The notes under the pieces were generated by a model. That model saw nothing but the letters and a program-made list of their open reading frames with translations, did no database searches and was not told the origin of the DNA. A stretch of 64,000 nt of DNA from Amaurobius ferox (Eukaryota; Arthropoda; Arachnida; Araneae; Amaurobiidae): contig OX578146.1 of assembly GCA_951213105.1 (NCBI GenBank), forward strand, positions 109,789,776-109,853,775. Reading direction: 5' to 3'. The translations under genes and the position numbers were made by a program. Each line of letters opens with the position of its first letter. The first letter of the stretch is position 1. Shown here piece by piece: positions 1 through 64,000 of this stretch.

Positions 1-348
1 AATAATATAATCAATATATAAATGTAAATATATATAATTAGTATTATTAATATATATTAATAATATTAATACCAAAAATATATGCATAATTATTAATTAA
101 AGTTATTAATAATGATTGTTAATATGTGTTTTTAATAATATTTTTTAATAAACATGTTTACCAATTAATATTAATTAATTTTATAATTAATTTAATAATA
201 AATTGTTTTAATTTAATAGCTAAACAGTTAAATAAATTAATTCATTTATTTAATAATTTCGTTAAATAACCTTTTTATAATGAAGATTCCATGGTATTAA
301 TCGTTCAAGTGCAAATGGGTATGTGTTTTATGTATTGTAACATATTTT
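1..348. other. AT-rich non-coding DNA
   Basis: Almost pure A/T with many TAAT/ATTA runs. I see no exon, promoter element or recognisable repeat. It is probably intron or spacer upstream of the orphan exon at 4610. Confidence 0.6.
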
Positions 349-474
349 TACTTTCCTTATATACATACTGTATAAGGAAAGTATTGTGACGGGGTCGAAA
401 ATTCGAAATCGAGTTTTCGACGGAAGAGCACGTTTCAAGCATCCCTGATCACGAATCAAACATTTTTGAAGTGA

Positions 475-516
<42 letters not shown>

Positions 517-1318
517 TATGTGTGTGTGTGTGTCAGTGAGTCTGTGGAGACGATAACTGACCAACGAATGGACCGATTCGAACAAAATTTGGTACAAAAA
601 TCACAATCCATAAACACTGGAAGCCTATTGTTTTTATATGTAATCGAATGTTCAGAACCCCCCCACCCCCACCCAAATTTTCGAATAAAATTTTGAAAAA
701 ATCGTCAAAAAATCAAAACCACTAATAAAGTTACGCAAATAGACATTTCTTATGTAATTTTTCATTAAAAAACGATTGACATAAATTTTAGAACGCTAAC
801 ATAAACCGTTCTCGAGATATTGCACATTTTTCAAAAAAAATTATTAAAAAGTCATATAAAATGAAAAAAAAATTTCCTATTGAGAAACATGTTCACTTTT
901 CATATGTAATACCATGCGATAAATTGGGTGACATCATTCTCGTGGATCTAGCTCGTTCCATTCATGAAAAAATATACTTTGAGGAATACTTTTGTATTTG
1001 AACGCCAATAGTAATTTATCTGCTGTAAGAACAACTTATTTCTTCGTCCATAACGCTTGGCGAGATTTTGACGACGAATATGACGGAATGTCGCCAACTT
1101 GGCGACTTTTTGAAATGTTGCCAAATTAACGAAAATCTCGCCAAATGGATAAAAATGAAGCTAAATCAATGAAAATGACGGCTAATTGTAGAAAACTCAA
1201 TATCTTGGAAATAATATTAGTATCTACTATAAGAAAAACCTATTTATTTTACTGTAAAAGTAGTAAATTCATTACATTATATAAGGAAAGTCATGTGTTG
1301 CCCACATCAGATTTTTTT
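349..1318 (+). repeat. Interspersed hairpin/microsatellite element, family R1, copy a
   Basis: Starts with a near-perfect palindrome (ACTTTCCTTATA ... TATAAGGAAAGT), followed by a TG microsatellite (about 479-535), a body with no long ORF, and a 3' end reading GGAAAGTCATGTG-TTGCCCACATCAG plus a T-run. The same start, body and end recur at 27501-28906 and, inverted, at 30118-31115, which shows this is a dispersed element. No transposase is encoded, so it is non-autonomous. The class is not known to me; a small ATGTG/CACAT hairpin near the 3' end is faintly Helitron-like but no CTRR terminus is visible. Confidence 0.8.
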
Positions 1319-1960
1319 AAATATAAAATGCATACGAAAAAATAGTAACTCTAAATTTGTTTCACAATTACAGAATCTAGGCATGAAAATGTTTTTTAAA
1401 GAAACTTTAGCCATTTAATTCATATTTATATCAAAATAGATTTTTTAATTTTTTCAAAATGTTTATCCCTTTCTGTCAAATAAATAATGCTGTGGGCAGT
1501 CCTCAAACTCCGAATAATATAAAGGTTTAATTTATAAACATCTACAGAAATTCCTTGATTTATCACCTTTAATGTATTTGCCAATTTCACTTTACATCCT
1601 GATATTTATGTTGATTGATTGATGATTCTTTGTGTGATTGATTTTCTTTGAGTGCTTGCAGATCTAATTTTATCACTTAACATTTTCAGCAGTTAATGTG
1701 CTTACGTTGAATATTAAATTATGGATCAAGGTAATTTGAAGGGACAAATAAGAAAAATATATTAATAAGTTTTACATTTTTTTCATCCTCTCTATGGTAT
1801 TTATTCCATTTAAATACTTGTTTAATGATGAAAATGATGTATGAGCATGCTCTCTATATTAATTTGTAATTGCTTGTTAGCTTGTCATAGAAGGCAACGA
1901 AGAACTAAAAAACATAAAACAAGTGCTATATATCAATCCATATATTATTTTTGTATGCAT

Positions 1961-2112
1961 TTTACTTTCCCTGCAATACATGGTAATGTATAGGGAAAGT
2001 ATTGGAATCATGCCGAAAATCACAACTCGAGTTTTCGATGGATCTACACGTTTCGAGACCTCTAGAATACGAAAATACCATTTTTAACGTGACGTCTGTG
2101 TGTCTGTCTGTG

Positions 2113-2143
<31 letters not shown>

Positions 2144-2740
2144 GCAGATTTTGTATCCACTCTAATTAAAAAACTAATGGACCGAATTTCACAAAATTTT
2201 GTAGGTAAGTCACTTCTGGGCGGACCTGGTGCTGATTAGTTTTGCGTACGATTCGGAATAAAAGAACCTGCCTTTTTTTGCGAAATGGCCCGCAAAAGCT
2301 TGTATCCACTCTAGTTGAAAAACTAATGGACCGAATTTCACAAAATTCGGTAGATGAGTCACGTATAGGTCACCCTGGTGCTGATTAGATTTTGGTATGA
2401 TTCAGAAAAAAATAACCTGCCTTTTTTTGTAGAATGGCCCGCAAAAATTGCCAAAATCTAAACTAAAAAGCTACATATGCTCAAATATATCCATTAAATG
2501 CTTGTTTAATGCGTAATTTTTAACGAAGAAAATAATAAGACCAACCCCATTACACTAGGACTAGCCGTTCTCGAGAGATATTAGTTTTTTTCGTATTTTT
2601 CCACGCCACCTTTGAAAATAAGTCCAGTTATCAAATGAGAACGAAAATTGAATTAAAAGTGAATTACATTTAATTGAAATAAATAGAACGTGGATATAAG
2701 TCTGCAGGGAAAGTCATGTGCTGCCCACATCAGATTTTTT
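1961..2740 (+). repeat. Interspersed hairpin/microsatellite element, related family R2
   Basis: Same architecture as R1: an opening hairpin (ACTTTCCCTGC ... AGGGAAAGT), a (TGTC)n tract at about 2097-2145, and the same terminal GGAAAGTCATGTGCTGCCC followed by CACATCAG and a T-run. The body differs from R1 and contains an internal near-repeat of about 150 bp: the phrase around TTGTATCCACTCTA occurs at about 2150 and 2300. Non-coding. Confidence 0.75.
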
Positions 2741-4609
2741 ATTGTGCATTTGAGATCTTGGGTAATACAAAATACATATCAAATTGACAAAACTCGATTG
2801 AATGAGTTTGTGTGATGCGTTTTAAGAATTGGATCACTAATTGTTGTTCTTGTAAAGTTTATTGTGATCATGTTGAATAATTTCGTCTTTCAGTGCCAGC
2901 ATTGGGGCGATATTGTAACCAACAATAATTTTTATACGGGTTAACATATGAAAAAACAACTTTTGTAATATTAAAAAGTATAATAAATTACGCGACTGAA
3001 CCAAGCGTCAGCTATTTAAAAATAACAAATATCGATACCACCCCTCAATTTTCAAACACCCTGTTCCGAATTGAAATCATTTCCGAGCTCCGTTTTTTCA
3101 TGCAAAACCATACCGATTGTATATAGCGTTGGTGTAATACGTCCTAAATTAGTTTCTTTGATACGCCCCAAACATGTGCAGTGCAATTCGCCACGTATGC
3201 GCATAAACATATGGTTTGTAGGTAGAACGACACAAAATATCCTATATGCTTTACATGCTATATCTTTTAAATTCGCTAAGTTAGAAAACCGATATTCAAG
3301 AAGTTATACTTTTGAATTGCTTGGAATGAACACTAATAAATACAAATACCAGAAGTCACAAAGAGGAAAAATTTCTTTTACCCCAGAAATAAAATTAAAA
3401 AATGCTATCTCAGCGAGCTTTCATCCGATGAAAGTTAAATCTTAGCACAATATTCATAATAATAATATAATACCAAATTAAAAAGTTAGAATAAAATCTT
3501 TTAAATTTTGGAAGTTAGAAAACTAATAAATTAAATCTACTTTGTTCGAAACAGCTACTTTTTGTCTAAACAAAATGTTAGTCATATAATCAAAACACCT
3601 ATTAAAGTATTTTACATTCGAATACCGCTTGCTTGGATTAAAACTAATTCCGAAGTTGGCATTTTGACGGATTTTTGACTTTAAATGCTCATTACTTTTA
3701 AACTAATTCAAATGAAAAAAAATTTTGCCGAGCCGTATTGTCTGTGGACTTAAAGTGTCCTCTGTACCGAATTTTGCCACTGTCTAAACTTCAGGTTTTC
3801 CACTACAGAAGACATAGTCAGAAAGGCACACAGGCATTTCCTTTTATTTTGTTTTCCTTTTAGTTTCAATTATTGCGGGCAATATAGAAATATTTATTGT
3901 TAGAATAGATTATGCCACTGTCACACCAATACTATTGAAGCACCAGTACATTATAAATAAATAAAGTGAAATGATACCATCTATTGTCGTCTAAAAATGT
4001 TTCTTAATACGTGCTCATGCAATAAGCATGCCAAAAGTTGACAAAAGTATCCAGTGTTGATCCTGTTATTATCGTGCATATATCATTATTTTACATGTCG
4101 AATTCAACGTTTTAACATTAGCATAAAACTTTGATTGCAAACTTGGAGCGAGAAATTTCTTCCGGAAAGACGCGTAACGGAACAAAGCAGATTATGCTTG
4201 GACTTCAGAAGTGATTAATATATTAAAAAAAAGTTTAACATTGTTTATGTGCCAGGAAAATATCACTTTCTTTTATTCATGAATATCTCCATTAGTTTGG
4301 AATTGTTGTTTTATGTTTTGGTGGTACTTAAGGGAGAATGGGTGAAAGGGTAACCGAACTTTTAATGAGTAGGTAAGCATAGTTCTAAAAAGAAACGTCT
4401 GAAGCATTGGTTTTGCTTGTGAAGAAACAAATCATAATTTGAGTTCAGAAACTTTTTAACTACATATTAAACACTTTTGACTACTACACTTTAACTACGT
4501 ACTAAATCAAGTGACTACATATGATATCAATGAAAATCAATTCTATTTAAGGTTCAAACGTCATGTGTACTTAATTCGACGAGTATTTACTATCAACTTG
4601 TTATTTTAG
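2741..4609. other. Non-coding DNA before the orphan Ig2 exon
   Basis: No exon recognised. An open frame at 3071-3445 (+, 124 codons) shows no domain, signal peptide or splice-bounded Ig pattern, and I do not call it a gene. The part around 3650-3840 shares phrases with 6880-7130 (AAACTAATTC, CTGTACCGAATTT), suggesting another old dispersed repeat. Probably the long E3-E4 intron of cassette c0, whose upstream exons would lie before this window. Confidence 0.45.
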
Positions 4610-4786
4610 GTGATCATACTTCTACTAATGTTGTATCCACTGATGCAACATCTACAATAAGAGTGTCTTCCTCTGGTTCTCTTGTCATCAGCAAAGTAGA
4701 TGCTTCCATGAAAGGTTCCTATACCTGTGAAGCAAACAATGGATTTGGTAAATCCCTTGTAAAAACAATACAAATTTCAGTTCGTG
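4610..4786 (+). CDS. sDscam-beta: sDscam cassette c0, exon E4: second half of Ig2 (orphan in window)
   Basis: Acceptor TTATTTTAG and donor GTAAGTG bound a 177-bp phase 1-1 exon. The peptide runs GDHTSTNVV ... SSSGSLVISKVDASMKGSYTC EANNGFG ... ISVRG, which is the E to G strands of a Dscam Ig8-like domain with the F-strand Tyr-x-Cys. No matching E1, E2 or E3 is found between 1 and 4609, so its partners are either upstream of the window or lost. It is almost identical to the c2 exon at 19703-19879 (about six differences in 177 bp), while the flanking introns are much less alike. Confidence 0.9.
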
Positions 4787-5708
4787 GTAAGTGTAAGACA
4801 AAATTGTTTTGAAAGGTCAATTCATTTAGTGAAAGACAAGCATCATGTCAAATGAGTAAAATCACTATATATATTTAAAAAATGATTTTATATTTGTTAA
4901 TTTAATTTATTTCATTTTTAGATCTCAATGTTCGTTTATAATGTAAATGTATCGTCAAATAACTTTCTTATATTTCCATGTGTTCTGCGTATTTTAGATG
5001 AAAATCATAATGTTTGATTAAGATGAATATTAAAATTTTTTTCTATAAATTAATGTGTATATCTTAATAAGTTGCTTTCAATGTTTTGGACAGAAAGATA
5101 TATGCAGTGATAATCTTTTCTGTTTTGAAGCTAAAAGTTTCAGACTTGTAAAATAATGTTTTTAATTGATATTGATAATTAGTCAAGATACTGATATGTA
5201 AGATATATATTGGTATTTTCTCAAATTATTAATCAAACGCCTGTTTTCTATATTTTGTAAATTATTATACGATTTTTAGTGATTCTCACGTATTGTTTAT
5301 GTAGCATTATTATGTTTGTGCAATGTTAATTGTAAATATAGAATATATACAATTTTCGAAAGTGAAATTTTCAGTGACGTGCAGTATAACTCTCGGCATG
5401 CAATTTTTTGGTGTTAATCATTTCAACGAAAACAAATATTTCATGTTCATAGATATTGACATTGGGGATACAGATACTATTTATATTACTGTTATTTGAT
5501 TGCTGGATCGTTTTATACAGCATACGGTTTTCGTTTTAATCAAATGCTTTTAAGATATAAAATCTTTCTAAAACCTGCTTAAATATTTGTTTTGCTGATA
5601 TATTAAATTTGATTGTTCTCATGATGATATTTAAATTTATTAATTTTATTCCATGCAATTATTTATTCAATACAAAATTTTTTTGCTGTATATTTTGTTG
5701 CTTAATGT
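4787..5708. other. Spacer with first copy of a duplicated promoter-upstream block
   Basis: The sequence from about 5030 to 5708 matches 6566-7320, which lies directly upstream of the c1 promoter. Shared landmarks are CTATAAATTAATGT/CTGTAAATTAATGT, TTTCTGTTTTGAA, TCTCACGTATTGT and GATATTTAAATTTATTA. No exon is present. It is a relic of a tandem cassette or promoter duplication. Confidence 0.7.
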
Positions 5709-6310
5709 CACGACGTATTCTCTGGAATTGAGGGGGGGGGGTGCGTTCAGGAATAAAAAATGAGTTCAAATTTCTGGATAATTAACACGTGTATTCACAA
5801 GCACAGCGTAAACAGAAATAATGTACAGTAAAACAGCACTCAAATGCTCCACTACTTTCACAAAATAAAAGAAACTATTCCCAAAATATTGACGTATTTT
5901 ATTTCACAAAACAGCAGTTACAATTCTCAATACATTGTCAAAAATCTCAATTCAATGTAGGTCGTATCATGTCAACTGCTCTGCAACTGAGTGATGACTT
6001 CTTTTATTGGCTCTTTCGGAAACTTTCGGAAATCTCTTCTATCTCGTATAATATTGGTTATTTTGAGGTGTTTCTCGAACCTTCGGGAAGCCACCAAATG
6101 ACGCCAAAATGGCGATAAATCTTCAAATCTGGCAACCATTTTTTGAACTTCATCGTAGGGCAATCCTAGATTCATGTGATAGGAAGGGTTTCTGTATGGG
6201 TGTTTTCTCCGTCTGGTGTTCGAAAAAAAAAAAACGAATATGAGAAGGGTAAAAGGAAAGAGACTTCAGAGTGTTTCAGTGTTTCACAAGTTCGTAACAT
6301 GTCATTCATA
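5709..6310. repeat. Putative interspersed insertion splitting the ghost promoter copy
   Basis: This roughly 0.6-kb stretch is absent from the otherwise parallel c1 promoter copy (compare 7300-7335). It includes a G-run and no convincing gene; the small frames at 5972-6175 (-) and 6176-6361 (+) look accidental. Parts resemble the last 350 bp of the window: CAAATTTCTGGATAA versus CAAATTTCTAGATAA, and GCAACTGAGTGATG versus CTAACTGAGCGATG. This suggests one dispersed family. Ends are only approximate. Confidence 0.5.
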
Positions 6311-6327
6311 ACAGTTCGTAACATAAC

Positions 6328-6370
6328 ATTTTCCCGATATGTGACGTTATATGACCAGTAACACTATGTA
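6328..6370 (+). promoter_or_regulatory. Decayed (ghost) cassette promoter element
   Basis: The block CCCGATATGTGACGTTA followed by TGACCAGTAACACTATGTAT is nearly the same as the c1 promoter at 7334-7372, but the GGCGCT core has become GACGTT. No signal-peptide exon follows within the next 1.2 kb. This is best read as the dead promoter of a lost cassette between c0 and c1. Confidence 0.75.
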
Positions 6371-7328
6371 TTGATATATACTATCAAATCGAGTATTGTG
6401 TTGTAAAATATATGACATTGACATCAAATACACATTAAAATATACATATACATATTTCGCTATATCTTATTTACATAACTGTTATGTCATATACAATGTT
6501 GCGTAATTATATAGATAATGCCATGCATATTAATGTAATGACGAAAACCATAGTTCTTGATTCAGAGGCTTATAATTTTTTTTTCTGTAAATTAATGTAC
6601 ATATATGAATAAGTTGATTTCAATGTTTAGTAGAGAAAATGTATGCAATGGCAATCATTTCTGTTTTGAAACTAAAAGATTCAGATTCGTAAAATAATGA
6701 TTTTTAATCAAGTCATCGATATTCAATCAATATTTTGATATAAAATTCATATTGCATATTTTGTGAACAATTGTACTATTTGAAGATATTCTCACGTATT
6801 GTGAGGCGTACTTTTCTGTGTATTTAAAAATATAAAATAATTATCCAACGGATTCGGTTCAAAGCTCGATGGAAAAAAGTTCTTTGGACTGTCCGATGGT
6901 GTCAAGATGGAAACTCTGTCATAATATTTTTGATCCCAAATATACCAATTCACATGAAAATTGCTCAAAATTGAGCTTCAACATAAAATAACTAAAAACT
7001 AATTCGAATTAAAAAATAATCACATCTAGGTATCTTCAGATCTGACTAGAACTATTACTGTACCGAATTTCTTATATGTGAGTCGTATAGATTTTCTGCT
7101 GCGAAATCAACAGACAAACCAACCAACGAATGAACAAAGAGATATCTTATTTTATTAGGTAAGACAGAATCTTTGTAAAACGTGTTTGAAAATTTATTTT
7201 GCTGATGTGTCAAATTGGATTGCTTTATTTTTCTCATGATTATATTTAAATTTATTACTTTTATTCTATGCACACATTAAATTATTCAGCACAATTTTTT
7301 TTTAGGTATATTCTTCTGCTTAACTTAA
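6371..7328. other. Spacer upstream of c1 promoter; second copy of duplicated block
   Basis: 6566-7320 is the partner of 5030-5708. Relative to that copy it carries extra sequence at about 6850-7140, with phrases like those near 3650-3840 (CTAATTCGAATT, CTGTACCGAATTT), so this is probably an inserted repeat fragment. The 72-codon minus-strand frame at 7055-7273 has no support as a gene. Confidence 0.6.
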
Positions 7329-7404
7329 CATTTCTCCGATATGTGGCGCTACGTGACCAGTAACACTATGTATACGATCAGAGTTTTATCTAACGCCATG
7401 TTGT
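7329..7404 (+). promoter_or_regulatory. c1 promoter: CTCF-like element plus downstream conserved block
   Basis: CTCCGATATGTGGCGCTACG has its GGCGCT at 7545-209 relative spacing: the core sits at 7345-7350, 209 bp before the c1 ATG. About 90 bp, including GTAACACTATGTATACGA and TAACGCCATGTTGT, is conserved with c2 (14808-14885). The core resembles the CTCF consensus. No TATA box can be assigned with confidence in such AT-rich DNA. Confidence 0.8.
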
Positions 7405-7553
7405 GGATATGACACAGTCAACTGTACTCTTCTTGCATAGCTTTATTTTTTACAATCGACATTTTGTGCTAACATGATAAGAGTAGTTATTTTGTAGATT
7501 CGAAAGCATGATACAATATATTTATGAGTTGGATGTGTAAATAAATAACTGAA

Positions 7554-7620
7554 ATGAAGAGTTATATACGGATTGCTTTTATTAGCCTGACCTGTTTATT
7601 TGGAGGAGCTTCATCAGGAG
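7554..7620 (+). CDS. sDscam-beta: c1 exon E1: signal peptide
   Basis: The first ATG that gives a signal peptide: MKSYIRIAFISLTCLFGG then ASSG, with a short basic start, a hydrophobic core, and small residues at the likely cleavage site. The exon ends GGAG|GTAAGAC at phase 1 and joins the GAT-coded start of the Ig1 exon at 8847. It is closely similar to the c2 E1. The exon directs the Ig-fold receptor to the secretory path. Confidence 0.9.
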
Positions 7621-8846
7621 GTAAGACATCTATTTTATTTTCAATAACATTTATGAAATGATTTTAATGCCTTTAAATACCAAGTCCTTGCACATAATTT
7701 TAAATATGTTTATTTCTAAAATTGGATGTATATTTTTCTTTAAGATAACATTACTCATATGTGTGCACATAAATAAATTATTCAGTGTGAATACATATTT
7801 GAGAAGTGAGTTATATAATACTATATGAAAAAGTTTTGCTGTCTTATGTATATAATGTGAAATATTTATTGATGCCATACAGCAGTAGGTTGTTTGGTTT
7901 AGCTTAAAGCGATATGTAGTTATATGCTTCTATAGTTTATTAATATTTGCGTTGTAATATTTTTTAATTTTACTGTATTGTATGTAAATTTGAATGAAAT
8001 GTTGCTTATGTTGCATAGTATATATGGCAGATTTTACGAGGCTGATGCTTATAGTGCAATATTTGTAATGTTTTACGAAAGTTTGTCCAATGTTCACTTT
8101 GATTGCTTTTCGTGAGCTTTATGGTTTGGCTTAGATCTGAAAGTAATGAGGAATGTCTACAATTATTAATATTTTCAATTTTACTGTGTCCTATATAATT
8201 TTGAACAAAATGTTGCTTTTTAGATAGTGCACTTGACAGTGGTGTTCATGGACATGTTAATTAAGTTTTGCAATATTTACAACGTTTCATGAAAACATGT
8301 GAAAGTTTAAAATTTTCATAAGCATTATGGTTTGGTTCAAAATTGTAACTAATTATACAATAATTTATTATTTATATTGCAAAGTATTTGAGTTTTATAT
8401 TAATGATGATAAATTTGAAACAAAATTTTTGTACGCATACTATATTCAAGAGGTTTCAAAATTTGTTTTTTTTTACATTGTGCGATATTTTCCCGTTTTA
8501 TAAAATATCATAAGCATCTCATTTTATTTATATGTCATACTAATTTCTATAAAACTAATGTATATAAGGAAAAAAAATGTATTTAAGTCTTAGGTAAACT
8601 AAAAATGCTCAACTTCATATTATATTAAGATTCTCATTTAAAAGGATGCGCCATATATATTTAAAGAGAACAAATATTCATTTCATTTGAAACTTTCTGA
8701 AACTTTTCTTGAATATTCTTCTTTGTCGATGCATACTTATGTAGCGTTTTTAATTTAAATCAATTAAAATCTGTATTTATTTATAAGCCCAGAACCTGCA
8801 TAATATTTTGAGTCAGGAAGACTAAGAGTTGAATCTTCTATTATAG
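7621..8846. other. c1 intron 1
   Basis: AT-rich intron between signal-peptide and Ig1 exons. Several loosely repeated phrases (TTTTACTGT, AAAATGTTGCTT, TTATGGTTTGG at about 7990-8340) suggest old internal duplication. No exon or transposon seen; the minus-strand frame at 7651-7878 is not supported. Confidence 0.55.
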
Positions 8847-9128
8847 ATGCTCCGGTTGTTCCACCTTTTATGTTTCCACCTGCCTTAAGAGAAGGTGAGA
8901 GAGGCAGTGCCACTTGCACCATTCGATCTGGAGATACACCTGTGCAATTTAAATGGAAAAAAGATGGTCAAGATATCGTTGAATCCTCCAATATCGATAT
9001 TCAGTCGGTTAAAGATTATTCAGTTCTTTTAATCAAATCCGTGACTTCAAGAAGCTCAGGGAATTATACATGCATAGTAAATAATGCTTTTGGTAGCGAT
9101 AAATTCACAGCAGTTTTAACAGTTACAG
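8847..9128 (+). CDS. sDscam-beta: c1 exon E2: variable Ig1 domain
   Basis: 282-bp, phase 1-1 exon encoding one whole Ig domain like Dscam Ig7. It starts DAPVVPPFMFPPALREGERG. The B-strand Cys is in SATCTIRSGD, the core Trp in FKWKKDG, and the F-strand Cys in SGNYTC, followed by FTAVLTVT. Acceptor ATTATAG, donor GTATGT. The Asn-Tyr-Thr just before the second Cys is an N-glycosylation sequon. It is most similar to c2 and c3 Ig1. By analogy with sDscam it would form the membrane-distal recognition domain of one isoform. Confidence 0.95.
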
Positions 9129-11154
9129 GTATGTATTTTACAGTTCACTGAAATATGCATTTTATATTTTGCAGTTATAATTTTAATTTCTAATGAATCC
9201 ATTTTATGTTTTTCATATAAAACTAACTAATGTTTTAAAAATTCTATTGCCTATATAATATTTATTTTATTAGTGCTTTGCTTACATGAAGGTGACACCG
9301 ATTCTTAAAATATAAATTAAAGTACATAATTAGAGAATTTAATATGTATAATAAAACCTCCGTAAGTTTTGGAAATAGAATGTTGCTTTGAATGGATATT
9401 TTTGTGAAGCAAAAGAATACTTAACAGCCTATACGAAATAAGTCTAATTATGATGGATCATATTTTCTGTCCCTGAAGTTACATTTTCGACTGGATTACT
9501 AAATAATTAAATATACTGATGAACAATTAAATATAATAATTAAAATAAATAATTAAATAAATAATAGTTAAATAATAATTAACGATTAATAAATAATCAA
9601 ATATGCAAATATTAAATGTGTCAATTTTAAAGGATTTTAAATATTATTTGATTTAAACTCACAGAATAAATATATTTGAATCACACATATGCGATATAAA
9701 TGTATTGAATAAATGTGCATAAATGCCCAAAAATGCATTTTTAATCTAATCTTTTGCTATTTTCATCCAACATGATTTTAAAACTTATGTTTCAGTTTTA
9801 TAACTAATGCAAAACATATACCTGAATTTAATGAAAAACAGCAAAGTAAAATTGTTTTCTATACTATTACCAAATTACGCTATAAGACTTCAGGAAAAAT
9901 GTTTCTTATTGCATGTTTTTTATAAGAGGTTGACATAATTAAGAATTGTGTTAGAAAAGAACAATGTCTTCTTTTTTTTCTTTATATAATTGTAATGTCA
10001 TATGCAGTGTTAAATGATTGTTATGCCATATGCAGTGTTAAATAATTGTAATGTCATATTTAATTATGTAAATTGCCAGGAAGCGTATATTTGTGAATTT
10101 CATTAATTCAAAACTTTTAAAAGTATAAAGAGTGTTTCAATGGAATACCCAGACATTTTTCACGGAAGGCACAAAATATTTTAATAAATATAATTAATTA
10201 TTATTAATAATATATTTCTCATATTGATAGTTAATAGAATAAATAATAACAATAAGCAGAAGATGCGTTATTATGAAAATCTAGAGCAAGTTTGAATAAA
10301 TTAATTTTCTATTTAAAAATTTCTAGATATTCTAATGAGCTGTATTGTGCTCAGAAAGCGAAAATGATATACAGACCAAACCCATTAGTTCATTTTACAA
10401 ACACTTGTGAATTAAGTATTCCGAATGGGTAGATATAAGAATAAAATAATATTTGAACTACGTACAGCTCAAACTGCTGTTAAAGTAATAAAACTAAACT
10501 AACTTCGTTAAAAGTAGCCTATAACACGAAATTATTAGTGTCCACCGGTTTCGAAGGCGAGAAACAGACATTTTCTTCAAGATATAAAAATAGATATATC
10601 TGATTTAAAAATAGCAAAGGCGTTTGAAGCAGAGAAAGAAGGTTTTCAACAGTGAGAGAAGAAAAAAGAGATAAAAAACCAAGAAGGAAGGAACACGAGG
10701 TAGGACACAATGAAGGAACAGCAACCAAAAGGAAAGTGGACGTCCAACGAATTCAAAACACTTGTTTAGTGAGCAAAACTACGAACATAAGAACCCTATT
10801 AAATTAAAAAAAGTGACTAACAGGGAACCTTTTAATATTTGAAAGGTAACTTTTTAGCATTTAAACTGAACAGATAAAAATATTTTTTTCTGCTCACTCG
10901 TCTGGTATCATTCAATAGAATTAATAAATATAAGATTAAATTAAGCTTAAAATTGAGAAAAATATGATTAGAAATAATTTATATTAAAGGGCAAAATTTT
11001 TACATACATATTAATAGTAGTAATGCTATATAATTTTTAAATTTAGTGTTGATCCTTAGGCATCCCCTCTGGGTATGCCAGTGAAATTTCTCTGCAGACC
11101 TTATTTGTAGTTTGAATATATTTAATTTTATAAAATATCCATATTCATCAATAG
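9129..11154. other. c1 intron 2
   Basis: AT-rich intron without exons. It has TAAT-rich stretches at 9500-9620 and an imperfect repeat of TGTAATGTCATATGCAGTGTTAAA-like units at about 9990-10060, one of them reading ATGCCATATGCAGTGTTAAA. The 69-codon minus-strand frame at 10519-10728 has no domain. Confidence 0.55.
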
Positions 11155-11268
11155 CACCTCCTGAATGGATAAAAGAACCAGCTGATATTTTTACACAAGA
11201 AGGTGAAAGTCTTGAAATTGAATGTAATGCTTCTGGCGTTCCCGCTCCTGATATTAAATGGATTTTAG
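11155..11268 (+). CDS. sDscam-beta: c1 exon E3: first half of Ig2
   Basis: 114-bp phase 1-1 exon. The peptide is APPEWIKEPADIFTQEGE ... IECNASGVPAPDIKWILG, matching the A to C strands of Dscam Ig8 (PPxW start, GVPxPxxxW). Acceptor TCAATAG, donor GTAGGA. The intron interrupts Ig2 just after the core Trp, the same place in every cassette. Confidence 0.93.
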
Positions 11269-13503
11269 GTAGGATTTTTATTAATATACAAATGTAAGTA
11301 TATGAAATTGGTATAGCAGTAAATATTTACATTTTTATACTACTGTCTAGAAGAAGTATTGTTTTGGTAAAAATTTTTAAATTCGCGATTTGGAAAGTTA
11401 AGCACGCTTTAAGAGCTCCTAAACCAGTTTCGATGCCCATGGTTTGGATTGAACAGCAAAATCTGTATAATGATTGTTCTTTTTCAATGTGCAAAATTAT
11501 TTATCTTAATTATTTAATTATTAAATCGTTAATTGTTAAATTGTCTATCTTAATTTGAAATGAGCTATACAACCCTTTGTGAAAACTTGCTTGTTCCAAT
11601 TCCGTCTTAGAGTTTGGATAGTATTGATGTATAATCTGATTTATAACCTGATTTATGTTGTCAAGAACAAAAATACAGTCTGCACTGTAGAGGAAAGTGG
11701 ACCTAATTGATAAATTAAAAATAATTAAATGATCTAGTTTGGCACGAAAAGTATTCAGGCACGAAAAGTATAATAGACAAAGATTTGGTGAACCCACAAA
11801 AAGTATTACTACCGCCACTTCATATATTAGGGTTTATAATAATTCGGTAAAAGTATTTTTTAAAATTCTTTTTAACGCTAAATATTTCTCACTTTAAATT
11901 GAGTCAGCGATGCATATTTTCATTTCATATTTACCATAGAGAGCAAATTTTATAATTTGTCTGTGCTTTTTCTATAACAAAATCATATACATGTAGCATT
12001 GATGCTATGGTATTCCTGCAGTTTCGGGTTATATATGTTACCCTCAGAATTTTTTGTAAAATAAAACGTACTTAAAATTAGATAATGTATCAGAATAGTT
12101 TATTTTATATGTTTTACACAAAATTGTACAGAAGTACGCACTGAAGTTATAGCACTAACATTATTAAAAATTTTTTTACAGTAAATAAATCGTGCAATAT
12201 ATTGAGTTTTTCTGCGATCTAAGTCAATACAAGGTGAAACCAGTTTTACAGGTTTTTGAAAAATTTTCGGTACTCATATTTACAAATAAATCAATTATTT
12301 GAAAAGTATTATGGATTTATTTTACTATTCCTATAATAGATTCTTAAAATTTAAAAATTTAATTTATATGAAATTTAAATCGTAATACAAGTAATTGTTG
12401 CTTATATTTTTATTTTACCGAATAGTGTATTATATTCTCAAGAATGGCCGACTCTAGGCTTGAAAAGCGTATTTGTAACAACATCAGCTTTACAGAGTTT
12501 AAGTACTTTAAAAACATTTTTCGACTTTATTTTAATTTTAATAATTGTTTTAACATGAAATTAATTTAAAAATAAATAAAAAGCTGACGTGTCATTCAAA
12601 GTAATTTTATTTTAAATGTTAACGGTTCAAATCGATATTATTGAATTTATTCTTGAGCAAAACTATAAGATAAATTATAACTAATATTTAATTAGAAAAA
12701 ATTTCATTGAAAGATTAATTATATTCAAATTAATTTGAATAAAATTAATTAGATGAAAATAAAAATATACTAGAAATGCTAATGATGTAAATTCAGTTCA
12801 TTTGTCTGAAAAATTGTATTATTTAACTGCTTTAATATCTAAATATTATTCAGAAGCGAATATAGAAATATAAAAATTAGCTTAAATTAGTCTTTGAATC
12901 AATTTGAAAATTAAATGCTTTGTGTAACAGAATACAAGGTTGATTTAAAAGTCTGATTACAAGGTTGATTAAATCGTAAAAGTCAATCCAAATTAGAGTT
13001 AATTTAATCAATTTTGTATGCTGCTAAACTAACATTAATTAAACTATGTATGCTGCTAAACTAACTTTAATTAAACTATGTATGCTGCTAAACTAACATT
13101 AATTAAACTATGTATGCTGCTAAACTAACATTAATTAAACTATGTATGCTGCAAAGTATTTATTTTTGAGATTTTTAAAAATAGTTTTTCATTTTTGTTT
13201 ATAATTAATTGTAATACAAGTATAGTGCATTTAGAATTGTTCTGTAGAATTACGATTACTCGCTTATATTAAATAATGCATATTTTTCACATAGGAGCTG
13301 TATATGTAAAGATGTGCATAAATAATCTTAATCTGACTCATACAAGGTTGCTAGTTTGTTTTAGATTTGATATTTAAAAATTGCTTATTTAAAATTAATT
13401 AACTATTAAAATTAATTTACTAATTAATTACTTTAATTAATTAGTAGTTATGTTTATTTTATTGGTAGTTATATTTCTATTTGTTTTTTATTTATTTATA
13501 CAG
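11269..13503. other. c1 intron 3
   Basis: AT-rich intron with the tandem repeat listed separately at 13017-13152. No exon is seen. The overlapping frames at 11364-11558 (+) and 11510-11818 (-) lack splice-bounded or domain support. Confidence 0.55.
13017..13152. repeat. 32-bp tandem repeat, about 4.2 units
   Basis: Units start at 13017, 13049, 13081, 13113 and 13145, each beginning TATGCTGCTAAACTAAC and ending TTAATTAAACTATG. They are nearly identical, so the array is young. It lies in c1 intron 3. Confidence 0.92.
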
Positions 13504-13677
13504 GTAATGACGGAAACAATGTGATTTCGTCTGAAGCTTCTTCGTTAGTGAGGGTATCATCCAATGGAGTGCTTCTAATTGGCAAAGTAGATGCTTCTAT
13601 GAAAGGTTCCTACACCTGCGAGGCAAACAATGGATTTGGTAAACCACTTACAAAAACCATACAAATATCAGTTCGAG
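13504..13677 (+). CDS. sDscam-beta: c1 exon E4: second half of Ig2
   Basis: 174-bp phase 1-1 exon, acceptor TATACAG, donor GTGAGA. The peptide runs GNDGNNVISSEASS ... VRVSSNGVLLIGKVDASMKGSYTC EANNGFGKPLTKTI QISVRG: D/E strands, F-strand Tyr-x-Cys, then the G strand. It completes Ig2 and should splice to the first constant exon outside the window. It resembles c0, c2 and c3 E4. Confidence 0.94.
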
Positions 13678-14807
13678 GTGAGAGCTATCAAAATTCACTT
13701 GTCCCTTCTTGATGGTTTAAGAACGAAAATGTTGAGTAAGTTTCATGTCAAATGACTAGAATTTTCAAACTTTCGTTTATAAAACGTTTGTGGTTGAAAT
13801 ACGAACTATATCTATATATATATATATATATATAATATTTTGAATAGTTCATATGGTATTTGATGAATATTTGTACAAATAACGCAAATAGGTAGTAACC
13901 ATATTTTAGTATATTTTTAAAGATGTAAATTTTTTTAGTTCTATGTACTGAATATTAAAAAAAGTCTGGCCTATACAAGAATGTATTGCAGTTTTGACTG
14001 ATTATAAACAATCCACATTATATTTTCCAGAAATATTGGAAAAAATACCTCACGGAATTTGTAAGATATCACTTAAATATTTGAAATTCTTCACAACAGT
14101 TTTTTTTTTGATGGGGGGGAGGTAAGTTGTAACAAAGTGAGTGCAGAAATCCGTTGAGATTTATTGTATAATTAGATGTTTATTTACTGTCTGTTTTTGC
14201 TTTCTATGCTACTATTTGTGTCTCTTAGTAGACCCTTGCTCTTAATCATCATTTATAAATTTTATATCTCATTAATACCTTCATCATTTTAGTCTTGGTA
14301 TAATCGGTATTATGATTTGCTTATACTAAAATTGAACTCGACTGAAATTCATAATTTTTTTAATATTCTTGGTAAGATGTTATAAAATATTCTGAATCTA
14401 TAAAGAAATATAGTTTAACTTTGTTTTATGTGCCATGATTAGAGTGCAGCAATTGAATTACTATAAGTAATGTTAAACAGTTTTACTAAAAGCATTGACT
14501 TGTACAAAAGTTATTTTACTTTATTTCAGATTAGTTCATAAAAATATATTTTGTAAAATAAATATAATAAAATATATTATTAGTTCATAAAATTATAGTT
14601 TTGAAATAAAAAAATTGGCATTAGTGAATCGAATTCCAAATTTTATTCCATATGTTGACATTTGGAATAAAATGAATACTTGGACTGTTAATGATTTAAT
14701 GTAGCTACTTTAAACTTTTTATGACTGTTTAAGTTTATCACTTCTTTATTTATTGCATTAATTAATCACATAATAACAGTTGTTATATTCAGCTGTATAA
14801 ACTGACA
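13678..14807. other. c1-c2 spacer
   Basis: Non-coding, AT-rich, with a short (TA)n at about 13813-13834. No exon or transposon recognised. Confidence 0.55.
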
Positions 14808-14885
14808 TTTTCTCCGATATGTGGCGCTACACGACCGGTAACACCATGTATACGAACAGAGTTATACCTAACGCCATGTTGTCGA
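14808..14885 (+). promoter_or_regulatory. c2 promoter: CTCF-like element plus conserved block
   Basis: CTCCGATATGTGGCGCTACA, core GGCGCT at 14823-14828, is 209 bp before the c2 ATG, the same distance as in c1. It is followed by GACCGGTAACACCATGTATA and TAACGCCATGTTGTCG, again as in c1. Confidence 0.8.
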
Positions 14886-15031
14886 CACAACACAACTTGC
14901 ATTGTTCCTCTTGAACTACAAAACATTTTTCAAATGTGACATTTTGAATTAACATAATGCTTGTTATTCAATGAATTTTAATTGGATATTATATATTTGT
15001 ATGAATTTGATATTTAAAAGCGAGAGTTAAA

Positions 15032-15098
15032 ATGAAGAATTTCATTCTGACGGCCTTTATTACATTAACCTGTATATATGAAGATTCATCAGCAGGAG
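15032..15098 (+). CDS. sDscam-beta: c2 exon E1: signal peptide
   Basis: Starts MKNFILTAFITLTCIYEDSS then AG, a typical short secretion signal. Ends GGAG|GTAAGT at phase 1. Same length (67 bp) and same ATG-to-promoter distance as c1, so the two cassettes are recent paralogues. Confidence 0.9.
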
Positions 15099-16069
15099 GT
15101 AAGTTAATTTTACTTAAATATTAATTGAATGACTAAAAACTCTATATTATATACAATTATGTATATGTATCATATGTTTCAACCTTTAAAAGGGTTCTGC
15201 ATTGTTATTAAGGGATGTTATCGTTAAGACATTACTATTCTTAATAAGCAGAATGCATTTAAGCACTACATTTTAAACAATGTAAATAATAAAATATAAT
15301 TCTATAATAACCAAATGTATTTAAAAAAATAATTACATTGAAAAGAGCAAATTTATATACGAATATTTTTGAACAAGTATTGAAACAAAAAAAAGGCTTT
15401 CAGTACACGGTGTACTTAATGATCATTTTTCATGAACTAACTATTATTTTTTAAACTCTTTTTATTGGTATTTAATTAATTTATCGTTAAGGGTTTCATT
15501 GTTAAAATATAATGCAATAAGACTTACTTAAAAACCAATAAACTATTTGTAGCTAATAAACGCGACCTAATAAATATTTAGAGTATTTTGTATTTATTTT
15601 AAAATATTACTTGAATACAATTGAGAATTGTTTTGTAGTATTTGTGATTTGTATGTATTTATACTATTGATAAATATTATAAAATAAATTTCAATTTTCT
15701 CTTAATACTATAACACAAATAAGCACGAAATAGATGGTTATAAAATGATAAATTATAGTAGTGCATTTTGACTTGATGTTTTAAAAATTGTATAGAAAAA
15801 TATACTTATTAATCTGATTTAAAATTTTGTCGACTATATGAGTTGTACAAAAGTTTTTTAAATAAAGTCAAATATTTTTCAAATTGCTTTGTTTTATAGT
15901 TTTTAATAGCATTTATTTAGTGAACTTAATAGATATTTTAATTGCAATTTGATAATTCCACAGGTATTTTTGAATATATACGAGTAAATGTATCAATATT
16001 TTAAATTAAAAGAATATGGAAATGATCTCTTAATTTATGGACCATAAATATGTTAACTCTTTTTTACAG
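15099..16069. other. c2 intron 1
   Basis: AT-rich intron of about 1 kb. Nothing recognisable beyond simple A/T-rich sequence. Confidence 0.55.
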
Positions 16070-16351
16070 AAGCTCCTGTGGTTGCTAATTTCATATTCCC
16101 TTCGGCTCTCAAAGAAGGTGAAAGAGGCAGTGCCACTTGCACCATTAAATCTGGAGACAGACCTATACAATTTAAATGGAGAAAAGATGGGCAAGAAATT
16201 GTTGAATCCTCCAATATTGATATTCAGTCTGTTAAAGATTATTCAGTTCTTTTAATTGAATCTGTGACAGCTAAAAATTCCGGTAACTACACGTGTATCG
16301 TCACCAATGATTTTGGAAGTGATAGATTTACAGCAGTTTTAACAGTAACAG
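16070..16351 (+). CDS. sDscam-beta: c2 exon E2: variable Ig1 domain
   Basis: 282-bp phase 1-1 exon, acceptor TTTTACAG, donor GTATGT. The peptide runs EAPVVANFIFPSALKEGERG, SATCTIKSGDRP, FKWRKDGQE, YSVLLIESV, SGNYTCIVTNDFG. Both cysteines, the core Trp and the NYT sequon are present. Its protein is very close to c1 Ig1; differences cluster at the N-terminal edge and in the C-C' and F-G stretches. Confidence 0.95.
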
Positions 16352-17398
16352 GTATGTTTTATGAAATAATAATATGCATTTTGAGAATGTAATAAAAGTT
16401 TTAATATTTTTTTGTTAAATGTCTTGCATGAAATAAAAGAATATACTCCAATAAAAGTGTTTTAGAGAATTTTATCTTAAAATGTCTTGCTTTTATTAAG
16501 TTGACATTGATTTAAAAAATTGAATTGGAAATAAAATCATGGGCTCTTAATTAAAAACTTATGATACTTTGTTTAGAAATATATTAATTACAGATTGTAA
16601 AATTTATTTTACTATTAAATTAAAAAAAAGTGTGGAATGTATGATTTATATAATTTAAACATTCTTCCCCACCGTCTAATGTGTATGAAATTATATTTGA
16701 TAATATATTTTTGTTTTAGAAAGGTTAATATGCTAAACAAAATTATAAAAAATTAGTTACTCTTTTAAGACGGCTTATAGGTCTCGTATGAAATTTAAAC
16801 TCACCATTTAAAAATATTATATAAACTACTGAAACATAGTGTTTCAGCTTGAAAGATTTTGTATTTATTTATCACATTTTGGCCTATGAGCAGGCTGAAT
16901 AAATATAAAATATAACTTCCGTAAGGAATTTATTTTTCAAATATTTTTTATTTGAACTTAAATGTTTTACCTTTATAAACCTTTTTCTGGAACTTTATTT
17001 TCAAAAACTTTCAACCTTTGAATATGAAATAAAATATAATTTACTCAAAATTAATTTTTATTATAAATTCTAATAAAATACACTTTTAAATCACGTTATA
17101 TTACATATAATCAGTCCTAGTAAAATATTTATTGTGTATTGTATAAAATGTATCAATGATTGAATTTTTAACTTTTTTAAATAGATGTTATTGTATAGTA
17201 CTAACTTTTAAGAAATCGTGTATTACGTTCACATTTTATATGATCAGACGATAATCAAATTGCCTATCCTTCTAAAATCTTAATTTTTACTGTAGTTTTT
17301 ACAGCAGTAAATTTGAACATTTATGAGTAAGACAGTCTTAAGAGATACCTGTTTCTTATTTCAATTATAAATTTATTTAATTTTATAATTATTCTCAG
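16352..17398. other. c2 intron 2
   Basis: AT-rich intron, no exon or transposon recognised. Confidence 0.5.
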
Positions 17399-17512
17399 CA
17401 CCTCCCGTATGGATTAAAGAACCAGTTGATATGTTTACCCAAGAAGGAGATAACCTTGAAACTGAGTGTCTAGCATCTGGAGTACCAGCACCAGTTGTTA
17501 AATGGATTTTAG
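17399..17512 (+). CDS. sDscam-beta: c2 exon E3: first half of Ig2
   Basis: 114-bp phase 1-1 exon, acceptor ATTCTCAG, donor GTAAAT. The peptide is APPVWIKEPVDMFTQEGD ... TECLASGVPAPVVKWILG, with the B-strand Cys and core Trp. It parallels c1 E3 closely. Confidence 0.93.
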
Positions 17513-19087
17513 GTAAATTACATTGTTTAAATCCACATGAGTAAATTTTGCAATATATATTAATTTTGAAGAAAATGTATTTTAAGATTCTGAAGGGGAA
17601 TAATTATTGTGGTTGAATTGTTTAAAAATATTATATTTTTATTGGGAATTCTTTTTATTGCATATTTATTAGGTTATATATTGTACATTTATTGAAAATT
17701 TCTTTTAGAATTTACGGTATATTCAATAAAAAAAACTGTAAGGAAAATTAAAATGTTATTTATACAACCCTAGTTCAACATGATTTAAAATGCATTTCCT
17801 GCAATAAAACGTTTGATGTGGTATAAATTGTTCATCAGGCAGTTCAAGTCACTTTAAGCAAGTTTGGAGGTAGGATTTGAATTTTATGGTTAAAAGTAAA
17901 ATTGTTATTTATAAAATCCTCATTATAAAAACTATTAAGATTTTTAAAGGAAACAACTTGTTGTATATGGATATTTTAAGTATGAAATGCATATGTTTAT
18001 AGCAGGTGGTTCAACTTTTTCGCTTATTCTTTTGACGGCATTATTTATACAACTACCCATCATGTTATTAAATATTACCTATCGTAAAAGTATTTTGAGT
18101 AATTAAGAATCAATAACATCTTAAGGTTTCAAAAATATTGTCCCGTTATTGAACCTGCGCTACTCAATCTTAAATGTTCCATCTCTAAGCTGCAGGATTA
18201 TGAAAATTTTTCATCTTTATCCTCCTAATTTGAGTTCGAGGATTGTACTAGAAATCTTTATTGTTTTACTAACTTTCTCTTATACTCACTATTTTTTTAC
18301 AAAATCTTCTAAAATTTTTAGTATTTTCTTTTGTAATTAATAAATTATGGTATGTATGGCTGAAATTAAAAAAATAATTGGGGAATAACGATCAATATTG
18401 TATAATAGAATATTTAATATTATTTTAATACTTTTTTTACTTTGTCAAATAAACTAATTTGTCAGAATATTACAGACGTCATCAAGAAACGTCAAGTTAA
18501 AAGTTTTAGATATTTATGATTGATTACAAAACATTCTCCATTTATAATCATAAAGTTATTTGTCATTTTATCAGCATATTCTTACATTTATATTTATTTA
18601 TTTTTCCTAGCTAAAAAGATATATGCTATTATTTGAAGATCCAAATTTACTTCATTAAATTTCTTTAGTCAATTTATTTACGTTTAGTATTAAATTTTTC
18701 ATGTGTTATACTCAGTAATCGATCTGAATTGAGTAAGTGAAGTTATGCTTCTTGTCGATCCTGATGAAGAAAGCTGTTTCTGGCTTTAAAAAACAACCTG
18801 TTTAATTTTGTATATATATGCTATATTTAAGATGTCTTAGTTTATCGTATAAATAAATATTTTTAGCTTGAATTTACGCTCCCTATCTCTATGTGGGGGT
18901 AAAATCTACGCACCTAATCTAGCTTAAAAATTAAAATTTGACAGTCAGTTTCACGAGGCATTAACCTAGTGTTGATGAGATTTTAGTGCAAATTGGAAAA
19001 ATAGAAGTGGCTATTTTCTTCAAAATTATCCATAAAAGTAAAAAAATCAATAAATAATCAATGCTTTTATTTATTCGTATTAAGTTT
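17513..19087. other. c2 intron 3, 5' part
   Basis: Non-coding. 18740-18800 (GTAAGTGAAG ... TCGATCCTGATGAAGAAAGC) resembles 49400-49460 and may be an eroded retroelement tail. No exon is seen; the 63-codon frame at 18149 is not supported. Confidence 0.45.
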
Positions 19088-19407
19088 CTGATTGTTTAAC
19101 ATGTTGTTGTTGTTGAGACCCAGACCGTCCGACCTACCAGAAAGGTGTAAGGTAACTGTTTGGACGGCCGGGAAGTGCCACCCAATTTTGACCGGAATCC
19201 AGTGGGGGAGGCATCCACAGGGACCGTACCCTCCTCCCCCTACCACCAACCTCTCGGAAGGACTTACGGACCCACATGTTTAACGTGATCGTACTCCGCG
19301 TGAACACGGCGGCAGTTTTGGCAGCAGCTGGAATCGAACCCGGGCCTACCGAGTGCAACTCCAGCGCGCTAACCAGTGGGCTATCGCGCCCTGATTGTTT
19401 AACATGT
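19088..19407 (-). mobile_element. tRNA-derived SINE with perfect 17-bp target duplication
   Basis: CTGATTGTTTAACATGT occurs at 19088-19104 and again at 19391-19407, bracketing a 286-bp GC-richer insert. On the minus strand the insert begins GGCGCGATAGCCCACTGGTT and carries a B-box-like GGTTCGATTCC, so it has a tRNA-like pol III head. It ends in a short (CAA)n tail next to the other target repeat. Non-autonomous, inserted in c2 intron 3, and recent because both target copies are identical. The open frames in it on both strands are artefacts. Confidence 0.92.
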
Positions 19408-19702
19408 GTAATTTTTCACAACAAGAAAGAACGCAACTACTTTTTCTGTAATAAGATAAACCGTTATCAAAATATTGTAGTTTTTTAGAATATTGGGGAA
19501 GTAGTGTCTTTAAAACAGCACAAAGTTCCCAATTTAAATATGAAATTATTCATTTGGTAACAAAACACTGAAAATGCTGAAAACTTGATATACATTTAAA
19601 TAAGTATTTATTTTACTTAATATTTGAGCAATATAACGATGTATCTTGTATCAATGAATATAATTATGAGTTATGACTGAGCATTATAACTTGTTATTTT
19701 AG

Positions 19703-19879
19703 GTGATCATACTTCTACTAATGTTGTATCCACTGATGCAACATCTACAATCAAGGTGTCTTCCTCTGGTTCCCTTGTCATCAGCAAAGTGGATGCTTCC
19801 ATGAAAGGTTCCTATACCTGTGAAGCAAACAATGGGTTTGGTAAATCCCTTGTAAAAACAATACAAATTTCAGTTCGTG
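19703..19879 (+). CDS. sDscam-beta: c2 exon E4: second half of Ig2
   Basis: 177-bp phase 1-1 exon, acceptor TTATTTTAG, donor GTAAGT. The peptide is GDHTSTNVVSTDATSTIKV then SSSGSLVISKVDASMKGSYTC and EANNGFGKSLV. Nearly identical to the orphan c0 exon at 4610-4786, including the acceptor and first donor bases, but the flanks soon diverge. This suggests gene conversion or a recent exon copy. Confidence 0.94.
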
Positions 19880-20947
19880 GTAAGTGTAAGGAATATCCCT
19901 TCTGACAGACCTTCATTCGATGATAGGCAAGCATCATGTCAAATGAAAATCATTTGAAACCGAATTTTATATGGTCCGTTCGGACACCAAAGCTAAGTTT
20001 CATTTTCAATTCAAAATGGTATTTCAAATGGATCTTAAAATTATTTCCTCTATGTATAAAGAAACTTGTACTTAAAAGTGTTATAATAATTAATTAACCT
20101 ATGTATTTAAAAGTGTTATAACAATTTTTTTCATATGTATATTTAGCCTCGCTTATTTCTCAGTCTAATCCATCAAAGTCCTGTGAAAAGAACAATTTTT
20201 ATTCTGAATAAAGGCATTTTAGATTTATATAACAGTGTACATAAGTTTTCCATATATTCAAAATATTTTGTATGGTTTGTAGGAATTAGAATTTTGTAAA
20301 ACTTGTTTGCTGCAATTTTTAAATCATTTATATGTATTAAACGAAGATACGTTACATGAGTTTGATGTTAACGTGAAAGTTGACGTGGAAATATATTTGA
20401 AAAAAAAATGTGGAAAACTGTTCAATGTTATGCAAATGCTTTTCATTTCCTTGTGGTTTTAAGGAACAATATTTTCTTATATTTAATAAAAAATTCTTTT
20501 TATTACGATATTTAATTTAGTTTATAAATATACGTTAAACTAACAATTTTTCATAAAATAACGTTACAGAAGAAACTAAATGGTGTGTTAAATGAATTCC
20601 AAATAGATAAACACTTTGATATACTTTATAATTCGAAATATGTTTTTTGTGTCCAGCGTTGTGATACAGTTTATTTAGCGATTGAATATCTATCTTTTAA
20701 ATTTACCAAGGCAATAATTTTCTTCTTCTCATTTATTTGATTAGTAGTTTAATAAGATATGCATTTTTACGTGTACTCAATTTATGGGTTATATTATAAT
20801 ACTTTATTTCTCAAATGTAATTTTTATAGGCTTTTTAGAAAATACTTAATCTACTTATGTGTTTATAAATTGCAAGTATTTTTCGACTGAGTATGGCTAT
20901 ATATATATATATATATATTAGAAATATGTAATAATAAAAAAAATTAT

Positions 20948-20982
<35 letters not shown>

Positions 20983-22290
20983 GAAAGCAATATCAACACC
21001 ACCATAGAAGCAAAACAACGGCCACAATGCCGACAAGAGTAGAGAACAGCACCAAGCCAAATTCGATAATTTGTTAGAGTTAAATTCCTCCTCAGGTCTG
21101 AGTATTTAACTCTAACCAACCCAAACATATGCCTGTTTCAGATTGGGCAATAGTACATTACTATAAATACCCAAACTCAGACTACAGGCATAAAAAAAAT
21201 GAAAAAATGAAAATAGGATACATTAAGAAAATTTGTATTACCATGCGGCATGAATCCTTCTTCTTCCACCACGTGTATACACGATCAACCTCAACAGCTT
21301 AATTATCTAGAAGCACCGGAATGAACAAGTCGAAATTCTACCAGGGAGGCAGTACGAACGTTCACAGTAATACTCCCATATATATATATATATATATATA
21401 TAACAAAATTCATTTATATGTTTATATTTCTCGTATTGTGATACTATTGCGAAAAACTTCTTTCTGATTTTATAATTATCGAACACAAAGCAATTAAAGT
21501 AAACTGCTATTGAAAATTACTCATTATAACATGTTAACGATTTCTTGTTACTTGAATTAGAATGTTAAAATAGTTTATTTGGTCGAATATTTTAATATGA
21601 AAAAATAATGAAACAAATCAATAATGTATAACGAAATCATCAATTCAGTATCTTAAGTTATCGTTAACATATCGGTAACATATAACTATAATTATGTAAA
21701 ACGAATATATTTTTTTTTTGATGTTTGAAATGCCAAACTAATGATGATATAAATTGGAAAGTATGTAGCAAAAATTTTGGGTGAAATCTTATAGCTTTAT
21801 AATGTGTAACTCTTATGAGAGTTATTTTATTTCAGACTGTTTACTTTCTGAGAAAACGCCTGAATAATCCATGTAAAATCACGTATGATTTGATATTATT
21901 ACGCAATACTTTCTAAATGCGTCACAGACTGTATATTTTAAAATATTGAAAAATATTTGGAGTGTATTAATAATACTTGTAAGTTATATTGATTATAAAC
22001 TTATATTACATAATAAACTTATGTATTATATTAATAATATATATGTTTTATTTTTTAAAGTTCAATTTATACCGTTTTTTTAATTTGATATCAATATTTA
22101 TTTCATACATACTTTTATATTTGTTAAACGGTTGAACATTTTGATTATGACAATTGTCCTTTGAGTCAACCATTGTTAATTAACTTTGTTATTTGGTAAT
22201 ATCTGTATTGTATAACATACAATAAATATTGTAAACTAAATTTCAAACAGTTAATATGGAGAGTGATAAATATACTTACATTTTTCTCTC
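19880..22290. other. c2-c3 spacer
   Basis: Non-coding. It holds a (TA)n at about 20889-20909, an (AAT)n tract at about 20947-20981, a GC-richer segment at 20985-21360 of unknown origin that could be an inserted repeat, and a (TA)n at about 21377-21402. The 97-codon minus-strand frame at 20835-21128 is created by these repeats. Confidence 0.55.
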
Positions 22291-22320
22291 ATTTTGGCCG
22301 ATATGTGGCGCTGTGAGTTC
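22291..22320 (+). promoter_or_regulatory. c3 promoter: CTCF-like element
   Basis: TTGGCCGATATGTGGCGCTG, core GGCGCT at 22307-22312, lies 168 bp before the c3 ATG. Of the wider c1/c2 promoter block only a GACGCCATGTTT (about 22360-22371) remains similar. Confidence 0.78.
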
Positions 22321-22474
22321 ACTGTTTGGAAAAGTAATAGTAATATAGTACGAAAGAAAAGACGCCATGTTTGAGCACTGACATAGGCAATTTCTGTCTT
22401 TGTCATACATTTACTATCTTATAAATGTAATCTTTTGCTAGTGATTGCTTTTCATCCTGGCTGTGAAATAAAAT

Positions 22475-22544
22475 ATGCATATTATACCGCTTTATCTTTG
22501 GATTACACAATTCATTCTACTTCTTAATGGAGTCAGAGGGAAAG
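22475..22544 (+). CDS. sDscam-beta: c3 exon E1: signal peptide
   Basis: MHIIPLYLWITQFILLLNGV then RGK; 70 bp, ends AAAG|GTAAGC at phase 1. It has a strong hydrophobic core, with cleavage likely near Gly-Val-Arg-Gly. It differs in sequence from c1/c2 E1 but is equivalent in position. Confidence 0.88.
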
Positions 22545-24581
22545 GTAAGCTATCATACATTTTATTTTTATTTATAAATTATTTTAATATGTATTTTGTG
22601 TAAAAGGACAAATTTAAAATTTTTTAAGGACAATTATGTAAACGGACACATTTTTAAGGAAATAAAGCTTATTTTAAACACATCATTGGTGTGTTTAGTT
22701 CTCTTCTTATTTCAGTTAACTGCTGTAAGTTATTTGATTATGGCTTTTTTGCTTATTCGAATGATTTTAAGCTTGATATATAATGATTTTTAAATAGTAT
22801 GTTACTTTGCAGAAGAATTATATTTGAATTTTATCAATATAATATTTAAAAATGTAAATAAGTGTAAGATAGTTTCATAAAGATTTTCATAAATTGAAAT
22901 CATTCAAAAGTGTATTGAATTGCAATATTTATTAATCACACATATAAGGTTTTGAGTTTAGCTTACAACATTTTTAAAGATAAGTTTTGTAAACATTTTT
23001 AACTTTAAATGTTTACTTTTATATATATATAATTGGGCTGGTTTTGCATTTTTTTTATGTAAAAAATTTGTATTTATGTTAAATTATGCTATTATAGAAA
23101 TATATTTTATACATTTTTATTAATTTATTATTTAAAAAAGGTATGTTTAACTTTGCCACAATCAATCAAAATATTCTTCTAATAACCTTGTGGAAATTTA
23201 AGAATTTGAACATCTTGAAGATTTTTTTGAAGTTAAAAAATTGATATTAAGATTCGTTTTTCTATAAAAACTGGGAGACTACTTTCTACTCATTTTTATT
23301 AAATGCTTTAATACACGCATTTACCAATACTTGTTTACCATATGTGTATATAAAAATTTAAAAAGTAATAAACCGACATATTAATGTCTTCAATTCGCTT
23401 TTATTTTCGAGTTACTCTATGTAATAATGAATATTTCTGTAGTGTTATATGATCAAAATCCAAGTAACATGTTTAAAAAAACCTTTATTTTATGTAAGTG
23501 TCTAATTTGGGATGTTTACTATCATGCATAAAAACTGTCATCAATTATTTGATAATGACATAGTTATTGTTAATGGTCATATTTAAAAAATTCATTTTTG
23601 TTAATCTATGATTGTCACTTTCATATCAAGAAGTCAGCACTTTTTATTTGGATTCGTGCTGAAACGGCTATGTAAGGAATTAGCTATTTATAGGAATTTT
23701 TTTTATTCAGACAAAAGATTGAAAATTTACTAAAAAATTAATCCAAATAGAAAAGACTAAAACCATGGAATTATTAATTGAATTTCATAATATTATAAAA
23801 TTTCTAATGTTTGAAATTTTATAGTATAAAAGACTTGGCAAACCGGGAAATTACTGTTATAAACTAGTGATTAGATTACGTAAATGATTAAATAGTCCTG
23901 AATGTCTCTGTTACATATTTACTATATATCACACCCTATAAGTGCATTGTTGTGTAGAAAACAAAATATATAAAGTTAGGATTCATATAAGAATGTAATA
24001 AATTTTCTCTTCCCAGTGTTCTGCATAAAGTTTGTATTGTGTTTAAATGTAATAATTTTTTAATAAATCCAAGAAAAATTAAGAGTTTAAAGCAATTGAA
24101 AAATAGTTATTAATAATTTAACTTTACTTTTTACTAGTTTTCATTCTGTGCTGATGATATGTGAAAGTGATCTTTTTTAAATCGTAGAAATTTTTTTATA
24201 AATATAAAATAAGTATGCTGTGAACCACTTAATTGGGCTATATTTAATTTAGTAATTAAGTTAACATCACATAAAGCACTTTTAATACATCTCAGGAATT
24301 TTTGACTTTTTTAAACGTTTGCACATTTTGTATGACATTTGTGAGATAAAACAAATATAACTCTTTTTAATGAATAAAAATAATAAAGACTTTAATTATA
24401 CAGAGAAAATCATGCATTATCTAAACCATATGTTAAGTTACCTTTGCAAAAACAATCTTTCTTTAGACTTACAATGTATACTGTAAAGTAGAATTTATAG
24501 AAAATATAAGCTTACTTTTAAAGTTTATTGTTCAAATTTTAACTTTAAAAATAGCTTAACAATAATTTTAATTGATATTAG
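22545..24581. other. c3 intron 1
   Basis: AT-rich intron of 2 kb with no recognised element; the frame at 22596-22793 is unsupported. Confidence 0.5.
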
Positions 24582-24863
24582 GTGTCCCAGTTGTGGCTCC
24601 ATTTAGTTTCCCTCCAGCTCTTCGAGAAGGTGAAAGAGGAAGTGCCACTTGCACCATCAGATCTGGTGACAGACCATTGGAATTCCAATGGAAAAGAGAT
24701 GGACAAGACGTTTCTGAACTTTCGAACGTCAAAATACAGTCTGTGCCGGATTCGTCAATTTTGGTAATAGAGTCGGTGAACTCAAAAAGTTCTGGGAACT
24801 ACACTTGTATTGTCAAAAATTCATTTGGATTGGATCAATTTACAGCCGTCTTGACGGTAACAG
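24582..24863 (+). CDS. sDscam-beta: c3 exon E2: variable Ig1 domain
   Basis: 282-bp phase 1-1 exon, acceptor GATATTAG, donor GTTTGT (weaker than usual). The peptide runs GVPVVAPFSFPPALREGERG, SATCTIRSGDRP, FQWKRDGQD, SILVIESVNSKSSGNYTC, VKNSFG. It has all Ig landmarks and the NYT sequon. Closest to c1 and c2 Ig1. Confidence 0.95.
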
Positions 24864-26532
24864 GTTTGTTAAATTTGAATTTAGGTTTTTCAGTGTAATT
24901 AAACTCGTCTATGTGTAATGCAGTTATACAAAATAATTGGGAAGATAAATTATTCTTAATAAAGCAATATTGGTTTTAATTATTATGACTAAAAATGTTT
25001 AATTATCATCATTTATTGATGTATTATATTTTTTTATATTTATTTTATTTACAATACAGTTTGTTTACAAATTCAGGATTCCTTATAAATGAAAAATTAA
25101 GCGTTTAGTTATTGCTTTGCTTGAATAATGAAATTTTTTTTAATGTTCTTGCTCTGATTTTAAATCCTCGTTAAATTAAAAATTGCTTTGTTAAAAGATA
25201 TGAAAGTATATTTTTAACAAGGAACTGTGTACAGTGTAAGGAATTTGAGATAAAATACATTTTGTAAGACAATCTTTACAACCATATATAATACCATTTT
25301 AATTTCATTTGTTGACCTGACTAATTAGTAATCAGTTTGTATACTTTTAGCTAATTTAAAATCATTAACTTAATTTCTTAAACCTTCTGCTTACTGTTAC
25401 TGATTTATGTTATTTTAGAGCTACAGCGAAATCTTTGATGTGGAATAGTGAATTTTGTTTAAATTTCAAAACTGACCGAAAATTGATTTTGTGTGAAAAT
25501 TTTAAATATTAGAAAGATAATCAATTATAAGTTTTTATTACCATTAAAAATCGTTATCTAGCGAAAAAGTAATCTTTATCCAGCAAAATAGTTTTGTATT
25601 CACTACATTATGATCAGTGTTTGGGCAAAAGTTATGACATTTCTTTTGTTACGAAGATTTCAAGGAATCTTTTCCATTTTTTTTTTGCTTGTATTATTTA
25701 TACCCCTACGTGATCCACATATTCCTTTTATAATTTATTATAAATAAAAGTAATTTTTTTATGTTAAATTCTCTATTTATAAATTGGTAATATTTTTTAT
25801 GACCTATTCAAACTTTTAATTAAACGGCTTATTCCAGGTGTTGCTTCAGTTGGGTAAATGAAATTTGACAGTATAGCATGTTGTTTGGTAAATACAATAA
25901 GGAATTTTTGTTTGATATTAATTATTTAAAATTTGTACTTTAACTTTTATTTAGATATATTTAGATAGATCTTTTAGATTTCATTTTGAATAGAACATGA
26001 AAATATATGATGTATAATTGGTGACAGGATCTATTGTTAAGCAAATTTAGATTGGATAGCTCCCATTCCAGAAAATAGCATCCGTGGATTGGTTAGTCGA
26101 TATATGATATGGCCTCATGAGAACTTGCTATGCACCTCAATTTTACGAATTTCTAAAGGAACCGACAAGATCAGTCCCACCATGTAGCCGTTATCAAATT
26201 TCAGCCGTAGCTATGCAGTTGACTTCACATTTTTGTTTAAAAAGAAATTTGAAGGCAACTACTTGGTAATACTGAATTTATCAGTCCCCATACAGGTTCA
26301 CAAAATTGTCGCACATAGCAAATTTTTTTTGTTGGCATTGTAGATATTAGCTATTTCATGCTGACGAGCTCATACTAAGCCCATAGTTTCTATTACCTGA
26401 AATGAGAGCTATGCTAACTCTGACAACTATAGGTGAGTTCTGTGAACATAAACACATAAGATTGCATTTAAATTAAATAATCTGTATCACGATTTTGATG
26501 TTTCATATTATCCTATTTCAATTTTGTTGTAG
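24864..26532. other. c3 intron 2
   Basis: AT-rich intron. 26090-26440 is a dispersed repeat related to 29515-29950 and 53380-53690 (see those entries). No exon otherwise. Confidence 0.5.
26090..26440. repeat. Dispersed repeat family R3, copy a
   Basis: Shares GCACATAGCAAATTTT and the following phrase (GGCATTGTAGATATTAGCTA, then TGACGAG) with 29515-29950. Strongly diverged, no coding capacity seen. Ends approximate. Confidence 0.55.
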
Positions 26533-26646
26533 CACCTCCAACATGGATGAAAGAACCAGTAGACACATTTGCACAAGAAGGAGAAAGTGTGTCCATCGAA
26601 TGTTTGGCATATGGAGTTCCTCATCCTCACATTTCCTGGACATCAG
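26533..26646 (+). CDS. sDscam-beta: c3 exon E3: first half of Ig2, donor mutated
   Basis: Acceptor GTTGTAG. The peptide is APPTWMKEPVDTFAQEGE ... SIECLAYGVPHPHISWTS, clearly homologous to other E3 exons. At the expected end (TGGACATCAG) the donor reads TTAAGT instead of GTAAGT: the obligatory G at 26647 is T. GTTAAG one base earlier (26646) would shift the frame and hit a stop early in E4. An in-frame GTGTAT at 26680 would keep phase 1 and add about 11 residues after the core Trp. Either c3 is defective, or it uses a cryptic donor, or the base is an allele or sequence error. The end given is the homology-predicted one. Confidence 0.82.
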
Positions 26647-27500
26647 TTAAGTTTTCTAAGGATTCGTTACTAAATAAATGTGTATTATCATAGCAGTTAA
26701 TGAAATAAAACATTTTTAATTATGCAGAAGCTTATACGTAATATCTTTGAATTAGCACTAACTGATTAGTTTAAAATACTTCTTAAAATTATTTTAAAAG
26801 TCGTCTTAAATTACTTCTTAATTTTATTCCAAATACTATTCAAACAAATATTGGAATACTGTGTCGTAACATTATTAATATTGTTAAGAATGCATAACAT
26901 GATACTGCCTCATCTTGACTCCATGCAAGGAGAAAACATTTTTTCAGACAACCATTACGTGAAAGTAGGTTTTCCAGAATTTAACAACTTTTCGGGGTAG
27001 GGTTGCCAGATTTGGCGAAATATCACTTACCTAGCGAGTTTCCGAATCTAGTAGAACTTTCTAAAAATATCAAAGGGTTCCGGAGATAGGAGCACTTTCT
27101 ACAAATATTTTCATGGAAAGTATATATATATATATATATATAAGGAAGTCATGGAAAGTATATATATATATATAAGGAAGTCAGTTGGAAAGAGTTAATG
27201 TGATACGAGGTAAATTGAATTGTGAGATATGCCAATATTTTAAGAATAACATGTGTTATTTTGTGAATTAGTTGAAAATTTAATTACTGTTTTATTGTAC
27301 CTGATAGTTATTTAGTGCTTTTGTAAGACAGTTATCGAGCTATTCGTTGTATATTATTTCTGTTTACGCTTATTAATGCTTTTAAATAAAAGCGGTTGTT
27401 ATCTAGAAATGTAGATTCGATTTTGTATCCCGAGTGTACACCCACGATTCAAACGGATACATCGTAAAAATGTAAAAGGGTATCAAATTTGAGATATATT

Positions 27501-28906
27501 TTTACTTTCCTTATATACATAGCATAATGTATAAGGAAAGTATTGTGATGGGGTCGAAAATTCGAATTCGAGTTTTCGACGGGAGAGCACGTTTAAAGCA
27601 TCCTTGATCACGAATCGAACAATTTTGAGGTGATATCTGTGTGTGTGTCTGTGTGTAAAAGTATGTGTGTATATGTGTGTGTGTGTGTGAAAGTGCGTGC
27701 GTGTGTGTGTGTGTGTGTGTGTGCGTGCGCGTGTGTGTGTGTGCGTGTGCGTGTGTGTGTGTGCGTGTGTGTGTGTGTCTGCGTGTGCGTGTGTGTGTGT
27801 GTGCGTGTGCGTGCGTGTGTGTGTGCGTGTGCGTGTGTGTGTGCGTGTGCGTGTGTGTGTGTGTGTCAGCGAATCTGTAGAGACGATATCTCACGAACGA
27901 ATGGAGCGATTCGGATGAAATTTGGTACACAAATTACAATCCGTGAATACTGGAAGCCTATTGTTCTTAAACACAATCAAAAGTTCAGACCCCCCCCCCC
28001 TCCCAAATTTTTGAGTGAAATTTTGAGAAAATAATCAAAAAACCAAAACCTTTAATAAAGTTACGAAAATAGACATTTCTTATGTAATTTTTCCTTAGAA
28101 AACGATTGCCATAAACGTTAAAACGCTGGCATGAACCGTTTTCGAGATATTGCACATTTTTCAAATAAATTTATCAAAAAATCCCATAAATTAAAAAAAA
28201 TATTAACTGTTGAGAAATTTGTTCACTTTTCATATGTAATATCATGCGATAAATTTGGTGACATCATTCTCGTGGATGTAGCTCGTTCCATTCATGAGAA
28301 AAGATACTTTTAGTATTACTTTGTATTTGAACGCCAATAGTCATTGATCTGCTATAAGAATGACTTATTTCTCCGTCCAGAACGCTTGCGAGATTTTGGC
28401 GACGAATTTGGCGGAATGTCGCCAACTAATTCAAATAAATTTATTAAAAAATCCCATAAATTAAAAAAAATGTTAACTGTTGAGAAATATGTTCACTTTT
28501 CATATGTAATATCATGCGATAAATTTGGTGGCATCATTCTCGTGGATGTAGCTCGTTCCATTCATGAGAAAAGAAACTTTGAGTATTACTTTGTATTTGA
28601 ACGCCAATAGTCATTTATCTGCTATAAGAATGGCTTATTTCTCCGTCCAGAACGCTTGGCGAGATTTCGGCGACGAATTTGGCGGAATGTCGCCAACTCG
28701 GCGACTTTTTTAAATGTTGGCAAATTAACGAAAATCCCGTCAAATGGATAAAAGTGACGCTAAATCAATGAAAATGAAGACTACTTGACGAAAATTCAAT
28801 ATCTTGGAAAGAATATAAGTATCTACTATAAGAATAGCCTATTTTTTATAAAGTAGTAAATTCATTGTATTATAGAAAGTCATGTGCTGCCCACATCAGA
28901 TTTTTT
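27501..28906 (+). repeat. R1 element, copy b, with internal duplication
   Basis: Begins with the ACTTTCCTTATA...ATAAGGAAAGT hairpin, then a long TG/CG-interrupted tract (about 27640-27870), and ends GAAAGTCATGTGCTGCCC plus CACATCAG and a T-run. An internal 270-bp segment is duplicated head to tail (28161-28430 and 28431-28705). Apparent proteins of Cys-Val or His-Thr repeats come only from the TG tract. Confidence 0.85.
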
Positions 28907-29514
28907 GTTATAATTTTGTAGCAAAAATTTCAATTATTGTTTTCACAAATCCCGTGAACTCGAAACATTCTGAATCTTGGAATCACTTTATAGGGTATTT
29001 TTCTCTGTCGAAGAGCAAATTTCACTGTCATTGGAGCTAATTAGCAGTGTATAGTAGTTAAGAGAACTAGCAGCTAGTTGTGCCATAATTTTATAAGCCT
29101 CAATTGTGACAGATGAAGATATCCATAAAATCGCCTCCTACCGTTTGGTATTGTGATTGATCATAAACCTGGATTTGCAGTTTTGTTTATTTTGAACTGG
29201 ATTTCCTATAAATCTATATAATTACATGGTACAAATGACTTTGATAGATGTTTATAAAATTGCTGTATATTGAAAGTTTTCTTTCTGTCAGTGCAATTAA
29301 CAGTGTCCAAGGGATTTTCAATGCCTATGATTTCTAAAACTGTAGGTATATCAATGCTGGATACAGTATTGGGAGCTTTCATTCCAGATTGTATTTTTTT
29401 GTTGTTTAATGGTTATGATTTTATTAAAGATGCCTTATTTCTAGCTTTCCGTAACAGGGATATTATAAAAACCATAGAACTACAATTGCACATTACAGCA
29501 TTCATGGACTAGTT

Positions 29515-29950
29515 TCACGCTTATTATACAATCGTCCGCATGGCATAGCTGATATCTGCGATGACAGTAATGAAACTTTCTACGCGCCACAATTTTACGA
29601 GCCTCTGTTGGGAACAGATAAATATTCTATCTTACCGTGTAGCTGGCTTCAAATTTATTCATAATAAAGCTCAGACCACACAAGTCCTAGCAGACTTGTA
29701 TGGCCTGAGCTCCATTTTAAAGAAATTTGAAGTCCGCTATGTGCTAGGGCAGAATTTGTCGGTCACCCACATAGACTACCAAAATGTGGCACATAGCACA
29801 ATTTTATTTTTGCCATTGTAGGCATTGGCTATTCTATGCTTACGAGGAAATAAAAAGCTCGAAACCAATCTATAAATGTTGTTATCCGCAATAGAAGTGC
29901 AGTTCTAACTACTCCAGGAACGACACCTTTAGAAGAGCTCTGCGAGTTAT
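29515..29950. repeat. Dispersed repeat family R3, copy b
   Basis: Matches R3 copy a through GCACATAGCACAATTTT and GCCATTGTAGGCATTGGCTA then CTTACGAG. The open frames at 29270-29821 show no domain, and I regard them as chance frames in a repeat. Confidence 0.55.
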
Positions 29951-30117
29951 AAAACTACGTAAGAAAAATTATATCTAAGTTGTTAACTCTGCGAATGTTT
30001 GTTTCTATATTTCTGTGGGGGAAAATTGGGAATATTCGTATTAGTGAAGTAGTAGTAATAATTGTTGTTGCGAACCGACATATAACCCACTTTTTCTGCT
30101 GTCCGGCGTCCACTTAT

Positions 30118-30893
30118 AAAAAAATCTGATGTGGGCAACACATGACTTTCCTTATATAATGCAATGAATTTACTACTTTTACAGTAAAAAAAATAGGTTT
30201 TTCTTATAGTAGATACTTATATTCTTTCCAAGATATTGAATTTTCGACAATGAGTCGTCATTTTCATTAATTTAGCGTCATTTTAATCCATTTGGCGAGA
30301 TTTTCGTTAATTTGACAACATTTCAAAAAGTCGCCAAGTTGGCGACATTCTGCCAAATTCGTCGCCAAAATCTCGCCAAGCTTTACTGACGGAGAAATAA
30401 GTTATTTTTACAACAGATAAATGACTATTGGCGTTCAAATACAAAAGTATTACTCGAAGTATCTTTTCTCATGAATGGAACGAGTTAGATCCACGAGAAT
30501 GATGTCACCCAATTTATCGCATGGTATTACATATGAAAAGTGAACATGTTTCTCAATAGGAAATATATTTTTTTAAATTTTATATGACTTTTTGATAATT
30601 TTTTTGAAAAATGTAAAATATCTCGAGAACTGTTCATGTTAGCGTTCTAAATTTTATGTTAATCGTTTTCTAATAGAAAATTACATAAGAAATGTCTATT
30701 TGCGTAACTTTATTAGCGGTTTTGATTTTTTGACGATTTTTTCAAAATTTCACTCGAAAATTTAGTGGGGTTCTGAACATTCGATTACGTTTAAAAACAA
30801 TAGGCTTCCAGTATTTACGGATTGTGATTTTTGTACTAAATTTCGTTCGAATCGGTCCATTCGTTCGTCAGTTATCGTCTCCACAGACCCACT

Positions 30894-30964
<71 letters not shown>

Positions 30965-31115
30965 TTTCACACACACACACACAGACATCACTTCAAAAAT
31001 GTTTGATTCGTGATCAGGGATGCTTGAAACGTGCTCTCCCGTCGAAAACTCGAATTCGAATTTTCGACCCCGTCACAATACTTTCCTTATACATTATGTA
31101 TATAAGGAAAGTAAA
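30118..31115 (-). repeat. R1 element, copy c, inverted
   Basis: Reverse-complement copy: AAATCTGATGTGGGCAACAC at its left end and TATAAGGAAAGT at its right, with an (AC)n tract at about 30893-30985. It faces copy b across 1.2 kb, so the two could pair as a long imperfect RNA hairpin within c3 intron 3. Confidence 0.85.
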
Positions 31116-31987
31116 AACATACTAAAAGATAAAAACATTAAAATGAATAACACATTTTTGGCAATTTAATTATTTTTTAAAAATATTATTTTCACTTAAA
31201 TTTTCATTTTGCAATTTTACATTCATTATTCATTAGATTTCAATCTAACCTGGAGATGAAGTGTGATGACTGCGTGGGATCTGTTATAATTAATTGATTT
31301 TTAGAAAACGAATTCCTCATGGGAAATAATAGGGGTACCTGCTCTATTGCTATACGGGTTGCAGAGTTGTTAGTAGGAGTCATCTTGGCCAGAATTATTT
31401 TTAAGAGTCTTCCATCTATATTAAACTCATACACTTTAGAGCTTAACTATGTTGATTCATGACGAATTTTCACTCATCTCTGATTTCATGTTTCTCATGT
31501 TTCTCTCACCTCTGTCCATTTATCTTTCCCTATTTGATTTTGTGCTGCTCTTAAACTTTTCTGCTGGCGTCTCCTTCATTTCTCGCCGTTGTTTATCTTT
31601 GGCACATCGGATGATAGCACCCGCATGTATCTTTATAACTCTGCTCTTATTGGCCGACGATACCTGGTGCGAGTAAGTTTTCATTGGCCTGGTGCGAGTA
31701 AGTGATTTTTCGATGTGTATGGGAACTTTTGTTGCCCACACATAAATTTATTTGAGTCATATGTCAACCACTGGCACCCGTTTAACTGAGTCGATTGTTT
31801 GAAGCGTTCAAACTGTCAAGTCTTGGTACTTGTACTGATTCGGAAAAACGTTTTATGGACTGAAACCATTCAAAATGCAAAATCGCGAACTTCTGTCATT
31901 ACAATTTCTAATAAATGTTGAAAGTATATGTTATATTTAATATTGAGAAATATGTCAGTTTTTCATAATGATAAATTACAATTGCAG

Positions 31988-32158
31988 GTTCTCAAGAGAA
32001 TTCTGTATCTTCGGATCAAACATCTGTGATACGATCTGCATCGTCAGGATCCTTAGTGATATCAAAAGTAGAAGCTTCCATGAAAGGATCCTACACTTGT
32101 AAGGCAGATAACGGTTTTGGAGACCCTTTGACGAAAACTGTAAATATTTACGTACGTG
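31988..32158 (+). CDS. sDscam-beta: c3 exon E4: second half of Ig2
   Basis: 171-bp phase 1-1 exon, acceptor AATTGCAG, donor GTAAGT. The peptide is GSQENSVSSDQTSVIRSAS then SGSLVISKVEASMKGSYTC, KADNGFGDPL, VRG. Open frame, both splice sites and F-strand Cys are intact, so the c3 cassette seems damaged only at the E3 donor. Confidence 0.93.
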
Positions 32159-33378
32159 GTAAGTATTGATGGTTGAAAAGATACAAATATAAATTACTAG
32201 CTAAGCAAGAGCCATGAAAGACAAAATGCCTTTTGCCTGAAACTATAATTTTGTATTTAATATTTTCCTTACTTATGTAAGTTTGTAAAACGTAAAAATG
32301 AAATAAATATTAATTGTATCCTGTCATGATATCTTTAATTTTCTTGTTTATTTATTTATATATCTTTTTTCATTCAATAACAGATGAACGTCGTTTTAAT
32401 AGCTTATTATGTGGATATGATAAATTTTTATTATTACTATTGTTCTTTTTTTTCCAGTTTATTTTTGCATTTGTGTACATAAGTTGTAAGTAGAATGATT
32501 CAATTCGAAATTGGTAAAAGAGGATTGGCAAAAATTTTATAATTGGATGATCATAATTGGGGCGTTTAACTACAGGGATATAATTTGTTTCCAAATTTCT
32601 ATATATAAAATCATATAGATTGCTGTACTTGACGAGAAGGGCTTTTATCTATATTTTTTAATATGAGAAACAGCTATGAGTAATATTCTTGCATCGACGA
32701 TTAAACGTATATATATTTTACAAATTTATTTTTATTAGAACAGAAACGTTAATACTAGGCAGTTGCATTATTAATGTAACTGTGATAATTACACACAGTC
32801 CTTTTATAAAAAGATATTTTTAAGGAATTTGATTGGATAGTTTTTGTAGAATTTTGTCCTATTGATATGACTGTGATTATTAAGAGTTATGGATTCGTTA
32901 ATATGAAAGTTATGACATTACATTGACTTAGCTCTGCATATAGGTGATTTATATTATTAAATAAGTTTGATCAACATTATCTATATTTTGTATTTCTTGG
33001 ATAATTTTTATATTGAATGTCTCGATTTCATATGAATTTTAATCTAAATAAATTGTGAAATTTCAACGAAAATTGAAAAAATTTACGAAGTTTTACACAA
33101 ATAATTATAATTTTATTATAATATTGCACTTTGAATGTAATGTTATATATATATATACCACAAACTACGGAATTACTGCATATCCACTGTATATTAATGC
33201 ACGGATAAATTTCGTGTCGAATATGATAATGCAAATGTTTTTGTGATAAAACAGTGTTTAACTGTTATAAAACATTTATATTATTTGTTTTTCTTGCTGA
33301 TTTTGTTCCTCACAATAAAAAAAATTGAAGTTTAATATAAATATTGTGTTTACTACATGTATTCATAATAGTTTATAT
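32159..33378. other. c3-c4 spacer
   Basis: Non-coding, AT-rich. The overlapping frames on both strands at 33028-33246 are unsupported. Confidence 0.55.
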
Positions 33379-33404
33379 TAATATCACCAGGAGGCGCTTT
33401 AACC
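33379..33404 (+). promoter_or_regulatory. c4 promoter: CTCF-like element
   Basis: ATCACCAGGAGGCGCTTTAA, core GGCGCT at 33393-33398, 204 bp before the ATG. CACCAGGAGGCGC is the copy closest to the textbook CTCF core (CCACNAGGTGGCGC-like). Confidence 0.8.
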
Positions 33405-33596
33405 ATTATTTTGAAGCTCCGTACGTTTCATAGACGCCGAAAAAATGACGCTCTGCAAAGGAAATTGACATTTGGTTCTGTTGAAATGTGTTTAACTCAG
33501 AATTTAATTTTGATTCCTCTGTGTTCACTTTCAAAAATAGGATATTTTACATGTCTTACTGAATACTACATTGTGAACCAATGAACCTATAGAACA

Positions 33597-33675
33597 ATGA
33601 AAATCTACCTTTCGTGCTGCTGTTCTCTTGTAATTTTGTGTGCACTATGTACAATACAGTTTGTGAAAGGAAACG
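33597..33675 (+). CDS. sDscam-beta: c4 exon E1: signal peptide
   Basis: MKIYLSCCCSLVILCALCTI then QFVKGN; 79 bp, ends AACG|GTGAGT at phase 1. Unusually Cys-rich hydrophobic core (five Cys), removed on cleavage. Confidence 0.88.
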
Positions 33676-34883
33676 GTGAGTGCAAATTATTTTGTTCATA
33701 ATTGTATTCTTTAATATTATAAGTTATTAATAGTACATATTTGTTAACAATCATATTTAATGTTTAAATCATCTTTCAAATAATCAAATGCAGAAAATTC
33801 AATATTTACATCTCATTTTTCGTTAATTAAGTGTCTCAGTGATTACTTATATATTAAATTTCTAAGCTTTTTATATCAGTTTAACTCTGCAAAGTAAAAT
33901 GTCAGTTTTTGTAATGAACGTACTTTTAATACCTTTATTTATATTTTAATAGTGTTGAGAATGATGAAGTTGTTTTAGCATTTAATAAAATATCTAGTTA
34001 TACATGAAGACAAATTATATTATAGATGAACATTTGCTGAAAAATTAATTCAGCTAAATATTTCTGAATGTTTGTCATCTTATTGTAATATATGAAGTAA
34101 AACATCAAAATGTAATGTAAAATGAGATGAATTTACTTAATGTCCTATAAATATTCTTATTTGGCTTTAAAACACGTAAAGTATGTAAAATATAATGATG
34201 GATAATTTTCAATGTCAAGTATAAATGTAAAATTATATATGCCTATTCTGCATAAAATGATAGTATGGCACAGAAAGTAAACAATTTATAAATAAAAGAG
34301 ATATTAATGTAAGTTGATCGACCTTTCAGTTATTACATGTATGTATCAAAGTAATCATAAATAAACTTCATGTAGAAACCAAGAAAAATAATTTTCTGCA
34401 TAAATATTTTTTGTTATTAACGCAAAATTCTATTTTTCAAACATTTTGCTTTTCATACGTATTCAATGTTTACTAAAGAAGTATTTTATTTATCAATTAA
34501 TTCAAACTGCAATATGGGAGAATTATTTTATAATTTATATTAGTTGAACCATATGTAAGGAGAAAACTTTTGGGACCAGATTTCTGTTGTGTAGATTCTG
34601 ATTTATTACATAAACGTAAATTTGCAATTAAAAGGTCTGGTAAAATTCTCTGCAGTAAACATAATTTTGAATAATACAGATTCTGACTCATAAAAGCGTA
34701 TTAATTTTATCATTATGAATTAAAATTTCGAAGTATTAAATATTTCTAAAGAATATTGACTTTAGTTCAAGAAATGTAGCAGTTTTACATCTTAGATTCT
34801 ATTATTAACATATTTAATCTAATAGATTTATCATATTTTTATTGTATCTAAATTTTGGTATTTACATCTGTATATATATATAG
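33676..34883. other. c4 intron 1
   Basis: AT-rich intron, nothing recognised; ends in a short (TA)n directly before the acceptor. Confidence 0.5.
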
Positions 34884-35162
34884 CTCCTCCCCGGCTTCAG
34901 TTGTTGCTGCCCGACATGGTATCTGTCGGCGAAAAAGTGATTGCAACTTGTTCTGTGAGAAGTGGCTCAAAACCAGTGACTTTCAAATGGTCAAAAGATG
35001 GAAGAGATTTAAAGAGTGATCCTGAACTGACCATGGAGGCTAGTAATGACTACTCTTTATTGACCATATCATCGGCTACGAAAGAAAATATGGGAAACTA
35101 TACGTGCAAAATAGAAAATTCTTTTGGGAAGGATGAATACACTTCTACACTTATTATTAAAG
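34884..35162 (+). CDS. sDscam-beta: c4 exon E2: variable Ig1 domain
   Basis: 279-bp phase 1-1 exon, acceptor TATATATAG, donor GTAATG. The peptide runs APPRLQLLLPDMVSVGEKV, IATCSVRSGSKP, FKWSKDGRD, YSLLTISSATKENMGNYTC, IENSFGKDEY. A full Ig domain with the NYT sequon, of a more divergent group (VGEKV instead of EGERG) shared with c5-c7. Confidence 0.95.
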
Positions 35163-36789
35163 GTAATGTATTTTAACTTTATGTTAAATGTAGAAGTTGT
35201 TATATACATATATGTTAATACTTATATATAAGTATATTCAAACTACATACACACTATATATATAAAGTTTATTCCCGTATTAAATTATTAGCTGAGTACC
35301 CATTCCTTGAAAGGTTTAGCTGAATTTTAGGCATATTTTACAAAACCAGAGTGTCACCGAAGAATTGCAAACCAGCAGGGAGAAATGGTGATCGTGCCAC
35401 TATGATACCACTATCGATAACACTATTTGTCAGGTCTTTAAAGGTAGGAGATGGAAATATACTATCTTAATGTTTATCTATGAGCCATGTGGAATATTAT
35501 TGTGAAATTTCGGGTTCCTAGGTTGAGGGATTGCGGAGGTACTGTGGTCATGCTTCTTGGTCAGCTCATCCTTCCTCGCCTCATTAGGGAAGGCTATGAT
35601 AGAATACATAATTATATTCTAATAAAACACTATTTTAGTATTTTATTATGATTTATGAGAAGCATTTCTGAAAAATTTCAGGTGTTTAGTTCGATAAATT
35701 GGAGAGATATTGTTTATATGCCTTATGGTCAACCTGCCTCCATCTTTTTTTAGACCCTTAGGAGTGGGAAACAGTATATCTCTTCTTATTATTATTCATA
35801 TTTTATGAGGATAATCTCTGTAAAATTTTAGGTTGTTATCTAGGGGCTGCAAAGACACGGTGATCATAACTTTCTTTCTTATTTTTGAGAAACGATGATA
35901 ACTCCCAAAAAATGATAATAAAATTAATTTTGCAGGAAAATGGAAGATTGGTCTCTAGCATTGATCATTCAACAAAAATTGAAAAAAAAAATAATACTAA
36001 AAGTCATGAAAATAATATTAAAATAGCATTTATTATACAAATAATTTCAAATTATATTTGATAGGTAGCTGGATGGTGCATGTGTGGGATCCATTGTCAA
36101 CTTAGAAAATTAAAATAAATTGCTTTCGAAAAAAGTTTCCCATGAAGATGAAATTTTAAACATTGGTATGCTGACAGAATTTCTGCATAATTTTTCTTGT
36201 AATCAATTTTGAAGAACTAGATGGTATTTAACATTAAGGTTTAACGTTAAGGTTAGGTTAAATACAGTTAAATTTCAGAGAGCGTTGGAAAGACACGGTG
36301 TTCACAATTATGTCACACATCACTTTTTTTAATGTTAGAGAAACGATGATAATTCTCAGAAAAATAATAAAAAAATATTTCTTGCAGGAAAATGGCAGAC
36401 TGCCCATTTAATAAAGCATATTTATAAAAATAATCCCGTATAGGTAATATAATATAATACACACAATATTATGTAAATATACTGCTTTCTAAAAATTAAT
36501 CATGCGTCAGCAAATTTGACATAACTCAAAAAGCTCTATTTTGATTGACTATAAATTTCGAAAGAATTCAGCTCGTCAATTGAGTACTAATATATTCATG
36601 AGTATAATAATGAATTAATTATATATGATTAACTTCATATAGTATGATTAATTTTTGGAAGACAGTGTATTTTGCAATTATGGAGACTTGCATTAAGTAC
36701 GATACTATTCTTAACGTGGATTAAATGGAGCTGTAAAGTGTGTAATATGAATATAAAGTATTTTACTCAAGATATTTAAAATTTTTTAG
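35163..36789. other. c4 intron 2, with diverged internal repeats
   Basis: Two segments, about 35840-35963 and 36275-36413, share GAAAGACACGGTG-like, GAGAAACGATGATAA and TTGCAGGAAAATGG phrases, and 35360-35400 has a looser third version. Non-coding; possibly an old dispersed repeat. Confidence 0.55.
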
Positions 36790-36915
36790 CTCCTCCAGTC
36801 TGGATATTGAAGCCCCAAGATATAAAAGGATCAGAAGGGCAATCAATTCTTCTGTTCTGTTCTGCTGATGGTTTACCAAAACCTGATTATATATGGAAGA
36901 AAGATGGAAATAACG
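36790..36915 (+). CDS. sDscam-beta: c4 exon E3: first half of Ig2
   Basis: 126-bp phase 1-1 exon, acceptor TTTTTTAG, donor GTAAAT. The peptide is APPVWILKPQDIKGSEGQSI, LFCSADGLPKPDYIWKKDGNN. It is longer than c1/c2 E3 by four residues after the core Trp. Confidence 0.92.
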
Positions 36916-38302
36916 GTAAATTCAAATTTATGAAGATTGTTTTAATGTTTTAGAAAGCTTTCCTGTTGAATATAATATCTGCCGTATTTTCAATGTTTTA
37001 TTTCGTTTTAATGTTTATATATACTAGAGTTTGAGAAAAAATATCCTAATTTTTTTTAAATAACTTTATTAATGTACAGTAAATCGTTTAGATATTTTAA
37101 TTTAAAGTTACAGTAGATGATTTTTCATAATATTTTATCAATGCATTTATTTATAGTTTTTCATTCAATTGTAATAACTGGGGTAATCGAGTTGCGTTTT
37201 AAATACCGAAATCGTTTGATAGCTATTTTTGAGATAAAACTATTGAAAAAAATGCTATAATTAATTGATTATTTAATTTAGAATGTTTTTGTTAACGTTG
37301 CTAATCAGTCAATAGACAGTGATCGGAGATGGAATATAGTTTTATACATTTTTAAATTTCCATATTAAATGAACTGTAAAATGTGCATCATTTTTATGCT
37401 TAAATTTGGAATGGTTTTTGATATTTAGAACCTTCATTAAAATTTTGTAATATGTAGTGTTTACTAGCCATTTTTTCCGTGCGAAGCGTGGGTGGAAATA
37501 GATAGTTTTATATATTCATTTTAATTTTGTTGTGTCAAATATGTCCATCTGTATAACTTAATTTTCCCTTTTGTCACAGTACTCTTAAAAATTTTTATGT
37601 CTTTAGTGTAAATAATAAGATTTATTCATAAGAATAACTTCATAAGAGAATGAAATTAATCGCTACTAAGTATCGAATATTTCGAAAGAAAAGTGTGATA
37701 TTCGTTTTTGGCATTTTACAATGACTTTTTAATAAGGAAACTTATCTACACCATTGAAACGTGTCTCGAAATTTTTCAGCAAGACCTTTTTCGGTCTGGT
37801 TTTTAGGACATTTTTCTGCAAATAAAAATGTATGAATTATTTTGAATTTGGGATTAGCGAACAGTCTTCTCTAAAAACGTGCTTTTATAAGATACCAACT
37901 TTATTGGAGAACGTGAATTAGCTAAGAAAAAAGGAAAAATAGATACATAGATACATGCATTGTAGCACACGTTTTAATAATATAGATATTTTTAATTTCC
38001 ACAATACACTACAAATCAAAACTAACTTAATTTCGATATTTGATGTTCTCTTATATGTAAATTATGTTTTCTGCATTACATTGGAGGAGTTTAAGTCTTC
38101 TGGACAAACAAAAGATATATCAGTTCTTTCAAACGGTCTATTTCATTGCCCATAGCCAAGAAAAACACACATAGACACATACATTGTAGCACACGTTTTA
38201 GTAGTATAGATATTTCTAATTTACACAATACTCTACAAATAAAAACTTAATTTCGATATTTCAGGTTCTCTAATATGTAAATTGTGTTCCTTTGTGTTAC
38301 AG
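36916..38302. other. c4 intron 3
   Basis: Contains a roughly 222-bp tandem duplication (about 37941-38162 and 38163-38390) that copied the start of E4; the upstream copy is listed as a pseudoexon. Confidence 0.75.
38082..38155 (+). pseudogene. c4 duplicated E4 pseudoexon
   Basis: GGAGGAGTTTAAGTCTTCTG and the following codons copy the first 25 or so residues of c4 E4 (EEFKSSGQT.DISVLSNG). The acceptor AG has become AT (ACATTGG versus ACAGTGG) and the copy stops before the F-strand Cys, running into a stop codon. It is therefore not a usable alternative exon. Confidence 0.88.
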
Positions 38303-38467
38303 TGGAGGAGTTTAAGTCTTCAGGGCAAACAGAAGATATATCAGTTCTTTCAAACGGGTCTCTATATATTGCTCATATTATGAGGCATCACCAAGGCGTC
38401 TACACTTGTATAGTCAGTAATGGTGTAGAACCAAATCTAGAAGCAACATCAGCAGTTACTGTTAATG
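38303..38467 (+). CDS. sDscam-beta: c4 exon E4: second half of Ig2
   Basis: 165-bp phase 1-1 exon, acceptor GTTACAG, donor GTAATA. The peptide is VEEFKSSGQTEDISVLSNGS, YIAHIMRHHQGVYTC, IVSNGVEPNLEA, VTVNG. Divergent from c1-c3 (no ASMKGSYTC), but the same half-domain. Confidence 0.92.
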
Positions 38468-38729
38468 GTAATATTTAAAGTAATGCTTGTATTAATGCAT
38501 TTTAAATACTTTTTTAAAATTTATTTAATATGTATATTTATTTTAAGTAAATGTATGAATAGATATACATATCTAGAAATTTCTATTATACATTTGCTTT
38601 GCATTGTTAAGTATCAATTTTATTTGTTGATAAAACTTTATTTTTTTTTTTGCTTATTCATGTGTATACAGTTCTGTAGTATTTCAGAAAAATAGAATAA
38701 AAATTTTCAAATATAGTTTTTGTCTTCTC
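38468..38729. other. Short c4-c5 spacer
   Basis: Only about 280 bp separate the c4 E4 donor from the c5 promoter core, the tightest spacing in the array, so the c5 promoter lies in a transcribed c4 intron whenever c4 is active. Confidence 0.7.
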
Positions 38730-38760
38730 ATTTTGTCACTAAATGGCGCTGCAGTCACGG
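38730..38760 (+). promoter_or_regulatory. c5 promoter: CTCF-like element
   Basis: TTGTCACTAAATGGCGCTGC, core GGCGCT at 38745-38750, 198 bp before the ATG. Same orientation as all others. Confidence 0.78.
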
Positions 38761-38942
38761 TTTACTCAGATATGTCAAGCGTTAGTTTTACTCAATGCAA
38801 CATCTCTCTTTTGTGCAGTTGCTATATTATATATAATATTATCTATTTCATTAATGATGGAAAGTAATGCTTGTATTTATAATATATTCATTTAAAAATG
38901 ATAACAGATTACCAAGCCATCTCGTTCGATTTTGCTTGAAAG

Positions 38943-39012
38943 ATGAGTAGAATCATACTTCAGTTTGTTGCTCTTATATTGGAAATCGGATACATATATG
39001 CAGATTTAGAAG
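38943..39012 (+). CDS. sDscam-beta: c5 exon E1: signal peptide
   Basis: MSRIILQFVALILEIGYIYA then DLE; 70 bp, ends GAAG|GTAAGG at phase 1. Hydrophobic core with one acidic interruption; cleavage probably after YIYA. Confidence 0.87.
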
Positions 39013-40050
39013 GTAAGGCTTGTTAATTGTTGCACATTTTATACTGATTTTTTCATAATAATCATTAGTCGAAGTTGTATAACTAATTTGTTTCCTATCA
39101 TAAATTTGATTAATTAGTGCAATATCTAAAATCTATTCATCGTTTCATGGATAGGGTTGTTGAATATAGTTTGTGATTATGTAAATTTTATTTTAAATAT
39201 AATTTTTTCAAAATGCATTTATTTCGAACTAAGCTCTATCGTAATACAGAATTGAGTCGTTATTTATTTGTTAATAATTTAAATTGCTGCATCCATATCG
39301 CGAATGGATATAGTAATCGGTTGAGTCTAATTTTCAAGTATGCTGGAAATATCATTTTAATAAGGATAAATTAAGTTAATATTTTCTCTTATCTCCTATT
39401 AAGGGCATCGGTTATGTTTTATGTTATAAATATCAATGCCTCGAGAGATAAGTTAAGTTTATTTACCTCGCGTAAACATGGAATGTCCAATATGCCGTGT
39501 AACGCCGACTTTACCGATTATTTACCGATTACTTTACCGATTATTGCATTTGATAGCTCAATTTAGGAAAAAACAAAATCTATCGGTTTTTGAATTCATA
39601 AAAAATTTCATTAGATTTAACTTCAAAATATTTTTTCCCTATAAAGTAATTTTTAATTCCTATACAGTACTTTTCTCTGATTTGTAATTAATGCTTATTT
39701 CCAAAAAGTTAATTTTTACTAATAGTATCTAACATTGTATTCAATATAATACTTGTAGACTTTATCTTTATAAATTACTTAATACTTGTAAGGACAAACG
39801 CCCATTATATTGGCTTTATAAATTTATATAAATAGAATAGGCATTATTTATATTTTAATTGGTTTTATATCCTCAAACATGGATTTGCATGTTGGTTGTT
39901 CATGGTTTTTCTGACATGTAATGCAAGTGCGGCGCAGTTTTCCTTAAGAAGTTCTTCCCTAAGTTCTCAACTCTTTTAATAGAATTAATAAATGTTCCAT
40001 TTGCTTAAAATCGTTCATTTATTTATCTTTACGAATAATGTTAATAGTTT

Positions 40051-40094
<44 letters not shown>

Positions 40095-41420
40095 CCATTT
40101 ACGTGTATATTTGTATTTTTTGTGCATAAAATAAATAACAATTTATTTACATTATGTTTGTGATTATATGCATCATGTAATATTTCATTTTTTGTTACTT
40201 TATTTATTTATGGTGTAATGTGATAAATCTATAATTTTTAAATAATCGCTTCATAAAAGATAATATTTTATTGAGAAAATCCAAGTCAGTTTCGAAACCT
40301 CAAATTTGGAACACTGTAAAAAACTTAGTTTTTGAATTAATTATATTTCGCATGTAGTAAAGTACTTTGTAATAATATATATTCCAAATACTTCATATTT
40401 TTACCTATTATTAACTCTAGATAATTATTTTATAGTAGAAAAGTAATATATTTCAAATTTAATATTGATTGTTATAATGAGATATGGAGCTCGCCTGGAT
40501 TGCTAAAAATATCAGAGAAAATAAAAATTTATGATTGCAAAATAAAATTTATTTTTGTAAAGGTTCACATAAGTTGCTTTATCTTAATATCATTTTACTC
40601 TTTTCGAGGTTACTCATAATTATTAGATGATTTTTATTCTTTTAAATTGTTGGAAGTTAAACATTGCCTTCTGTCACTCAGAATGTGTTCTAGAATTGAA
40701 AATGATCTTCGACTTCTAGGAGCGTATTTAAAACTCATGATATTTATAAGAATCTATTTAAATAAAATTTGAGTTATCAGTATGATTTTATGACCTTTGG
40801 TTATTTTTAGATATGTCTTTAAATATTTTCAAGTCAATATTTGCTAAAAGAACTCGCTTGCATTTTTTACTCCCGATGTGACCTTTTCACCCGAACAGAT
40901 TCGATTTCACTAACTACGTTATTTAGTAACTTCACGGTCTTCACAAACGTTTCGTTCTTTTTTAGAGAGAAATAGGTAATTTTGAAAAATATACTAGAAT
41001 AAAAGTTAAATCGATGTTAAATCGATGAAAGTAAATAATTCCTTCAAGTGAGGATACAGACTGTTATTTTTCCAGCAATCGAAAATGTTTTCATTTGGTG
41101 GGAGCAAACTTTCTATGTATTTACGAATTTCTTCATCTGGGGTATTTTGAATTTCTATTTTAGAACCTGCTGCCAATCATGGCACGATATTCCAAATACT
41201 AAAATTTCTTAGAATGATGATACATTTTTTCGAGATCTCGGAATATCCAAAACTTTTTAATATTCGAAGTATTCACGGATAGTATTCGCCCATCTAATAA
41301 TCTTCACATTCGAATATTATTCTTTATTTTTCCAGTTAATATGAGTGTTTTTTGTGTATTTGACTGTTACTTTTCTATTGCAAGTATCATTAATTGTTAA
41401 CAATGTATTTAATATTGCAG
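39013..41420. other. c5 intron 1
   Basis: AT-rich intron with a (TA)n at about 40056-40092. No exon or transposon recognised. Confidence 0.5.
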
Positions 41421-41702
41421 CAAAACCCGTAATACAACCGTTTGGATTACCCCAGTATGTAAACGTTGATGAGAGAGTCGCTGCTATATGCAATTTGAAG
41501 TCTGGAACAAAACCTTTCCAGTTTCGTTGGACCAAAGGCGAAGAAGATATTAAGAAAATTCCAAATGTTTCAGTCGATACACAGTCAGACTATTCTTTGT
41601 TGACAGTAGATCCGATTAAAAAGGAAAATTCTGGAAATTACACGTGTACGGTAACAAATCGATACGGGAGTGATAGTCACACAGCTGGCTTTGAAACAAA
41701 AG
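41421..41702 (+). CDS. sDscam-beta: c5 exon E2: variable Ig1 domain
   Basis: 282-bp phase 1-1 exon, acceptor TATTGCAG, donor GTAATT. The peptide runs AKPVIQPFGLPQYVNVDERV, AAICNLKSGTKPF, FRWTKGEED, DYSLLTVDPIKKENSGNYTC, VTNRYGSDSHTAGF. Complete Ig with the NYT sequon. Confidence 0.95.
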
Positions 41703-42397
41703 GTAATTTTTATTTCATATTAATTTTTCAATAATATTTAATTGGTACTGACAACAACGATTAACAATTTAAATTATATATCAGTAAATAATTTTAAATA
41801 ATAGAACTAATATAAAATTCCTTATACACAAAAACTTACACTTTCTGAAGACTAGTTTCCTTTTCTATTTCTAACTTCCTTTTGACATTTATGAAATTAA
41901 TGACTAGTATATGTATTTTGTATTAGTTGTTTTGTACTAGTATATTTACTATATATGCAATTCATGAAAAATTGCATATATGATATTATTAATTTGAAAC
42001 ATAACATTGCTATACGATTTTTAATTGGTTCTTTCTATGGAATTTTTCAATTCGCTATCATTTGTGAAATTGCATGAAAAAAATAATTATTTGATGCAGT
42101 AAAATTATTTATCTCTATCTTTAATATTTTAAAATGTTGCTGGTCAGTTTGGAAAATGTCTATTTTTACTTTCCTTAACTTATATTGTAATAGGAAAAAT
42201 ACGGGAATGAAGTTGAAAATACTTGTAGTGCAATTCTTGTACGCAATAACTTGTATCAAACATCGTCGCAGAGGCAAATTACTTTGGTTTTCGTGATAAT
42301 GTCTTTTCGCAAACCATGAGCGCTTCTATGGGTAGCTCCTTATCTGGCATTTTAGCAGAGGCTGAATTACAGGAGCTCGAGAACGAGATTTTGCCTT

Positions 42398-42680
42398 TTT
42401 AACACTTTACAACAAAGTTGAAAAGTGTTTATGACTTTGTTCATTCTGTCTGTCTGTCTGTCTGTCCGTTAGCACGATAACTGCCGTAAAAATGACTTAA
42501 TCAAAATGAAATTTTAGTATGTTGTTCAGACGGTCTATAGGACCTATGGGAATATAAATGAATAATATCACCCAATTAGTTTTGGATTGAACGCGGGTTG
42601 AAAAAATGGAATACATTGAGCCCTATGGGACCTAATTTTTCAAGCATTTTTTAAGCGGATTTAAAATTCACAAATTGCTT
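42398..42680 (+). repeat. Hairpin plus (TGTC)n dispersed element fragment
   Basis: AACACTTTACAACAAAGTTG then AAAAGTGTT forms a hairpin, followed by (TCTG)n at about 42447-42468 and an ACGATAACTGC... body. Same build as R1/R2 though different in sequence, so this looks like a wider class of microsatellite-bearing elements. Confidence 0.6.
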
Positions 42681-43679
42681 CGAAAATTTTAGGCAATATT
42701 CAAATTGTTCCATAAAATATATAAAAAAAAATTCAGCGAAATATATTCAGTTGTTTTTTAAATAAAAATTAATATAATAATAATAACACCTCTTATATGA
42801 AGCGATCACGTGTCCATGATATGAAACGATCACATGATCCACTTCAAAATGATATATGGCATCCATCTTGTGTCAAAATCGTGATTTTTAAAGTTCTTTT
42901 TAATTCATATTGAGTGTTGTATCCGTCCTAAAACTACTTTATTTTTGCCTAAATTCTGTGCATCTACATACTGAAACAACGCAATGACAATATATTTCAG
43001 TTTAAATGCTCTTTCAAATTTGATTATTTCTACTATTAAGCCTATTTTTCACCTATGTAAAATGTAAACAGCAAAATATGTAGAATGAGTTGTATTAGAA
43101 TCGCTGTAATTCTTTAACACAAAATCATTTAGTCCATGGAGTCTGCTTAGCTGATGTGATTGAAATATTTATTGATTTTAGAAAGAGACAGACGATATTT
43201 TTCGATGAAATTTTACGCATAGAGTTTACTTACTTGTAGCTCAATGGTCTTAATTTTTAAATAAAATAAATTATTATAGTATTGTGATGAATGACATGAA
43301 TGGGGGAATTATTTATGAATGAAATGTTGCTTTTATAGAGAGAGCCAGGCGTGTTATTTTTTTATGACGTCATTTGAATGAATTTCAGTTGTTTTCGATG
43401 AAGTTTTCAAATATAATAAATTATCGTAGTATTATGATAATTCTAAAATTATTACCGAGGAATGTATTACATTTTAGAGATGTTTAAACCAGGCAATTTA
43501 TACTTTAATGCCGTCATTTGAATGAAGTTATTTTTTTTCGATGAAGGTTTAAGGTTTCAAATATAATAAATTAATGTAGTATTGTAATAAGTTTTAAAAT
43601 ATTACCGAGGAATGTATTGCATTTTAGACATGTTTAAATAAAATTGCATTGAAGTTGGAAAGTGTTTCATAATCAATGC

Positions 43680-45545
43680 TTTAAGCATGATTGATCTTTC
43701 TTGTTTATTCCTTAAACCTATTCTTTAGTGTCGTTACGTGGATGATGTGTTTATTATTTGGAACCATAGTTAAAGCCTTGATCTTTCGGATAATGTCAAT
43801 GATTTTCACCCCTCGATTAAATTTAGCGTTGAACATGAGGCTAATTTTTCTTTACCGTGTTTAGATGTTCTTGTTTTCCGTAACTTTCTTGGTTTTCATA
43901 CTTTTGTTTTTCGTAAACCTACTTTTACCAATTCTAGTATTTCCGCTAACTCCAATCACCCAATTTCTTCTAAAAAAGCCTATTTTAATGCTTATTTTAA
44001 TCATAGCTTTAACGTTTGTTCCTCGACTTCGGCTTTAGTTACTCTTTCGAGCTTATTTATAAAATATTTTCCCATATTCGCTATAATTTTATTCATCTTA
44101 ATACTAACCTTGTTCCCGTTTCTGATCTTATGCCGTATAAATCCAGTCTTCAGTATCATCCTGCGATTTTTCGTCCTATTATTCATTTTTGCCATGAATT
44201 TAACTTTAAGCCCGCCCATTCTACCTTTACTACGTTATTTAATCGCATTCGTTCAGATAAATTTAAGGATAAAAATAACTTTAAGTGTCAGGCTGGGGAT
44301 GTATCTTGTCCCCCTTTTATCTCCCGAAAATGACTTTAAATTCCACATTGGTAGTACTAAACGTTGCAGAGTCCACTTCAAAGACAAGAACTTGCAATAT
44401 CATCCCAATAGCTCAACGGTAGAGCGTCGGCTGGCCAGTTCGAAGATCCAGGGTTCGAGTCCCGGTTGGGGCGGCAGGCATCTTTACAATGGTGCTCGAA
44501 CGAATTAACCCTGAAGGTTAGAGCAAAGATGTCGAAAGTATGAAAGTGACTTCAGTATGAATAGCACCGATGCAGTGGACTCTGGAATATGCAGCGCCGA
44601 TAAAAGGATAACGACCACACAGGATGATAACCTGGGTAAAAATAGTAGTAGCTGGATAGCCTGGATAAAAATAGTAGCGGCAAGAGACTAACCTGAGGTA
44701 ATAATAGCAAGGAAGTGATCGGGCAGATTTTCAGTTACTCACCAATCTAACAAAGGGTGGAGAATGCAGAGTCCACCTCAAAGATAAGAACTTGCAATAT
44801 CGTCCCAATAGCTCAACGGTAGAGTGTCGGCTGGCCAGTTCGGCGATCCAGGGTTTGAGTCCCGGTTGGGGCGACAAGATTCTTTACAACGTACTGTCGG
44901 TATTCGTTTAGCTGAGCATGCTCGCGATGTTAAAAATGATAAACTCTCCACGGCTCTAGCCTAGTATGTTATTAACGATACTTTTTAACCTATGTTTGAT
45001 AAAACTTTTCTTTAGATTAGCTGCAATAACCCCAGTAATATTTTATTTTATGAATCCCGCTTTGTGTATCTTTACCGTGAGTCAATTTGTAATTTTGATC
45101 CCGTTCAGACCCTTAGTTATGTTTGGCGTTTCGTTCTCGACTCACTACGTTGAAGACCCAGACTGTCCGACTCATCCAAGGACATAGAGCAATCGACTCG
45201 CTACGTGTCAAACTTTTATATGATTTTCTGAAAATTTAGTAGTTGTTTTATTTTGTTTTTTGACGACATTCCTATTGGTTACCATTTAATTCATGAACCT
45301 TTTCCTTTTATTGCAATTTGTATTTTATAATTAAATTATATTTTAAATGCCTCGTATTTAAAAATGTAAAAACGTAAATTGATTGATATGTAAATTTTGC
45401 TTGGCGGTTATGGCCTATATTTAAGCACATATTCGCACCTTGTTTTCACTTCTCCAATGATGAAGGGCACACTAGTGCCCAAAAGCGCTATGGCAGTGTG
45501 ATTTTATACGTCGTAAAATGGATATTTTAATAAAATACTTTTAAA
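43680..45545 (+). mobile_element. Penelope-like retroelement fragment (RT plus GIY-YIG), inactive
   Basis: Conceptual translation shows RYVDDVFIIW at about 43732 (the catalytic YxDD of reverse transcriptase), CLDVLVFR and FRKPTF at about 43860-43925 as in Penelope RTs, and a GMYLVP ... FHIGSTKR stretch at about 44295-44360 with RLAEHARDVKN at about 44905, as in the GIY-YIG endonuclease. The stop near 43756, frame changes at about 44060-44290 and the nested insertion at 44365-44887 make it dead. The tail at about 45452-45545 (ATGATGAAGGGCAC...AAAAGCGCTATGG) is typical of the class. It is a 5'-truncated copy in c5 intron 2. Confidence 0.85.
44365..44887 (+). mobile_element. tRNA-related repeat nested inside the Penelope element
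   Basis: AACGT flanks the insert on both sides (44360-44364 and 44888-44892). Leaving the insert out reconnects the two parts of the GIY-YIG reading. Inside are two tRNA-like heads (about 44403-44475 and 44805-44877), each with an A-box-like TAGCTCAACGGTAGAG and a B-box GGTTCGAGTCCC or GGTTTGAGTCCC, closed by CCCAA/TTGGG. Each is preceded by the same CAGAGTCCAC...AACTTGCAATAT lead, making a direct repeat of about 403 bp. Poor anticodon-arm pairing argues against real tRNA genes; SINE origin is likely. Confidence 0.78.
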
Positions 45546-45954
45546 TCTATTTTTTGGTTGTTTTTGATTTTAAAGTATTAATTAGTTGACGTGTTTCCAT
45601 ACTATTTCATTCTCATTACTCCAGAATAAGTAATTTTCAATACACTCAAGTCTTTGGAATTTCCGTGATATTTCAAAATCTGCCACGTTGTCAAATGAGA
45701 AAGGACATTTTTTTCGAATTGCAAAATTTATATAATTTCAAATACGTATCCATTTCACGTATTTCATGTGTTATTTTGTGTGGTACGAAATCGACCCACA
45801 TCAATGTATAAAAAGTGGAAAAGAAAAGAAATAAAAAATGAATTTGAGTTTGCAGAGACAGTTATGTGTTTCTCACCTTAGATTATTCCTGTTTGTAGCA
45901 AAATCTGTTTACGCTGGTATCGAAATGCAATGATTTAATGTTCTAATATTCTAG

Positions 45955-46074
45955 CCTCTCCGGAATGGATTGTTTTTCCACTTGATACGACTGCTTCTGT
46001 GAATGAGAAAATATACATTGTTTGTAGAGCTGAAGGAATACCAAAACCTGTGATAACCTGGAAGAAAATTCGAG
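45955..46074 (+). CDS. sDscam-beta: c5 exon E3: first half of Ig2
   Basis: 120-bp phase 1-1 exon, acceptor ATTCTAG, donor GTATTT. The peptide is ASPEWIVFPLDTTASVNEKI, IVCRAEGIPKPVITWKKIRG. It keeps the Cys, GxPxP and Trp landmarks; the PPxW start has become SPEW. Confidence 0.92.
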
Positions 46075-47310
46075 GTATTTTTACTTGAATTAATGCATAA
46101 AATTTATAAAATTCATTGTCCTTGATTGTAAAAAATGTATTTGAATTTAGATTTTGAGTGCATAACATGATGTTTAAGGAATAAAAAATGAGCAGTGAAT
46201 CGGAAATTATGATTAGATGGAACTTAGTAATTTGAACATACTTTGCATGCAGGACCGTTCATACAGAAGATGTGTGTGTGTGTGTGTGTGTGGGGGGGGG
46301 CACTACTAGAGTAGAGGGGCCCGGCCTCCAGAAGGCTGCTAATATTTTCTTTTTGGGATAGAAAAATACATGAAAAATTCATAAAAAATGATAAAATCAA
46401 ATATGAAGGGGCCCATGTTGTATATTTGTAGAGGTTCCACAATTTCTATGATCAACTATAATGCTCGACTCAAAATTCTGTTACTTTTTTCCTATTTGGT
46501 TCAAAGTTAGAGACTAAATGGGTAAAAAATAAGAAAAGGGTTATTGTCCTATATTTTGCTTTTTTTCTCATTTTGTCTCTGTCTTTAAGTCTTTTCGCCT
46601 GTCGTTGATGAAGGATATTCATCGTAACATTGGGACAGTTTTATGCATCATTGTATTTTATTTGTATGTATTAACATTAACTATTATCTTTTTAAAAGCT
46701 TTTATTATTGTCTGTTTCAACTTCTTTGATAGTATTTTTAGCATACTTTCCTACGCCCCAGAGAGCTGAAATTTTGTACACAGTTTAGTCTAGTGAAACA
46801 TTAAAACACTTTAATTTATCAAAATTTGACGGGTACTTAAAAATAGAACCGGCTTTCTTTTAACAAAATGACCTGCAAAAATTGGCCTGCAGAAACCTTT
46901 ATATTTACTTCTTACCTTTTGCATAGAGTTTTACAATTTACATAGTTGAAAACGACATACTAGTTTACGTGTGCATTAATCTGAAATAAGTAAATTTGTT
47001 TCCTGAATGTCTTTAAAAATTAGACACTATTATTCTGCATATAGTGAAAAGCATACAATACACATTTAATAGACATCATTTGGATAGCTGGTTGTCTTTT
47101 TCTGCATCATCAATGAAATACACATTCTTTTGTTGCTGATTCAATTGCTGCACATATGTTTATGATTTTAGTGAGTTTTTGTCTTTTATACTTTATATAT
47201 TACATGTCAAAATTAGTAATATATTTAACTATTAATTAAAAATAAAATACAATTCATATGGTGCATTAAGTTTTATTTTGAAATTGATGTAAGCTGTTTA
47301 TATTTTACAG
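46075..47310. other. c5 intron 3
   Basis: Contains a TG/G simple repeat at about 46271-46302, a GATGAAGGATATTCATCG...ACATTGGG phrase at about 46607-46635 that could be an eroded retroelement tail, and 46740-46900 with AATGACCTGCAAAAATTG like the R2 body. No exon. Confidence 0.5.
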
Positions 47311-47478
47311 ATGAAAATGCACATGAAGAATTGACATCTGGAAATAGAATTGAACTATTAGCGAACGGAACTCTTATAATTAACTCGATTACTTCTCAAG
47401 ATAGTGGGAATTATGTTTGCGAAGCGAACAATGGAATTGGCAATGTGATAAAATCATCTTTCAAAATAAGCGTCAGTG
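47311..47478 (+). CDS. sDscam-beta: c5 exon E4: second half of Ig2
   Basis: 168-bp phase 1-1 exon, acceptor ATTTTACAG, donor GTAAGT. The peptide is DENAHEELTSGNRIELLANG, TLIINSITSQDSGNYVC, EANNGIGNVIKS, KISVSG. Close to the Dscam Ig8 C-terminal half (EANNGIG). Confidence 0.94.
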
Positions 47479-47921
47479 GTAAGTTATGTGGCATAAAAAT
47501 AGAAATTTAATTTAAAAAAAATTATAATATACTTATTTTTCTATTATTATTATAATCCCATCTCAGTTTCCTCTGTTTTAAATGTATCCCTGCATTTAAG
47601 AGTACCATATATATTAAATAGTATTTTATATACATAATTTGTATGAAATAAAAATTTGCATTTGTTTTGTTATTTGCATTGATGTGTCTGTTCCAAATTT
47701 GGATTGTATTTTTAAAAATATAATAAAATAATATATGTAGAGTTTTGTATTTATTTGCTAATTGTTTCACCTTTTGTGTTATGAATCGTTTACTAGCAAT
47801 ATTTAGTTACAAGAATCTTGTTTTTAAATTTAGACTTCCAAGGAAAAAGCAATTTTATTCATGTAAACTGTAAGTGATTCAAGTACCATTTTGCGTATAG
47901 CATAGATTTAATTTTTAATTT

Positions 47922-47950
47922 CATTTCTGCCCGTGGTGTGGCGCTACTAT
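47922..47950 (+). promoter_or_regulatory. c6 promoter: CTCF-like element
   Basis: TGCCCGTGGTGTGGCGCTAC, core GGCGCT at 47940-47945, 216 bp before the ATG. The left half (CGTGGTGT) departs most from the CANNANNT pattern. Confidence 0.75.
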
Positions 47951-48155
47951 TTTGAAAACTCTCGTTTTACACACAGTATATCAAAAGCGTTCGTGTATGA
48001 TTTTACGTAAGCCAGAAATTAACACATATAAATATGTTGATAAATGCTGTAAGATACTTTAGTTGACGGTGAAAGTGATCAAGAAGATGTGGATTATAAT
48101 TGCGTCTGTACAAGAAAAGTGTTAAATTTTGTGACAGAACCGTAATTTCATCAAA

Positions 48156-48225
48156 ATGCATCCATTGCTTTGGATTTTGGCGACGTTGGTGGCCTTTCTG
48201 CTACAGGAGTGCTACTGCTCTGAAG
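48156..48225 (+). CDS. sDscam-beta: c6 exon E1: signal peptide
   Basis: MHPLLWILATLVAFLLQECY then CSE; 70 bp, ends GAAG|GTAGGT at phase 1. Strong hydrophobic core. Confidence 0.9.
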
Positions 48226-50015
48226 GTAGGTTTATACTTAAATTTTATAAAGTATTTTGTTATGAAAACCTGTATGAAGTAATGCTGAAAATTGTCATTT
48301 ACATACTATGTGAGACGGTTATATATATTTAGAATCGCGAAAATCAGACTAATTTAATATAATTGTTCTCACTTCGAATATAATAAACAGATAATTTATT
48401 ATCCAATGTTAAGCCAATAAAATTATCAATTTGATGTTATTAAATTATATATTTTTTATTCATAGTCTTTCTTTCAATATAAAGTTTAGAAATTTTTATC
48501 CAATATTAAGCAAATAAAACTATCCATTTGGTGTTCTTAAGTGTTATATTTTTTTCATAGCCTTTCTTTCAATACACTGAATAAAGAAATTGTTATTCAA
48601 CAAGTTTAGTAAAACTATTTTTTAGATGATATTGTTAAATTTTATATTTTTATGCATCTAATGTTTTTCACTATATTAACAAAATTCAAACATTTCAGTA
48701 TTTAACTCTAATTGCAAAATGCTTATATGCAGAAAAGAAACTATTGTTATATGGTAGTTTTATGATGGTAAAAGAACCAAAATCGTTTATCAACTTCAAT
48801 GTGTGTGGTTAACTGTGTTAGCCCTAACATTTTAGAGCTTATATTAATGAATATTGTATTATACTATTATATAATAACATTTATAAGGTAGTAATTTAAT
48901 GCTTTCAAATAATCTAATTTTCATTGCAAATATTAAAACTGAACATGGTTATGTCTGTATGTCACAAGATAAAGCATGAAATTTTATGTCTGTGATAATT
49001 ATGTTACATTTTAAAATTCAAAGTTATAAGATAATATTTTATTACATTTAAAGAATTTCAAATTTGCTCATTGGAATTTTTATTGCAAATATTAAAATTG
49101 GACATGACAAATAGAAACTTCGTAAATACAGAACTAGTCTACTATTTTTTAAAGGCAAATTTACTATTATTTTAAAGGCAAATTTACTATTACAGAACTA
49201 GTCTACTATTTTTTAAAGACAAATTTACTATTATTTTAAAGGCAAATTTACTATTACAGAACTATACTACTATTTTTTAAAGGCAAATTTACTATTATTT
49301 TAAAGGCAAATTTACTATTACAGAACTAGTCTACTATTTTTTAAAGACAAACAGCCTTTTTCTTAAGCTTCCTACTTCAGATGCCGAGTTTACTTGAGTA
49401 AGTGTGGCCGCGTCTCTTGTCGGTCCTGAAAAAGAAGGATATTATTTGCCTTTGAAATTAGTAGACCAGATTTTTGTATAGATGCTGTATTTACGAAGTC
49501 TCTATTGTGTTTTATTGCAGCAGTTTGTGAGATTACTTGATTAAAACCGGAATTAATTATGTCTGTATAATGTCACTAGAACAAATGTGAAATTTTATGT
49601 CTATGATAATTATAAGTTTCTAAATTCAAAGTTAAAACAAGAATATGGAATTAATTTTGCTGATATTTTATAAGTATTTTAAGATACATATTAAACAAAA
49701 ATAAATTTGTGTTTCTTTTTAATCTGCACATTTTCTACAAAGAGATAAAAATTATTTAGAAAAACTGTAAATAATTATTAAAATTTTTATCTTATGTACG
49801 TAATATATGTTTGATATCTTGGGTCAGACAAGTACAGCATACTTGCTTTTGTACTTACGATAATAATTACAAAGCAATTAAATTTCATAATATAAAACAG
49901 TGCCACCTGCGCAATATAGAACATGAGATGACCTATACTCAAAACTTATTTTATAGCCATATTTTATATTTTATTATAATAATGGATGATTTTAAAAATA
50001 ATTTTCTTATTCCAG
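48226..50015. other. c6 intron 1
   Basis: AT-rich; holds the tandem repeat at 49138-49350 and a segment at 49385-49500 resembling 18740-18800. No extra exon. Confidence 0.55.
49138..49350. repeat. Compound tandem repeat, about 3 units
   Basis: Units of about 64 bp begin ACAGAACTAGTCTACTATTT and contain two copies of AAAGGCAAATTTACTATTA, so the array has a higher-order structure. It is in c6 intron 1. Confidence 0.88.
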
Positions 50016-50297
50016 GATCTCCTAAACTTCAGCCTATATTTTTACCCGACTTTGTGTCAGCAGGAGAGAAAGTAACAGCAGTGTGTGCTATTAAGAGCGG
50101 CGTTCGGCCATTGAAATTTCGTTGGGAAAAAGACGGTCGAAATATTGAAGACTTACCCAACTCTACAATAGACGTGCAGGCAGATTATGCCGTAATGACT
50201 ATAGATCCAGCTGCAAGAACAAATATTGGAAACTACACGTGCGTTGTAGAAAATTCTGTAGGCAGAGATTCCTTTACAGTACCCCTTATATTGAAAT
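50016..50297 (+). CDS. sDscam-beta: c6 exon E2: variable Ig1 domain
   Basis: 282-bp phase 1-1 exon, acceptor TATTCCAG, donor GTAAGT. The peptide runs GSPKLQPIFLPDFVSAGEKV, TAVCAIKSGVRP, FRWEKDGRN, DYAVMTIDPAARTNIGNYTC, VENSVGRDSFTVPL. It ends in T rather than G as last base (so Ser, not Gly or Ala, spans the junction with E3). Complete Ig with the NYT sequon. An upstream open stretch in the same frame is intron. Confidence 0.95.
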
Positions 50298-51108
50298 GTA
50301 AGTACAGACGTTTTCAATTGTGTGGAATATTTTAAACTCTCTCTATAAATTTTGTTTATTCATAAAGGTGTTTAAGAATGTTTTCTAGGAAAAATATGAT
50401 GCGTTTTATCTTTATCTCATGTGCTGTGTAATGCTAAAAAAACGAAATAATTTCTACCTAGTAGAATTTCTATTTAATAGAATAAAACAATTTCCAATAG
50501 AAATTGTTCGAAAAATCGGACTACTTTGGGAACTGTAAGATTTTGTATTTATAAACTTCTGTGCATTTATTTTTGTTTTGAATGCTGTACGAAGTACAAG
50601 GAATATAAAATGTTGCGCACGTGCGAGCACAAACACACACACACGTACACACACCACACACACATATACATATATAAATATATAGAGGGAGAGAGAGAAA
50701 AAGGAAGGGAGAGAAAAAGAGAAAGGGGAAGAGAGAGAGGGATAGAAAAAGAGAAAGGGGAAGAGAGAGGGGGATGGAAAAAGAGAAAGGGGAAGAGAGA
50801 GAGAGGGATAGAAAAAGAGAAAGGGGAAGAGAGAGATAAAGAAAGAGATAAAGAAAGTGAGAGAGAGAGAGAGAGAGAGAGAGTTGCTCATACCAAGTAG
50901 TATTGACCTTAATATCTAAAGGGGAGGAAATATATGTAAATTCCGTTTTGAGATTCCCTCTTTACTGACTAGGTTACCTGCTCGGGTAGCCTGTCCAATA
51001 AAAAGGGGATTGTGAAAAGATACATATTGTTTACAGAAATGAATTGCTATATACGTATGTATATATTTTATTTTTTTCTGTAAATTTAATAATCAAAATT
51101 TCTTTCAG
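50298..51108. other. c6 intron 2
   Basis: Carries CA and TA microsatellites at about 50630-50685 and the polypurine minisatellite at 50686-50885. Long frames on both strands here (Lys/Arg/Glu-rich or Ser/Leu/Phe-rich) derive from the repeat. Confidence 0.75.
50686..50885. repeat. Polypurine GA-rich minisatellite
   Basis: About 200 bp of almost pure A/G on the + strand, in units of roughly 40 bp containing GAAAAAGAGAAAGGGGAAGA, ending in (GA)n. Mirror-like polypurine tracts can form triplex DNA; the (GA) transcript is also a purine-rich splicing-enhancer-like sequence. Confidence 0.9.
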
Positions 51109-51224
51109 CCCCACCCCACTGGATTATTGAACCTCATGACATCCAGACATCTGAAGGACAAGCAGTGTTTATACATTGCAAAGCTGATGGACTACCGAAA
51201 CCAATTGTAAAATGGCTTAAAGTT

Positions 51225-51228
<4 letters not shown>
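51109..51228 (+). CDS. sDscam-beta: c6 exon E3: first half of Ig2
   Basis: 120-bp phase 1-1 exon, acceptor CTTTCAG. The peptide is SPPHWIIEPHDIQTSEGQAV, IHCKADGLPKPIVKWLKVTG. The donor is GTCTCT and runs directly into (CT)n(TA)n, so the microsatellite begins at donor position +1. This is a weak donor. Confidence 0.9.
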
Positions 51229-51297
<69 letters not shown>

Positions 51298-51375
51298 TGT
51301 ATAAAAGAATGAAAGTTAAAAAATTCCTGAAATCACACGAATAAGGCGCTATGCTGCACTACAATGTGGATTTTA

Positions 51376-52141
51376 ATATCATACCAGAAAAGTATAAAAA
51401 TGAAAGAAAGCAATATATCAAAGAATGGCTGGGGGGGGGGGAGGGGGTTGTGGCCCCCACTCCCCGGTTAAGCCAGCTTTGCGTCTAGACAACACTCCCG
51501 GAAGTCGATATATTGCACAAATATGAATACCGAAGTATCAAAAAATTTTTTAAAAAGGATTTTAAAAAAGGATTTTAAAAAGGAGGTTACAAAACATGAA
51601 AGTGTGGAGTACCCAGAAGACACGTATTTTAAAACTGTACTATTAGTTTAACTCTCACAAAAATAAAGGCAATAAGAAACAAACATTACGTTAGGGAGTC
51701 TGAGCCATCTTTACACAGGTTATGAATGAGTACACTCTTATATACAATAGATAATAACACGCAGATGGATTGATGCTGGATTCGTCATGGTGAATAGTAC
51801 ATCTGGGTTATGGTACAGTATCTACTTTGGTAATAAAAATCTATATGTTTGTTTCTTATTGCCTTTATTTTTGTGAGAGTTAAACTAATAGTACAGTTTT
51901 AAAATACGTGTCTTCTGGGTACTCCACACTTTCATGTTTTGTAACCTCCTTTTTAAAATCCTTTTTTAAAATCCTTTTTAAAATTTTTTTTGATACTTCG
52001 GTATTCATATTTGTGCAATATATCGGCTTCCGGGAGTGTTGTCTAGACGCAAAGCTGGCTTAACCGGGGAGTGGGGGTCACAACCCCCCCCCAGCCATTC
52101 TTTGATATATTGCTTTCTTTCATTTTTATACTTTTCTGGTA

Positions 52142-52147
<6 letters not shown>
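51376..52147. repeat. Large inverted repeat (foldback-type), arms about 305 bp
   Basis: 51376-51686 is the near-perfect reverse complement of 51845-52147 (ATATCATACCAGAAAAG at one end, CTTTTCTGGTATGATAT at the other). A 158-bp unique spacer separates the arms. Both sides abut TA microsatellites. No ORF. It could be a foldback/MITE element or a local palindromic duplication; the arms differ by few changes, so it is young. Confidence 0.92.
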
Positions 52148-52232
<85 letters not shown>

Positions 52233-52699
52233 TATTTTCAAATTTATGTGTTAACTTTGACGAGAACATGCTTTACATTGATATTTTGATATTTTCAAAT
52301 AATTAAATGACACACAGTAATGTAATGTATTTCGTATTGTACAGAAAACAAAGAGCACCAGATAAATACTATTATAGCATTTAGAGTACAACTAATATTT
52401 ATTAAAATATGAAATTACAAATCTATCACTATGATTTACACCATTTTCTTTATTAAAAAATTTATTTGGCTATGAAGGACTTTTTATCATAAAAGAAATA
52501 ATTCTTGACAGTTACTTTCCTGGGTTAAAATTTTTGCTTAATTAAACGAAAAAAAAACATCAACAAACTAAAAATCCGTATAAGTAGAAATCTTGTTACA
52601 TTTATTTTATAACATTATTAATTACATGAATTATTGAAATACTGTTTTATGACAGATACGTGTTAAAAATATACTCACCTAAAAGACAATTAATTTTGA

Positions 52700-52743
<44 letters not shown>

Positions 52744-53379
52744 TATATATATATAACTTTATATATATATATATATATAAATAAAAATTGAAGGATTTTA
52801 ATCGAAAATTATGCATAAACTACTGTATGTACAAAAAAACCCATCTCTAGCATATCTGTTACAAATGAGTAACTATAGGCCAAGACTAAGGATAAAGATA
52901 GAAGGTAACATATCACTACAATGGAAAGGGGGATGAGAAGAATATTAGGATTCAAAAATCACAATTAAAAGTATATAAAAGTAAATAAAAATAAAACTCG
53001 GCAAAAATGAGAATAGGCAATAATAATCAGCTCAAGATAAGAGATTAAGAATAGAGAACAATCAATTGAAACTACTCAAAAAATGGCGGTTAGTTCGAAA
53101 TTGCATTCTCATCAGGACAGCCATAGAATTCAAATTAAAACCGATAGAATAGCCAGTTTCTGACAATGGCGATAGTATTTAACTATAGACACCATTGGAA
53201 CTGTCTACTAGCTAGTGGAAGGAGAAAAATAAATCAATTGAATTATACAAATCTGAAAAACAATACCTCCTCGAACAGAAATATGAAATCACAAGCATAG
53301 CACCTATATATATATGTATATATATATATATATATATGAATATACAATGCACTCTGGTTAGGATCGCCCTGACATTGAA

Positions 53380-53690
53380 GATAATAACTTCCATAGACCC
53401 AATTCGCGCTTATTATGTGCTCGTCAGCAGATATATACTACGGTAACAAGAAAATTTGCTTTGCATCCCACTTTTGTGGCACATAGCTGCTTTCTATGTT
53501 CTACAATGCCCAAAAATGTACTAAATTGTGGGGTACATAACAAGTTTTCTTTCCGCCATTCAATCATAGGTTCTTTTACGCTGATGAATGCATAATAAGT
53601 GCAAAACTAGTCTATGGATACTGCAATGAAAGCGAGATCGTAATTCTGGAAACACACCGTATAGGCGGGTTCTTTGGGTATAATATTATT
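53380..53690. repeat. Dispersed repeat family R3, copy c (tentative)
   Basis: Shares GGCACATAGC and a TTTACGCTGATGA...CTAGTCTATGGATACTGCAA... order of phrases with 26090-26440 and 29515-29950. Highly diverged; ends uncertain. Confidence 0.4.
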
Positions 53691-54384
53691 AGTTTGAAAA
53701 ATACTGATTTTAATTTTTCTTTGATTTCACAAAATCGTGTTCATATATTTGAAATTAAAATTAGGAAAATATTGCAGTTCTAACTCAGTTAAAAAGGCAA
53801 TATATATTCCCCTTTTTCTATTGATCACTGTTGCATATGATTTAATTATTACTTGAAGATTTAGCTCTTTTCTCTGTATATATCTTTTGTATTATAGTAG
53901 GAATGTCTGGAAGAGCACGTTTGAAAATAATTGAGGTTTTTAGGGAAGATTTCAATAATATTAATTACATGTGTTGAAATCTAATTTGCATCTGCATTTG
54001 AATACATTTTTTAATGCAACGTATGAAAACTAAAGCAAAATGGCATTAATTATTATGTGAGTATTTATGATGGACTATTTAAGTACAATTACATTGAATC
54101 TGGAAAAATAGGAATTATTACTATATACTTTATTTTATCTAGCTTTGCTCATTTTGTTTATTGGGCCAATTTTTTATTTTAGTTGCAATTATTTTCAATG
54201 TGGATTGATTTTGAATAAGCTTTAAAAACAGCATTTAAGTATTTGATTAATATCTATTGTATTGAATTGTGTAGTTTGCAGTTACTCAGTGAATGAATTA
54301 AAATGCCGTTGCAGTTAATGTATGAATCTTCTTTAAAATATTAATTTGAATTATTATAAATCTGTGATATATGTTTACTTCCAG

Positions 54385-54549
54385 AAAATGAAGAAAGAAT
54401 AATAAACAACGATAATCACTTCTTTCTCTTCGAAAATGGAACAATATCTATTCAAAGTATCAGAAACAGCGACAAGGGTACATACAAATGCGTTGCCACA
54501 AATGGAATAGACAAATCTTTGGAACGCAGTATAACAGTATTAGTTCATG
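54385..54549 (+). CDS. sDscam-beta: c6 exon E4: second half of Ig2
   Basis: 165-bp phase 1-1 exon, acceptor CTTCCAG, donor GTAAGA. The peptide is ENEERIINNDNHFFLFENG, TISIQSIRNSDKGTYKC, VATNGIDKSLERS, VLVHG. Intact. Confidence 0.92.
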
Positions 54550-55146
54550 GTAAGATTTTAAATTCAAACTTGTGTTTCAGAATGAATTAAAATCTTTATT
54601 TTTAGAAGCTAGAATAGAATCCAGTTTGCAGAACAGCTATTTAATTAGGAAAGTCTGAAAATTTTTTATAAATATATTCACAAATAACAATGTAGTATAC
54701 TAATAAATAAAATTTTTATGGATTACAGTATATGATTCATTATTGCGTCTGTATTTTATTTGCATACATTATTTATATAATACTTAGATAATAATGTTGT
54801 ATGAATACATGATTTATTTGTAATATTCCATTGCACATTCTTTTACTAATTGTATATTTTACTATATTATAAACAATGCACAGTTGAAGGGACAGTTATG
54901 GAATAAAATGTTATGACATGAAATTTTATGCAACATTTAGATATGGAATGAAATGTTATGATGTTGGAATTACACATATTACAATTAGTTTTATTAAATA
55001 ACGTTTTTTATTCAACGAAAAAAAATGTTGATTAAATGGTTCAAATTTAATTTTATATTTTCAATACATTTAAAATTCACTTTAAGTAATATGAAATCGC
55101 TTATATTTGCCACATGTGTATGTAAATATTTTAAGCTTTTTACTCG
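54550..55146. other. c6-c7 spacer
   Basis: AT-rich. A GGAATGAAATGTTATGA-like phrase repeats at about 54897-54965. No gene. Confidence 0.5.
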
Positions 55147-55175
55147 AATTTTCTCCACTACGTGGCGCTAATAGT
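55147..55175 (+). promoter_or_regulatory. Extra CTCF-like element upstream of c7 (copy 1)
   Basis: TTCTCCACTACGTGGCGCTA, core GGCGCT at 55164-55169. It is 370 bp upstream of the copy placed at the normal distance and 556 bp from the c7 ATG. No signal-peptide exon follows it before copy 2. Confidence 0.72.
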
Positions 55176-55516
55176 TCCAGTGTTTCACATCATATCAAAT
55201 ATTTTTTATTTATCATGGTATATAAATATTACTGGGTTTTGTATCACACGAGGAATAAAAATTCATCGTAGTGAAGGCTGTTGATATTTATACAACAGCA
55301 CAGTTCATTATTTTATATTATAATATTTTAGAAAGATTTAAGAATTAGAAAAAAATAAATTTTGCTTTCGCAGTTTAATATTTGCTTAAGCATTTAATAC
55401 ATAAATTTGCGAAAAAAGTATATTGTAATATTTCATTTGTATATAGTTGTTATGTTTCACATTTTGTTATGAGAATGCTTGACTGATAAACCAATAAATA
55501 TTTACTCTTTATTTCA

Positions 55517-55545
55517 ACAGATATCCACAACGTGGCGCTGCTTTA
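55517..55545 (+). promoter_or_regulatory. c7 promoter: CTCF-like element (copy 2)
   Basis: GATATCCACAACGTGGCGCT, core GGCGCT at 55534-55539, 186 bp before the c7 ATG, within the usual range. Confidence 0.78.
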
Positions 55546-55719
55546 TTTCTAAATGCTTCATATAATGTTTTTGTATGGTTTAGTAATGATTTACCAAACT
55601 TAAAATTAGCATGCAAAGGTGTTTGTTATTACACACATTATGTGGGAAGTTAACAGTATTTTAATGAATCGGTTAAGGATACCTTGAATTTTTAACTGAA
55701 GATCTTGTAATTGAAAACC

Positions 55720-55774
55720 ATGCTGTACTTCTATCTTTGCTTCGCCATTCGTATTGCGATCTCTTATTCTGAAG
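55720..55774 (+). CDS. sDscam-beta: c7 exon E1: signal peptide
   Basis: MLYFYLCFAIRIAISYSE; 55 bp, the shortest E1 here, ends GAAG|GTAAGT at phase 1. The hydrophobic core is short and broken by Arg, so secretion strength is less certain. Confidence 0.83.
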
Positions 55775-56965
55775 GTAAGTCATTTAAATTTGTATACTAT
55801 TATATATAATAAACTCACAATAACAATTTATACTATAGAATAACTGTTACCATTCATCTAAAATGTGTGAAAACCAATTATTTTAATTATATTTTGTAAA
55901 ATGCAAGTTTTGTAATTAGCTTTTATTGATTATACAAATCATTGGCTCTATTTATAAATAAACAGTACAGTTGAAATAAGTTATTTTGGAGTTAAACGTT
56001 TAATGAAATAAAGTTAGCATATAAATTTTTACATTCTTATTACTTTTTATTTTTATTAAATGAATAACAAATTATGTGTGACTGAATGACCGTTTAAAGT
56101 AAATAATAAATTTAATATTTAGATTAAAACATGAATTAACGTATTATATGATAAGACTATTATTATTTAAAATATTTTATTTCAGGTTATGTCGAAATGA
56201 AATTTATCTCGATATTTTAAACATTTTAGATACAATTTCAATGATTAATGCACCGAAGGATAAAATATATTTTATTATATTTCTATAAGCGATTGTTCAA
56301 GCTAAAGATTTAATTCAAAACAAAGCTTTATGAAGAATTTTTGTACATACTTAATATTGCATTTGATAACAAATTAAGCTGTCTATAAAATGATATTTGA
56401 GTACTTATTTTATATTGCATGCTTATATGAAGTGTAAATAGTTTCTTATTGATCATTCAGTTGAATTATTCCATTGTTAAAAAAATGCCCATTTTTTAAA
56501 TACAGTGAACTTCCGATAATCTGACACTTTCGGGATTTCAGCAGTGACGAACAACCAAATTTGCAGAATTATCAGATGTCAAACTAAAATGGAATAAAAA
56601 AATAAGAAAATTAATTTAAAACAAAATAATGGATAATAAATGTGATATTCATTTGTCTGTAACGTTGTACAGACTGGACTACATTATACAGGCTGTGAAA
56701 CATTTTTATTAATTAAAACATTTTAAAGTTGACTTCAATGAACATATATATATCTGCATATAAAATCAGTTAGTCTATTACAGTAAATGCACTACTTCAG
56801 TACAGCCAAATGCCGTTAGAGAGGCGTACGGGACTATCAGGCGTGCCGAATCATTAAATGTCGGATTAGAGGAAGTATAATGCACTCAAAATGTTACTAA
56901 TATTTTACTTGTAAAATGTACTTGTCAAAAATATGACAGTGATTTTTGATTTCATTTTTATATAG
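55775..56965. other. c7 intron 1
   Basis: AT-rich. 56505-56590 and 56810-56875 (CCGATAATCTGACACTTTCG; AAATGTCGGATTAGAGGAAG) are GC-richer, of a kind seen in tigger/pogo-like or other repeat ends, but I cannot assign them. No exon. Confidence 0.45.
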
Positions 56966-57253
56966 TTTCAGAGCCGCCCGTGATACAGCAATTTACCTTC
57001 CCCGAGTTCTCGACTGTGGGGCAGACGGCTGTCGTCACTTGTGCAACATCCCAAGGCTCGAAACCCATTGATTTTAAATGGGTAAAAAACGGCAAAGATA
57101 TAGAAAACGTTCCAAACACGTCAGTGTTACACCAGGCGGGATTTTCTGTGCTAACTGTTGGACCTGCAAGTAAAGACAATGTAGGGAATTATACTTGCAT
57201 AGCTAAAAATACATTTGGAAAAGATTCTCACACGACAGCGTTTATTCTAAAAG
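56966..57253 (+). CDS. sDscam-beta: c7 exon E2: variable Ig1 domain
   Basis: 288-bp phase 1-1 exon, acceptor TTATATAG, donor GTAAGA. The peptide runs VSEPPVIQQFTFPEFSTVGQ, VVTCATSQGSKP, FKWVKNGKD, FSVLTVGPASKDNVGNYTC, AKNTFGKDSHTTAF. Complete Ig with the NYT sequon; GC and codon use are a little higher than in neighbours near its start. Confidence 0.95.
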
Positions 57254-58110
57254 GTAAGATGCTAAATATTATTTAAATTTATATAAAATGTTTACATACA
57301 GTGCACAGAACGTGGCCTTGTGCAATAATAATAAGGAAAATGCAATGCAAATTGTTGAGCAAATACAATGGTTGTAGCACAATGTCTTATATTATATTTG
57401 CCGAGAAATTTATGTTGTGCTTTCATTGTGCTTAAAATATTATTCTGAAGAACAATATGCTGTGTGTATTAGTGATATTAATAAGCGTTTTGAAATGGTG
57501 ATTATAAGTTTTTTATTACTCTAGTTCATAAAGATTTTTTCTATTGTTGCTTCAGGTTTAAAAATTAGTTTAAGTACAAAACAAATATATGAAGTTTAAT
57601 TTTAGTGATTAAAATTGACTATTTAAGCATCATTTCTTTATATATTCTGCTGCATTTTATTTAATTAATACATTTTAATTTTAAACGGATGTATTAGTTT
57701 ATTAAACTTCTGAAAATCATATAATTTATTATTTATGAGTCCTTTGGTGACTATATGCATCATTTTCACATAATATGTATCAATTTGTAAATTATTTTAA
57801 ATGATTAGCTTTGATGAAGTAACTTAACAGCAATAACGTTTACTGGGTTTATTCACTATGTAATTGAAATAGCTTCATATACTTATTTTTTATTTAGTAT
57901 TTTAAATGAAAATAGCTATATAAAATATGAAATAAAAAAATAGGCTATAGGGTCTTAAATTAAAATGTACGTCAAAGCAATAAAATGCAATGCAGTGTAA
58001 TTTATATCATAAAGCAACATCATACTGCACTGTTATATAAGTGTTATTAAACTTGCCGTTCTATTATTACTTCAAATTCTTCTAAAAATATAACTTCATT
58101 ATTTCTATAG
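57254..58110. other. c7 intron 2
   Basis: AT-rich intron, nothing recognised. Confidence 0.5.
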
Positions 58111-58230
58111 AGCCACCGATATGGGCTCAAGAACCACAAGATGTTCATGTGACCGAAGGACAGTTTTTAGAGTTGCTATGTTCCGGAACAGGACATCCTT
58201 TCCCTCAAGTGACGTGGACAAAACTTAAGG
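58111..58230 (+). CDS. sDscam-beta: c7 exon E3: first half of Ig2
   Basis: 120-bp phase 1-1 exon, acceptor TTCTATAG, donor GTATAA. The peptide is EPPIWAQEPQDVHVTEGQFL, LLCSGTGHPFPQVTWTKLKG. Intact landmarks. Confidence 0.92.
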
Positions 58231-59755
58231 GTATAATTTTGCCTCTATTATTTTTGCATTTTTGTTTTTACATGGTTATATTTAGGTTGGTCAAATCTTT
58301 ATATTAAATTTTGGCCCACTTATACTGAGTCGATTTTCTTGAAATTTTACAGATATACGTACTTGTGATGACCAATATTTCATCAAATTTGAGTTGACCC
58401 TCTATTCTTATTCCTTCCTTGAATCATGCCCGGAATGACCCGCAAAAATCCCACTGTTGTAAGATTGTTAAAACGAGTCCAACATGCAGTTTCGCTTCTC
58501 CTTCTCTCTCTTTTATATAGTTTCATTGTTGTAAGATAGTTAATAAGGAAGTTCAATATTTAGCTTCGCTTCTATATATATTATATAAAAGAGAAAATTT
58601 TCAACACATAATACTGCTCATGGTGAGTTAGGGATTAATGTTTTCATATGTAAAAATCCTCTATAAATTTATCTTTTAAAAGCTTTGATTTGATATCTGA
58701 TGAAAAATTGCTTGCAAAAACTAAAACTAAAAAGTATGAAATTAAATATATAAAAAAAACTTTCTAAGTTACACGGTTTTAGTAAAATGCACTAACAAGT
58801 AAAAAATAATTTTTAGTTATCCCAGCATTCTTGGTACTATGTGACTAAAATACAATCGTAGGGGCCTTATGAAAGGATTATATTCGGACATTAAAGTTAT
58901 TAAAGGAAAAAACTTGTTCCAAAGCGCAATAAAACTGCTGATTGTGATAACAGTGTCTTTATTAAACAACCGGTTTAACAAAGTTTTAGTTGTTCAGCGG
59001 TTTAAGAAAGTTTTAGTTGCTTAGCGGTTTAAGAAAGTTTTAGTTGTTCAGCGGTTTAAGACAGTTTTAGTTGCTTAACGGTTTATCAAAACTACTTCAA
59101 AACAACTGTTGTCACCTATTCTACGCATGTGTGCTTTTATAAAGGAAATATTGAAATTATTGCTAGTTATATATGTTTTAAACAAATTGCCATTGCTATG
59201 AAGCTTTAACACTTGATTGATGACAAATTGAATGAAATATTAACGACTTAGCAAGTTTTTGGAATTTTTCTTAGCGGTTATTTAAGAGCAGTGAAAAAAA
59301 GTTGTTTCAGTTCAGATGCACGAGTTATTTTCGACCTGCAAAAGTTTAATGTATTGTGACGATATTAGTATGTTCAAAATATGATTATCTGGTTTGTGAA
59401 TTCGTTGAGTATTTAATTGTTGTGTCACTGTATGTGACAATTGTTTAAAGATTTTTCCAGGTAGTTAAAGTTAATATTTTATTTTTAGCTCCTGTTAACG
59501 TTAATTTTTGATTTTAATAAAGCTGAAGTACTAGAGAAGTTAATATTTGAGTCAAAATAAATGTCTTCATAAATAGCTTAGCACAATATAACAGAAATTT
59601 ACTTATAAATTGATAAAACTGTTGCGAAATCTTAATTATGTTAGCTAACAATTGAATTCAAAACAATCGAAAGAGTATTTTGTAATAATGTTATGTAAAC
59701 ATTTCAATAAAAGTTATCTATAAATTGTGATATGAATTTTTTTTATGCCTAACAG
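58231..59755. other. c7 intron 3
   Basis: Contains an eroded R2-like stretch at about 58300-58470 (TTGAAATTTTAC, GGAATGACCCGCAAAAAT) and the 27-bp tandem repeat at 58971-59088. No exon. Confidence 0.55.
58971..59088. repeat. 27-bp tandem repeat, about 4.4 units
   Basis: Units begin at 58971, 58998, 59025, 59052 and 59079 with CGGTTTAAGAAAGTTTTAGT plus TGTTCAG or TGCTTAG; the two endings alternate, so the real period may be 54 bp. Confidence 0.9.
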
Positions 59756-59926
59756 GTGATGAAAAGGCCATTTTGTCTCACCCATCAAGGTCAAATACAG
59801 AAATTTTCCCTAATGGTTCTCTTATTGTGTATAACGTGAAAAATGAAAATGCTGGTAATTATCAATGCGAAATATCTAATTTTGTTGGGGAAGATTTAAA
59901 GAAAATTGTTCGGATATCAGTATCTG
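59756..59926 (+). CDS. sDscam-beta: c7 exon E4: second half of Ig2
   Basis: 171-bp phase 1-1 exon, acceptor CCTAACAG, donor GTAAGA. The peptide is GDEKAILSHPSRSNTEIFPNG, here split: GDEKAILSHP, SRSNTEIFPNGS, LIVYNVKNENAGNYQC, EISNFVGEDLKK, RISVSG. Intact. Confidence 0.93.
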
Positions 59927-60480
59927 GTAAGATTAAGAATGTGTGGTTTTTTTTTACTCAAGCTTACTTATACAATTTAAAAGATAATTATTATTACGTG
60001 CGATTGTTTAATTTTTCGTGCATTAATATAATTAAAGATGTTTTCTAGAATTTTCTGTTCTTTTGCAGATTTTATAATGTTTGAATTTTTGTATGTGATT
60101 ATGGAAATAAAATATTGAAAAGTAAAAGACTGTCTTCTTCATTTAAGTCTTTTGTATTTTTCTGATTATAAATAATAGCAGTTAGAAATGGAACACTTAT
60201 AAAGTGATAAAAGTTTCAAGTTTAAGTACATCAATGTTCATGTGAAATAATTAATAAATTGTTTTTAATGATTGAATATTTTTTATTTCAATGATTTATG
60301 AAATGAAAAGCAACGCTACGCTTTTGGTTTCATGCGATGTATGCAAAAATTGGGAAATATTTAAAATTTATTTTTTATAAATATGCATGTAATTAATCTG
60401 TGTAATTACTGTTTGTGTAATTTTCAGTACGATTTTTCCTTTGAATTTTAATATATTTATTATCATTTGCATTAGTTTCC

Positions 60481-60510
60481 TATTCTGTCACCAGAAGGCG
60501 TTAGGGGTCA
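60481..60510 (+). promoter_or_regulatory. c8 promoter: CTCF-like element, variant core
   Basis: TGTCACCAGAAGGCGTTAGG, core GGCGTT at 60497-60502, 171 bp before the ATG. The left half CACCAGAA fits well but the core has T in place of the second C, so binding may be weaker. Confidence 0.7.
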
Positions 60511-60667
60511 GGAAAAGTGCAAATTCTGTAGAGCTTCTATACATTATAATCACTGATAAAAGCGAGAATTTTTCTTTTGCATTCATAACAGCTAAAATGA
60601 ATTGTTTTTACAAAGTATTATTTCTATTTTATCTGAATTTAAGGTATTAACTTTTCCTTTCAACAAA

Positions 60668-60734
60668 ATGTTTTGGATAGCCATCTTATCGCTTTCTATT
60701 CTATGTGGCGGACCATTTTATAAAGTTATTAAAG
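60668..60734 (+). CDS. sDscam-beta: c8 exon E1: signal peptide
   Basis: MFWIAILSLSILCGGPFYKV then IK; 67 bp, ends AAAG|GTAAGC at phase 1. Good hydrophobic core with a Cys-Gly-Gly cleavage region. Confidence 0.88.
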
Positions 60735-61718
60735 GTAAGCTGATTTCTTTTTATTAGTTTTCATAGACTATGTTCATATACTATTAATTCTGTTACCCGA
60801 TTTAAAATAATGTGTATTAAATGTGCAAACTTGGTTTAAAAATATGTACCATAATCTAAAAAAACCCAGCTGGTTTTTTTCAATTTGTTTTATATGTGTT
60901 AAGCGCAACGCTATCTAAATGATATTATTGAATCAATGCTGTGTATTTTACTGAATTTCTCAAATTTGAAAGATTTTTATGATATTCTTGTTAGTGTCTT
61001 TTCTTTTATCTCTTTATTTGGTAACTAATAACAGTAGATGTATAAATAAAACAGAATTTATGAGATTTTATGAGTATTTTTAGAAATATATCAAGGGAGC
61101 TGTAATTATATTTTAGTCTTATAGCTCGGTCAGTTAACTATTAAAAACAAAACAAAATCACATCGTATTACAGACACGTTATAAGTAAATACTTTTCTAT
61201 TATTACGTTTTATCTCTTCTCATTGAAAGAAATAGACATGTTTTTATTTCGTATTCATTTGCTGATCATATTAACAATGAGAATTTTATTATTTTAATAT
61301 ATAAATCTTATGAATTTATTTTTCAATAGCTGTAGAGCTCATATCATGATAATTTATGTACAGATTTGTTTGGCATTACAATATGTATAATGTAAATAAA
61401 TATTAATATTTTATATTTCATATTTTAAAGCTTTGTTTTAACGTATTCGTTCTGTATGTAATTTGCCAATCATTATTTATCTTTACAACCTATCGCATAC
61501 ATATATGATATCAAATGTAATTAAATTTACGTGCATACTGATAGGCAATATCTGGTGAATTACCAATAAAGTAAAATGTTCTATTCTTTTTTACTTTTTT
61601 AATGTTTTAGCACTGTTTAAGTTTCTTTTAATTAAACAGAATAAATAATTAAAAAACTAGAAAATGTTATGAGCGATGTAACATACGTGAAAAAATTAAT
61701 AAAATTTTACTCCTTAAG
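60735..61718. other. c8 intron 1
   Basis: AT-rich intron, nothing recognised. Confidence 0.5.
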
Positions 61719-62003
61719 GTCAAGAACTGGGTGTGCTTCCATTCTTATTCCCAAATCAAGTATCAGAGGGACAAAAAGTTTATGTAACTTGTACACCCAC
61801 TAATGAGGGAGGACACCTTAAGGCTAAGTGGTATAGAAACGGATCGGATATAATCGAAAACGAAAGAATTAAGATAACGGATTATGCAGATTTATCGACC
61901 CTAGTTATCAATCCTGTTGTTGGACAAGACAGTGGTAATTACACTTGTACTCTCAGTAAAGATCACAAAACAGCGAGCTACACATCTACTTTGGTTGTGC
62001 AAG
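61719..62003 (+). CDS. sDscam-beta: c8 exon E2: variable Ig1 domain
   Basis: 285-bp phase 1-1 exon, acceptor TCCTTAAG, donor GTAAGT. The peptide runs GQELGVLPFLFPNQVSEGQ, VYVTCTPTNEGG, AKWYRNGSD, LSTLVINPVVGQDSGNYTC, LSKDHKTASYTS. The most divergent Ig1 here: it lacks the SGxxP turn after the first Cys (TPTNEGGHLKAKW instead) and has LSKD for xxNxFG, but keeps both Cys, Trp and the NYT sequon. Confidence 0.93.
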
Positions 62004-63119
62004 GTAAGTAGATTTATTGCCATTCGTATGGATGAATAGATATGAATTTATTAATAGATATGAATTTATCATAGTTGAAAATTAACAGATTTAATTTTAT
62101 CTTTGTTGAAAACATAACAAGAACATTCATTAGATGTCAAAAGTGTTCTGATATTTTAAAATATGCCAGAATGTTATCTAAGTTGGAGAGTTTTAGTTAA
62201 AAAAAAAGTTGAAAAAGTTAATGAACTGTGTAACTGGATCAGTACAACTGCTTGTCTCTCGACAAATGCATACAGTTTCTTCTGATCCGATAAAGGGGGT
62301 TCATACTGCCATTGAGGCAGTTGTAGTCACTTAATGTTTATATGTATGCTAAAAATGAAATATGAAATATTGCATTTAAATTAATACTCAAGCTAATTTA
62401 TTATCGTTTCAATATGGCAACAGTGAATACTATAGGTTTAAAAGACGTTCAGACGTGAATTATTTTTACTGTGGAAGATTATTATGTTATTTTATCATCT
62501 TTATTTACTATTTAAATCTATTTTTAGCTTTCTGCAGGTGACTTGTGTTTGTGCATTTACGCAACGTAATTAACACAATTTTTTAAGACTGAATTAACGG
62601 TTGAATATTATTAATACTTTTCTTCTGGATTATACAAATTCTCATCTATATGATATTATATATAACTTGATGAGGAAGGTATCAAGCATATATGTGTATG
62701 TTATGAACGGAATTAGATTGGTAGAATGGACTAAATGCACAAAGTTTTTGCTCGATAATCTTTTAAATATGAAGTTATAGTCCAGTTTTCAAAACAAAGA
62801 TTATTGAATGTATACAATATGCAATTTGTTATCAGAAACAAACGAATTAAATCTAGCAACTTTCTAGAGTACTGCTACTTATCTGCAGGTTATTTAAGGA
62901 ATTAATGCAGGCTATTTAAGGAAATAAATGTTGGACTATTTTTCTTTTATTCTTGAGATAGGGTATTTGAGTTTTTCATTGTTTGAAAATGTTTTTAGAA
63001 TACAGTCAGCATTTCTATCTAGGGAATAATCAGCTAATTTACATGAATGTGAATTCTTTGAAAAGTCTGTGTATATTTTGATTTTATGTTTCTTGTGAAT
63101 ATTCGTATTATACTATTAG
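62004..63119. other. c8 intron 2
   Basis: AT-rich intron; 62230-62330 (GATCAGTACAACTGCTTGTC...CACTTAATG) is slightly GC-richer but unassigned. Confidence 0.45.
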
Positions 63120-63239
63120 GTCCTCCAATTTGGATAAAGCAACCGCAAAATATCGAGACTGTTGTAGGCAAGAATGTTACTTTTGAATGTGCAGCAAGTG
63201 GAACGCCTGCTCCTTCTGTTAGTTGGAAGAAAACAAGAG
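63120..63239 (+). CDS. sDscam-beta: c8 exon E3: first half of Ig2
   Basis: 120-bp phase 1-1 exon, acceptor ACTATTAG, donor GTTTTA (weak). The peptide is GPPIWIKQPQNIETVVGKNV, FECAASGTPAPSVSWKKTRG. Its E4 partner must lie beyond 64000. Confidence 0.9.
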
Positions 63240-63640
63240 GTTTTAATTTCCTAATATTTTCTTTTACTATTTCTTTTTAATGAACATTATAAAATATCAG
63301 TGTTTTACTCCTATTTAAATTTTTGCTATTATGATTAAATTTGAAAAATAATAAAATGAAATCTGTACGTAGTATGGTGCGAAAAATGACATTAAAATTA
63401 GATAAGTGTGGTTTAACGAAATGTTGCTGTTATTTGTAAAAAAATTCATAAATTTAGTAATTTAATAAATATAAAAAACTGATAGTTTGAAACAATTCCT
63501 TGAATAAAAATGTGAGGTGTCATATTTTAAATATCTTCCGTTACCAATAAGCTTTCATAGAAATTTTTGTATAAATACAAATTTATATAAATAAATACTT
63601 AGAACCGTCATGTGATTATTTATTTTTTAGAAATATATAT
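63240..63640. other. c8 intron 3, start
   Basis: AT-rich, nothing recognised. Confidence 0.5.
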
Positions 63641-64000
63641 TTATACAACGTGTCTTCGCGAGTGTACTTTTAGGATACAAGAATAAGTGCAAATTTCTAG
63701 ATAACGAACGCTTTTATTTAAAAGCACTAATAAACGTAAATAGAAAGAATATACACCAAATATCTCGATAACTACCTTATACGACCACTAAATAACTGTC
63801 AGATACAATAAATTAGCAATTAAATACTCAACTAATTCACAAAATAGGACATGTTATTCTCAAAACACTGGCGTATCTCCCAATTTAATTTATTAAGTAT
63901 CACTTCAACTACTTTCTAACTGAGCGATGTTTATATACTCTTCGTAGAAATTTCTTGACGGGACTCATATCTACAAGAATATTCGATATTTTGAAAAAGT
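63641..64000. repeat. Putative dispersed repeat, cut by window end
   Basis: Resembles 5709-6180 in a collinear set of short phrases (GTGCAAATTTCTAGATAACG; TCAACTACTTTCTAACTGAG; compare GTTCAAATTTCTGGATAATT and TCAACTGCTCTGCAACTGAG). No ORF visible; the rest lies outside. Confidence 0.5.

Follow-up and report, generated by a model that had tools for sequence, protein, structure and literature searches.

Nearly every alternative promoter of the sDscam-beta array in the spider Amaurobius ferox carries one CTCF-like element, and promoter 7 carries two. Our preferred reading, to which we assign a probability of roughly 60%, is that every alternative promoter bears a forward CTCF-like site ~200 bp ahead of the start codon of its first exon (E1), and that it is bound by the spider's CTCF or by a closely related zinc-finger protein. 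Binding would mark each promoter as an anchor for looping or as an insulator, the promoters of the array would compete for contact with common regulatory DNA, and whichever of them fires would decide which cassette can head the transcript. These are likely independently evolved CTCF-like promoter sites, and CTCF probably binds them; the role in looping and promoter choice, one step further, is proposed by analogy with the vertebrate clustered protocadherins.

The analysed DNA, here called the window (64,000 nucleotides), contains tandem E1-E4 cassettes encoding Ig1-Ig2 (Table 1); in the gene as a whole, such cassettes are followed by common Ig, FNIII, transmembrane (TM) and cytoplasmic exons. 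Pfam supported the Ig exons and three FNIII exons, and I-set was present in E2 of all eight window cassettes, while the TM and cytoplasmic exons, for which Pfam gave no meaningful match, were assigned from reading frames only. The sDscam assignment was also backed by spider homologues and by sDscam structures of M. martensii, one of which, 7Y73, was matched by E2 of cassette 2 among titin and other Ig proteins; E3 was only glimpsed. Together with its flanks, the window reveals an 18-cassette array and the beginning of a second array on the same contig. The window E1 exons are plausible signal-peptide exons, predicted from their frames and splice donors. In 26 cassettes, E1 was chosen by a score of hydrophobicity and splice donor from which the motif was left out, and which was composed after the eight window E1 exons were already known. 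The first-ranked candidate bears the motif in 24 of the 26. The second-ranked one was taken for window cassette 1, whose E1 had been identified beforehand and resembles that of cassette 2, and for R305550, where the motif was in view during the choice; for R80268 the start was taken to be an in-frame ATG lying 12 bp before the first-ranked one. The E1 of the first cassette (R34856) lies 8 kb ahead of its E2, which is unusually distant.

Table 1. Exons of the sDscam-beta cassettes and CTCF-like elements in the window (ranks refer to matches to the CTCF matrix; minus values give the GG core relative to the E1 ATG).
Feature	Position	Strand	Remarks
E1, cassette 1 (predicted signal-peptide exon)	7554..7620	+	ATG, hydrophobic stretch, phase-1 GT donor; ranked second in its interval by E1 score
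E1, cassette 2 (predicted)	15032..15098	+	signal-peptide frame, phase-1 GT donor; first-ranked candidate
E1, cassette 3 (predicted)	22475..22544	+	signal-peptide frame, phase-1 GT donor; first-ranked candidate
E1, cassette 4 (predicted)	33597..33675	+	signal-peptide frame, phase-1 GT donor; first-ranked candidate
E1, cassette 5 (predicted)	38943..39012	+	signal-peptide frame, phase-1 GT donor; first-ranked candidate
E1, cassette 6 (predicted)	48156..48225	+	signal-peptide frame, phase-1 GT donor; first-ranked candidate
E1, cassette 7 (predicted)	55720..55774	+	signal-peptide frame, phase-1 GT donor; first-ranked candidate
E1, cassette 8 (predicted)	60668..60734	+	signal-peptide frame, phase-1 GT donor; first-ranked candidate
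E2 (Ig1), cassette 1	8849..9130	+	Pfam I-set
E2, other seven cassettes	starts near 16072, 24587, 34883, 41420, 50018, 56971, 61727		Pfam I-set
E4 (second half of Ig2), cassette 1	13500..13694	+	
E4, other cassettes	near 19696, 31999, 38317, 47313, 54384, 59755		
E4 of a cassette whose E2 precedes the window	near 4603		
CTCF-like element, cassette 1	7336..7350	+	CCGATATGTGGCGCT; rank 13; -209 from ATG 7554
CTCF-like element, cassette 2	14814..14828	+	CCGATATGTGGCGCT; rank 12; -209 from ATG 15032
CTCF-like element, cassette 3	22298..22312	+	CCGATATGTGGCGCT; rank 3; -168 from ATG 22475
CTCF-like element, cassette 4	33384..33398	+	TCACCAGGAGGCGCT; near canonical; rank 6; -204 from ATG 33597
CTCF-like element, cassette 5	38736..38750	+	TCACTAAATGGCGCT; rank 8; -198 from ATG 38943
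CTCF-like element, cassette 6	47931..47945	+	CCGTGGTGTGGCGCT; weakest copy; rank 48; -216 from ATG 48156
CTCF-like element, cassette 7	55525..55539	+	CCACAACGTGGCGCT; rank 4; -186 from ATG 55720
Second CTCF-like element, promoter 7	55155..55169	+	CCACTACGTGGCGCT; 370 bp further upstream; rank 1, the window's best match
CTCF-like element, cassette 8	60488..60502	+	TCACCAGAAGGCGTT; rank 5; -171 from ATG 60668

A shared motif lies upstream of all eight window E1 exons, always on the + strand and with its GG core 168-216 bp ahead of the ATG. Indeed, the preliminary description had placed the cores at 7345, 14823, 22307, 33393, 38745, 47940, 55534 and 60497 on the + strand, and all of these positions are correct. 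The one pattern that it wrote for all eight, CRNNANNTGGCGYT, is exact at five of the promoters, but 33393, 47940 and 60497 deviate from it; with further copies at 55156(+) and 7392(-), the pattern has seven matches in the window, against a mean of 0.15 in shuffles. GGCGCT occurs nine times on the + strand (seven promoter copies, 51345 and 55164) and once on the - strand (44593); the preliminary description had overlooked 55164. TGGCGCT was observed seven times, six of them at promoters, against 1.49 expected (0/100 shuffles). Further de novo search in six promoters, with cassettes 1-2 left out, returned the motif as the best 14-mer; its score was reached by one of 400 random six-interval window sets, and its positional range was equalled by none of the 400. 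Cassettes 1-3 have the same 15-mer, and cassettes 1 and 2 are close paralogues. Strong matrix matches also occur outside promoters, at 46334 and at 6100. Within 420 bp of either site or of 55164, no ATG was found to open a hydrophobic frame with a phase-1 donor.

Analysis of the other cassettes confirmed that the motif is real and extends beyond the window. GGCGCT is present on the + strand at 150-300 bp upstream of E1 in 24/26 cassettes (17/18 beyond the window), and the two cassettes without it have GGCGTT and GGCGCC. It was found in neither control zone (0/26 at 0-149 bp and 0/26 at 301-450 bp upstream of E1), nor at E2 (0/26) or E4 (0/21), nor on the - strand in the tested zones. The idea that other sDscam arrays should carry the motif held for the second array of this contig (8/8, one cassette being counted with its second-ranked E1 candidate) and at C10:49 Mb (2/2), held in part at C13:136 Mb (2/3), and failed at C10:162 Mb (0/2, with E1 recognised in one). 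The C10 and C13 clusters were sampled lightly, with seven cassettes from three clusters on two other contigs, of which four have the motif, or four of the five with a recognisable E1. Two samples lack a recognisable E1, among them the C13 sample without the element, and one has an E1 but not the motif. One of the other-contig sites is a 20.9-bit CTCF match at -173; the best matrix match of C13b is a different, - strand site rather than its GGCGCT site at -198, and the splice donor of the motif-positive C13c is weak. All 30 found sites are on the strand of the gene, at a median of 202 bp from the start codon (range 152-299, n = 30, the three sampled site-less cassettes lying outside n). Elsewhere in the genome, CCGATATGTGGCGCT is present at 37 further places, against none for the reversed control. 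Ten copies of the element share an identical 15-mer. The pattern CCACNAGGTGGCGCT has 293 matches genome-wide, against one for its reversed control. Among eight of these loci inspected, L001-L003 have common flanks, as do L007-L008, and L006 resembles them; therefore many are repeats, and the 293 matches are not counted as proof of CTCF sites.

The resemblance of the core to the CTCF consensus, claimed in the preliminary description, survives whole-window and column-permutation tests. With a hand-entered version of the vertebrate CTCF matrix MA0139.1, the promoter sites rank 3, 4, 5, 6, 8, 12, 13 and 48 of 127,964 placements on both window strands. The best match in the 400 bp upstream of E1, both strands included, is the site in 8/8 promoters, always on +; an equally good result came from neither the 20,000 random interval sets nor the 1,000 column-permuted matrices. 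When only the 5' part of the matrix is used, with GGCG excluded, it separates the promoter GGCG from 85 others (p ~1e-4 without cassettes 1-2). Two CTCF forms top a hand-entered panel of 25 motifs, a limited substitute for TOMTOM in which any GGCG-containing motif is lifted. Moreover, a matrix built from the 20 unique cores agrees with CTCF with a mean column r of 0.77 (0/5,000 permutations), best at zero shift in the forward direction and in that register only. C at -8 is present in 19/20 unique cores. Agreement is poorer at -7, where 11/20 have A, and in columns -1 and -6 (r 0.27 and 0.58). Two features speak against equating the element simply with a CTCF site. G at -3 is near-invariant in CTCF (98% in the matrix), but is found in only 5/20 unique cores, and we therefore class the element as CTCF-like rather than call it a proven CTCF site. 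A downstream GTTCR module at +10..+14, present in 11/26 promoters versus 7/385 other GGCG sites, lies outside the known CTCF core, which leaves it unexplained. Nor does the matrix by itself distinguish promoters once more DNA is scanned: across 264 kb, 19/21 promoter sites exceed 9 bits, and so do 27 other placements on + and 29 on -. A human CTCF query against a protein collection gave 1,071 matches, and the named organisms among the best 120 listed are vertebrates. A spider CTCF homologue is reported (PMC7128011), CTCF is called ubiquitous in arthropods in a study that surveyed 100 insects and, as outgroups, ten species with chelicerates among them (PMC5094011), and its ~15 bp motif is described as alike across species (PMC10983669).

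The sites could be bound by CTCF and still be ordinary promoter-proximal openness or insulation sites, as at many promoters, with no role in cassette choice; we regard this as rather unlikely. The 37 further genomic places of CCGATATGTGGCGCT would fit such sites, and uniform orientation is also expected from tandem duplication. Moreover, the ~66 kb that separate the last promoter site of the first array from the first of the second yielded no clear or convincing partner in reverse orientation. Matches above 11 bits on the - strand there are limited to one G/C run, which holds four (11.7-15.9), and to R227300 (12.6); the highest-scoring reverse site, of 22.4 bits, is upstream of the array. The direction of the CTCF motif is reported to make no difference in flies and echinoderms (PMC13317027). 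Against ordinary sites, however, arrays on three large contigs preserve position, orientation and the rule of one site per promoter, and the site rule persists in divergent cassettes whose flanks are near random: among cassettes 3-8, identity is 0.65 in the motif, 0.37 and 0.26 in the flanks, and 0.30 at random. The motif is therefore more than leftover duplication.

It appears improbable that the element belongs to a longer composite, CCnnnAYGTGGCGCTRsnnGTTCR, recognised by a zinc-finger factor other than CTCF, perhaps one specific to chelicerates, whose fingers resemble those of CTCF at the GGCGCT end. Such a factor would accommodate both the disagreement at -3 and the GTTCR module, but the promoters of cassettes 4, 8 and C10b have near-canonical CTCF sites at the same place and in the same direction, as does 55164 further upstream, and the columns match CTCF in a single register. 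Across the genome, G occupies -3 in 14/20 places with CCACCANGTGGCGCT, possible repeats included. This explanation overlaps the "close relative" clause of the preferred one. Another familiar factor, YY1 (AANATGGCGGC) or E2F (TTTSGCGC), is very improbable. Both have GGCG in common with the element and came fourth and third of 25 in the panel, where YY1, E2F and the 21 other motifs all scored under the two CTCF forms. YY1 requires ATGG and E2F a TTT run, whereas the sequence in five of the eight window copies is GTGGCGCT; the C at -8 is accounted for by neither factor. A YY1-like CATGGCG is present on the - strand ~50 bp downstream in three cassettes. Functionless similarity left by recent tandem duplication was rejected as scarcely credible: cassettes 1 and 2 are indeed 85% identical from +6 to +60 and the 15-mer does recur, but the divergent cassettes contradict it, those from 3 to 8 in their flanks and those from 4 to 8 in E2 proteins only 34-40% identical to that of cassette 2.

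Neuronal self-recognition relies on Dscam1 splicing in flies and on CTCF-directed choice of protocadherin promoters in vertebrates, and the likeness of sDscam and protocadherins in promoter layout is already known. We found no report of CTCF at sDscam in the open papers searched, and no selector of sDscam promoters is named in those found. With a CTCF-like tag at the same spot as in the unrelated protocadherin genes, this way of choosing promoters may have evolved on two separate occasions. A CTCF-like anchor with that place and direction would make sDscam another, independently arisen example of oriented CTCF logic, and this in a phylum for which, judging from the fly, orientation is irrelevant. 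We put forward only tentatively, as somewhat short of an even chance, that chelicerates independently evolved CTCF-directed choice among tandem promoters for neuronal self-recognition receptors, with the anchor protein, direction and start-codon distance of the vertebrate protocadherins in an unrelated family about half a billion years apart, and with GTTCR possibly a chelicerate-specific extension of the anchor. The CTCF-anchor idea is directly testable in spiders.

The spider element is placed like the protocadherin CSE, which in PMC4978886 and PMC7811963 is a CTCF-type motif with a CGCT core, one per alternative promoter, forward and ~200 bp before the start codon; in both systems alternative first exons are joined to common constant exons. 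In contrast, sDscam is an arthropod gene of an unrelated family, a Dscam of the Ig superfamily rather than a cadherin, its first exon is a short signal-peptide exon, and its element has GTTCR in 11/26 promoters and a weakly conserved G at -3. The reverse-oriented enhancer site of the protocadherins has no identified counterpart in the ~66 kb between the spider arrays, and the CpG o/e of 0.92 in the window gives no hint of the Pcdh methylation gate. In the scorpion M. martensii, sDscam-beta likewise has tandem four-exon 5' cassettes with their own promoter before each (Yue et al. 2016, PMC4835542). Promoter elements were predicted there with a Drosophila program and deletions assayed in S2 cells, in which two cassette promoters of sDscam-beta6 were active down to ~300 bp, and the main text does not contain the words CTCF, motif or insulator (PMC4835542). 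The tandem oriented CTCF insulators of Pcdh, Igh and beta-globin, for which loops and insulation were measured whereas the spider array is known from its sites alone, resemble that array in having same-direction sites arrayed at alternative promoters (PMC7087399).

All eight E2 exons in the window, which encode Ig1 of the tandem E1-E4 cassettes, were assigned by Pfam to I-set Ig domains. The E2 of cassette 2 matched titin first, followed by residues 632-711 of the Dscam chain 3dmk and by structure 7Y73, described as that of sDscam-beta3v7 Ig1 (PMC10154414). Among 26 close relatives, the five organism-named proteins are all from spiders (Trichonephila, Argiope, Larinioides, Oedothorax and Stegodyphus). 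Together, the I-set domains, the Dscam and sDscam structure matches and the spider relatives argue that the window is almost certainly spider sDscam-beta. Array 1 comprises 18 cassettes in the fetched stretch of contig C15 (nine before the window and one after), with one Ig and three FNIII exons (Pfam) on their 3' side; further 3' lie frames readable as membrane and cytoplasmic exons, for neither of which Pfam gave a meaningful match. A second array begins 70 kb past the window, and more sDscam arrays probably follow beyond the fetched C15 DNA. Tandem Ig1-like exons were also seen to extend past the fetched DNA in C15:109.73-110.46 Mb, with at least about 50 matches in that stretch.

The preliminary description placed a CTCF-like element, GGCGCT in seven copies and GGCGTT in the eighth, upstream of every signal-peptide exon (E1). 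All eight positions proved correct, with the element on the + strand in 8/8, a short E1 ending in a phase-1 donor downstream of each site, and 168-216 bp between the GG core and the ATG. The consensus written for it is exact in five promoters and inexact in the remaining three, and 51344 is not the sole extra + strand GGCGCT, as another copy exists at 55164.

A CTCF matrix modelled on JASPAR MA0139.1 was scanned over 127,964 window placements, and the promoter sites ranked 3, 4, 5, 6, 8, 12, 13 and 48, the last with a score expected 10.6 times per window by chance. Within 400 bp upstream of E1 on both strands, the top match was the promoter site in 8/8 cassettes, on the + strand every time; neither the 20,000 random interval sets nor the 1,000 column-permuted matrices contained a case that did as well. 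The matrix part 5' of GGCG also sets the sites at promoters apart from 85 further GGCG occurrences (p 1e-4 with cassettes 1 and 2 left out). Moreover, an element matrix built from 20 unique cores among 30 sites gave a mean column correlation of 0.77 with the CTCF matrix, best in forward orientation at zero shift (0/5,000 permutations). In a panel of 25 motifs, two CTCF forms led, with E2F third and YY1 fourth. The unique cores retain GGCG (20/20), C at -8 (19/20), purine at +6 (18/20) and A at -4 (15/20).

TGGCGCT occurs seven times in the window versus 1.49 expected. In a de novo search by expectation-maximisation on six promoters, leaving out cassettes 1 and 2, the element was the best 14-mer, and its score was reached by 0/60 dinucleotide shuffles and 0/40 random interval sets. 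For a larger control, six intervals were drawn at random from the window 400 times, low-complexity DNA being present; one draw attained this score, none matched the 48-bp positional range and 11 showed single-stranded placement. At width 10, cassette 8 shifts to another word, as do cassettes 4 and 8 when the search is restricted to cassettes 4-8. Identity among cassettes 3-8 is 0.65 in the motif and 0.37 and 0.26 in the flanks, with a random expectation of 0.30; at the protein level, Ig1 of cassettes 4-8 shares 34-40% identity with cassette 2 Ig1.

The search covered the 3.56-Gb genome, in which the window occupies C15:109,789,776-109,853,775, and 100 kb on each side of the window, then 50 kb more, were fetched; outside the window, E1 candidates were ranked blind to the motif. 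In the first fetch, the top matrix match within 400 bp upstream of the first-ranked E1 was a + GGCG site in 13/13 new cassettes, and in the later fetch in 4/5; in the fifth, such a site appears only when the second-ranked E1 is used. Counting cassettes, which are non-independent units, 24/26 (17/18 outside the window) have + GGCGCT at a distance of 150-300 bp 5' of E1, the two exceptions carrying GGCGTT and GGCGCC. It is absent in 26/26 from either adjoining 150-bp zone and from upstream of E2, and in 21/21 from upstream of E4; - strand GGCGCT is absent from the zones upstream of E1, E2 and E4. The 314 kb contain 31 copies on + and 6 on - in all. The CTCF matrix alone is less selective than this core: above 9 bits, it recovers 19/21 promoter sites in 264 kb, but also 27 other + and 29 - placements.

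Further Ig1-like exon clusters, at least three among the matches listed, lie at C10:49 Mb, C10:162 Mb and C13:136 Mb on two other contigs, and 4/7 cassettes sampled from them carry + GGCGCT. One sampled C13 cassette and one from C10:162 Mb have neither a recognisable E1 nor + GGCGCT. The anticipated recurrence in other sDscam arrays thus holds for both C15 arrays in full and for two lightly sampled clusters, and fails for the fourth, the tandem cluster at C10:161.97-162.10 Mb, where the element is absent in 2/2 sampled cassettes, the second of which has an E1. This cluster is perhaps another Dscam class.

Coordinates of elements and related sites (R, position in the fetched C15 stretch)
Feature	Position	Strand	Remark
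Best CTCF-matrix match of the window	55152-55170	+	GGCGCT at 55164; forms a tandem pair with the promoter 7 site, which lies 370 bp downstream
GTTCR module, examples	R57756, R243110, R312633		fixed spacing downstream of core
Inverted CATGGCG	7392-7405	-
Inverted CATGGCG	14870-14883	-
Inverted CATGGCG	around 22361
Inverted CATGGCG	R96589	-
GGCGCT sites on C13	-198 and -262	+	-198 site scores poorly with CTCF matrix
GGCGCT sites on C10:49 Mb	-190 and -173	+	-173 is a 20.9-bit CTCF-type site
Strongest reverse CTCF-like site	R31356 (window about -68644)	-	22.4 bits; 3.2 kb upstream of the array's first promoter site

G at -3 is almost invariant in the CTCF motif, and the 20 unique cores have G 5, T 9 and C 4 there. 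In addition, 11/26 promoters (nine perfect) have GTTCR with at most one mismatch at +10 to +14, counted from the GG core, versus 7/385 other GGCG sites. Because of the weak G and this module, we word the element as CTCF-like. CCGATATGTGGCGCT is common to ten array promoters and has 47 copies genome-wide, ten of them at this locus (reversed control, 0). In the CCACCANGTGGCGCT context genome-wide, -3 is mostly G (G 14, T 4, A 2; repeats not filtered). Exact copies of CCACNAGGTGGCGCT number 293 genome-wide versus one reversed, and repeats may spread CTCF-type sites in this genome. Dispersed repeats were also seen to bear CCACTAGGTGGCGCT at five of eight inspected loci (L001-L003, L007-L008), with L006 similar. 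In some closely related cassettes, the forward site is followed after about 50 bp by an inverted CATGGCG that looks CTCF-like or YY1-like; none was seen in cassettes 4-8.

No report of CTCF at sDscam promoters was found by title among the matches listed in the open-access literature; where sDscam and CTCF overlap in open full text, CTCF stands only inside a cited reference's title. In M. martensii, a promoter is reported to precede each sDscam cassette, about 300 bp suffice for reporter activity in sDscam-beta6, and a transcript that starts at a given promoter may have its own cassette, or cassettes farther downstream, spliced to the constant exons (PMC4835542). The spider element would fall within the stretch corresponding to this promoter. 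The element is likely bound by CTCF.

Protocadherins are described as having a CTCF site in forward orientation, including a CGCT box, about 200 bp before the ATG of variable exons, these promoter sites pairing with reverse-oriented ones at a common enhancer (PMC4978886, PMC7811963). No reverse-oriented partner stood out in a matrix scan of the 66 kb between arrays 1 and 2, and the window CpG ratio of 0.92 does not point to a methylation gate of the kind described for protocadherins. The spider element and the protocadherin site are alike in number, direction, distance and core, and on this likeness we propose the element as a promoter anchor that would take part in promoter selection, with looping as a candidate role.
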